NCBI RefSeq assembly: GCF_021155765.1
Contig: NC_060111.1
Span: forward strand, 7,563,981-7,627,980
Direction of reading: 5' to 3'
DNA length: 64,000 nucleotides
Origin: Diprion similis
Lineage: Eukaryota > Arthropoda > Insecta > Hymenoptera > Diprionidae
The position numbers and the translations under genes are program-made. Shown here piece after piece: positions 1-64,000 of the stretch. Each line of letters begins with the position of its first letter. Position 1 is the first letter of the stretch. Below the pieces are notes generated by a model, which was not told where the DNA came from, did not search any database, and saw nothing but the letters and a program-made list of their open reading frames with translations.

Positions 1-22
1 GTGCGACCGACCTCTATTTATA

Positions 23-23
<1 letters not shown>

Positions 24-82
<59 letters not shown>
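24..82. repeat. (TA)n microsatellite
   Basis: An uninterrupted TA dinucleotide run of about 59 bp near the left end of the window. It is likely length-polymorphic. Confidence 0.95.
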
Positions 83-85
<3 letters not shown>

Positions 86-365
86 ATTCCCTTGCGTCGT
101 ATAGTTGCACGCGTTTGATATAGAGATATCAAATCTTATTAAAGCACTTCCTGAAGTACCGCGTTATATTATAACTCTGTAGATAACGGAGTGTCTCGGT
201 AAGATTTGATAACGGTTTGTTTTTTTTGTTTTTTCCTTCTCTTTGGTCTTTTTCTTACAAATGGTGATTTCACGTCATGATCTTATCTTCCGTATGGTTA
301 TAATAAATGGCTAACAGTGACGAGAAATCGGTGTGGGGGTAAACAAAAAGGATACCCAAATCAAA

Positions 366-396
366 AGAAGAAGAAGAAGAAGAAGAAGAAGAAGAA
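366..396. repeat. (AAG)n microsatellite
   Basis: About ten AAG units. On the minus strand it is a pyrimidine tract that gives a poly-Phe reading frame without biological meaning. Confidence 0.9.
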
Positions 397-664
397 AAAC
401 AGAAAAGAGATGAACGTGAAAACAAGGTTAGACATTTTTAACACTTGAGAATAGTTGACAACAAGTCTGTCACACGCGTTGACAAGTAAAAAGTCTTTTC
501 CGACGATAAGGCGTGATTCGGTATAGCTGATCGTTAATATCCGTGTATTTTTAAATGACAAAATGTTTGAATTTCAAGTTGAATCGTAAGAAACATGAAC
601 GAGTTGTGGAATTAATATAAAATTATTGAAATTAAGTAAGAATAAGTTATTATAGTGTGGAAAA

Positions 665-711
665 TAATAATAATAATAATAATAATAATAAGAAGAAGAA
701 GAAGAAGAAGA
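665..711. repeat. Compound (AAT)n(AAG)n microsatellite
   Basis: AAT units pass directly into AAG units. The translated Asn/Lys run is an artefact of the repeat. Confidence 0.9.
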
Positions 712-1108
712 AAAAGGAAGTAATTGCAGTAAGACTTTTATATCGATCTATTCGAAGATTAGATTATTGGATGGATTCGTGTACAGAAATAGCTTTGCTC
801 GTTTATAGATATACTTGCCTTGAGGTAGCCGATCATCATCGACCACGGATATCAGTTTTATTGTATTATATATACCTGGAATCGTGTTTATTGCATTGCA
901 TATCTTACCTCCGTAGGTAAAAATAAAAATAAAAAAAAGGGAGGAAAACAAGGAAAAATCGCACGAATGATTTTTCCCTGTATTTTCATCGTGAGTGAAT
1001 AAATGAGTGTAATAAATAAATACAGGGAAATTGAAGAGCGTAAATTTTTATTACACATTATTTTTACATCTTTACCAATGTTGTAAATAATAAAAAGAAA
1101 CAACACCA

Positions 1109-1129
1109 TACACACACACACACACACAG
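1109..1129. repeat. (CA)n microsatellite
   Basis: About ten CA dinucleotides. Confidence 0.85.
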
Positions 1130-2006
1130 ATCAACGCATACAAGCGCATGTTTGTTTCAAGTATTCATTTATTCATTTATTTATTTATTTATCTATAGAA
1201 GTTTATAATTATTGGCACGTCTATGGCTTATAATACTGCGAATGGTTAATTGAATTAAATTATATCGCCACGTGATTTTCTGCGCTTTGTCATTTAACAA
1301 AATTCACCATCCGAGCGATCCATGAAGATTTATAATTGACACCGGAAATTCATCGCAACGTCGAGACGAAATTAATGCGATTCTTTGCAACGCCGTGCAC
1401 TGCAGACACAATGCGAGAGTCGCGAAGATAGTCAGCTTCTGTAGAAATAAATAAATACATAAGTCACTGACAATGAATATAAAAAGTGAGTGTCAGAGGA
1501 ATGAATTATATATACATAAAAAAAAAAAAAATTTCCATCAAACAGAATCGAAAAGTTATTCGATTCGAAAAAATTTTACAATCGCTGCAACGCGTCTTTC
1601 GAATAACTTTTAACGAAATTTTTCCTAATTCGAATTTAATGAGATCGTCTATTCGGAAATATATTAATTATTAAACTTTTTTCCCAGTCTTATTATCACT
1701 AATGAAAATATAAATTTTATCCAATTAAAAATAGTGTGTGTTTGTACACCTGTGTAATTCCTCGCAAAGCCTTGCGTCCTTGTTTCATTATTATTGTTAA
1801 CATTATAATTAGTTTTCCGTACAAGTTGATAAATTTATTTATGTGCAAAAAAAAAAAAAGTGCATAGAATTTTAGCGACTAATAATTTATTCACAACATG
1901 AGGATCGCTATTATTTTTCAATAATTATCGATAGTGGAAAAGTTGCGAAGAGTTATAAAAAAAAATGTAAAACGTGTGAGACATGTTTTAATTATTTTGT
2001 TCATCA

Positions 2007-2008
<2 letters not shown>

Positions 2009-2044
<36 letters not shown>
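2009..2044. repeat. (ATT)n microsatellite
   Basis: About twelve ATT units, preceded by a short CAT run. Confidence 0.9.
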
Positions 2045-2045
<1 letters not shown>

Positions 2046-2365
2046 TAATACCTACTTGTATATAAATATAGAGAAAATTCTGGCATCGTATTCTAGTTCA
2101 CCACAGCCGTAGATTCAGTTTTCCCAAGATTAGCTTCCCTTGGCAAAAAGAAGGTCAGAGCTCCGCCAACTGTGCGCAAAGTAATTAATTACATTGCGTG
2201 ATTAAATTCGTAAAGTCTGGTGGGATGCGGATAGGCGACGGTTATTTTGAACAGTGTATAATAAGGCGTCAACCGGCATATTTTGAATCAAAAATCACCG
2301 TAATAATAGAGCTGATTGTTGTTCTAATTGCGAGATCAAGCTAATAATTAAGTCTGTATGTATAT

Positions 2366-2970
2366 TAGGGTGGCGCAAAAAAACCGATTTTTTTTTTTTT
2401 CTTGAGTCTCGTGTGACAAAATGTTATTTTTTGATGTTTTAAGAGCCCACTCCAAAGGATAGTACAAAAAAAAATTTTTAAGAGGTCGCTTCACATTTTT
2501 TAAAACGTCAGAAATCGTCGAAAATCGATTTTTTTTTTTTTTTTTTTTTCGTTACGGTATAATTTTATAGACGAAATAAAAATAAGTTTCCGAAAGTTTC
2601 GGTTCAAAATTTGAATTTCGAAAGGTCGCTCATAATTTTTTTTCAATTTTTTGCTGCATTTCTTTAGATCTTTTCGAGCGACCTTTTAATATTCATATTA
2701 AAATTTCATAAATTTTTTTTCTTTAATTTAGTATGAAAGAATCGATAACAATACACCACGACATGAATTAAAAATCAAACAAAATACTGAAAATACATTT
2801 TTTTTAATTTAATTTTTTGATGATTTTTGACAATCTTAAAAATTTGGAGTGACCTCTTAAAATTTCTTTTTGAGCTATCCTTTGGAGCAGGCTCTTAAAA
2901 CATCAAAAACTAACATTTTGTCACACGAGACTCAAAAAAGAGAAATAGTCGGTTTTTTTGCGCCACCCTA
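2366..2970. mobile_element. Foldback / MITE-like element with long terminal inverted repeats
   Basis: The left end begins TAGGGTGGCGCAAAAAAACC, and the right end is its reverse complement ending GCGCCACCCTA. The inverted arms stay alignable for roughly 130-170 bp (for example GAGTCTCGTGTGACAAAATG in the left arm, mirrored near 2920-2940), separated by an AT-rich centre. Flanks read GTAT on the left and GTAT on the right if ATTAGGG is taken as the terminus; alternatively TA is the target duplication, as in Tc1/mariner-derived MITEs. There is no internal coding capacity, so it is non-autonomous. The superfamily is not certain. Confidence 0.85.
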
Positions 2971-2992
2971 ATGTATATTTATAATATATACA

Positions 2993-3656
2993 CTAGGGTG
3001 CTGGTTAATTTTCAACACATATTTCCCACCCTGGAATCGATAGATAATGGTGAAAAAACGGTGTGTGAATTATTTCAGATTTTTAGCTTGATTAGTTTGA
3101 TATTAAAAGTAAAAAGAAACGAATTTCAGTTTTCGAAGAAAATTAGAAAATAAAAAGTAAAATCGCTATTGGACAATCTTTTTTATTTAATTTGGATATT
3201 TGAAACTGGAAACAAACAAAAAAACAAAAAATGTATCAACTTACGAATAAGAAAGAAGAAAACTATGTTGTTTATTTCATTTTTGCTCTTTTTTTACTCG
3301 AACATTAGGAAGAAGAACGTTTTTATATTTTTAACGTTTACATTTTATTTGAAACAAATATGGTACGTATAAATTTGTAACATGATAAAATCACTATTAA
3401 ATACGTATTTCTACAAAAATTCTTTCATTTTTCGTCATTTTCGATTCGTTTCTTTTTTTCTTATCAAATAAAAAGAATTGAACGATAGCTTGTTTCTATT
3501 TTTATTCTAAGCTGATTGGTTTTTTTTCCAATTTCAAATCGATTTCGGCACCTTTTCCAATCAAGCTAAAAATCTGAAATAATTGACGGACGGGTTTTTC
3601 GTCATTAACTATCGATTCCAGGGACGAAAAGGATGTGTTGGAAATTAACGACCAGT
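2993..3656. mobile_element. Second foldback element, adjacent to the first
   Basis: Two inverted arms are visible. A 26-bp perfect match lies at 3068-3093 and, inverted, at 3559-3584. Around it, 3001-3110 aligns imperfectly with the reverse complement of 3540-3656 (shared blocks include CTGGAATCGATAG). The 5' end starts CTAGGGTGCTGGTT, but the 3' end does not mirror its first bases, so the exact termini are uncertain. It begins about 20 bp after the previous element and carries no gene. Its right arm overlaps the read-through 3' end of the SV2-like gene. Confidence 0.7.
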
Positions 3657-6600
3657 TTCGTATGTACACGGATGTATGCATAGTGCGTGCTATTATTGGA
3701 CCCCCACTTTACGTTGAGAATAGGAGACAGGAAGGTTGGGATATATTTAGACCGAAACTCACAGAACAGTAGGCCAGCGACTACCGCAATCGGAACAATG
3801 CAATGAAGGTCCAACAGGTAGCCGAACATCAGGTTCCCAATTAGCGCGCCGGAACGACCGCATAATGCAGAAAACGACGCCGCGATTACCCTGAAAACGA
3901 ACAGCAGCGAGCATGAAGTCTATTTTTGGATAGATTTTTCAAGCCCAATTTTTTTCTTACGGCATGGGCATTGAAAAGTCTACTTTTTGTGGCAGTTTTC
4001 GTTCCGTAAAGTGACGCTTTATACGGCAACGAACAAAGTTGTGGAATAAAGTCTTTATTCCGCAGTTTTGATGCGCAGTTCGAAGTGCGCATCCCAAACT
4101 GCCGAATAAAGTAGCTTCGTTGAACGGATCGCGACTGAACCTCACTCTTCGTTTTGCTTTTCAATGCCCATACCGTAAAAAATATTGTATTTGGCATACC
4201 CGTAAGCCGTTTTTTGGCGCGGATAATTTCAGGACTCGCTTCCGGCCCGCCTTCAGCTCGTACTGAAATCTTTATCCTTGCCAAAAAAACAAGCGGTTTA
4301 CAGGCATGCCACATATATAGCTATTATCCTTTCTCTTTTCCTCCTGATTTTTTATAATTTTTGGAACTTTCTTCAATTTGTGCGAATAAAGTGCAGAGTG
4401 GAAAGTTTTTGAACGACCAACGCGATGCTGAATCGACAGAAATAACAATAAGATAACAAGTGTTTCTTATTTTTTTCTATATGTTATTTAAAATATTTTG
4501 GGGGGGCCCATTTTGCCCCAAAATTTTCTGAAACATCAAAAATTTTAAGGTGTCCACTTTGCCCCACCGTCCTCTACTTGTATTATGGTGACTCCCGAAG
4601 TTCTTCCAAGGAGTTGTGAAGGTTCGAAAAGCGAACCTTTAGGTACCAATCGTATTACCTTAAATGTGTGGGATAGAAGGTGACCAGCACACAGTAAACC
4701 ACACTGACTCCCATCGAAGTCAAGGCTTCGAATATGCAAGAAACGATTAGATTCTGCGTCGATGAGGTTACGAAGAAGAGACCAACCGCTGCAGCGCCCG
4801 ATAACACAGTGCTGACGACTGAAAAACGAAACAGTACATTGTGTAACAACAACGTTACGCGTTTTCTCACGAAGCATGAAATTGAGGTTAGAGTCGCGTA
4901 GCGTCAGACTTATTCGCGACAGCGCATCCGCAGTACGGAAAAGACCACTTTTCTGTACTGCGCGCATGCGCGTTCGACCATCGTGGAAACTGGTGCTTCG
5001 TGTGCGGAAAAAACGAGTCAAAAAACGCGTTACGTAAAAGTACAATTTCAATTGAGCTTTGATACTTACCTAAAAAAAATCTGTACCCCAGACGTCCGAT
5101 GCACATGGGCAGCCAAACGCTGGTGGGAATGCAGGCCAGGCCCAGGAAAATTGTGTAGAGGAAAACGGAACCCTGGAGTTTGGTATCACATCCAAATTCG
5201 TTGACGACGTTTATCTGCTGAAGATCGTTTGAGGTAATTCTACACACTGTCATTGGCCAGGCTCCGAGGAGGCGGGTTTTAACAGAGGTGGGTTGAGTGA
5301 AGATCGATAATTTATAGGTAGTAATTTTCTTAAGGTGCTTATAAAGACCCGGTGTACACCTCGAAAACGCGGGGATGCAAAACTCCTATACCGCTTAAGC
5401 GATTAGAGTGAAACTTGGGCAGTTAATGCCTTATTTTGGCAAAAAGTGGAGCGTCTTTTTACTTTTTCAAAATTTGGAAAAAAGTTTTACAGATTGGTTA
5501 CCACCCACAGAAATTGGCCAAATTTTCACAGTCGCACTGATTGGATCGAACTATCTGGTATGATGCCACTCGGCGGTGATAAAACACACATTTTGAGCTC
5601 AGTCCCATGAGATTTGATGGTGAAATGACAAAATGGCAGCTGATCTGGTTTTCGATTACGAAGTACACCGAAATCTCATTTTGGCGACATTTGTTACCGA
5701 CATTACGCGCATGCCATATTAAAATTGCGCTATTTAATCGGGACTGAGGTCATTTGAAAGAACTTAAAAAAAGTGTAAAACGCAGTTCTTTTTTTTTTTT
5801 TGTTTTGCTTTGAAATTCATTAGTCAAAATTTTGGATACTTACACCGTTTTGCAGTATCATCCTTGAATCGATACCCACCGTGGTAGAGTTGGCGACCGG
5901 AACGACGACGGGAAGGGAACAAACGCCAGCAGAGCTGCCCGGATGTTCCCTTTCGAACTCGGCAAACCTCTGGAAGAGTTCCGGGAACCAGCTCATCAGG
6001 GTGTAATAAGCGGCCGTCATTGCAAACTGGATGGCAGCCGTGAGAAGTGTTATCGTCAGGTACGGTGGCCGGAGTATCGTCATCGTGTGCTTGACGATGT
6101 CGCCTAACATTTTCCCGAGCAGCTTCTTCCTGCGCTTTATTTTTACCGGTGAAATTACACCGTCGCTTGAAACTACCGCCAATTTTGCTTCCAACGGATC
6201 GCCGCCACTCCCAACAAACTTCACCTGCACCAAAAATAAGTGATTCTTGTTTATAATACTGAATTTTAGCAGACGACGCGACGGGCCGTGCAGTCGTTAC
6301 GAATTCGTTCTGTGATCCTGCGTACCAGCCACTACTTACGGGATAATTTTCGGCCGGCATTCCAGAGTTCTCTGCGTACATCTGAGCCAGGATCTTCATC
6401 GCTCGGTCGTCCTGACTATCTTCGAATAGGTACTTTGGTGATTCTGGAAAGAAGAGGAGCACCGCGCTGAACGAAAGAGCTGGCAGCGAGCAGATCAGGA
6501 CGAAGAGGTTCCACGAAGCGAAGGAGAAGTTGCTCGAGGTGTAGCGGAACGTCATTGGGATGATAAGCCAAGCCAGCACTGTGATAGGAAGATTCATTGT

Positions 6601-8254
6601 GACGGTCAATCATAAAAGTGCCTGTAGATACGTGCCTTCGAGACGTGGAGGAGTTCGAAGACACAATGGTCGCAAAACAAGTTCCAAATTTTACACGGTC
6701 GTTTGTGTCAATCTATTCTGGATATATTCTAAGGATGAAAAATCTTGAGCTATGTTAATTGGTTGGCTAAAAAAGATCTCGTTCGTCAAACATCCTCGGG
6801 CAGATTATGAATTGTTTGAACGAACTACGATGGCGGCTACTTTGTGACCGGAAGTGAGGTTATAGTGGGTTACATAGTTTAGTTGACATACAAGGAAGCA
6901 AGATGATCCCAAAAGTCCAAGCCATCTCCAGCCAGCAGAGAATTGTCTCTCTTAATCTCTTGGGTTGAAATTCACCGAGATATGGAAATATCATGGCACT
7001 CTGTCCGGTGATGCTGGAAAAGGAATATTTATATATAGGTTCTGCAGAGGTATTCAAGGCCAAATATTTCAGCCATTATCGTGTAGCCGTCGGTTTCACT
7101 CACGCGAATCCGTTGAGGAACCTGAGGAAAGCAAAGACCCAATAATTCGGAACGAAAGCTGATATGAGTCCAGCACATCCGTCGAGGAAAAGCGCTGCCA
7201 GCAGCGCAGTTCGCCGACCTTTAATGTCCGCCAAACATCCCCAGAAATATGAGCCACAGACCATGCCTGAAAAATGAAGATGAACCTGAAGCTGAATCAC
7301 ACTTGAAGCAAATGATAAGCGACGACGACGATGATGATAATGATCCTCTGATGCGATGTCAACCGACATGTCGTGAATGAGGATATCGGAAAATGGTTCC
7401 TTCCATGGCTTTTTGACAGCAGTCATCGGTCAGCCTATCCAGCTTTCGTCACTCGCTGTTTATCGATTAAAAACTAATTTCCACCGTGTACCATAATCCA
7501 CGTCGTACGACATCGTTTAGTTAAAAGTGATACAGTATCACGCGGTGCCTCCATGAGTTGGATTGTCACGTGATCTCACTAATGGCAATTGGACACTTGA
7601 CCGTTACGAGTATCGAACAGTTCGATCGACGCTTCGGGCCAATTTAGGCATCACGTGAGAGGCTGTGTGCAGTTAATTCGACGTTCGAAATGACGTTGAG
7701 CTTTTGTCATAGACTCCAAGACGAGGAATGGGAGAGGCGGAAATGTCGGGCAAAAACTGAGAGACGCGATCCTGAAGAACCTTTCTGAACGACAAGGTGA
7801 ATTCGATCAAAAAACGCAATAAGATGATTAGATTGTTGCGTTGGATTACCGAGCATCGGTGCGGCGGTCAACCGACCCTTATCCTCGGTCCTCATTTCGA
7901 AGTCACAGGCAGCCGCAGGTACGATCAGACCCGAACTGCTGGCCCCGAGTCCGGTGTTCATGAACACCATTGAGCAAACGACGAAAAGTTTGTAGTGAAA
8001 TTTTCCAAAACCTGTGGTAAAGATAACGATCATGTTGGACTTTTGAGGGTTGAATGGTTGTCAAGTGCAGCGAAGGGTCTTCTAGTAACAAGACAGGGTA
8101 AACTATTGGCGTCTACATCACGCCGAATGTTGTAATAGTGGAAAATAGGCCAATTCCCAATTGCTTATGGTTGGGTTTGCGTTCAGACTTGTCCCCGATT
8201 TACCTGTTTGATCAACTGCATCTTGGACTTCACTCTCTAACGGCGGTTTTACAC
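3605..8254 (-). CDS. SV2-like major facilitator superfamily transporter (partial, multi-exon)
   Basis: This is a membrane transporter of the synaptic vesicle glycoprotein 2 / organic ion transporter branch of the MFS. Nine exons, in gene order: 8254-8204, 8011-7850, 7266-7104, 7013-6892, 6578-6340, 6224-5846, 5246-5070, 4818-4659 and 3890-3763. All nine join in frame with GT-AG sites, giving 527 codons. Signatures in order are TGFGKFHY before TM1, the MFS motif A form GCLADIKGRR, YLGEFQPKRLRE, LAWLIIP and PESPKYL, a long extracellular loop with N-glycosylation sequons in exon 6, and FYPTHLR before TM11. The start-codon exon upstream of 8254 was not recognised. The last exon either splices at 3763 (GTGAGT) to an unseen exon or reads on to a stop at 3605-3607, inside the foldback element. 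The substrate is unknown. Family assignment is firm; the ends are not. Confidence 0.85.
3957..4178. mobile_element. 222-bp TIR element, copy 1 (intron of SV2-like gene)
   Basis: It begins TTACGGCATGGGCATTGA and ends with the near-perfect reverse complement TCAATGCCCATACCGTAA, one mismatch in 18 bp. A second copy of the same length and orientation lies at 22277-22498, differing at a small number of scattered bases. It is non-coding, a MITE-like dispersed repeat. Similarity between the copies continues about 20 bp past the right end, so the true element may be larger than the span given. Confidence 0.75.
4198..4307. mobile_element. 110-bp inverted-repeat insertion next to TIR element copy 1
   Basis: Copy 2 of the neighbouring element reads GTGGCATGCCACATA without interruption. 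Copy 1 has GGCAT at 4193-4197, then 110 bp, then GGCAT at 4303-4307 followed by GCCACATA. The extra segment has imperfect inverted ends (GTAAGCCG...TTTTTTGGC against GCCAAAAAAA...CGGTTTAC). It fits a small non-autonomous insertion with a 5-bp GGCAT duplication, or a hairpin lost from the other copy. Confidence 0.55.
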
Positions 8255-11200
8255 CTGTTCAAACAGAAAAAATGTCATCGGTATTATATACTGTAACCTT
8301 CCAAGCCGATACTGCGACCCCTTTAAATTTAGACTTGCTATTAAGGAGAACCCCGATTCATAGGGCCGAAAAATTAACTCAAACACACTATGATTTTGAC
8401 TAATTATTGAACTACTGCAGTTCAATTTAAGGAAAAACTATTGAACCAAGTGAGAACAGAGATGAAATTTGATGTGTATCAAATGAGGATTTCTTTCGAA
8501 AAAATATTTATCAGTAAAAATTTTGAGTGACTTGTCAATTTCTTTGCACCAGTCAGATTTTATGGAATGGAAATCGGATATTTCTTTCAGGGTTTAGATA
8601 ATTTTATTTTACTTAGTGACGTTAGTTTTATACAGACCTTTTGCGCGTTGTTGACTTTCGACTCCCATAACAGCTTTGTTACCGTTAAAAATTGTACGTT
8701 GTAAAAACGTAGGTAGAAAATCAACTCCGAAGAGAATTCACCTCCGTCCGACGCTCTCGTCAGTCGAAAAATAATATCCAAATAGAAGGAGGAAGCTACA
8801 TCACAGCGAGCGACGTTGATGCCCTTAAGTAGTTACACACGTGTGAAAAGAATAAGAAGATCAGGATGAAGGAGAAGAAGAGAAGTTGAATATTTTTAAT
8901 GATTACTCGCAATTGAATTTTATTTGGGTCAATTTCGAAAGGTCAAATGGAGCGTTTCATGTTAAACTGTTTGTTATCCATACACAAATTATTACCCGAG
9001 AGCTAATTTCTTCACACTCTGCATATCATTCTCCGCTGATTCACACTAACAAAACTAAGACAATTATAATTACGAAAACGTCAATTGACCAACTTTCAGA
9101 CGAATATAAATCACGTACTTTAGGTTGATTCTTGTTTAGTCCGTCGAACACTTTTTTCTCTGATAAAATTTTTATAACATCAAGAATCCCAATTTTCACG
9201 CGATCGTTTCCCTCACTCTCGATAACCCGATTCTCTTTCACACAATATCCACCGAAAGAATTACGTGACACTTTAGCAGTTGGAATTTGGTCGAATCACG
9301 TCACTCGGAGTTTATATTCAATTTATTATTCTCCGTTGCAATAATATTAATGATAAATTTTGCAATTATTATATTCAGTAATTGGAGAAGTCGCAAGGGC
9401 GACAATCTCTTCGTATGCACGGAGCTTGCCGATTCGGAGTAAATGATCCGAGGCGCAGCTTGATCGATACTCGGAGGAAAAGACTCTTTCCTTCTGTGTG
9501 TTTGCTCTTTTCTTCCAATTCCTCTTCCTCTTTTTTTTTTTTTTTTTTCTCTTTTGTCTTTCTTCTCTTCTTTATTGCAACCAACTCTTGGTCTAGAAGG
9601 GGATTTCTGACGCTCACTCATCAACGACTTACGAAGAAATCGTTAATGACTCGCCGGTATCTTATTTCTGAAAATACAGTGCCAGTGAGTGCCACGCGAT
9701 CAGGATGACGCCTTCACCGAGACGGGTTGTGTGATAACAAATGAGGGGATTTCTGTTTCTCGATCCAATATATAAACACACGAACGAACGTACTGCGTAT
9801 AATATCACGATTCCGGACGATCGTTCGTGCAGCTCAGAGTGAACCAGGGCTTGTAGTCTTTAAATTGCAAATAAATTGACTCAATATCGTCCAATAGGGA
9901 TTTCTTCCCGCTGCGTAACAGCAGCTGCCCAGCCTTGGAATCACTGGAGAAAATTGATGCGAACGGGCTGACGGTGATTGGCTGGTTTGCTGAAAAAATC
10001 GATGCGTCTGTATTCCGCGTCGGAAGTACCGGCTGCTGAAAAAAAATCGTAACACCGAAATTTCGTTTCAAATACTTTTCAACCATCCGTTGTGGATCTT
10101 TTAATCAGGACGCGATCCGGTTCTTCTTCGATCGTTGATGGCAACCCAGATTGGCGAAAGCCGATAGATTCGCACTGCGACATTCGTGCGGATTCATGCG
10201 CTGATTGAAAGGAAGGAATAAAACTCGGGGTGCATGTATGCCTTCTGTTTCTAAATCGCACTTTCTTTTAGGCCCCTAAATAATAAACAATTAGTGAACG
10301 AATAATGGAGTTGATTCCACAATTATTAGAACGATGTATCACTTCACGATAAAGAAAGTAAAGAAGTCTCGAAGCCTAGAAAAATTGGACCTTAAAAAAA
10401 AAAGGACAGATCGTATTAATAAGACAATGAATGTCATTATCTGCGTGAATGGATGAATTCTTGCGCTTTTTTGAAAAACATATTAACGTTGTTAAAGACT
10501 TGATTCTAGCTGCTGCGTGTATAGTCAATGAAATGAGTCATAAGTTGAGCACACAGTACGGATTTCATTGCCATAATAATATGAAGAAATAATAATAATC
10601 GGATCTTCTAGAGCTATTAAAAAGCAATATTTCTTTATTTGAATTCACGGAACTTAATATTCTCTGAAATATCGTAAGACACGATCGTTATTTTCAACAA
10701 CTCAGTTTATATATTTGCTTTTGGTGTAAATTTTTTCATTCGACTGTACGTCTGATACTTGAATCTATAAGGGAACAATGATATTTTTTTCAAAACAATT
10801 CTACTGATTTATTCACGGAAATGTTTTTCAGAGCCAGCGAACTATTGTTCTCGGTGAGTTTTCGGTGGGGAATGCAATTGAGGTCGCAATGTTATCCATC
10901 ATCATTTTCACTATCAAATTCAATTAGCTTCGCAGTCAACAATAAAGTGAACACCTCGCATATCAGTAATTTTTTATCGTTGGTTTTCTGAGTATAACCA
11001 TTTCTCAAGATGATCCAAAAAAATATTAACGATCTGCAGGTGTTTAGCTATTGTTAAACTTATTGTCAAACATTAGATTGACTAATGACAAAAATTATTT
11101 CAATTATCAAAAATCGCTTATCGGTGCTCTCAAAACTCCGATTTACATGGTCATTAGTCTAATTTCATATTGTAATGAAATACATTTCATCTACCGCAGA

Positions 11201-13825
11201 CTTATCACTCCGCATTTAAAAATCTTTTTACATCCAACGAAGAAAAATCCTCCTGGGAAATAATTGCTTCGCCATTTTCCTCCTCATTTATTTCCCCAGA
11301 AAATCCAAGATAGAATTTGTCTCATGAGGAAATCTGGAGAGAAAAGTATCAACGACGCTGCGTCTCAGTCTTTACAGAATACAACTTAATCCGATTGGTA
11401 GAACGGAATCGTCGTCCTCGTCATTATTAGGCTTTTTGATGCTTCTGCTTCTCCATGCTTACAGAAAATTTCTCCTCTTATTGTTTCTCCGGTTTTTCGT
11501 CGGCATGAAATCCGACCCAATTAATTGAGTTGGATGTAGGAGGATAAATAATCACTAAAGGAAAGGAAATAAATAAACGAACGAGTTGAAGAAGAGGGGA
11601 AAATTGTTTACCGGCAGAACGACATGTGTGAATAACTTTTTTAACGTATAAAAAATAATCAGCAGGTATAAAGAATCGTAAAACAACACCTCGTCAATTT
11701 TCCTATACGTCAGTGGTAGAAAAAAAAACTGTCAGCTGTTACCTTACCTCCAACATGTAACACTGAGCCTTAGCCAAGGCTGCTCTAGGAAAGACCCAGA
11801 TTGTAAGACTTCATTTGGGTGACGGCTGTACTGTTAATAATTTAAGACTCTTCCAAGTGCTTTCCGTATACCGTTATAGCTATAGGCTAATCTGCAGTAG
11901 CGTCAACGCCACCCTCGAATCTTCATCGATTAAGGAACTTGGCTTCCGAAAAATTTATACCATTTAATAATTTTGGCACGATAAATTCGTGCATTCGGCA
12001 TTTATAAAATCAGATGTCTTCGTGAGACGTACAAAATTTGGAAATACTAGCATTTTAAGAAAAAGCTTTATAGATATCGGTGTTTTGTTTCAAGATGTTT
12101 TCAAACGGTTAATAATATCGTAGATTTGTTGATCGTTATCGATATTTTTAAATTAATTATTAATAATAAAGCATTACAGTGAAATCGTATAAAGTAGTCT
12201 TTACGAATAAAATGTGCGTCGTAGAGTGAAATCTAACGGATCTACTATAAAAACTTTGAATAATTTTGAAGGGATTTGAAACAAAACATCGATATCTAAC
12301 ATTTTGTTTACGATTCCAGTATTTTATATTTTTCAATTGCTAAAGAGGTCTCGCATCTTAGTGACATGACGATTTAACTATTTCGTAATAAGATTAATAA
12401 AAATAACGAATTTTCAGTTAATCGATCTCTTTAAAATTCGAAATCCAAAACTTCGAATTCATTTTTTCTTTGCCATCTGACTCGAATGTTTAACACCTGT
12501 ATAAATTTCCCTCGGTGTTTTTCAACGCTGATAAAAACGCACAATATCGAAAGAGTCCGCAGCGAAGTCCCAGGTGTTTGCTCCAAGTGTAAATGGCAAT
12601 GAAGTCACCAGAGATTTAACGGCGACTGCTATCTGGAGGAAAGAGGAACAATTATTGAAGCGATGAAACACCGGCTGAATGGTAGACACTTTATCCGACT
12701 TTAATCATCCCATTTAGCACCTCCGCATCTCGACAATTAATCAGGTATTGATTTTCTTTCTATATGTTATAAAACAGAAAAAATCTCTGTAATATAAATC
12801 TATATAAAAATTATTAGCCATGCGATGATTTAATCTGCAGTATCGAAAAAGTACGGAAGTAAGAAAAGTTTTGCGAACGAGCAAAAATTTTCATCCATTG
12901 TATAATAATGCTGGAAGGATAGTCGCGCAATTTCCATGAAGGAAATTGTACGTATATGTATATGACTACTGCTGCTGGAAATCTAACTCTCGATGGCTCA
13001 TTTGCAAGTTGAAAATACTAGGTCGATCCATTCCGCGTCGATGCTTCCTTCGTTCGTAACGAGAATTAAGAAGTAAGAAAACCAGGCGGCATCTGGCGAT
13101 TAATTGAGGTAAAAAAATAAATAAACAAATAAATTTTCGATAAGAAAAAGTCATTGGTTAAATCAAGTTTCAAGAATCCTCCTACGTATTTATAGAAAAT
13201 TTAACACCTTTAACACAAGTTCCATATATTTTCTTTTTGCCTAATTTTATCAATGATTTTAACACTATTTTTGTCGGAATTAATGGTTTTTAAAAAGTCA
13301 TTTGTTGGAAATACCTTTTGACGTGATCGTAATAATTTCTTCTATTTTAGTGACTGTATTGTGTACGTAAAAGTAAACGTATTTCAGAGGTGATGAAGCT
13401 ATCTTATAACTACAAGCAGGTCAACCGAGGATGGAATCGTCACGTTGCAGGTACTTGTTGCATCAGCACAACCTGCAGCCACCAGTTCGAGTATTTGCAG
13501 AAAGAAGGCGACGAACGAGAGGAAATGGAATTAACGAAACGAAGAACAAATAACAAAATCGTTCACGACAAACATTCCATCTGCAATTTCACGCGATTTC
13601 AGCGTCCCTTGAGAAAGGTCTGTACATTTATTTTCGTTTATTAACTTGGCCACTGCACTAGAAGAACTTTTAAACCAATTAATGTAAGTAACATATATTG
13701 TAGTTTTTACTTGTAGGATATACGTACTATACCTACCGTATTTTGATTTGACCAACGATTGGATGGATTTTTCGAGGAAAAATAAATAAATAAATGAAAT
13801 GAAGAAATTGGTTAAAATGAATTCC
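8255..13825. other. Long region without recognised genes
   Basis: This is AT-rich DNA with scattered short reading frames (none above about 110 codons) that have no family signature and low-complexity stretches such as the Lys/Glu-rich run near 9500-9560. It must contain the 5' exon(s) and promoter of the SV2-like gene, since its first recognised exon (8254-8204) lacks a start codon. A GTAAGT-type donor on the minus strand near 9630 is one possible noncoding leader exon, but nothing else supports it. Confidence 0.5.
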
Positions 13826-14003
13826 TGCCAAATATTGAGCAAACTTTCGTGGTGCAACATTGGAGAAAACAATCTTTGAACGAAGCTTTTTTACCGTTGT
13901 TGAAATAAACTAGCTTCTGTGAAAACGAAAGCCATCTTTGTCGTTGCTGTTATGATTGTACGCGTAAAATGTTGAGCCAAGTTCCGTCCAACATTGAACG
14001 CAC
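13826..14003. repeat. 178-bp direct repeat, copy A
   Basis: Identical by eye to 14152-14329, with a 326-bp offset. Flanks just outside are only loosely similar. Non-coding. Confidence 0.9.
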
Positions 14004-14151
14004 GGAAAGACTGTAGGTATATAACAGACATTCGATTTTTTTTTTTCTTGTACAATATATATGTACTCGATACATCGTATCTTCATTGAACCAGCGAGTG
14101 AAAAAGAATGAGAAAAAAATGAAAAGAACGAAATTGGTGAAGACTATTCTC

Positions 14152-14329
14152 TGCCAAATATTGAGCAAACTTTCGTGGTGCAACATTGGAGAAAACAATC
14201 TTTGAACGAAGCTTTTTTACCGTTGTTGAAATAAACTAGCTTCTGTGAAAACGAAAGCCATCTTTGTCGTTGCTGTTATGATTGTACGCGTAAAATGTTG
14301 AGCCAAGTTCCGTCCAACATTGAACGCAC
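14152..14329. repeat. 178-bp direct repeat, copy B
   Basis: Second copy of 13826-14003. To its right, 14330-14600 is richer in G+C and CpG than the surroundings. Confidence 0.9.
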
Positions 14330-14605
14330 CTAGAGACTCACACAGGCATCGGTTCTTGCTAGAATAACGCGGAACTTGCAGCGCGTCGCGACGTCGCGAC
14401 ACTGGCTTGATTCGAGGGTGGGGTGAGCTTCGGGGTTGGTAGTCGAGCAGCGTCCGTCGACAGGGTTGAACGTAATCCTTGACGTTAGCTGCTGAAGGAG
14501 AGTGACGCGATCTTGAAAAATTCGGTAGGGAGAAGCCGGTTGATTTGCAACGTTGCGGTTTAAAATGGATTGAAGTCACGGGATATCAGAGAGTGATAAT
14601 TCAGG
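14330..14605 (+). promoter_or_regulatory. Possible promoter / 5' leader exon upstream of the SLC45 gene
   Basis: This is a locally GC- and CpG-richer stretch (for example CGTCGCGACGTCGCGAC near 14385-14400) in AT-rich surroundings, about 1.3 kb upstream of the SLC45 start codon. A splice-donor-like CAG|GTTGGT lies at its right end. That pattern fits an untranslated first exon, but only composition and position support it. Confidence 0.25.
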
Positions 14606-15873
14606 TTGGTTGTTGCATTATTTTTATTGCACGTATTTACTCTACCCTCATTCACTGAAATAATAAGCAAATTTTTTTCTTTCTTTGAACCATTTTTTCC
14701 CCTTTCTACTTCTGCTCTTTTTTTCCACCATCCCTGGCATTCGGACTTACGGATACTTTGATTCGCCGCGTAATCCCGAAGGATTATCGCAATCCGGATC
14801 AACAGGTATATTGTGCTTATCCCAATTCACGAACTTTTTTTTTTTTTACAGCATTTATTTCGCGTCGTGAATTACTGCAATTTATACACTGGTGAGAAGA
14901 AAATTAAGTAAATATAATCACGAGTCTCTATAGCTCGAAGCCTTGGATTTTCACTTGTCATTACATTCTTGACGCTATACCTTTTCTGTTTTTTTTTTTT
15001 GTGTTTGGATTTTTCGAGTACATTCTGTCCTTCTTATGTTTTCAACTAGTATATTACAGAACTTTGAAAATCAGGCTCCAGTGTTAAAATTAGAAAAAAA
15101 TGGCGCGGTTTAGGTCACATCAACTTCTCACAGATGAGATTAATAAATCATTAAAGTAATCTGTTCGATTCACGCCTAAAAAGAATTGATTAAATTGCTT
15201 TTGATCGAAACAATTAGCGATAAGATTTCTTTGTTGTTTGACGCATAAAATACACAAAAGTGTAATCACGTGAATCACTAATTGCAGTTACAGCCAGTGT
15301 TTTCTTATATTTTCTACCTGGAAACTCGCGCAAACACTTTGCTCGATCCAAGAAAGCTTGAAGGTTAAAAGAAGTGTTATTCTTCACTTTCGATAGATTT
15401 TCGGTCGTTTTTTATTCTCAATCCGATTAGCAAATTCTCGGAGTTAGGCCATTCTGATTCGCATCCCCCGAATTTTTTCCATCTAATTTAATTGGGCATT
15501 CGTTTAGAGAAAACCAAAAATCTTAGGTAAGGAATTTCAGGCCAATTACAAATTCTCGAATTAGTCATTTCTCATTCGTTCGATGCATCATATTAGGCTT
15601 CGCAAATTCGGATTTTTAAATCTACGGAATAATATAGTTTTCACTGTTAGCAAAGAGTTACCAAGAAACAATTACACGCCTTGTACCTAAGAGTAATTCC
15701 ACCCGAATGAACAGGAGACATGAGAACCGCCATAACTAGAGCAGCAGCGTTCTTCCATTTTCATGAAACTTTTCTCGGGGTGAATCGAATCTCCGCTTTT
15801 ATACGGAACTGTCACTCGACGTTTTAAACTGTTTTATTCAGGGTTAAGGACAAGATAAGAAGAATCGGAAATA
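14606..15873. other. Non-coding region upstream of the SLC45 start codon
   Basis: AT-rich with poly-T runs (about 14837, 14990). No coding signal seen. It may be a 5' UTR intron or promoter region. Confidence 0.5.
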
Positions 15874-18800
15874 ATGGTGGATAAACTGCACGAGTACGAG
15901 GGATTAGCCGGTAGGATTCACGGAGTGCGAGATAAAGTTGGCGAGAAATGGAACGGTTGGAAAGAGTGGAAACAGAGCATTCCTTTGGACCAAGGACTCG
16001 AGGGTGTTTTGAACCATCTTCGAGGCCCTCCAAAGCTGGAAAAGACCCTCGACGACTATTCGCACATATACAGGTGCGTTACATCCGCTCTCATATACGA
16101 GTGAAGTGCTGAAAAAGAGGGTGAATCTATTGATCTCAACACCCAATTATTCAATTCGATGGGGAAGTGTTTTATTAAAAAATATGTAAATCGATCTTGA
16201 TCGAATTACTTCAAATTTCGAGACAATATATAACTTGGATAGTTTACCGCTTGTGCCACAATCCCTTCACTTCTCTTCCAATGATCATTTTTTTATAACA
16301 ATCGTATTAAAAGTTTGTAAAAAGTCGTTTTGACTAAAAATCGAATTTCAACATGAGAGTATCGCGATTGAAAACCAAAAGAAAAAAGAGAAAAAAAAAC
16401 AGCATACCATGGTAAAGAAGACGAACCCCGTCTTAACTGTCTCCAGATTTGACGTAAGTGAAATCAATTTGAAATATCGCAACGACCGTAAAACATGTCG
16501 CCAAGCAAAACGGTTGATGTTACTGATAACAACGATACTTTCTATTTATGGATTATAGTGAAAAAATTTAAAAAATTAAAAATACAAACGAAGTTCGATC
16601 AAGTGTGATGCACTTCTTCAGGAATTTACTCGTATCTAATACCTAGAATCATAATTGGGCGACCAGAATGTGAAACAAGTATCCAAAATTCAGGAAAAAA
16701 ACGCGGGGTGAGCTGGTCCGGATCTCGGCCGCCGTGATGGGCATCGAGTTTTCTTACGCGGCCGAAACCGCGTTCGTGTCACCGACGCTCCTCAAGATCG
16801 GTGTGGACCACCAGCACATGACCTTGGTCTGGGCGCTGAGTCCTCTGGTTGGTTTTTTCGTGACCCCGTTCCTCGGCAGCGTGAGTGACCGTTGCAGAAT
16901 ACGACAAGGAAGAAGAAGGCCGTTCATCCTGCTCCTGGCCATCGGTGTCTTCATCGGTGAGTGATTGATCGATTGATTGACAGAGAATTATAAATGGACA
17001 TGACGCTACTGTAAAGCAGAAAAATATACAGATAGAATTGACAAAATTCTTTTCACAGAACTAGAATAAATTATGTGAATTGTAAACGAATTGGCAACTG
17101 AAAATGTTAGCGTGGCGAACTTAATTAACCTTTAGACTGCCGGGGTTTTATGAGCTTTAATCCCCTTAGAAATTCCCCAAATGGTGTGCCTGTATGTTAA
17201 ATATAACCGATCACAGTTAGAACCTATACTTTAGGCTTTCCGGCAGTTAACGGTAGAGAAAAATTTAAATTAGCGGATCCAATATGGCGGTGAAAAATCG
17301 AAAAAGTCCCTCTACCCAACCTGTATTGGATGAGTTTTGAAATTTCGAGTTCAGATTCGTGATCAGTGACCTCGAAAACCCCCGAATACCGAGTTTCATC
17401 GAAATCAAGTGACGTTTTGGATTTTAGTCCGCCATCTTGAATTTCGAAATTTATCGGTCATATTCGCAATCTTCAACCTAAGTTTTCATAGATTGCTCTA
17501 CAACGCCTATATTTGCATCTTCCGACATTGATTCATATGAAAACGTACGTAAAGTGATCTAGAGAGAGAAGACTCGAGAGTGAGGGAGAAAGAGAGTGAA
17601 AATATGCGAGAGGCCTAAGACCGATCGATGTAAGACTCGGGGCTTCAATTTCCAGGATTGATCCTCGTCCCCAACGGTGAAAACATGGGATACGCCTTCG
17701 GCGACACTCCGACGGTTGTCAATCAAACCGTTCCTTTGGGGCATCGAACCTCGGGCACAACTTCTACGGGTGAAAACCATCACTCGCCTCCAACCTCGTC
17801 CCATTCTTGGGGGATATTCTTCACAATACTCGGGACTGTTCTCCTCGACTTTGACGCTGACGCGTGTCAAAGCCCAGCCAGAGCCTATCTTCTAGACGTC
17901 ACTGTTCCAGGTAGGCGTCGAATATCCTCTTCAATTCAAATAAATTTCGAGTTTCAATATCACCGCATCGTCTAGTCAATAAGTATCTCGCAATTTGGAG
18001 GTTAGAAATGAAAGTGGTCGGAGTAAGTTTGACCCAATTTTTTTTATATCAAAAGAATTCCCACCTTGCTTAGTAAAAATGAATATTCTCACTCTCGTAT
18101 ACTTACGCGTACTTTTTCTTCAACTTGATTACTTATGCTTACATGAATCAATAAAATTGCCGAGGTGCAACTTCGCCAATCGAATCCATTCGGCAGTTAC
18201 AAATTGATTGTAACTTAATCTTTACCTCGCATCATTGCAAAACCCTGATTACACCTCACAGAGGATCATGCCCGGGGACTCAGCACTTTCACCATCATGG
18301 CCGGATTGGGGGGCTTCATGGGCTATGGACTGGGAGGCATCAACTGGGACGCAACGACCCTTGGGGTCATGCTGGGGGGCCACCTTCACGCGACCTTCAC
18401 CTTAATCACGATAATATTCGTGATATGCGTCTTTTGCACCATCACCAGCTTCAAGGAAATTCCACTTGAGGTCCTCGAGCGGGATCAGTACCAACGATTC
18501 CACGACCAGAAGGTATTGGAAAATGCCCTCGTGACGTCAGAGTCTGGTTCTCGGCGCCATTTTGTCACCACATAACCTAAATTCTTAATTTTAACGAGGG
18601 CACATCGCGATTTTCCGGGGTTTCCAATTACTCACGACACACAATTTAATGAAACGTGATAAATAATATACCTGTTCCACCATCCAATAGCGAATGAACA
18701 CAGTCAACGGTTAGCTAGTAGCTTGGCTGCATTAGTTCGATTTTTTCCACCAGACGACGCATTGCAAAGTGATAATCCCGATGGATAATGAAAATATTCT

Positions 18801-21800
18801 GACGGTATTTTTATACGTTGTTTGTAAAATATAAGTTTATCCAGAACAATTTTAGGTATGTCGGAAAAATTCACGGAACCTTTTATCTCATTGTGTGATT
18901 AAGTTAAATTCACCTCTCCTCTTCATCTTACAGATAATTTGAATGAAAAAAAAACTTTCCAAGAGGAAAGGGATATTTTATTTTGAGACTAGCAAACATT
19001 CTTTTTTTCCTTTGACGTTGACGAAAAAAATCATCTTCTTGCTTCATGGACTAGTTTTTATTTCTTTCCACCAAATCATCTTTACTTTCTTTGGCAAAAA
19101 ATTATTCGCGGTAAAATATCGTACTTTCTTTCACCACCCGGAAAGAAACAGTTTTTCGAATCAACGAAAATAAATTCTTTCCTTTTATTCTTGTTTTTGT
19201 CGTCTTTATTGATTTTTTGTTTCTTTTTTCTTTTCTTTTCTTCAGTACTCAGATGGAAATAAGGATAATCTATTACAATTTATAGAGATAATACATCTTA
19301 TTTGGATGAATTTGTTACTGAATAATTTCACCTTTATCAGATTATCTAGTTCAACATTGACGATATTCTATTCATTGAAGATTTTCTCGTCGATTTCAAT
19401 CGTTAGCAAAATTTCCTCCGCAGATGTCGGAGAGCAGGAAGTCGGAAGAGTCGGACAAGATTGCAGCCGAGGAGTGTACCTCGTATGGAACCCTGACGCA
19501 GGCGGAGGATCCGACGAACATTGGAAACACTGCAGAGGCTAGTTGACGATGAAAAAACGAGGAAATTCAAACGTAAAAATCAAACATATCCGCGATTTCA
19601 GGAGTTCATCCTCAGGCAGCTACCCACCGGTGAACGTCCCAAGCGACCTGGCGCTGTTCCCATGATTCCCGACGTGCTTCCGGAGGCTGCAATGGCGACG
19701 GAGAACAACGGATTCGACGAGGGCGTAGAGACGAGCTCCAGAACAACTCTGAGAGAGTATCTTCTCTCGATACTCTACATGCCTCACAGCATGAGGATGC
19801 TGTGCTTGACGAATCTGTTCTGCTGGATGGCACACGTCTGCTACTCTCTCTACTTCACCGATTTTGTTGGCGAGGCGGTTTACGGGGGTGATCCTAAGGT
19901 CAGGATCAATTAATTATTTTACTGAAGTTCCGAATTTGAAGGTTCCGAAATGAAAGATTCCATAAATTCAAGTTACGATAGAGAAAAGTTCCGATGAATA
20001 AAGTTTCGTGAAAATATTGAACATCAAAGACATGGAAAGATCAAAGTGGTGAGATTTCAACAAGCCAGAAGTTCACGGAAATGAAAATCTTGGATCATTC
20101 GGAATTTCGATGCTTCATATGTTCAAATTTTCTCATTCTCGCACTTTCGGAACTTTGCACTTTCCGAACTTTGAGACTCGGGTTTCGGACGGTTGGATAC
20201 TTTGATGTTTCGTCAAGGGCTGATTTCTTTACGTCAAGTTTCGAAAAGGTGTCGCGTATCAGGTTGTAACAACCAAAAATGCAATATTGGTGGCAAAAGG
20301 GCCTACAATTTTTTTACCATCCGCACGGAAAATCAAGCGTTTGAAAATATAACGTTTTCCCATTAATAAGTATAAACATGAAGAAAAAGATCGAAACATA
20401 AGGTCGTAACCACAATTTTTTTTTTTTACAAATATTTCGAAAACCATTGAAACGCATAAATAAATCAATATCTGCAAAAATTCAGAAATCTTAGATAATC
20501 ATTCTCCAAAACCAACACAAAAGGTCATAACCGCAAATTATATCTCGATCTTCTGAACCTCGATTATCTAAACCGTCAATTATCGAAGTAAAAGAAAATT
20601 ATTTTTGGCAAATACGACCTCATGGAATTAATCAACCTAAGTTTTTATAGTCGAATCAGTAGCAGATGGTCGTATCTACCAGTACATACGACATTTTTTT
20701 TTTTAATTAAACTGTTATTCAATTTCGACCTTTTGACCATATTTTCATATTTTAAGCCAATGTACGATAAAAAAAAAAGACTAAATCGGTGTCTCATGAC
20801 CCATATTTTACATCCTAAGATGGCGAACGACGTATTTTCTCACACTAATCGCGAGACATCTTTTCCAGGTGAAAAAAAACGGGACGTAACACCTCTCTTA
20901 AACGTCTTTTTCAGCACTTTTAGCTCTGCCATGCTGTTTCAGGAATTCCACCCTGTTCCTCTCCAATACTTTTCAATCTTTATTTCAGGCTTCCGACGGA
21001 TCTACTGAACGACAACTTTACGAATCCGGGGTTCGATTTGGGTGCTGGGGGATGTCGATGTACTCCTTATCGTGTGCCTGTTACTCGCTCGTCATTGAGA
21101 AACTCATTAAACGCTACAAGTTAGTCTTACAATTAGCAATAAGATATGTCATACTAAAAATTTTCTAGGTCATTGTAAAACTAAGGACGTTCACCGTGTC
21201 ATTAAGTAATTATTTGTTCCGTGAGCCTTACTCAATGTCGGATTGACGCTTGTGAGTTTTAATTGGTATAACAGCAAGTTGCGGCTAATTTTTATCGTAC
21301 AGACGCAAATACTAGGTGACACACAACTTCGTTTGAATCATTAATATACGCTTGCCAAATCACAGGGTGATTAATGGTTATTAAATTCAATCAATTAAAT
21401 CTTTATATTCAGAGCAGAATTGCTTTTGATTATGAAAAACGGCCTTGCTTTTGCTAAATCTGTATCATAAGTTGCTCCGAAAATATTGATTTAACGAACA
21501 ATTTTAAATAATTTGTCATTCTGCTGATCCGGTCAAACGTAAAGGCAATTGATCGGCTGCCTGATGTAAGCTTGATGAGTTTCGTATGTTGAATAGGAAA
21601 CAATTTTAATCTAAAACCGGAGCTAATAACCCTTGTTTAAATGCATAATAATCTTTCTACTCTAGGAAAATTCCCAAAAATAACAAGAGAATTATTAATT
21701 AATTCCTCGGTCATTCGCAGAGCCCGGAAAGTCTATATATGCGGCCTGCTGTTCTACAGCACGGGAATGATGATGATGGCGCTGACGAAACACCCTGTGG

Positions 21801-23068
21801 GTGTAATTATTTTCTCGTGGACAGCCGGCGTCATGTATTCGACACTCTTTACAATGCCGTATCTGCTAATTGCCCATTACCACGCTTCGTCAACGGTAAT
21901 ATAAGTCCACACATTACATGCAACTTCGGTGGAAATAATTCTCTGAAAAGAAAAACAGCAATCAAAGAACAACGATCAATTTCCAAAATCAATCTCCGAG
22001 ATAGACAGCTCGACGGTCTATCGGTGAGAAATTCGGAAATTGTTGAACGTAATCGGTGAACCTTTGAAGAAATTGAACTACGTTTCTAAGCGTAAAATGT
22101 TAGTTATATATAACAGTTTCGAACAATATTCAAAATTGTTCAAGGTGTTAATTGCAAAGCGAGATACGAAAGCAGATTTGATAATTAAATTGCTTTGAAA
22201 TTAAAATTTTTTTTTTTATTGTAATTCGTGCAAACTTTAACACAAATTACATCTCGATATGAGATAAAAAAATTTTTTACGGCATGGGCATTGAGAAGTC
22301 CACTTTTTGTGGCAGTTTTCGTTCCGTAAAGTGACGCCTTATACGGCAGCGAACAAAGTTGCGGAATAAAGTCTTTATTTCGCAGTTTTGATGCGCAGTT
22401 CGAAGTGCGCATCCCAAACTGCCAAATAAAGTAGCTTCGTCGTACGGATCACGACATAACCTCACTCTTCGTTTTGCTTTTCAATGCCCATACCGTAAAA
22501 AATATTGTATGTGGCATGCCACATAAATAGCTAATAAAACATTCTTATAACGAAAATGAATATGATTAAGAAATTGAAGTGAAAATTTCTCGCGGATTAT
22601 CGGGTGATAAACAAATTCTCATAATGCGATGATTTTCATGAAAAACAGGCCTTTTCCAACTTTCGGAATAAATACGGGACTTTTTATTGGAAAAAATTAT
22701 TTATCGACATAATTGGTAAATTTATACAGAAATTCTTGGAAAAATTTTCAGAGAATAATTTCACTGGCTAGACTATCTCGGTCAATCCTCTCCGCTTCGA
22801 GTGACCTGATAAAACCATCATTTCATGTCTTCTACAGTTCGAGGTCGGGGTGGATGGGGTCGCTGTTCAAAGCGGCGGTGTCCGAGGCCTGGGTACGGAC
22901 GTGGCGATCGTTTCGTCGATGGTGTTCCTGGCGCAATTCCTCCTGTCCTGTGGTCTTGGGACCATCGTCAGCGTCTCGGGAACGACAACAGCAGTCGTAT
23001 GGGTGGCATGCATGTTGGCCGCTTGCGGTGCCGCTTCAGCAACCCAAATCATGTACTTGGATCTCTGA
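15874..23068 (+). CDS. SLC45: SLC45-family proton-coupled sugar transporter
   Basis: This is a complete nine-exon membrane transporter, 638 aa. Exons are 15874-16073, 16694-16956, 17656-17910, 18262-18512, 19424-19537, 19602-19898, 20989-21119, 21721-21895 and 22838-23068; phases agree at every junction. SLC45 proteins are 12-TM symporters related to plant sucrose carriers. Hallmarks here are GIEFSYAAETAF (residues ~83-94), GRRRPF (~139-144), the signature DFDADACQSPARAYLLDV (~219-236), then EDHARGLSTFTIMAGLGG. A hydrophilic Glu/Ser-rich loop (~320-410) separates the two halves. The last exon ends with a TM12-like hydrophobic run and Leu-Asp-Leu-stop. The start ATG has a good context (ATAATGG) and opens an acidic/basic cytosolic N-terminus. 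The fifth intron (19538-19601) must use a GC donor if my frame is right. Orthology to insect Slc45-1 / vertebrate SLC45A1 is likely; substrate not proven. Confidence 0.93.
22277..22498. mobile_element. 222-bp TIR element, copy 2 (intron 8 of the SLC45 gene)
   Basis: Same length, orientation and terminal inverted repeats as 3957-4178. It sits in the intron between SLC45 exons 8 and 9. It is followed by an uninterrupted GGCATGCC, where copy 1 carries a 110-bp insertion. Confidence 0.75.
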
Positions 23069-25078
23069 AGAGCATACGTATGACTACTATATCAACAAGT
23101 TTTGAGCACCGAATAACTGGTTGATGGATATACGCGATCGCCAGTGTCGTACAAGCTAATCAGTTTTATTGTCTGGAAAAAAATATCAAGAGATTATGCA
23201 TAGAAAAATTAAGTCTCTCTGTAATAGGCGTGACACATACACCATTATCCTTATTTTTGTCTATGGGTAGTCAAGATGGGTAGAGTTATACCCATCACTG
23301 AGATAAAAGCAGAATCATCTAGATGAAAATTAAGGATAAACTTAAATTGACTCGAATTATCTCTATGTATTAGATGAAAGGTGAAGTGAATTTATCGAAG
23401 ATAATTATCTTAGATAAAATTATACAACAACAATTATAGTACACCGCGAATTAGGCATCATGATTCGGCAGAGGTAAAAATGAAAACGCATTGAATCACG
23501 GCATGATACAGACGTGGGAAAAGAATTTGGTTCCGAGCTTAGCGACTTGCGTCTTTTTTAATTTTTGACAATGTCGATTCAAGTTCGGTTCGTATATCGA
23601 CATAAAAAATATGTTGGAAAACATTATATCAGCTGCGATTTATTGCAATATTAATTTCTCCGATATCGAAGGCGCAGAAAAGTTCGCGCAAGCTGATGGG
23701 CTTTTATTCTGTTACATTGTGTTATTTTTGAGTAAAAATTACTGTGAAAATGTACATTTATTTATACAAGTGGAATATTCCTCGCGCCTATTTGCTGAAT
23801 AAGTTAGCGACTATCTATTTTGATTGAAACGAAATATTTGAGCATGCACAAATAGCCAATAGTGTATACATATAATGGTATGTAAAGTGTTTGAAATACA
23901 TCGTCGCGTTAAATCCATAATATACATACACATGCATATTTTAATCTTATCTGATTTATTTAAAACAAAATTATCATTGTATATAATATGACGTAATAAT
24001 CGTAATAGGTATGCTGTAAAACTACCACATTCAACGTGTAAATATTACTTATTACTGTAATCAAGTAGTTTATAGAGTTAATAAAATTAAACGAACACCG
24101 CTATAATCAATGTTTCCCAAATCCCGTGGTACTATCGTGTGAAAAAAGTGTCTCAGCGTAGTTTGACAGTTTGAGAGTTTAATGTAATCACCGAAAATCC
24201 CAATGCATAAAGCCACGCGAATTGCGCAGTAGCCCATTCACGTTTATGGAGTGGATATATCGTGTAGGCATATATGTATGCATTTTATTGCAATATCCAC
24301 GCTTCCTCATCACCTGCGGATAACAGTTTAATCATACATTCATATCAAGGTGTACCATCAAGTACTTATAGTTAAGACAGTATTGGCCTTGATTTATAGG
24401 TGTACTTTAAAATTTCAATTGATGTAATTTATTGCAACAGCCTCTTGTGGTGATTAAATTTAAACCATTGATATCCTGACGTGTAATATATACTGACGGT
24501 TCAGTGAAGTGCTGCCCACAGTTTTCGGAGAACAAAGTTTCCCTATAAATTGCTACACTTATCTAACCTAACCATTACAGAATGAAGCTACCTTGTACTT
24601 CATGTTCGGACGATAATATAACGATTGAAAATAAAAACGAATGAAATTCAATGACACCGCATTTTATTTGTCAGGAATGAAATTTTCAACGTCGTTGCAG
24701 TGACGATATTTTCCTCAGTTTTACGAGCAATTCGTGCTTACGATTACAGTGGACGGAATAATTCATCTAATACTAAGATTCTCAGATATATATTTAACTG
24801 CGGGCATCAGTGTGCGGATAGAATCAACGAAACTAATCCAATAATCTTATCAACGATACAGCGAGGAGTTTCTGTAAGCGAACAATTTGAAGGACGCTTC
24901 GCCGGCAAATAGACAACCGAAGTTACGTGTTACATGCAGTAAAACATCTTGTGCGTAACTTTGGTGGTCTATCTGCAGGCGCAGCGTCTTTCAAATGATG
25001 CGCTTTCTACGAATCCTCCCAGGATCTTACTTGAATGTAAGTTAATTATTGACTTTCGGCACAATGATATCTGTAAAA
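23069..25078. other. Intergenic region between convergent genes
   Basis: The SLC45 gene (plus) and TTC21B (minus) converge here, so it must contain both 3' UTRs. Candidate poly(A) signals are AATAAA at about 24079 on the plus strand for SLC45, and TTTATT at about 24663 (AATAAA on the minus strand) for TTC21B. No other gene is evident. Confidence 0.5.
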
Positions 25079-28000
25079 CTAGGTTCGTAGATTGTTCATG
25101 GACTTTTCCAGTATGTCTTTCTTTATCCGAGGATAATCAGGGTTTTGTTTCAGCACTTCGTTGCAAGTTTCAATAGCGTCGGCGTAAGCTTTACTCTTCA
25201 TGTAGCAATAGGCGAGTTTGTAGCCGACAGAGAGTTTCGACCTTCCTCCGTACTTCCAAGCCTGAGAATACTGGACAGCAGCCTCACGATAATTCTGTTC
25301 CTTCTCGGCAATGTACCCGGACAATTCGTGGGCTCGTACACAGGTCGCGTTGTGCTGGAGAACGCGCTTCAGCAGCTCGTTGGCCAGCTCGTATTTACTC
25401 GACTGGACGTAAATGTCGGCAAGCAGGACCCAGCAACGTTCCAAGTACTCGGCATCCTCGAAGGACCAAACATTCCTGCAAACTCTCTTCAGGTGGTTGC
25501 GTGCTCGCGGCGTTTGCTTAAGCAGGATGTGAGCCGTCGCCAAGCCCAACGCTGGTCCCACGTGATCCTTGAGCGCATCCTGGCTCGCCAGAGCTGTACA
25601 ATCTTGCAGGGCCCGCTCAATGTTTCCCTTCTGCTTCGTCGCCAGCAGGTAGAAATCTCCCAGCAGTCGGTGGGTTAGCATCTCCTGGATGCCGCCTTTA
25701 GGGTTCAGTTCCTGGAATCAAAATTGGTTGGAACAATGTGATTTCAAACTACGTTTGTAGGCCTGAAATTCATCAGTTTATATTGTCCCTCTTCTTTGCG
25801 AGACTTCTTATCGACACATCTTATTTACAAGAATTCTTATCGACAACTTGCATACGAATATTTGTATCTTCATTTAGAAATCACCTAATTCATAGATAGT
25901 CATTATCCTGTAAAACAGTGCTCAGTTTAAAAAAGTTATTAGGTACTATCTGGTTACTGCAACTTTCGGTATGTTAACAGGTTTACTAATTTCCACCTCC
26001 CTGAATATTACTCGGCACTTCTCTTTGCAATGTAGAAGAATTTCCTTGAAGAGTGACTGTCTGTCAAGTGTGCGATAATATGGTACCTGCAATAAGCGTT
26101 GAGCTGTTTTTAATGCCAGTGATCTCGAATCTTGGTACTCAGTATCACCGTCGTTGAAGGTATCATTAGTTAGCGCAGAGTCGTCATCAGGGTCCAAGCA
26201 TATATCAATCATGTTGTAGATAGCCTGCTGACCCCACTCCGGATCTCGTCGAGCAGCATTAAAGTACCGAAGCGCAGAATTCAGCTTGCCAAGTCTCCAA
26301 TCTAGCAGACCGGCGCAATAAGAGAAGCCAGCTTCTTGGTTTGAACCACTCATACTAGATTCTGCCCTAGAGATCCACTCGTGAAGGTCATCCATGTTGC
26401 CTAGGATTCGTCTTTCGTTTATTTAATGAAAACTCTGCATCGCTCACACAATAATAATTCTCGTTCGACATCGTTTTACCTGTTCGGCGCGAAACTTCTA
26501 TCAGTCTTGCCAGCGCTGTCCAATAAGTCGGCTGACGAATTAGCAGCTGACGAAAATGGAACGCAGCAGTTTCAAAATCCACTTTGCGAAAGGCTAGATC
26601 AGCCATCATCACCAGCGCTGCCTCATTGCTCGGATCCATTGTTAGTAAAGCTGCACAGTTTTGAGCGCAACGATCCAGGTCGTTTACCTGGGAAAAATAT
26701 GGTGATGTCACCTGGCATAAATTTCTGTGCGAAGCTTGCTATGTAGAATGTGTCGTATATACCTGCATGTAAATCTTGGCCAGTGACAACAGAGCTTTAG
26801 TGTCACCAGATTTGTGACTCAGAGCCTCCTTATAGTAGACGATAGCCTGGTCAAAATCTCGCAGAGACGAAGCATGCTCCGCCATACTCAAGCATATTTG
26901 GGCCAGCAACTCCTTCTGCATTGTTGAACCAGGCGTTACGGCAGCTCTTTGAACAGCCCTGCTTTGATTTTCTCTGGCCTCACGCAGAGTTGCGAGGGCT
27001 GCCTGCGTATTGCCTGCTCTTTTTCGAACCTTGGCCAGTAACAGTAGCTGTTTTGTTCGCAGTTCTAGGCTCTGTAGGTCGTTCGCGTTGCGACAATCTG
27101 TAAACGATCACAATTCGCTGTGTGAATTCAGGCATTCTATGAAAAACTGACGTGTATAGCCAATACCCATGTCAGGTAAAAGGACTTAACTTGTAACTCT
27201 TGAGCAAGAGTGGCTTCCGCTTTGTCAAACTGTTTCATTTTCATGAACAATTCTGCCATATCTAATTTCAGATCACCACAGCCTTCCTGGCGCGTTGCTT
27301 CTTTGTAGTAATTTATTGCCTTTCCGTATTGGTGTGTTTTGACCAGTGCCTTTCCCATTTTGCTAGCCAGTATTTTGTCGGATGGACTCTTCTTTAGGGA
27401 TTGTTCATAAGCTTCTATCGCTCGATCTGGTTCTTGAATGGCGATATAGGCGTCCCCAAGCATGCTGTATGTTGTCGGACCAGGAGAGTGCTCGACTAGT
27501 TCCCTGGATACAAAAATGGTTGAGGGTTACATACAAATTGGTTTATTTATAGTGTAGAAGCAAGGAACGTCAATGCAATGATGCATTTCAATGAAGCGTC
27601 AATATTTTACAGTATTAGTATACTCAAGTTGAAGAAAAGTGTTATTTTCCAATCATTAGTTAAATTAATGCTACTGATTTCAACTTCAAATTAGTTTTTT
27701 GTTCGCACAGTATCTCACCTGAAACACTTGGCAAAAGCATTCCTGTCCTTCCTCCATTTGAGGTGAATTTCAGCGAGTCTTGTGTGCGCTTGCAAGTAGT
27801 AAGGCTGACCTGGACGAACTCTTGACAAGTAACTTATGGCCTGGTCTACGTCGCCCATGTCCAGACAGAGTTCAGCGTTTCCGATCGTTATCCGACCCTC
27901 CTCCACAGTGCCACACAATTCCCCAGTAGCTTCCGCCATAAGTGAAATTGCTTCATTATACTTTTTGACTTTACTGTAAGCAGATATGAGCTCCAGGTAA

Positions 28001-29862
28001 AGCGTCGCCTTGTCTGCGGTGGGTATCGAAGTGGTTGATGATATACCCTCGCCAGGCATGAGCCCGGCATACGACATAGCCACACGTAAACTATGAATAC
28101 AACTATTCAGGTCTCCATTTTCCTTCTCGACCAGTCCAATGATCAAATGGTACATTGGATCATCTCTGACTTTAAAATTGTAGCTCAATCCAACTTCCAA
28201 ACTTTGCGAAGCCTGCTGATACTTTCCTTGTCGAGCGAGAATTTGAGCCATTAACAAGTGACCTGGTGCGCTGGTTGGATCAACCGAATCTAGCAGTTTT
28301 CTCAAGGCCTCCAAAGCTCCGTCGAAGTCCCCATTCTGCAATCGGACTTTTCCCAGCAACATCAAAGCTGCCGCTAAGCCAGGACAAGCATCGCAAACTT
28401 TTTCAAGTATGTTCAAGCACTGCTTTTTCAACGTATCAATAGACGAGTTCTTCTCTTCCGGAGCGCTCCCAATTGATGTGCTTGGTAAATATATCAAGTA
28501 CTCTTTTACAATTTCCAAACAAAAATCTGGATTCAAAGTTTTGAGGTATTCAAATCCGTAAGGAATGCCTTTAGCGTCTTCCAACAATATCGTGGCTGCC
28601 ATGTCCAGGTAATTTACAGCTATACTTGGCTCGTGATTGCTCAATTTAGCTGACATGTACAGAATTTCGGGACTTGTGGCGTTTGCTTGTATTTCTCTGA
28701 GAAAGTCAATTTGCTGTCTGGCCAAATCTGTGGCTCCGGACGAAGTGTCGAGCAGCTGACAATGCGCCAGTCCCATCAATGCCGGCAGCGAAGATTCGTC
28801 GATTCGTACCGTACTGCGATACCAGTGTTCAGCATCCTTGATTTTTCCCATGAATACATTCAGATTCCCTAATTCAACCATTAGTTCACTGCTCTGAGGA
28901 TTTTGCTGCACACATTTCTCAGTGATCTTTGTCAGCTCTGTTAATATGGCTGGATCCCGTCCAGTTACTCGAGAGAATAATTGCACTCCATCTATGAGAA
29001 GGTATATGTTTTTAGGCTCCGACAGCGACAAGTGTCTGAAAAAAGTTTGCAAGTATCTCAACCCTTCGGCGTAGTCGCCATCCCTGCACAGCGATGCAAT
29101 AGCTTTAAGTTTTGCGGCGCTTGTGTTATTTGAATCAAGTAACAGTATTCTGTTGGATGTTTCTAGCCCCTGTTCCCAATCTTTCATAGCCAATTGGTTG
29201 GACATTTTTTCTATCAACGGCATAGACAGTTTTGGATATCGAACTATGACTGAGTTGAGTATAGATATTGCGCTATCGTGATCTCCATTCTGTTCTTTGT
29301 AGCTTGCAGAGCCAAGTAAAGCATTAAGATGTTTTCTGTCTTGTTTCAGCACCTGCTCGAAGTAGTCTGTGAATTTCCCTGCGCTCCCCTCCTTTGGTAA
29401 GTGCAAACTGATCCATCCTTTGATCAATAGCACATCTATATTTGCAGGATTTATCTTATATGCTCGATCGGCATATTCTTTAGCTTTTTCGACTTTATCA
29501 AGTAAAAACAGCACAGTCCCAGCCAGTGTTAGTGCTTGAGGCGTAGCTTTTCTTTTATCTTCGCGTATACGTGCGTCTAGCTGAGTTAATGCACCTCTAT
29601 CGATGCTGTTGCCAATTCTGTAAGCATAGCTTTGCACTAATAAAGCAGCCAGCGTTGTATCCCCATAGCCAATTAATCCTGAAACTTCCTTAGCAGCGTC
29701 TCTGCCTTGTCCTATCAGTGCGTAAGCCAAAGCGAGTAAAATTTTCAAGTTTTCGCTAGCTGGATGAGCATCGCACGCTTGTTTCGCATGGATTAACATG
29801 CCGTTGTAATATTTTTTACGGCAGTACCACTGTATCAGTGCTTTATACTCGGTCTCATCCAT
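25079..29862 (-). CDS. TTC21B: Tetratricopeptide repeat protein 21B (IFT139), intraflagellar transport complex A subunit
   Basis: A complete gene, 1306 aa, close to the usual ~1316 aa of vertebrate TTC21B. Six exons: 29862-27719, 27503-27191, 27071-26763, 26687-26480, 26400-26087, 25711-25079, all phase-consistent. The protein is an almost continuous array of TPR-type helical hairpins and acts in the IFT-A complex for retrograde ciliary transport, in insects needed in ciliated sensory neurons. Family landmarks are the N-terminal MDETEYKALIQWYCRKKYYN, LNPDFCLEIVKEYL mid-protein, LGDAYIAIQEP, SKMGKALVKTHQYGKAINYY, WGQQAIYNMIDICLDPD, LATKQKGN, LKQTPRARNHLKR, and the C-terminus RIKKDILEK ending in Arg-Thr-stop. 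The first exon alone encodes 714 residues. The exon 2/3 junction is the least certain: only the acceptor at 27072 keeps frame with the GTTAAGT donor. It lies 72 bp downstream of the NATD1-like stop codon. Confidence 0.96.
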
Positions 29863-29934
29863 ATTTTTTTTGTTCTATTGATCTACGTTTTCGACTTATT
29901 CCACCTTTAAAAATGTCAAGTCTTAAGTTCGACA

Positions 29935-30787
29935 CTAATCCTTATTGAATCTGTTTTCTGTGTCAGTTGGATCCGGCATGCCTTCAAGCCTATCGGCCTC
30001 TGCAGTAGGAAACATTGCCGCTGGTTGAGGACCAGTTAAAAGGTGCGGAGGACCAACAACGTATGCACTGAGTTGTTGCGTCTTGATTGTCTCGTAATAG
30101 CGTTGCAGGTACGTGCAAGTTAGATGCATACGATAATTACGAACAACTACGTAAGTGAACGCTGTCTGAAACGTTGGATAAAATCAGGATTAAATCAGAT
30201 AACATCAAAAGTATGAATTCATATTTTTAGCTCGCCGTGCGATTATGTATCAAGCGATTGTGAACGTTATCACAGTGATCTTTCATTACCTCTGCCAATA
30301 GCCTTCCCAGTCCTTTTCCCTCGTGTTTTTTTGGTACTTCTACCGCATACATATCCAACACCCGATAATGTTGTTTATAAAGAAGTACCGCACGATCTGA
30401 TGAAGTAGAATAATTAAATTAAACTAAAAGCTACTGATGTAGACAATATTTCGGTATGAATTATTAATGCATGATTATTTGAATTCATAGCTTAATGGCT
30501 GCCAATGAGATTATAATCTACAGTGATGTGAACAGTAGATTGTTCAATTATAAGAAAAAGCAAATTCTTATACAACTAAAAACAACAGACGCACATGATT
30601 GATCAGAGTTGCGAACTGGTAATACAGTTGTCGAACACTTGTTAGTTGAAAACTAAGGTATACCGTTCGGGGGCAGCTTCACGTAGAATACACCAGGATC
30701 GTGGTTAACACCGTACAAGTACCTTAAGCCGATCGGTCGAATGGTAGACTTAATATACGCAGTAATTGAGGTACTAAGCCAAAGCAT
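29935..30787 (-). CDS. NATD1-like GNAT-fold N-acetyltransferase domain protein
   Basis: Three exons (30787-30664, 30396-30290, 30165-29935) join in phase to 153 aa, against about 113 aa for vertebrate NATD1. Residues ~28-41 (VNHDPGVFYVKLPP) match the first strands of the YjdJ/NATD1-type GNAT domain. DRAVLLY (42-48) and AVEVPKKHEGKGLGRLLAE (59-77) form the acetyl-CoA-binding core, where the usual leading Arg of RxxGxG/A is Glu67. HLTCTYLQRY (91-100) matches the conserved C-terminal segment. The extra ~45-residue tail is Pro/Asp-rich and unrecognised. The first ~25 residues lack acidic residues and could be a mitochondrial presequence (inference). The ATG at 30787-30785 is the first in frame that I could place. 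Substrate unknown. There is no clear poly(A) signal before TTC21B begins. Confidence 0.85.
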
Positions 30788-31305
30788 GTGAGTTGAATTT
30801 TGTCGTCTTATGATTTACTGCCATTTAATGCTACCGTAGCATAACCCTACTAAAGGAGTGGCTTCGTCTTCTTCAATGGCACTTCGATTCCAGCTTAGAT
30901 GAAGCCAGACATTTCCATGTATTATGAGACGTGGTTCAGCGAGTCAGTTATCAACAATGACGGACTTCCAGTTAAGCAGCGTGCTAAACAACTAATTAAA
31001 TTCCCATACCATTAAGGAATCTTGGCCAATGGCGTCGTGTTGCTAGGCAACGGTAGACTATGCTTGTAACACGTGCAGAAGTTTCATGCGTTGGGGAAAG
31101 GGGTCACTTTGCTCAGTAGAGACTGTGGTGATACTATCCCGCATAGTTAAAAGTTAAAATGTAGTAGTTATAGTTAATATGAACTACAATAGAGTATCGT
31201 AATTGCCATAATAATTGTTAAATTTTGAAAGAAACACACGATTGTGTGATCCATTGAAACGAATCTTTTTATTCATGAGATTAGTGTACTTCAATCTTAA
31301 CAACC
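30788..31305. other. Short intergenic region, NATD1-like upstream region to tRNA-Trp
   Basis: It presumably contains the promoter of the NATD1-like gene and so possibly of the NATD1-TTC21B pair. I see no diagnostic TATA or initiator element and no coding sequence. Confidence 0.4.
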
Positions 31306-31377
31306 GACTCCGTGGCGCAACGGTAGCGCGTCTGACTCCAGATCAGAAGGTTGCGTGTTCAAATCACGTCGGGGTCA
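31306..31377 (+). tRNA. tRNA-Trp (anticodon CCA)
   Basis: A 72-nt cloverleaf without intron. The acceptor stem GACTCCG pairs with CGGGGTC (one T-G wobble), the D arm is GCGC/GCGC, and the anticodon stem TCTGA/TCAGA carries CCA at 31338-31340. The T arm GCGTG/CACGT encloses loop TTCAAAT. The A of the discriminator base is 31377. Internal Pol III promoter A box TGGCGCAACGG at 31313-31323 and B box GTTCAAATC at 31357-31365 fit consensus. It appears functional. Confidence 0.97.
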
Positions 31378-31386
31378 GAGTGAAAA

Positions 31387-31394
31387 TTTTTTTT
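31387..31394 (+). terminator. RNA polymerase III terminator of tRNA-Trp
   Basis: Run of eight T residues starting 10 nt after the tRNA 3' end. Confidence 0.9.
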
Positions 31395-32300
31395 CTGATT
31401 TTCTTTTCTGAGCCACGAAATTTCACATCGACAGTTTGCTTTGCAATCAATGGAATTGAAATGATTATTTCGACGGAAGTTTTACTTCAGAGAACGGTCG
31501 AATGGAATGCGAATCGTTTCCAAAATTATCAATATTTTCATATTATGTACATCCAGCAATGGAAGAAGAGCTGAAAAATTCCTTTGGAATAATTTTGGAA
31601 TAAAAAAACTTTCATTGTTGCATGTGGAACCACGAAGATCGTCAAGTCAGAGCCAACGCAAAGTGCTTGCGATGAGTTTTCGGAAAGGTGGAAAAGAAAA
31701 GTCAGAAATTCATGAATCAAATCTTTGGTTTATTCAATATGCCTTAGATCTAGTACAAGTGTTTGAGTGTGAGTGTGTGGTGATTTAACGAGTTAAAGAA
31801 TAGAATTGAAGTAAAATACAACGTGGCATGCAAACATTTCGTTGAACATTACATAAGAGATCTAATTATTGCATATTGAAAAGGGTCTGCTGTGCACATT
31901 GCCTGCAGCGGAGAACGAGAAACACTATAGCATATAGTTGTTATACTTATTATGTTGGTTTAAGACATTGAGCTTGTGTTTCAAACTACGTACAGGCCCA
32001 ACAAACCTCTGCTACGATACGATATGAGTAATCGTATGATATTGAATTAGCTCTATTTGATGTAATCTGTAATAAAATGAATGAAAAATCAACTTCAACC
32101 GTATATCCTTTGTATTCCGTCAACTATTGATGGTTTGCCGATGAAGGGGACAATAATGCTGCACAGTGATACAAATCAATACAGATAGAGAGGGTCAGTT
32201 GTAACCAATGTCCGATCACACAGTCCAGATGTGCTACTGGAGACATGATGGAACATGTTGAACTTTTGACAAACATGATAAAAATTGAATAAATTTGTTA
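31395..32300. other. Unique DNA between tRNA-Trp and the satellite edge
   Basis: AT-rich. I see no gene, no TIR element and no recognisable satellite monomer here. Confidence 0.5.
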
Positions 32301-32789
32301 TATTTTCTGTATCAGAATAATTATGCGAGAGTAATCGATTGCGCACAATCCGGATACGCTGTTGGCAAGGAATCACGAGTTAGAGCAAAACCGAAAGATG
32401 TTCTTCGTGACTCCGTTGCTGTTGTCATATGCTCATTTTCATGGCTTTTCTGCATCCCTGGGTATCAAATAAGAATTATGAGTAACATGCTATCGATTCA
32501 CGGACAATAGACTTTTCGGCGAGAAGAAATCCAAGGCTAATCCCATTTGGATTGGAGTGCTGCAATGAATTCTTTCAGGCACTCTTCTGACAGAATTTTG
32601 GGAGAGAAATCGACTGAGCGCAGTCCAAATGCGCTGCGAGCAACGCCTGTGAAGTTGAAGCCGAAAAACTGCAGATTTTCGTCGTCATTTCTCTGCTGCT
32701 GGTCCTACGCTATTTCTCATGTGTTTTCTGAGTTTCTGGGCGTCATATTAGTCTGAAAAGCGTAATACCAATCGATTCCCGGACAAAAG
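32301..32789. repeat. Two decayed edge monomers of the 304-bp satellite
   Basis: The segment ~32301-32520 aligns to the satellite consensus (ATGCGAGAGTAATCGATTGC, then GGATACGCTGTTGGCAA, then CTATCGATTCACGGACAATA) but with many substitutions. The next unit to ~32789 is closer to consensus and lacks about 29 nt around the GGTGAAAATTTCGACGACTT segment. The GCGAGAG landmark lies at 32325, 32600 (as GGGAGAG) and 32904, so register is preserved apart from that deletion. This marks the true left boundary of the array. Confidence 0.85.
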
Positions 32790-35700
32790 ATTTTTCGGCC
32801 AAAAAAAATCCAAGGCTAACCCCTTTGGATTTTTGGTCAAAATTTCGACGACTTTGAAAAGTGCTGCAATTAATTCTTTAGAACACTATTCCGACGTAAT
32901 TTTGCGAGAGAAATCGATTGATCGCAGTCCCAATGCGCTGCGAGCAACACCTGTAACGTTACAGCCGAAAAACTGAAGATTTTCATCGTCATTTCTGTGC
33001 TGCTGGTCCTACGCTATTTCTCATGTGTTTTCTGAGTTCCTGAGCGTCGAATTAGTCTGAAAAGCGTAATACCAATCGATTCCCGGACAAAAGATTTTTC
33101 GGCCGAAGAAAATCCAAGGCTAACCCCTTTGGATTTTTGGTGAAAATTTCGACGACTTTGAAAAGTGCTGCAATTGATTCTTTAGAACACTATTCCGACG
33201 TAATTTGGCGAGAGAAATCGATTGATCGCAGTCCCAATGCGCTGCGAGCAACACCTGTAAAGTTACAGCCAAAAAACTGAAGATTTTCATCGTCATTTCT
33301 CTGCTGCTGGTCCTACGCTATTTCTCATGTGTTTTCTGAGTTCCTGGGCGTCGAATTAGTCTGAAAAGCGTCATACGAATCGATTCCCGAACAAAAGATT
33401 TTTCGGCCAAAAAAAATCCAAGGCTAACCCCTTTGGATTTTTGGTGAAAATTTCGACGACTTTGAAAATTGCTGCAATTAATTCTTTGGAACACTATTCC
33501 GACGTAATTTTGCGAGAGAAATCGATTGATCGCAGTCCCAATGCGCTGCGGGCAACACCTGTAAAGTTACAGCCGAAAATCTGAAGATTTTCATCGTCAT
33601 TTCTCTGCTGCTGGTCCTACGCTATTTCTCATGTGTTTTCTGAGTTCCTGGGCGTCGGATTAGTCTGAAAAGCGTAATACCAATCGATTCCCGGACAAAA
33701 GATTTTTCGGCCGAAGAAAATCCAAGGCTAACCCCTTTGGATTTTTGGTGAAAATTTCGACGACTTTGAAAATAGCTGCAATTAATTCTTTAGAACACTA
33801 TTCCGACGTAATGTTGCGAGAGAAATCGATTGATCGCAGTCCCAATGCGCTGCGAGCAACACCTGTAACGTTACAGCCGAAAAACTGAAGATTTTCATCG
33901 TCATTTCTGTGCTGCTGGTCATACGCTATTTCTCATGTGTTTTTTGAGTTCCTGGGCGTCGAATTAGTCTAAAAAGCGTCATACTAATCGATTCCCGGAC
34001 AAAAGATTTTCCGGCTAAAAAAAATCCAAGGCTAACCCCTTTGGATTTTTGGTGAAAATTTCGACGACTTTGAAAAGTGCTGCAATTAATTCTTTAGAAC
34101 ACTATTCCGACGTAATTTTGCGTGAGAAATCGATTGATCGCAGTCCCAATGCGCTGCGAGCAACACCTGTAAAGTTACCGCCGAAAAACTGAAGATTTCC
34201 ATCGTCATTTCTCTGCTGCTGGTCCTACGCTATTTCTCATGTGTTTTCTGAGTTCCTGGGCGTCGAATTAGTCTGAAAAGCGTCATACTAATCGATTCCC
34301 GGACAAAAGATTTTTCGGCCAAAAAAAATCCAAGGCTAACCCCTTTGGATTTTTGGTCAAAATTTCGACGACTTTGAAAAGTGCTGCAATTAATTCTTTA
34401 GAACACTATTCCGACGTAATTTTGCTAGAGAAATCGATTGATCGCAGTCCCAATGCGCTGCGAGCAACACCTGTAAAGTTACAGCCGAAAAACTGAAGAT
34501 TTTTATCGTCATTTCTCTGCTGCTGGTCCTACGCTATTTCTCATGTGTTTTCTGAGTTCCTGAGCGTCGAATTAGTCTGAAAAGCGTAATACCAATCGAT
34601 TCCCGGACAAAAGATTTTTCGGCCGAAGAAAATCCAAGGCTAACCCCTTTGGATTTTTGGTGAAAATTTCGACGACTTTGAAAAGTGCTGCAATAAATTC
34701 TTTAGAACACTATTCCGACGTAATTTTGCGAGAGAAATCGATTGATCGCAGTCCCAATGCGCTGCGAGCAACACCTGTAAAGTTACAGCCAAAAAACTGA
34801 AGATTTTCATCGTCATTTCTCTGCTGCTGGTCCTACGCTATTTCTCATGTGTTTTCTGAGTTCCTGGGCGTCGAATTAGTCTGAAAAGCGTCATACAAAT
34901 CGATTCCCGGACAAAAGATTTTTCGGCCAAAAAAAATCCAGGGCTAACCCCTTTGGATTTTTGGTCAAAATTTCGACGACTTTGAAAAGTGCTGCAATTA
35001 ATTCTTTGGAACACTATTCCGACGTAATTTTGCTAGAGAAATCGATTGATCGCAGTCCCAATGCGCTGCGAGCAACACCTGTAAAGTTACAGCCGAAAAA
35101 CTGAAGATTTTCATCGTCATTTCTCTGCTGCTGGTCCTACGCTATTTCTCATGTGTTTTCTGAGTTCCTGGGCGTCGGATTAGTCTGAAAAGCGTAATAC
35201 CAATCGATTCCCAGACAAAAGATTTTTCGGCCGAAGAAAATCCAAGGCTAACCCCTTTGGATTTTTGGTGAAAATTTCGACGACTTTGAAAAGTGCTGCA
35301 ATTAATTCTTTAGAACACTATTCCGACGTAATTTTGCGAGAGAAATCGATTGATCGCAGTCCCAATGCGCTGCGAGCAACACCTGTAACGTTACAGCCGA
35401 AAAACTGAAGATTTTCATCGTCATTTCTGTGCTGCTGGTCCTACGCTATTTCTCATGTGTTTTCTGAGTTCCTGGGCGTCGAATTAGTCTAAAAAGCGTC
35501 ATACCAATCGATTCCCGGACGAAAGATTTTTCGGCTAAAAAAAATCCAAGGCTAACCCCTTTGGATTTTTGGTGAAAATTTCGACGACTTTGAAAAGTGC
35601 TGCAATTAATTCTTTAGAACACTATTCCGACGTAATTTTGCGAGAAAAATCGATTGATCGCAGTCCCAATGCGCTGCGAGCAACACCTGTAAAGTTACAG

Positions 35701-38700
35701 CCGAAAAACTGAAGATTTTCATCGTCATTTCTCTGCTGCTGGTCCTACGCTATTTCTCATGTGTTTTCTGAGATCCTGGGCGTCGAATTAGTCTAAAAAG
35801 CGTCATACCAATCGATTCCCGGACAAAAGATTTTTCGGCTAAAAAAAATCCAAGGCTAACCCCTTTGGATTTTTGGTGAAAATTTCGACGACTTTGAAAA
35901 TTGCTGCAATTAATTCTTTGGAACACTATTCCGACGTAATTTTGCGAGAGAAATCGATTGATCGCAGTCCCAATGCGCTGCGAGCAACACCTGTAAAGTT
36001 ACAGCCGAAAATCTGAAGATTTTCATCGTCATTTCTCTGCTGCTGGTCCTACGCTATTTCTCATGTGTTTTCTGAGTTCCTGGGCGTCGGATTAGTCTGA
36101 AAAGCGTAATACCAATCGATTCCCGGACAAAAGATTTTTCGGCCGAAGAAAATCCAAGGCTAACCCCTTTGGATTTTTGGTGAAAATTTCGACGACTTTG
36201 AAAATAGCTGCAATTAATTCTTTAGAACACTATTCCGACGTAATGTTGCGAGAGAAATCGATTGATCGCAGTCCCAATGCGCTGCGAGCAACACCTGTAA
36301 CGTTACAGCCGAAAAACTGAAGATTTTCATCGTCATTTCTGTGCTGCTGGTCCTACGCTATTTCTCATGTGTTTTTTGAGTTCCTGGGCGTCGAATTAGT
36401 CTAAAAAGCGTCATACTAATCGATTCCCGGACAAAAGATTTTTCGGCTAAAAAAAATCCAAGGCTAACCCCTTTGGATTTTTGGTGAAAATTTCGACGAC
36501 TTTGAAAAGTGCTGCAATTAATTCTTTAGAACACTATTCCGACGTAATTTTGCTAGAGAAATCGATTGATCGCAGTCCCAATGCGCTGCGAGCAACACCT
36601 GTGAAGTTACAGCCGAAAAACTGAAGATTTTCATCGTCATTTCTGTGCTGCTGGTCCTACGCTATTTCTCATGTGTTTTCTGAGTTCCTGGGCGTCGAAT
36701 TAGTCTAAAAAGCGTCATACCAATCGATTCCCGGACAAAAGATTTTTCGGCTAAAAAAAATCCAAGGCTAACCCCTTTGGATTTTTGGTGAAAATTTCGA
36801 CGACTTTGAAAAGTGCTGCAATTAATTCTTTAGAACACTATTCCGACGTAATTTTGCGAGAGAAATCGATTGATCGCAGTCCCAATGCGCTGCGAGCAAC
36901 ACCTGTAAAGTTACAGCCGAAAAACTGAAGATTTTCATCGTCATTTCTGTGCTGCTGGTCCTACGCTATTTCTCATGTGTTTTCTGAGATCCTGGGCGTC
37001 GAATTAGTCTAAAAAGCGTCATACCAATCGATTCCCGGACAAAAGATTTTTCGGCTAAAAAAAATCCGAGGCTAACCCCTTTGGATTTTTGGTGAAAATT
37101 TCGACGACTTTGAAAAGTGCTGCAATTAATTCTTTAGAACACTATTCCGACGTAATTTTGCGAGAAAAATCGATTGATCGCAGTCCCAATGCGCTGCGAG
37201 CAACACCTGTAAAGTTACAGCCGAAAAACTGAAGATTTTCATCGTCATTTCTCTGCTGCTGGTCCTACGCTATTTCTCATGTGTTTTCTGAGTTCCTAAG
37301 CGTCGAATTAGTCTGAAAAGCGTAATACCAATCGATTTCCGGACAAAAGATTTTTCGGCCGAAGAAAATCCAAGGCTAACCCCTTTGGATTTTTGGTGAA
37401 AATTTCGAGGACTTTGAAATGTGCTGCAATTAATTCTTGAGAACACTATTCCGACGTAATTTTGCGAGAGAAATCGATTGATCGCAGTCCCAATGCGCTG
37501 CGAGCAACACCTGTAACGTTACAGCCGAAAAACTGAAGATTTTCATCGTCATTTCTGTGCTGCTGGTCCTACGCTATTTCTCATGTGTTTTCCGAGTTCC
37601 TGGGCGTCGAATTAGTCTAAAAAGCAACATACTAATCGATTCCCGGACAAAAGATTTTTCGGCCAAAAAAAATCCAAGGCTAACCCCTTTGGATTTTTGG
37701 TCAAAATTTCGACGACTTTGAAAAGTGCTGCAATTAATTCTTTAGAACACTATTCCGACGTAATTTTGCTAGAGAAATCGATTGATCGCAGTCCCAATGC
37801 GCTGCGAGCAACACCTGTAAAGTTACAGCCGAAAAACTGAAGATTTTCATCGTCATTTCTCTGCTGCTGGTCCTACGCTATTTCTCATGTGTTTTCTGAG
37901 TTCCTGGGCGTCGAATTAGTCTAAAAAGCGTCATACCAATCGATTCCCGGACAAAAGATTTTTCGGCTAAAAAAAATCCACGGCTAACCCCTTTGGATTT
38001 TTGGTGAAAATTTCGACGACTTTGAAAAGTGCTGCAATTAATTCTTTAGAACACTATTCCGCCGTAATTTTGCGAGAGAAATCGATTGATCGCAGTCCCA
38101 ATGCGCTGCGAGCAACACCTGTAAAGTTACAGCCGAAAAACTGAAGATTTTCATCGTCATTTCTCTGCTGCTGGTCCTACGCTATTTCTCATGTGTTTTC
38201 CGAGTTCCTGGGCGTCGAATTAGTCTAAAAAGCGTCATACCAATCGATTTCTGGACAAAAGATTTCTCGGCTAAAAAAAATCCAAGGCTAACCCCTTTGG
38301 ATTTTTGGTGAAAATTTCGACGACTTTGAAAAGTGCTGCAATTAATTCTTTAGAACACTATTCCGACGTAATTTTGCGAGAGAAATCGATTGATCGCAGT
38401 CCCAATGCGCTGCGAGCAACACCTGTAAAGTTACAGCCGGAAAACTGAAGATTTTCATCGTCATTTCTCTGCTGCTGGTCCTACGCTATTTCTCATGTGT
38501 TTTCTGAGTTCCTGGGCGTCGAATTAGTCTGAAAAGCGTCATACTAATCGATTCCCGGACAAAAGATTTTTCGGCCAAAAAAAATCCAAGGCTAACCCCT
38601 TTGGATTTTTGGTGAAAATTTCGACGACTTTGAAAAGTGCTGCAATTAATTCTTTAGAACACTATTCCGACGTAATTTTGCTAGAGAAATCGATTGATCG

Positions 38701-41700
38701 CAGTCCCAATGCGCTGCGAGCAACACCTGTATAGTTACAGCCGAAAAACTGAAGATTTTCATTGTCATTTCTCTGCTGCTGGTCCTACGCTATTTCTCAT
38801 GTGTTTTCTGAGTTCCTGGGCGTCGAATTAGTCTAAAAAGCGTCATACCAATCGATTCCCGGACAAAAGATTTTTCGGCTAAAAAAAATCCACGGCTAAC
38901 CCCTTTGGATTTTTGGTCAAAATTTCGACGACTTTGAAAAGTGCTGCAATTAATTCTTCAGAACACTATTCCGCCGTAATTTTGCGAGAGAAATCGATTG
39001 ATCGCAGTCCCAATGCGCTGCGAGCAACACCTGTAAAGTTACAGCCGAAAAACTGAAGATTTTCATCGTCATTTCTCTGCTGCTGGTCCTACGCTATTTC
39101 TAATGTGTTTTCTGAGTTCCTGGGCGTCGAATTAGTCTGAAAAGCGTAATACCAATCGATTCCCGGACAAAAGATTTTTCGGCCGAAGAAAATCTAAGGC
39201 TAACCCCTTTGGATTTTTGGTGAAAATTTCGACGACTTTGAAAAGTGCTGCAATTAATTCTTTAGAACACTATTCCGCCGTAATTTTGCGAGAGAAATCG
39301 ATTGATCGCAGTCCCAATGCGCTGCGAGCAACACCTGTAAAGCTACAGCCGAAAAACTGAAGATTTTCATCGTCATTTCTGTGCTGCTGGTCCTACGCTA
39401 TTTCTCATGTGTTTTCTGAGTTCCTGGGCGTCGAATTAGTCTGAAAAGCGTCATACCAATCGATTCCCGGACAAAAGATTTTTCGGCTAAAGAAAATCCA
39501 AGGCTAACCCCTTTGGATTTTTGGTCAAAATTTCGACGACTTTGAAAAGTGCTGCAATTAATTCTTTAGAACACTATTCCGACGTAATTTTGCTAGAGAA
39601 ATCGATTGATCGCGGTCCCAATGCGCTGCGAGCAACACCTGTAAAGTTACAGCCGAAAAACTGAAGATTTTCATCGTCATTTCTCTGCTGCTGGTCCTAC
39701 GCTATTTCTCATGTGTTTTCTGAGTTCCTGGGCGTCGAATTAGTCTGAAAAGCGTAATACCTATCGATTCCAGGACAAAAGATTTTTCGGCCGAAGAAAA
39801 TTCAAGGCTAACCCCTTTGGATTTTTGGTGAAAATTTCGACGACTTTGAAAAGTGCTGCAATTAATTCTTTAGAACACTATTCCGACGTAATTTTGCGAG
39901 AGAAATCGATTGATCGCAGTCCCAATGCGCTGCGAGCAACACCTGTAACGTTACAGCCGAAAAACTGAAGATTTTCATCGTCATTTCTGTGCTGCTGGTC
40001 CTACGCTATTTCTCATGTGTTTTCTGAGTTCCTGGGCGTCGAATTAGTCTGAAAAGCGTGATACCAATCGATTCCCGGACAAAAGATTTTTCGGCCGAAG
40101 AAAATTCAAGGCTAACCCCTTTGGATTTTTGGTGAAAATTTCGAAGACTTTGAAAAGTGCTGCAATTAATTCTTTAGAACACTATTCCGACGTAATTTTG
40201 CGAGAGAAATCAATTGATCGCAGTCCCAATGCGCTGCGAGCAACACCTGTAAAGTTACCGCCGAAAAACTGAAGATTTCCATCGTCATTTCTCTGCTGCT
40301 GGTCCTACGCTATTTCTCATGTGTTTTCTGAGTTCCTGGGCGTCGAATTAGTCTGAAAAGCGTCATACTAATCGATTCCCGGACAAAAGATTTTTCGGCC
40401 AAAAAAAATCCAGGGCTAACCCCTTTGGATTTTTGGTCAAAATTTCGACGACTTTGAAAAGTGCTGCAATTAATTCTTTAGAACACTATTCCGACGTAAT
40501 TTTGCTAGAGAAATCGATTGATCGCGGTCCCAATGCGCTGCGAGCAACACCTGTAAAGTTACAGCCGAAAAACTGAAGATTTTCATCGTCATTTCTCTGC
40601 TGCTGGTCCTACGCTATTTCTCATGTGTTTTCTGAGTTCCTGGGCGTCGAATTAGTCTGAAAAGCGTAATACCTATCGATTCCCGGACAAAAGATTTTTC
40701 GGCCGAAGAAAATTCAAGGCTAACCCCTTTGGATTTTTGGTGAAAATTTCGACGACTTTGAAAAGTGCTGCAATTAATTCTTTAGAACACTATTCCGACG
40801 TAATTTTGCGAGAGAAATCGATTGATCGCAGTCCCAATGCGCTGCGAGCAACACCTGTACCGTTACAGCCGAAAAACTGAAGATTTTCATCGTCATTTCT
40901 GTGCTGCTGGTCCTACGCCATTTCTCATGTGTTTTCTGAGTTCCTGGCCGTCGAATTAGTCTAAAAAGCGTCATACCAATCGATTCCCGGACGAAAGATT
41001 TTTCGGCTAAAAATAATCCAAGGCTAACCCCTTTGGATTTTTGGTGAAGATTTCGACGACTTTGAAAAGTGCTGCAATTAATTCTTTAGAACACTATTCC
41101 GACGTAATTTTGCGAGAGAAATCGATTGATCGCAGTCCCAATGCGCTGCGAGCAACACCTGTAAAGTTACAGCCGAAAAACTGAAGATTTCCATCGTCAT
41201 TTCTCTGCTGCTGGTCCTACGCTATTTCTCATGTGTTTTCTGAGTTCCTGGGCGTCGAATTAGTCTGAAAAGCGTCATACTAATCGATTCCCGGACAAAA
41301 GATTTTTCGGCCGAAGAAAATCCAAGGCTAACCCCTTTGGATTTTTGGTGAAAATTTCGACGACTTTGAAAAGTGCTGCAATTAATTCTTTAGAACACTA
41401 TTCCGACGTAATTTTGCGAGAGAAATCGATTGATCGCAGTCCCAATGCGCTGCGAGCAACACCTGTAAAGTTACAGCCGAAAAACTGAAGATTTTCATCG
41501 TCATTTCTGTGCTGCTGGTCCTACGCTATTTCTCATGTGTTTTCTGAGTTCCTGGGCGTCGAATTAGTCTAAAAAGCGTCATACCAATCGATTCCCGGAC
41601 AAAAGATTTTTCGGCTAAAAAAAATCCAAGGCTAACCCCTTTGGATTTTTGGTGAAAATTTCGACGACTTCGAAAAGTGCTGCAATTAATTCTTTAGAAC

Positions 41701-44700
41701 ACTATTCCGACGTAATTTTGCGAGAGAAATCGATTGATCGCAGTCCCAATGCGCTGCGAGCAACACCTGTAAAGTTACAGCCAAAAAACTGAAGATTTTC
41801 ATCGTCATTTCTCTGCTGCTGGTCCTACGCTATTTCTCATGTGTTTTCTGAGTTCCTGGGCGTCGAATTAGTCTAAAAAGCGTCATACTAATCGATTCCC
41901 GGACAAAAGATTTTTTGGCCAAAAAAAATCCAAGGCTAACCCCTTTGGATTTTTGGTCAAAATTTCGACGACTTTGAAAAGTGCTGCAATTAATTCTTTA
42001 GAACACTATTCCGACGTAATTTTGCGAGAGAAATCGATTGATCGCAGTCCCAATGCGCTGCGAGCAACACCTGTAACGTTACAGCCGAAAAACTGAAGAT
42101 TTTCATCGTCATTTTTGTGCTGCTGGTCCTACGCTATTTCTCATGTGTTTTCTGAGTTCCTGGGCGTCGAATTAGTCTGAAAAGCGTAATACCAATCGAT
42201 TCCCGGACAAAAGATTTTTCGGCCGAAGAAAATTCAAGGCTAACCCCTTTGGATTTTTGGTGAAAATTTCGACGACTTTGAAAAGTGCTGCAATTAATTC
42301 TTTAGAACACTATTCCGACGTAATTTTGCGAGAGAAATCGATTGATCGCAGTCCCAATGCGCTGCGAGCAACACCTGTAACGTTACAGCCGAAAAACTGA
42401 AGATTTTCATCGTCATTTCTGTGCTGCTGGTCCTACGCTATTTCTCATGTGTTTTCTGAGTTCCTGGGCGTCGAATTAGTCTAAAAAGCGTCATACCAAT
42501 CGATTCCCGGACAAAAGATTTTTCGGCTAAAAAAAATCCAAGGCTAACCCCTTTGGATTTTTGGTGAAAATTTCGACGACTTTGAAAAGTGCTGCAATTA
42601 ATTCTTTAGAACACTATTCCGACGTAATTTTGCGAGAGAAATCGATTGATCGCAGTCCCAATGCGCTGCGAGCAACACCTGTAAAGTTACAGCCGAAAAA
42701 CTGAAGATTTTCATCGTCATTTCTCTGCTGCTGGTCCTACGCTATTTCTCATGTGTTTTCTGAGTTCCTGGGCGTCGAATTAGTCTGAAAAGCGTCATAC
42801 TAATCGATTCCCGGACAAAAGATTTTTCGGCCAAAAAAAATCCAAGGCTAACCCCTTTGGATTTTTGGTCAAAATTTCGACGACTTTGAAAAGTGCTGCA
42901 ATTAATTCTTTAGAACACTATTCCGACGTAATTTTGCGAGAGAAATCGATTGATCGCAGTCCCAATGCGCTGCGAGCAACACCTGTAAAGTTACAGCCGA
43001 AAAACTGAAGATTTTCATTGTCATTTCTCTGCTGCTGGTCCTACGCTATTTCTCATGTGTTTTCTGAGTTCCTGGGCGTCGAATTAGTCTGAAAAGCGTC
43101 ATACTAATCGATTCCCGGACAAAAGATTTTTCGGCCAGAAAAAATCCAAGGCTAACCCCTTCGGATTTTTGGTGAAAATTTCGACGACTTTGAAAAGTGC
43201 TGCAATTAATTCTTTAGAACACTATTCCGACGTAATTTTGCTAGAGAAATCGATTGATCGCAGTCCCAATGCGCTGCGAGCAACACCTGTAAAGTTACAG
43301 CCGAAAAACTGAAGATTTTCATCGTCATTTCTCTGCTGCTGGTCCTACGCTATTTCTCATGTGTTTTCTGAGTTCCTGGGCGTCGAATTAGTCTGAAAAG
43401 CGTAATACCAATCGATTCCCGTACAAAAGATTTTTCGGCCGAAGAAAATCCAAGGCTAACCCCTTTGGATTTTTGGTGAAAATTTCGACGACTTTGAAAA
43501 GTGCTGCAATTAATTCTTTAGAACACTATTCGGACGTAATTTTGCGAGAGAAATCGATTGATCGCAGTCCCAATGCGCTGCGAGCAACACCTGTAACGTT
43601 ACAGCCGAAAAACTGAAGATTTTCATCGTCATTTCTGTGCTGCTGGTCCTACGCTATTTCTCATGTGTTTTCTGAGTTCCTGGGCGTCGAATTAGTCTAA
43701 AAAGCGTCATACCAATCGATTTCCGGACAAAAGAATTTTCGGCTAAAAAAAATCCAAGGCTAACCCCTTTGGATTTTTGGTGAAAATTTCGACGACTTTG
43801 AAAAGTGCTGCAATTAATTCTTTAGAACACTATTCCGCCGTAATTTTGCGAGAGAAATCGATTGATCGCAGTCCCAATGCGCTGCGAGCCACACCTATAA
43901 AGTTACAGCCGAAAAACTGAAGATTTTCATCGTCATTTCTCTGCTGCTGGTCCTACGCTATTTCTCATGTGTTTTCTGAGTTCCTGGGCGTCGAATTAGT
44001 CTAAAAAGCGTCATACTAATCGATTCCCGGACAAAAGATTTTTTGGCCAAAAAAAATCCAAGGCTAACCCCTTTGGATTTTTGGTCAAAATTTCGACGAC
44101 TTTGAAAAGTGCTGCAATTAATTCTTTAGAACACTATTCCGCCGTAATTTTGCGAGAGAAATCGATTGATCGCAGTCCCAATGCGCTGCGAGCAACACCT
44201 GTAAAGTTACAGCCGAAAAACTGAAGATTTTCATCGTCATTTCTCTGCTGCTGGTCCTACGCTATTTCTAATGTGTTTTCTGAGTTCCTGGGCGTCGAAT
44301 TAGTCTGATAAGCGTAATACCAATCGATTCCCGGACAAAAGATTTTTCGGCCGAAGAAAATCCAAGGCTAACCCCTTTGGATTTTTGGTGAAAATTTCGA
44401 CGACTTTGAAAAGTGCTGCAATTAATTCTTTAGAACACTATTCCGCCGTACTTTTGCGAGAGAAATCGATTGATCGCAGTCCCAATGCGCTGCGAGCAAC
44501 ACCTGTAAAGTTACCGCCGAAAAACTGAAGATTTCCATCGTCATTTCTCTGCTGCTGGTCCTACGCTATTTCTCATGTGTTTTTTGAGTTCCTGGGCGTC
44601 GAATTAGTCTGAGAAGCGTCATACTAATCGATTCCCGGACAAAAGATTTTTCGGCCAAAAAAAATCCAAGGCTAACCCCTTTGGATTTTTGGTGAAAATT

Positions 44701-47700
44701 TCGACGACTTTGAAAAGTGCTGCAATTAATTCTTTAGAACACTATTCCGACGTAATTTTGCGAGAGAAATCGATTGATCGCAGTCCCAATGCGCTGCGAG
44801 CAACACCTGTAAAGTTACCGCCGAAAAACTGAAGATTTCCATCGTCATTTCTCTGCTGCTGGTCCTACGCTATTTCTCATGTGTTTTTTGAGTTCCTGGG
44901 CGTCGAATTAGTCTGAAAAGCGTCATACTAATCGATTCCCGGACAAAAGATTTTTCGGCCAAAAAAAATCCAAGGCTAACCCCTTTGGATTTTTGGTCAA
45001 AATTTCGACGACTTTGAAAAGTGCTGCAATTAATTCTTTAGAACACTATTCCGACGTAATTTTGCTAGAGAAATCGATTGATCGCAGTCCCAATGCGCTG
45101 CGAGCAACACCTGTAAAGTTACAGCCGAAAAACTGGAGATTTTCATCGTCATTTCTCTGCTGCTGGTCCTACGCTATTTCTCATGTGTTTCCAGAGTTCC
45201 TGGGCGTCGAATTAGTCTGAAAAGCGTAATACCTATCGATTCCCGGACAAAAGATTTTCCGGCCGAAGAAAATTCGAGGCTAACCCCTTTGGATTTTTGG
45301 TGAAAATTTCGACGACTTTGAAAAGTGCTGCAATTAATTCTTTAGAACACTATTCCGACGTAATTTTGCGAGAGCAATCGATTGATCGCAGTCCCAATGC
45401 GCTGCGAGCAACACCTGTAAAGTTACCGCCGAAAAACTGAAGATTTCCATCGTCATTTCTCTGCTGCTGGTCCTACGCTATTTCTCATGTGTTTTTTGAG
45501 TTCCTGGGCGTCGAATTAGTCTGAAAAGCGTCATACTAATCGATTCCCGGACAAAAGATTTTTCGGCCAAAAAAAATCCAAGGCTAACCCCTTTGGATTT
45601 TTGTCAAAATTTCGACGACTTTGAAAAGTGCTGCAATTAATTCTTTAGAACACTATTCCGACGTAATTTTGCTAGAGAAATCGATTGATCGCAGTCCCAA
45701 TGCGCTGCGAGCAACACCTGTAAAGTTACAGCCGAAAAACTGAAGATTTTCATCGTCATTTCTCTGCTGCTGGTCCTACGCTATTTCTCATGTGTTTTCT
45801 GAGTTCCTGGGCGTCGAATTAGTCTGAAAAGCGTAATACCTATCGATTCCCGGACAAAAGATTTTTCGGCCGAAGAAAATTGAAGGCTAACCCCTTTGGA
45901 TTTTTGGTGAAAATTTCGACGACTTTGAAAAGTGCTGCAATTAATTCTTTAGAACACTATTCCGACGTAATTTTGCGAGAGAAATCGATTGATCGCAGTC
46001 CCAATGCGCTGCGAGCAACACCTGTAACGTTACAGCCGAAAAACTGGAGATTTTCATCGTCATTTCTGTGCTGCTGGTCCTACGCTATTTCTCATGTGTT
46101 TTCTGAGTTCCTGGGCGTCGAATTAGTCTAAAAAGCGTCATACCAATCGATTCCCGGACAAAAGATTTTTCGGCTAAAAAAAACCCAAGGCTAACCCCTT
46201 TGGATTTTTGGTGAAAATTTCGACGACTTCGGAAAGTGCTGCAATTAATTCTTTAGAACACTATTCCGACGTAATTTTGCGAGAGAAATCGATTGATCGC
46301 AGTCCCAATGCGCTGCGAGCAACACCTGTAAAGTTACAGCCAAAAAACTGAAGATTTTCATCGTCATTTTTCTGCTGCTGGTCCTACGCTATTTCTCATG
46401 TGTTTTCTGAGTTCCTGGGCGTCGAATTAGTCTAGAAAGCGTCATACTAATCGATTCCCGGACAAAAGATTTTTTGGCCAAAAAAAATCCAAGGCTAACC
46501 CCTTTGGATTTTTGGTCAAAATTTCGACGACTTTGAAAAGTGCTGCAATTAATTCTTTAGAACACTATTCCGACGTAATTTTGCGAGAGAAATCGATTGA
46601 TCGCAGTCCCAATGCGCTGCGAGCAACACCTGTAACGTTACAGCCGAAAAACTGAAGATTTTCATCGTCATTTCTGTGCTGCTGGTCCTACGCTATTTCT
46701 CATGTGTTTTCTGAGTTCCTGGGCGTCGAATTAGTCTGAAAAGCGTAATACCAATCGATTCCCGGACAAAAGATTTTTCGGCCGAAGAAAATTCAAGGCT
46801 AACCCCTTTGGATTTTTGGTGAAAATTTCGACGACTTTGAAAAGTGCTGCAATTAATTCTTTAGAACACTATTCCGACGTAATTTTGCGAGAGAAATCGA
46901 TTGATCGCAGTCCCAATGCGCTGCGAGCAACACCTGTAACGTTACAGCCGAAAAACTGAAGATTTTCATCGTCATTTCTGTGCTGCTGGTCCTACGCTAT
47001 TTCTCATGTGTTTTCTGAGTTCCTGGGCGTCGAATTAGTCTAAAAAGCGTCATACCAATCGATTCCCGGACAAAAGATTTTTCGGCTAAAAAAAATCCAA
47101 GGCTAACCCCTTTGGATTTTTGGTGAAAATTTCGACGACTTTGAAAAGTGCTGCAATTAATTCTTTAGAACACTATTCCGACGTAATTTTGCGAGAGAAA
47201 TCGATTGATCGCAGTCCCAATGCGCTGCGAGCAACACCTGTAAAGTTACAGCCGAAAAACTGAAGATTTTCATCGTCATTTCTCTGCTGCTGGTCCTACG
47301 CTATTTCTCATGTGTTTTCTGAGTTCCTGGGCGTCGAATTAGTCTGAAAAGCGTAATACCTATCGATTCCCGGACAAAAGATTTTTCGGCCGAAGAAAAT
47401 TCAAGGCTAACCCCTTTGGATTTTTGGTGAAAATTTCGACGACTTTGAAAAGTGCTGCAATTAATTCTTTAGAACACTATTCCGACGTAATTTTGCGAGA
47501 GAAATCGATTGATCGCAGTCCCAATGCGCTGCGAGCAACACCTGTAAAGTTACAGCCGAAAAACTGAAGATTTCCATCGTCATTTCTCTGCTGCTGGTCC
47601 TACGCTATTTCTCATGTGTTTTCTGAGTTCCTGGGCGTCGAATTAGTCTGAAAAGCGTCATACTAATCGATTCCCGGACAAAAGATTTTTCGGCCAAAAA

Positions 47701-50700
47701 AAATCCAAGGCTAACCCCTTTGGATTTTTGGTCAAAATTTCGACGACTTTGAAAAGTGCTGCAATTAATTCTTTAGAACACTATTCCGACGTAATTTTGC
47801 TAGAGAAATCGATTGATCGCAGTCCCAATGCGCTGCGAGCAACACCTGTAAAGTTACAGCCGAAAAACTGAAGATTTTCATCGTCATTTCTCTGCTGCTG
47901 GTCCTACGCTATTTCTCATGTGTTTTCTGAGTTCCTGGGCGTCGAATTAGTCTCAAAAGCGTCATACCAATCGATTCCTGGACGAAAGATTTTTCGCCAA
48001 AAAAAAATCCAAGGTTAACCCCTTTGGATTTTTGGTGAAAATTTCGACGACTTTGAAAAGTGCTGCAATTAATTCTTTAGAACACTATTCCGACGTAATT
48101 TTGCGAGAGAAATCGATTGATCGCAGTCCCGATGCGCTGCGAGCAACACCTGTAAAGTTACAGCCGAAAAACTGAAGATTTTCATCGTCATTTCTCTGCT
48201 GCAAGTCCTACGCTATTTCTCATGTGTTTTCTAAGTTCCTGGGCGTCGAATTAGTCTGAAAAGCGTAATACCAATCGATTCCCGGACAAAAGATTTTTCG
48301 GCCAAAAAAAATCCAAGGCTAACCCCTTTGGATTTTTGGTAAAAATTTCGACGACTTTGAAAAGTGCTGCAATTAATTCTTTAGAACACTATTCCGACGT
48401 AATTTTGCGAGAGAAATCGATTGATCGCAGTCCCAATGCGCCGCGAGCAACACCTGTAAAGTTACAGCCGAAAAACTGAAGATTTTCATCGTCATTTCTC
48501 TGCTGCTGGTCCTACGCTATTTCTCATGTGTTTTCTGAGTTCCTGGGCGTCAAATTAGTCTAAAAAGCGTCATACCAATCGATTCCCGGATAAAAGATTT
48601 TTCGGCCAAAAAAAAATCCAAGGCTAACCCCTTTGGATTTTTGGTGAAAATTTCGACGACTTTGAAAAGTGCTGCAATTAATTCTTTAGAACACTATTCC
48701 GACGTAATTTTGCGAGAGAAATCGATTGATCGCAGTCCCAATGCGCTGCGAGCAACACCTGTAAAGTTACAGCCAAAAAACTGAAGATTTTCATCGTCAT
48801 TTCTCTGCTGCTGGTCCTACGCTATTTCTCATGTGTTTTCTGAGTTCCTGGGCGTCAAATTAGTCTAAAAAGCGTCATACCAATCGATTCCCGGATAAAA
48901 GATTTTTCGGCCAAAAAAAAATCCAAGGCTAACCCCTTTGGATTTTTGGTGAAAATTTCGACGACTTTGAAAAGTGCTGCAATTAATTCTTTAGAACACT
49001 ATTCCGACGTAATTTTGCGAGAGAAATCGATTGATCGCAGTCCCAATGCGCTGCGAGCAACACCTGTAAAGTTACAGCCAAAAAACTGAAGATTTTCATC
49101 GTCATTTCTCTGCTGCTGGTCCTACGCTATTTCTCATGTGTTTTCTGAGTTCCTGGGCGTCGAATTAGTCTAAAAAGCGTCATACCAATCGATTCCCGGA
49201 CAAAAGATTTTTCGGCTAAAAAAAATCCAAGGCTAACCCCTTTGGATTTTTGGTGAAAATTTCGACGACTTTGAAAAGTGCTGCAATTAATTCTTTAGAA
49301 CACTATTCCGACGTAATTTTGCGAGAGAAATCGATTGATCGCAGTCCCAATGCGCTGCGAGCAACACCTGTAAAGTTACAGCCGAAAAACTGAAGATTTT
49401 CATCGTCATTTCTCTGCTGCTGGTCCTACGCTATTTCTCATGTGTTTTCTGAGTTCCTGGGCGTCGAATTAGTCTGAAAAGCGTCATACTAATCGATTCC
49501 CGGACAAAAGATTTTTCGGCCAAAAAAAATCCAAGGCTAACCCCTTTGGATTTTTGGTGAAAATTTCGACGACTTTGAAAAGTGCTGCAATTAATTCTTT
49601 AGAACACTATTCCGACGTAATTTTGCGAGAGAAATCGATTGATCGCAGTCCCAATGCGCTGCGAGCAACACCTGTAAAGTTACAGCCAAAAAACTGAAGA
49701 TTTTCATCGTCATTTCTCTGCTGCTGGTCCTACGCTATTTCTCATGTGTTTTCTGAGTTCCTGGGCGTCGAATTAGTCTAAAAAGCGTCATACCAATCGA
49801 TTCCCGGACAAAAGATTTTTCGGCTAAAAAAAATCCAAGGCTAACCCCTTTGGATTTTTGGTGAAAATTTCGACGACTTTGAAAAGTGCTGCAATTAATT
49901 CTTTAGAACACTATTCCGACGTAATTTTGCGAGAGAAATCGATTGATCGCAGTCCCAATGCGCTGCGAGCAACACCTGTAAAGTTACCGCCGAAAAACTG
50001 AAGATTTCCATCGTCATTTCTCTGCTGCTGGTCCTACGCTATTTCTCATGTGTTTTTTGAGTTCCTGGGCGTCGAATTAGTCTAGAAAGCGTCATACTAA
50101 TCGATTCCCGGACAAAAGATTTTTTGGCCAAAAAAAATCCAAGGCTAACCCCTTTGGATTTTTGGTCAAAATTTCGACGACTTTGAAAAGTGCTGCAATT
50201 AATTCTTTAGAACACTATTCCGACGTAATTTTGCGAGAGAAATCGATTGATCGCAGTCCCAATGCGCTGCGAGCAACACCTGTAACGTTACAGCCGAAAA
50301 ACTGAAGATTTTCATCGTCATTTCTGTGCTGCTGGTCCTACGCTATTTCTCATGTGTTTTCTGAGTTCCTGGGCGTCGAATTAGTCTAAAAAGCGTCATA
50401 CCAATCGATTCCCGGACAAAAGATTTTTCGGCTAAAAAAAATCCAAGGCTAACCCCTTTGGATTTTTGGTGAAAATTTCGACGACTTTGAAAAGTGCTGC
50501 AATTAATTCTTTAGAACACTATTCCGACGTAATTTTGCGAGAGAAATCGATTGATCGCAGTCCCAATGCGCTGCGAGCAACACCTGTAAAGTTACAGCCG
50601 AAAAACTGAAGATTTTCATCGTCATTTCTGTGCTGCTGGTCCTACGCTATTTCTCATGTGTTTTCTGAGTTCCTGGGCGTCGAATTAGTCTGAAAAGCGT

Positions 50701-51385
50701 AATACCAATCGATTCCCGGACAAAAGATTTTTCGGCCGAAGAAAATTCAAGGCTAACCCCTTTGGATTTTTGGTGAAAATTTCGACGACTTTGAAAAGTG
50801 CTGCAATTAATTCTTTAGAACACTATTCCGACGTAATTTTGCGAGAGAAATCGATTGATCGCAGTCCCAATGCGCTGCGAGCAACACCTGTAACGTTACA
50901 GCCGAAAAACTGAAGATTTTCATCGTCATTTCTGTGCTGCTGGTCCTACGCTATTTCTCATGTGTTTTCTGAGTTCCTGGGCGTCGAATTAGTCTAAAAA
51001 GCGTCATACCAATCGATTCCCGGACAAAAGATTTTTCGGCTAAAAAAAATCCAAGGCTAACCCCTTTGGATTTTTGGTGAAAATTTCGACGACTTTGAAA
51101 AGTGCTGCAATTAATTCTTTAGAACACTATTCCGACGTAATTTTGCGAGAGAAATCGATTGATCGCAGTCCCAATGCGCTGCGAGCAACACCTGTAAAGT
51201 TACAGCCGAAAAACTGAAGATTTTCATCGTCATTTCTCTGCTGCTGGTCCTACGCTATTTCTCATGTGTTTTCTGAGTTCCTGGGCGTCGAATTAGTCTG
51301 AAAAGCGTCATACTAATCGATTCCCGGACAAAAGATTTTTCGGCCAAAAAAAATCCAAGGCTAACCCCTTTGGATTTTTGGTCAA

Positions 51386-54300
51386 AATTTCGACGACTTT
51401 GAAAAGTGCTGCAATTAATTCTTTAGAACACTATTCCGACGTAATTTTGCGAGAGAAATCGATTGATCGCAGTCCCAATGCGCTGCGAGCAACACCTGTA
51501 AAGTTACAGCCGAAAAACTGAAGATTTTCATTGTCATTTCTCTGCTGCTGGTCCTACGCTATTTCTCATGTGTTTTCTGAGTTCCTGGGCGTCGAATTAG
51601 TCTGAAAAGCGTCATACTAATCGATTCCCGGACAAAAGATTTTTCGGCCAAAAAAAATCCAAGGCTAACCCCTTCGGATTTTTGGTGAAAATTTCGACGA
51701 CTTTGAAAAGTGCTGCAATTAATTCTTTAGAACACTATTCCGACGTAATTTTGCTAGAGAAATCGATTGATCGCAGTCCCAATGCGCTGCGAGCAACACC
51801 TGTAAAGTTACAGCCGAAAAACTGAAGATTTTCATCGTCATTTCTCTGCTGCTGGTCCTACGCTATTTCTCATGTGTTTTCTGAGTTCCTGGGCGTCGAA
51901 TTAGTCTGAAAAGCGTAATACCAATCGATTCCCGTACAAAAGATTTTTCGGCCGAAGAAAATCCAAGGCTAACCCCTTTGGATTTTTGGTGAAAATTTCG
52001 ACGACTTTGAAAAGTGCTGCAATTAATTCTTTAGAACACTATTCCGACGTAATTTTGCGAGAGAAATCGATTGATCGCAGTCCCAATGCGCCGCGAGCAA
52101 CACCTGTAAAGTTACAGCCAAAAAACTGAAGATTTTCATCGTCATTTCTCTGCTGCTGGTCCTACGCTATTTCTCATGTGTTTTCTGAGTTCCTGGGCGT
52201 CGAATTAGTCTAAAAAGCGTCATACCAATCGATTCCCGGACAAAAGATTTTTCGGCTAAAAAAAATCCAAGGCTAACCCCTTTGGATTTTTGGTGAAAAT
52301 TTCGACGACTTTGAAAAGTGCTGCAATTAATTCTTTAGAACACTATTCCGACGTAATTTTGCGAGAGAAATCGATTGATCGCAGTCCCAATGCGCTGCGA
52401 GCAACACCTGTAAAGTTACCGCCGAAAAACTGAAGATTTCCATCGTCATTTCTCTGCTGCTGGTCCTACGCTATTTCTCATGTGTTTTTTGAGTTCCTGG
52501 GCGTCGAATTAGTCTGAAAAGCGTCATACTAATCGATTCCCGGACAAAAGATTTTTCGGCCAAAAAAAATCCAAGGCTAACCCCTTTGGATTTTTGGTCA
52601 AAATTTCGACGACTTTGAAAAGTGCTGCAATTAATTCTTTAGAACACTATTCCGACGTAATTTTGCTAGAGAAATCGATTGATCGCAGTCCCAATGCGCT
52701 GCGAGCAACACCTGTAAAGTTACAGCCGAAAAACTGAAGATTTTCATCGTCATTTCTCTGCTGCTGGTCCTACGCTATTTCTCATGTGTTTTCTGAGTTC
52801 CTGGGCGTCGAATTAGTCTGAAAAGCGTAATACCTATCGATTCCCGGACAAAAGATTTTTCGGCCGAAGAAAATTCAAGGCTAACCCCTTTGGATTTTTG
52901 GTGAAAATTTCGACGACTTTGAAAAGTGCTGCAATTAATTCTTTAGAACACTATTCCGACGTAATTTTGCGAGAGAAATCGATTGATCGCAGTCCCAATG
53001 CGCTGCGAGCAACACCTGTAACGTTACAGCCGAAAAACTGGAGATTTTCATCGTCATTTCTGTGCTGCTGGTCCTACGCTATTTCTCATGTGTTTTCTGA
53101 GTTCCTGGGCGTCGAATTAGTCTAAAAAGCGTCATACCAATCGATTCCCGGACAAAAGATTTTTCGGCTAAAAAAAACCCAAGGCTAACCCCTTTGGATT
53201 TTTGGTGAAAATTTCGACGACTTCGGAAAGTGCTGCAATTAATTCTTTAGAACACTATTCCGACGTAATTTTGCGAGAGAAATCGATTGATCGCAGTCCC
53301 AATGCGCTGCGAGCAACACCTGTAAAGTTACAGCCAAAAAACTGAAGATTTTCATCGTCATTTTTCTGCTGCTGGTCCTACGCTATTTCTCATGTGTTTT
53401 CTGAGTTCCTGGGCGTCGAATTAGTCTAGAAAGCGTCATACTAATCGATTCCCGGACAAAAGATTTTTTGGCCAAAAAAAATCCAAGGCTAACCCCTTTG
53501 GATTTTTGGTCAAAATTTCGACGACTTTGAAAAGTGCTGCAATTAATTCTTTAGAACACTATTCCGACGTAATTTTGCGAGAGAAATCGATTGATCGCAG
53601 TCCCAATGCGCTGCGAGCAACACCTGTAACGTTACAGCCGAAAAACTGAAGATTTTCATCGTCATTTCTGTGCTGCTGGTCCTACGCTATTTCTCATGTG
53701 TTTTCTGAGTTCCTGGGCGTCGAATTAGTCTGAAAAGCGTCATACTAATCGATTCCCGGACAAAAGATTTTTCGGCCAAAAAAAATCCAAGGCTAACCCC
53801 TTTGGATTTTTGGTCAAAATTTCGACGACTTTGAAAAGTGCTGCAATTAATTCTTTAGAACACTATTCCGACGTAATTTTGCGAGAGAAATCGATTGATC
53901 GCAGTCCCAATGCGCTGCGAGCAACACCTGTAAAGTTACAGCCGAAAAACTGAAGATTTTCATTGTCATTTCTCTGCTGCTGGTCCTACGCTATTTCTCA
54001 TGTGTTTTCTGAGTTCCTGGGCGTCGAATTAGTCTGAAAAGCGTCATACTAATCGATTCCCGGACAAAAGATTTTTCGGCCAAAAAAAATCCAAGGCTAA
54101 CCCCTTCGGATTTTTGGTGAAAATTTCGACGACTTTGAAAAGTGCTGCAATTAATTCTTTAGAACACTATTCCGACGTAATTTTGCTAGAGAAATCGATT
54201 GATCGCAGTCCCAATGCGCTGCGAGCAACACCTGTAAAGTTACAGCCGAAAAACTGAAGATTTTCATCGTCATTTCTCTGCTGCTGGTCCTACGCTATTT

Positions 54301-56249
54301 CTCATGTGTTTTCTGAGTTCCTGGGCGTCGAATTAGTCTGAAAAGCGTAATACCAATCGATTCCCGTACAAAAGATTTTTCGGCCGAAGAAAATCCAAGG
54401 CTAACCCCTTTGGATTTTTGGTGAAAATTTCGACGACTTTGAAAAGTGCTGCAATTAATTCTTTAGAACACTATTCCGACGTAATTTTGCGAGAGAAATC
54501 GATTGATCGCAGTCCCAATGCGCTGCGAGCAACACCTGTAAAGTTACAGCCAAAAAACTGAAGATTTTCATCGTCATTTCTCTGCTGCTGGTCCTACGCT
54601 ATTTCTCATGTGTTTTCTGAGTTCCTGGGCGTCGAATTAGTCTAAAAAGCGTCATACCAATCGATTCCCGGACAAAAGATTTTTCGGCTAAAAAAAATCC
54701 AAGGCTAACCCCTTTGGATTTTTGGTGAAAATTTCGACGACTTTGAAAAGTGCTGCAATTAATTCTTTAGAACACTATTCCGACGTAATTTTGCGAGAGA
54801 AATCGATTGATCGCAGTCCCAATGCGCTGCGAGCAACACCTGTAAAGTTACCGCCGAAAAACTGAAGATTTCCATCGTCATTTCTCTGCTGCTGGTCCTA
54901 CGCTATTTCTCATGTGTTTTTTGAGTTCCTGGGCGTCGAATTAGTCTAGAAAGCGTCATACTAATCGATTCCCGGACAAAAGATTTTTTGGCCAAAAAAA
55001 ATCCAAGGCTAACCCCTTTGGATTTTTGGTCAAAATTTCGACGACTTTGAAAAGTGCTGCAATTAATTCTTTAGAACACTATTCCGACGTAATTTTGCGA
55101 GAGAAATCGATTGATCGCAGTCCCAATGCGCTGCGAGCAACACCTGTAACGTTACAGCCGAAAAACTGAAGATTTTCATCGTCATTTCTGTGCTGCTGGT
55201 CCTACGCTATTTCTCATGTGTTTTCTGAGTTCCTGGGCGTCGAATTAGTCTGAAAAGCGTAATACCAATCGATTCCCGGACAAAAGATTTTTCGGCCGAA
55301 GAAAATTCAAGGCTAACCCCTTTGGATTTTTGGTGAAAATTTCGACGACTTTGAAAAGTGCTGCAATTAATTCTTTAGAACACTATTCCGACGTAATTTT
55401 GCGAGAGAAATCGATTGATCGCAGTCCCAATGCGCTGCGAGCAACACCTGTAACGTTACAGCCGAAAAACTGAAGATTTTCATCGTCATTTCTGTGCTGC
55501 TGGTCCTACGCTATTTCTCATGTGTTTTCTGAGTTCCTGGGCGTCGAATTAGTCTGAAAAGCGTAATACCAATCGATTCCCGGACAAAAGATTTTTCGGC
55601 CGAAGAAAATTCAAGGCTAACCCCTTTGGATTTTTGGTGAAAATTTCGACGACTTTGAAAAGTGCTGCAATTAATTCTTTAGAACACTATTCCGACGTAA
55701 TTTTGCGAGAGAAATCGATTGATCGCAGTCCCAATGCGCTGCGAGCAACACCTGTAACGTTACAGCCGAAAAACTGAAGATTTTCATCGTCATTTCTGTG
55801 CTGCTGGTCCTACGCTATTTCTCATGTGTTTTCTGAGTTCCTGGGCGTCGAATTAGTCTAAAAAGCGTCATACCAATCGATTCCCGGACAAAAGATTTTT
55901 CGGCTAAAAAAAATCCAAGGCTAACCCCTTTGGATTTTTGGTGAAAATTTCGACGACTTTGAAAAGTGCTGCAATTAATTCTTTAGAACACTATTCCGAC
56001 GTAATTTTGCGAGAGAAATCGATTGATCGCAGTCCCAATGCGCTGCGAGCAACACCTGTAAAGTTACAGCCGAAAAACTGAAGATTTTCATCGTCATTTC
56101 TCTGCTGCTGGTCCTACGCTATTTCTCATGTGTTTTCTGAGTTCCTGGGCGTCGAATTAGTCTGAAAAGCGTCATACTAATCGATTCCCGGACAAAAGAT
56201 TTTTCGGCCAAAAAAAATCCAAGGCTAACCCCTTTGGATTTTTGGTCAA
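51386..56249. repeat. Satellite higher-order repeat unit, 16 monomers (4,864 bp)
   Basis: The unit starts at a monomer with the rare variant CATTGTC (51530). The following monomers are, in order, GCTAGAG with CCCGTAC, GCGCCGCG with CCAAAAAACTG, AAAGTTACCG, TACCTATCG, AACGTT with ACTGGAG, CTTCGGAAAG, an AACGTT type, then CATTGTC again with eight further monomers. The same variants return in the same order from 56250, exactly 4,864 bp later. Confidence 0.85.
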
Positions 56250-59200
56250 AATTTCGACGACTTTGAAAAGTGCTGCAATTAATTCTTTAGAACACTATTC
56301 CGACGTAATTTTGCGAGAGAAATCGATTGATCGCAGTCCCAATGCGCTGCGAGCAACACCTGTAAAGTTACAGCCGAAAAACTGAAGATTTTCATTGTCA
56401 TTTCTCTGCTGCTGGTCCTACGCTATTTCTCATGTGTTTTCTGAGTTCCTGGGCGTCGAATTAGTCTGAAAAGCGTCATACTAATCGATTCCCGGACAAA
56501 AGATTTTTCGGCCAAAAAAAATCCAAGGCTAACCCCTTCGGATTTTTGGTGAAAATTTCGACGACTTTGAAAAGTGCTGCAATTAATTCTTTAGAACACT
56601 ATTCCGACGTAATTTTGCTAGAGAAATCGATTGATCGCAGTCCCAATGCGCTGCGAGCAACACCTGTAAAGTTACAGCCGAAAAACTGAAGATTTTCATC
56701 GTCATTTCTCTGCTGCTGGTCCTACGCTATTTCTCATGTGTTTTCTGAGTTCCTGGGCGTCGAATTAGTCTGAAAAGCGTAATACCAATCGATTCCCGTA
56801 CAAAAGATTTTTCGGCCGAAGAAAATCCAAGGCTAACCCCTTTGGATTTTTGGTGAAAATTTCGACGACTTTGAAAAGTGCTGCAATTAATTCTTTAGAA
56901 CACTATTCCGACGTAATTTTGCGAGAGAAATCGATTGATCGCAGTCCCAATGCGCCGCGAGCAACACCTGTAAAGTTACAGCCAAAAAACTGAAGATTTT
57001 CATCGTCATTTCTCTGCTGCTGGTCCTACGCTATTTCTCATGTGTTTTCTGAGTTCCTGGGCGTCGAATTAGTCTAAAAAGCGTCATACCAATCGATTCC
57101 CGGACAAAAGATTTTTCGGCTAAAAAAAATCCAAGGCTAACCCCTTTGGATTTTTGGTGAAAATTTCGACGACTTTGAAAAGTGCTGCAATTAATTCTTT
57201 AGAACACTATTCCGACGTAATTTTGCGAGAGAAATCGATTGATCGCAGTCCCAATGCGCTGCGAGCAACACCTGTAAAGTTACCGCCGAAAAACTGAAGA
57301 TTTCCATCGTCATTTCTCTGCTGCTGGTCCTACGCTATTTCTCATGTGTTTTTTGAGTTCCTGGGCGTCGAATTAGTCTGAAAAGCGTCATACTAATCGA
57401 TTCCCGGACAAAAGATTTTTCGGCCAAAAAAAATCCAAGGCTAACCCCTTTGGATTTTTGGTCAAAATTTCGACGACTTTGAAAAGTGCTGCAATTAATT
57501 CTTTAGAACACTATTCCGACGTAATTTTGCTAGAGAAATCGATTGATCGCAGTCCCAATGCGCTGCGAGCAACACCTGTAAAGTTACAGCCGAAAAACTG
57601 AAGATTTTCATCGTCATTTCTCTGCTGCTGGTCCTACGCTATTTCTCATGTGTTTTCTGAGTTCCTGGGCGTCGAATTAGTCTGAAAAGCGTAATACCTA
57701 TCGATTCCCGGACAAAAGATTTTTCGGCCGAAGAAAATTCAAGGCTAACCCCTTTGGATTTTTGGTGAAAATTTCGACGACTTTGAAAAGTGCTGCAATT
57801 AATTCTTTAGAACACTATTCCGACGTAATTTTGCGAGAGAAATCGATTGATCGCAGTCCCAATGCGCTGCGAGCAACACCTGTAACGTTACAGCCGAAAA
57901 ACTGGAGATTTTCATCGTCATTTCTGTGCTGCTGGTCCTACGCTATTTCTCATGTGTTTTCTGAGTTCCTGGGCGTCGAATTAGTCTAAAAAGCGTCATA
58001 CCAATCGATTCCCGGACAAAAGATTTTTCGGCTAAAAAAAACCCAAGGCTAACCCCTTTGGATTTTTGGTGAAAATTTCGACGACTTCGGAAAGTGCTGC
58101 AATTAATTCTTTAGAACACTATTCCGACGTAATTTTGCGAGAGAAATCGATTGATCGCAGTCCCAATGCGCTGCGAGCAACACCTGTAAAGTTACAGCCA
58201 AAAAACTGAAGATTTTCATCGTCATTTTTCTGCTGCTGGTCCTACGCTATTTCTCATGTGTTTTCTGAGTTCCTGGGCGTCGAATTAGTCTAGAAAGCGT
58301 CATACTAATCGATTCCCGGACAAAAGATTTTTTGGCCAAAAAAAATCCAAGGCTAACCCCTTTGGATTTTTGGTCAAAATTTCGACGACTTTGAAAAGTG
58401 CTGCAATTAATTCTTTAGAACACTATTCCGACGTAATTTTGCGAGAGAAATCGATTGATCGCAGTCCCAATGCGCTGCGAGCAACACCTGTAACGTTACA
58501 GCCGAAAAACTGAAGATTTTCATCGTCATTTCTGTGCTGCTGGTCCTACGCTATTTCTCATGTGTTTTCTGAGTTCCTGGGCGTCGAATTAGTCTGAAAA
58601 GCGTCATACTAATCGATTCCCGGACAAAAGATTTTTCGGCCAAAAAAAATCCAAGGCTAACCCCTTTGGATTTTTGGTCAAAATTTCGACGACTTTGAAA
58701 AGTGCTGCAATTAATTCTTTAGAACACTATTCCGACGTAATTTTGCGAGAGAAATCGATTGATCGCAGTCCCAATGCGCTGCGAGCAACACCTGTAAAGT
58801 TACAGCCGAAAAACTGAAGATTTTCATTGTCATTTCTCTGCTGCTGGTCCTACGCTATTTCTCATGTGTTTTCTGAGTTCCTGGGCGTCGAATTAGTCTG
58901 AAAAGCGTCATACTAATCGATTCCCGGACAAAAGATTTTTCGGCCAAAAAAAATCCAAGGCTAACCCCTTCGGATTTTTGGTGAAAATTTCGACGACTTT
59001 GAAAAGTGCTGCAATTAATTCTTTAGAACACTATTCCGACGTAATTTTGCTAGAGAAATCGATTGATCGCAGTCCCAATGCGCTGCGAGCAACACCTGTA
59101 AAGTTACAGCCGAAAAACTGAAGATTTTCATCGTCATTTCTCTGCTGCTGGTCCTACGCTATTTCTCATGTGTTTTCTGAGTTCCTGGGCGTCGAATTAG

Positions 59201-60505
59201 TCTGAAAAGCGTAATACCAATCGATTCCCGTACAAAAGATTTTTCGGCCGAAGAAAATCCAAGGCTAACCCCTTTGGATTTTTGGTGAAAATTTCGACGA
59301 CTTTGAAAAGTGCTGCAATTAATTCTTTAGAACACTATTCCGACGTAATTTTGCGAGAGAAATCGATTGATCGCAGTCCCAATGCGCTGCGAGCAACACC
59401 TGTAAAGTTACAGCCAAAAAACTGAAGATTTTCATCGTCATTTCTCTGCTGCTGGTCCTACGCTATTTCTCATGTGTTTTCTGAGTTCCTGGGCGTCGAA
59501 TTAGTCTAAAAAGCGTCATACCAATCGATTCCCGGACAAAAGATTTTTCGGCTAAAAAAAATCCAAGGCTAACCCCTTTGGATTTTTGGTGAAAATTTCG
59601 ACGACTTTGAAAAGTGCTGCAATTAATTCTTTAGAACACTATTCCGACGTAATTTTGCGAGAGAAATCGATTGATCGCAGTCCCAATGCGCTGCGAGCAA
59701 CACCTGTAAAGTTACCGCCGAAAAACTGAAGATTTCCATCGTCATTTCTCTGCTGCTGGTCCTACGCTATTTCTCATGTGTTTTTTGAGTTCCTGGGCGT
59801 CGAATTAGTCTAGAAAGCGTCATACTAATCGATTCCCGGACAAAAGATTTTTTGGCCAAAAAAAATCCAAGGCTAACCCCTTTGGATTTTTGGTCAAAAT
59901 TTCGACGACTTTGAAAAGTGCTGCAATTAATTCTTTAGAACACTATTCCGACGTAATTTTGCGAGAGAAATCGATTGATCGCAGTCCCAATGCGCTGCGA
60001 GCAACACCTGTAACGTTACAGCCGAAAAACTGAAGATTTTCATCGTCATTTCTGTGCTGCTGGTCCTACGCTATTTCTCATGTGTTTTCTGAGTTCCTGG
60101 GCGTCGAATTAGTCTAAAAAGCGTCATACCAATCGATTCCCGGACAAAAGATTTTTCGGCTAAAAAAAATCCAAGGCTAACCCCTTTGGATTTTTGGTGA
60201 AAATTTCGACGACTTTGAAAAGTGCTGCAATTAATTCTTTAGAACACTATTCCGACGTAATTTTGCGAGAGAAATCGATTGATCGCAGTCCCAATGCGCT
60301 GCGAGCAACACCTGTAAAGTTACAGCCGAAAAACTGAAGATTTTCATCGTCATTTCTCTGCTGCTGGTCCTACGCTATTTCTCATGTGTTTTCTGAGTTC
60401 CTGGGCGTCGAATTAGTCTGAAAAGCGTCATACTAATCGATTCCCGGACAAAAGATTTTTCGGCCAAAAAAAATCCAAGGCTAACCCCTTTGGATTTTTG
60501 GTCAA
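56250..60505. repeat. Satellite higher-order repeat unit, 14-monomer version (4,256 bp)
   Basis: The first twelve monomers match the unit starting at 51386 variant for variant. Two monomers corresponding to 55034 and 55338 are absent, and the final two match 55642 and 55946. The next unit starts at 60506 and keeps the order for five monomers before diverging at about 62026. Confidence 0.8.
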
Positions 60506-63500
60506 AATTTCGACGACTTTGAAAAGTGCTGCAATTAATTCTTTAGAACACTATTCCGACGTAATTTTGCGAGAGAAATCGATTGATCGCAGTCCCAATG
60601 CGCTGCGAGCAACACCTGTAAAGTTACAGCCGAAAAACTGAAGATTTTCATTGTCATTTCTCTGCTGCTGGTCCTACGCTATTTCTCATGTGTTTTTTGA
60701 GTTCCTGGGCGTCGAATTAGTCTGAAAAGCGTCATACTAATCGATTCCCGGACAAAAGATTTTTCGGCCAAAAAAAATCCAAGGCTAACCCCTTCGGATT
60801 TTTGGTGAAAATTTCGACGACTTTGAAAAGTGCTGCAATTAATTCTTTAGAACACTATTCCGACGTAATTTTGCTAGAGAAATCGATTGATCGCAGTCCC
60901 AATGCGCTGCGAGCAACACCTGTAAAGTTACAGCCGAAAAACTGAAGATTTTCATCGTCATTTCTCTGCTGCTGGTCCTACGCTATTTCTCATGTGTTTT
61001 CTGAGTTCCTGGGCGTCGAATTAGTCTGAAAAGCGTAATACCAATCGATTCCCGTACAAAAGATTTTTCGGCCGAAGAAAATCCAAGGCTAACCCCTTTG
61101 GATTTTTGGTGAAAATTTCGACGACTTTGAAAAGTGCTGCAATTAATTCTTTAGAACACTATTCCGACGTAATTTTGCGAGAGAAATCGATTGATCGCAG
61201 TCCCAATGCGCCGCGAGCAACACCTGTAAAGTTACAGCCAAAAAACTGAAGATTTTCATCGTCATTTCTCTGCTGCTGGTCCTACGCTATTTCTCATGTG
61301 TTTTCTGAGTTCCTGGGCGTCGAATTAGTCTAAAAAGCGTCATACCAATCGATTCCCGGACAAAAGATTTTTCGGCTAAAAAAAATCCAAGGCTAACCCC
61401 TTTGGATTTTTGGTGAAAATTTCGACGACTTTGAAAAGTGCTGCAATTAATTCTTTAGAACACTATTCCGACGTAATTTTGCGAGAGAAATCGATTGATC
61501 GCAGTCCCAATGCGCTGCGAGCAACACCTGTAAAGTTACCGCCGAAAAACTGAAGATTTCCATCGTCATTTCTCTGCTGCTGGTCCTACGCTATTTCTCA
61601 TGTGTTTTTTGAGTTCCTGGGCGTCGAATTAGTCTGAAAAGCGTCATACTAATCGATTCCCGGACAAAAGATTTTTCGGCCAAAAAAAATCCAAGGCTAA
61701 CCCCTTTGGATTTTTGGTCAAAATTTCGACGACTTTGAAAAGTGCTGCAATTAATTCTTTAGAACACTATTCCGACGTAATTTTGCTAGAGAAATCGATT
61801 GATCGCAGTCCCAATGCGCTGCGAGCAACACCTGTAAAGTTACAGCCGAAAAACTGAAGATTTTCATCGTCATTTCTCTGCTGCTGGTCCTACGCTATTT
61901 CTCATGTGTTTTCTGAGTTCCTGGGCGTCGAATTAGTCTGAAAAGCGTAATACCTATCGATTCCCGGACAAAAGATTTTTCGGCCGAAGAAAATTCAAGG
62001 CTAACCCCTTTGGATTTTTGGTGAAAATTTCGACGACTTTGAAAAGTGCTGCAATTAATTCTTTAGAACACTATTCCGACGTAATTTTGCGAGAGAAATC
62101 GATTGATCGCAGTCCCAATGCGCTGCGAGCAACACCTGTAAAGTTACAGCCGAAAAACTGAAGATTTCCATCGTCATTTCTCTGCTGCTGGTCCTACGCT
62201 ATTTCTCATGTGTTTTCTGAGTTCCTGGGCGTCGAATTAGTCTGAAAAGCGTAATACCTATCGATTCCCGGACAAAAGATTTTTCGGCCGAAGAAAATTC
62301 AAGGCTAACCCCTTTGGATTTTTGGTGAAAATTTCGACGACTTTGAAAAGTGCTGCAATTAATTCTTTAGAACACTATTCCGACGTAATTTTGCGAGAGA
62401 AATCGATTGATCGCAGTCCCAATGCGCTGCGAGCAACACCTGTAAAGTTACAGCCGAAAAACTGAAGATTTTCATCGTCATTTCTCTGCTGCTGGTCCTA
62501 CGCTATTTCTCATGTGTTTTCTGAGTTCCTGGGCGTCGAATTAGTCTGAAAAGCGTCATACTAATCGATTCCCGGACAAAAGATTGTTCGGCCAAAAAAA
62601 ATCCAAGGCTAACCCCTTTGGATTTTTGGTGAAAATTTCGACGACTTTGGAAAGTGCTGCAATTAATTCTTTAGAACACTATTCCGACGTAATTTTGCGA
62701 GAGAAATCGATTGATCGCAGTCCCAATGCGCCGCGAGCAACACCTGTAAAGTTACAGCCGAAAAACTGAAGATTTTCATCGTCATTTCTCTGCTGCTGGT
62801 CCTACGCTATTTCTCATGTGTTTTCTGAGTTCCTGGGCGTCGAATTAGTCTGAAAAGCGTCATACTAATCGATTCCCGGACAAAAGATTTTTCGGCCAAA
62901 AAAAATCCAAGGCTAACCCCTTTGGATTTTTGGTCAAAATTTCGACGACTTTGAAAAGTGCTGCAATTAATTCTTTAGAACACTATTCCGACGTAATTTT
63001 GCTAGAGAAATCGATTGATCGCAGTCCCAATGCGCTGCGAGCAACACCTGTAAAGTTACAGCCGAAAAACTGAAGATTTTCATCGTCATTTCTCTGCTGC
63101 TGGTCCTACGCTATTTCTCATGTGTTTTCTGAGTTCCTGGGCGTCGAATTAGTCTCAAAAGCGTCATACCAATCGATTCCTGGACGAAAGATTTTTCGCC
63201 AAAAAAAAATCCAAGGTTAACCCCTTTGGATTTTTGGTGAAAATTTCGACGACTTTGAAAAGTGCTGCAATTAATTCTTTAGAACACTATTCCGACGTAA
63301 TTTTGCGAGAGAAATCGATTGATCGCAGTCCCGATGCGCTGCGAGCAACACCTGTAAAGTTACAGCCGAAAAACTGAAGATTTTCATCGTCATTTCTCTG
63401 CTGCAAGTCCTACGCTATTTCTCATGTGTTTTCTGAGTTCCTGGGCGTCGAATTAGTCTGAAAAGCGTAATACCAATCGATTCCCGGACAAAAGATTTTT

Positions 63501-64000
63501 CGGCCAAAAAAAATCCAAGGCTAACCCCTTTGGATTTTTGGTAAAAATTTCGACGACTTTGAAAAGTGCTGCAATTAATTCTTTAGAACACTATTCCGAC
63601 GTAATTTTGCGAGAGAAATCGATTGATCGCAGTCCCAATGCGCCGCGAGCAACACCTGTAAAGTTACAGCCGAAAAACTGAAGATTTTCATCGTCATTTC
63701 TCTGCTGCTGGTCCTACGCTATTTCTCATGTGTTTTCTGAGTTCCTGGGCGTCAAATTAGTCTAAAAAGCGTCATACCAATCGATTCCCGGATAAAAGAT
63801 TTTTCGGCCAAAAAAAAATCCAAGGCTAACCCCTTTGGATTTTTGGTGAAAATTTCGACGACTTTGAAAAGTGCTGCAATTAATTCTTTAGAACACTATT
63901 CCGACGTAATTTTGCGAGAGAAATCGATTGATCGCAGTCCCAATGCGCTGCGAGCAACACCTGTAAAGTTACAGCCGAAAAACTGAAGATTTTCATCGTC

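Follow-up and report, generated by a model that had tools for sequence, protein, structure and literature searches.

Among the closest described counterparts of the repeat family reported here are the 1.688 satellite of Drosophila, which has a 359-bp monomer, and the dispersed satellites of Tribolium castaneum, reportedly a subject of Volaric et al. in 2024. Satellites of the T. castaneum TCAST families are described, in the part of PMC5844308 drawn on here, as lying in euchromatin and being dispersed preferentially as single repeats. The excerpts used of a review on satellites that are predominantly euchromatic (PMC10048060) place the Drosophila 1.688 satellite in both euchromatin and heterochromatin, describe tandem repeats of the Pacific oyster that lie mainly outside heterochromatin, and state that homogenisation is less efficient among distant arrays and at array ends.

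The window, that is, the whole 64,000-nucleotide stretch of Diprion similis DNA that was analysed (C7:7,563,981-7,627,980, on a contig of 11.06 Mb in an assembly of 269 Mb and 60 contigs), contains all but the last part of an array of 304-bp repeats, hereafter array A. Array A is very probably one array of an abundant satellite family that is dispersed through gene-bearing DNA and kept uniform by exchange mostly within arrays. Likened by description, the family resembles TCAST in occurring in gene-bearing DNA on many chromosomes, and differs from the single repeats of TCAST (PMC5844308, in the part cited) in that every family copy listed or fetched sits within or at the edge of an array. With Drosophila 1.688 it shares a monomer of similar size, apparently euchromatic arrays and less homogenisation between distant arrays and at their ends, and with the euchromatin-dominant satellites of the Pacific oyster, an unrelated organism, it shares, again by description, tandem repeats mainly outside heterochromatin (PMC10048060, in the excerpts cited). 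Judged by such descriptions and by the gene setting on C7, the 304-bp family appears to fit a known kind, the euchromatin-dispersed satellite. Its monomer length differs from that of 1.688, and we know of no sequence resemblance between the two.

Extent and register of the array

The main features of the array, in window coordinates, are as follows.

32318..32555, forward strand: degenerate left-edge satellite copy, its start at 32318 reached by both blastn and a profile search
32556..64000 and on to about 64,800 (C7:7,628,780), forward strand: homogeneous 304-bp monomer array (array A), from Tandem Repeats Finder, landmark spacings and identity
50711..60438, forward strand: a 16-monomer block present twice in tandem (2 x 4,864 bp), from lag analysis and pairwise comparison

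As a whole, array A comprises about 107 head-to-tail monomers over 32.5 kb, of which only the last 0.8 kb or so falls beyond the window. Tandem Repeats Finder reports 32556-64000 with a period of 304, 103.4 copies, 96% matches and 0% indels. Monomer spacing was read from a landmark, a 16-base word for which up to four mismatches were allowed. The window holds 104 landmarks, and 99 of the 103 spacings between them are exactly 304 bp; the remainder are one of 303 bp (45542-45845), two of 305 bp (at 48581 and 48886) and one of 279 bp that corresponds to the degenerate left edge, where the first landmark monomer is 25 bp short and 80% identical to the array consensus. A third 305-bp spacing, at 63783, is seen once the next landmark past the window is included. 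From 32774 to 63783 there are 102 clean spacings, which total 31,009 bp, against 31,008 bp for perfect spacing.

A 304-bp satellite with near-perfect spacing was the core of the original prediction, and both Tandem Repeats Finder and the landmark spacings bear it out; the 31,010 bp that it gave for 102 periods departs from the measured length only through the placement of the landmark relative to the last insertion. The span that it assigned to the array, 32301..64000, is right in outline and needs adjustment at both ends, as similarity begins at 32318 with divergent copies and is clean from 32556, and the array runs on to about 64,800. The one lost base and the three extra As that it named are found at their places by spacings and alignment columns alike, the columns putting the four indels at about 45604, 48608, 48913 and 63810. 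The three one-base insertions (48581, 48886 and 63783) share a single column next to an A-run of the monomer, and so reflect either one copied variant or recurrent slippage.

A unit of 304 bp is not divisible by three, and the stop-to-stop frames of 40000-42000, none longer than 103 aa, repeat along with the monomer. Monomer GC content is 41.8%, and the observed/expected ratio of CpG is 1.36, versus 1.24 and 1.11 in the flanking DNA. The repeats are those of a satellite, a non-coding unit arranged head to tail in long arrays.

Homogenisation within and between arrays

A second array on C7, array B, has 79 landmarks and lies 163 kb from array A in the opposite orientation. Copies are more alike within arrays than between them, with a mean pairwise identity of 96.7% within array A (106 monomers) and 94.6% within array B, compared with 88.8% between A and B. 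The consensus sequences of the two arrays show 23 differences and no difference in length. The consensus of array A is 97.1% identical to that of an array on C9 and 92.6% identical to that of its neighbour B, so that the compared arrays do not group by contig. Two long haplotypes are private to array A, the one array for which this was tested, with 10 of 10 and 12 of 12 exact genome copies located in it, and a sister haplotype has 608 copies, the 100 listed all being in one C3 array. Such greater likeness within arrays, together with private haplotypes, is the pattern of concerted evolution.

The two copies of the 16-monomer block have 10 mismatches in 4,864 bp, with about 4.3 kb of identical sequence, and a partial third copy of six monomers starts at about 60135. 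At lag 16, array A has a run of 14 monomers, none with more than one difference, and six-monomer runs occur at lags 14 and 30; in array B, a block of 17 monomers is duplicated. As regards higher-order repeats, identity is nearly flat against lag except at the duplicated blocks. In C9:6303136-6317819, equal-score matches lie 9,725 bp apart (6317420/6307695 and 6315597/6305872), a spacing that suggests a block duplication of about 32 monomers. Private haplotypes and a near-unchanged duplication of 16 monomers make unequal exchange inside the array well supported, and with the 17-monomer block of array B they uphold the strong homogenisation by unequal exchange that had been predicted.

It is probable that unequal exchange between misaligned sister chromatids or homologues, in addition to conversion, keeps each array uniform; the exchange steps could be as large as about 16 monomers, and exchange would act much more within than between arrays. 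Occasional transfer between chromosomes, through excised circles or ectopic exchange, may explain why array A is closer to the C9 array than to array B, as far as similarity can indicate.

A family dispersed through the genome

Three exact 21-mers of the monomer have 18,356, 12,319 and 26,952 copies in the genome, with none for each of the reversed controls, and monomer 21-mers are found on both strands in similar numbers. The family accordingly has at least 26,952 copies, equivalent to at least 8.2 Mb or 3% of the 269 Mb, a floor because that 21-mer is exact in only 76 of the approximately 107 copies of array A and 26 of the approximately 80 copies of array B. Among the matches listed, the family is present in both orientations on at least seven contigs (C1, C2, C3, C6, C7, C9 and C14), and the arrays seen range in size from about 4 kb (C2) to more than 40 kb (C3). 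Family clusters are located at 0.97, 1.18, 2.92 and 4.31 Mb of C1, and the arrays of C9, again in both orientations, lie between 3.73 and 6.40 Mb.

Two unit lengths, 304 and 312 bp, exist in the family. Some arrays on C1 are built of the 312-bp unit, which is approximately 19% different from the 304-bp unit with an 8-bp change in length, and one C1 array contains both. In this mixed array (C1:2921501-2930500), a 1.3-kb stretch at L033:5614-6926 interrupts a monomer and carries a short tandem tail at its end, an arrangement that looks like a retroelement insertion.

One 21-base monomer word was absent from GTDB contigs and IMG/VR, and a second was absent from IMG/VR, as expected for a eukaryotic repeat. 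Five monomer words were without a match in the literature text searched, and a literature search on '304 bp' satellites gave nothing relevant, the '304 bp' papers being irrelevant or of another kind.

Rarity of length changes

For the length of the unit, the near absence of drift that had been claimed is supported by a local control and by the coordinates listed for other arrays. The ratio of distinct substitutions to distinct indels is 112:2 in array A (105 of the 106 monomers, the first one, of 80% identity, having been dropped) and 157:4 in array B (edge copies outside the 79 landmarks omitted). The corresponding ratio of mismatches to gap openings is 474:48 in a control set from the same 264 kb, made up of 22 pairs of non-array repeats with minima of 80% identity and 120 bp; the pairs are not independent of each other. 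Relative to substitutions, indels are about 4.5 times rarer in the arrays than in nearby dispersed repeats, a shortage with a Fisher p of 8.5e-5 against all controls; the contrast is weaker when the controls are restricted to the six pairs with an identity of 88% or more (73:7, p = 0.012). Singletons, with 108 substitutions and 2 indels, are as depleted as shared variants, and hence low indel input or long-read consensus errors could account for part of the shortage without an exchange mechanism. According to the listed coordinates, the distances from 4308114 to 4338818 on C1 and from 10133775 to 10173903 on C3 equal 101 x 304 and 132 x 304 bp, respectively, with zero net drift, and two 312-bp arrays on C1 are one base off over 31 and 47 units.

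If exchange operates within arrays as proposed, a monomer of deviant length would pair out of register with its neighbours, most indels would be lost or would fail to spread, and a rigid 304-bp spacing would follow. It is conceivable, if rather doubtful, that monomer length is actively policed, in that recombination between copies or heteroduplex repair would remove arising indels and tolerate substitutions, with 304 and 312 bp as two stable registers. Arrays of tens of kilobases on different chromosomes would thereby hold a single register through more than 100 units.

That the constant length is due to selection for a register of nucleosomes or bound proteins, and not to exchange, seems unlikely. 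Such selection would agree with the depletion of indels in the arrays; however, the genome also has a 312-bp type, which shares one C1 array with the 304-bp type, no 10-bp periodicity is apparent, and what looks like a conserved 31-bp box is probably an effect of ascertainment. The strength of the 9.8-10.8-bp periodicity of AT dinucleotides was equalled in 91, 49, 94 and 66 of 200 shuffles. The suggestion that the monomer approximates two nucleosome cores in length also finds no support, as the two halves of the monomer lack similarity, this periodicity is missing and a unit of 312 bp is in use as well. Shuffles rarely give a peak like that found at 11.5-11.7 bp (0 to 13 of 500); the peak was nevertheless discarded, since roughly 7 in 106 left-flank windows match the height of array A's peak at some period. 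As for the box, six array consensus sequences share an invariant run of 31 bp, and 7 of 2000 permutations gave one as long. It was rejected as a sign of constraint, as the C1 arrays had been found via a 21-mer inside the run and a 21-mer elsewhere in the monomer is commoner (26,952 vs 18,356).

Gene setting and sequence motifs

To the left of array A, the window includes two gene features.

25079..29874, reverse strand: exons of a TTC21-like (IFT139) gene, with Pfam ARM_TT21 families on 27715-29874 and 25079-25717 (E down to 2.5e-76)
31306..31377, forward strand: tRNA-Trp gene (CCA) some 0.9 kb to the left of the array, from ARAGORN and Rfam RF00005 (67.6 bits)

The left flank also has a sugar-transporter-like exon; it contains 25 open reading frames of at least 110 aa, four of which were scanned with Pfam and three matched. 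Between arrays A and B, Pfam recognised MFS transporter, carbonic anhydrase, THAP and P-type transposase domains, five matches being obtained from the eight open reading frames submitted out of nine of at least 170 aa. The transposase sequences, at L011:4818-6362, are fragments of the P-element type (Tnp_P_element, TNP-like RNase H and GTP-binding domains). Two near-palindromes, L018:1023-1648 (about 626 bp, 83% self-complementary) and L024:8134-8580 (about 447 bp, 78%), are possibly foldback elements. With arrays on at least seven contigs and gene-like frames beside and between them (the gene neighbourhood having been read on C7 only), the family has the distribution of a euchromatin-dispersed satellite.

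It is very unlikely, given this setting, that the family is centromeric or pericentromeric, with CenH3 nucleosomes held on it at a defined phase. Its homogeneity and copy number are high, and its monomer falls within the range of 100-400 bp that is common at centromeres according to the portion of PMC5844345 used here. However, the genes beside and between the arrays, including the carbonic anhydrase and MFS transporter frames on C7, argue against a single centromere, as do several far-apart arrays per contig (on C1 and C9, and the opposite pair on C7), if the chromosome is monocentric and its centromere blocks are present in the assembly. Nor was a CENP-B box, a 17-bp motif, detected in four consensus sequences, the best candidates having 6-7 of 9 core positions.

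A Pol III B box was found in neither of two consensus sequences. In the search for a ribozyme (hammerhead or other self-cleaving fold), only the tRNA reaches the Rfam gathering threshold within the window, and 40001-40700 gave one chance match (E 1.6) to an unrelated leader. A hairpin was considered because the folding of one monomer outdoes that of its shuffles (z -2.5, with 1 of 100 equalling it), and was rejected, as inspection by eye shows the longest dyad interrupted both in array B and in the 312-bp units. No sequence-specific function is indicated, and the default is a neutral or selfish repeat.

Array edges and flanks

Array A stops in mid-monomer at its right edge, against approximately 0.8 kb with a retrotransposon-like frame. 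Beyond it, at 65615-65754 (L009:1615-1754), a short piece of the monomer persists in decayed form and in the same orientation (E 1.7e-11; the reversed sequence is without a match). The frames L009:1388-1624 and 986-1387 (minus strand), between the array edge and this piece, resemble by eye the RNase H end of a non-LTR retrotransposon.

Of the nine edges read first, four fall at positions 78-82 of a circular monomer model, namely the edges of array B at C7:7791567 and 7815914, L031:2392 and L032:1582, so that two arrays have their start and their end at almost one point of the monomer. A preferred break point at these positions was left unconfirmed by five further edges from C9, C1 and C2, which lie at model positions 89, 142, 28, 34 and 285; three more stretches fetched for array edges had no edge in them. 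All five of the further edges end in decayed copies, as is expected if exchange is less effective at array ends.

The dispersal of arrays in both orientations, with transposon remnants nearby, might suggest that a transposable element (Helitron, MITE or other) contains the repeats internally and has spread them. This origin is nevertheless highly improbable, as a comparison of nine flanks and an internal insert, sampled from five C7 and C1 arrays, showed no mutual similarity at E 1e-4, and the lack of a common flank indicates that no single element carries the sampled arrays. The points within the monomer at which arrays end also vary, and typical element-borne repeats are far shorter than arrays of tens to more than 100 monomers. 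That the exact repetition is partly an assembly artefact of collapsed or wrongly expanded copies is extremely improbable: long stretches identical in two tandem copies, as in the 16-monomer block, are where assemblers err, but 73 of 105 monomers of array A are distinct, the array carries private variants, and the 304-bp spacing recurs in other arrays.

Significance

Taken alone, array A is ordinary and is notable mainly for the rarity of length change among its copies, the measurable shortage of indels being the one uncommon trait of an otherwise ordinary satellite array. As a dispersed satellite, the family makes up at least 3% of the genome in assembled arrays, and those examined have unique flanks, so that exchange, array birth and the fate of indels are measurable from sequence. 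The rigidity of its length, if upheld with a larger control set, would be relevant to the question of why satellite units stay constant.
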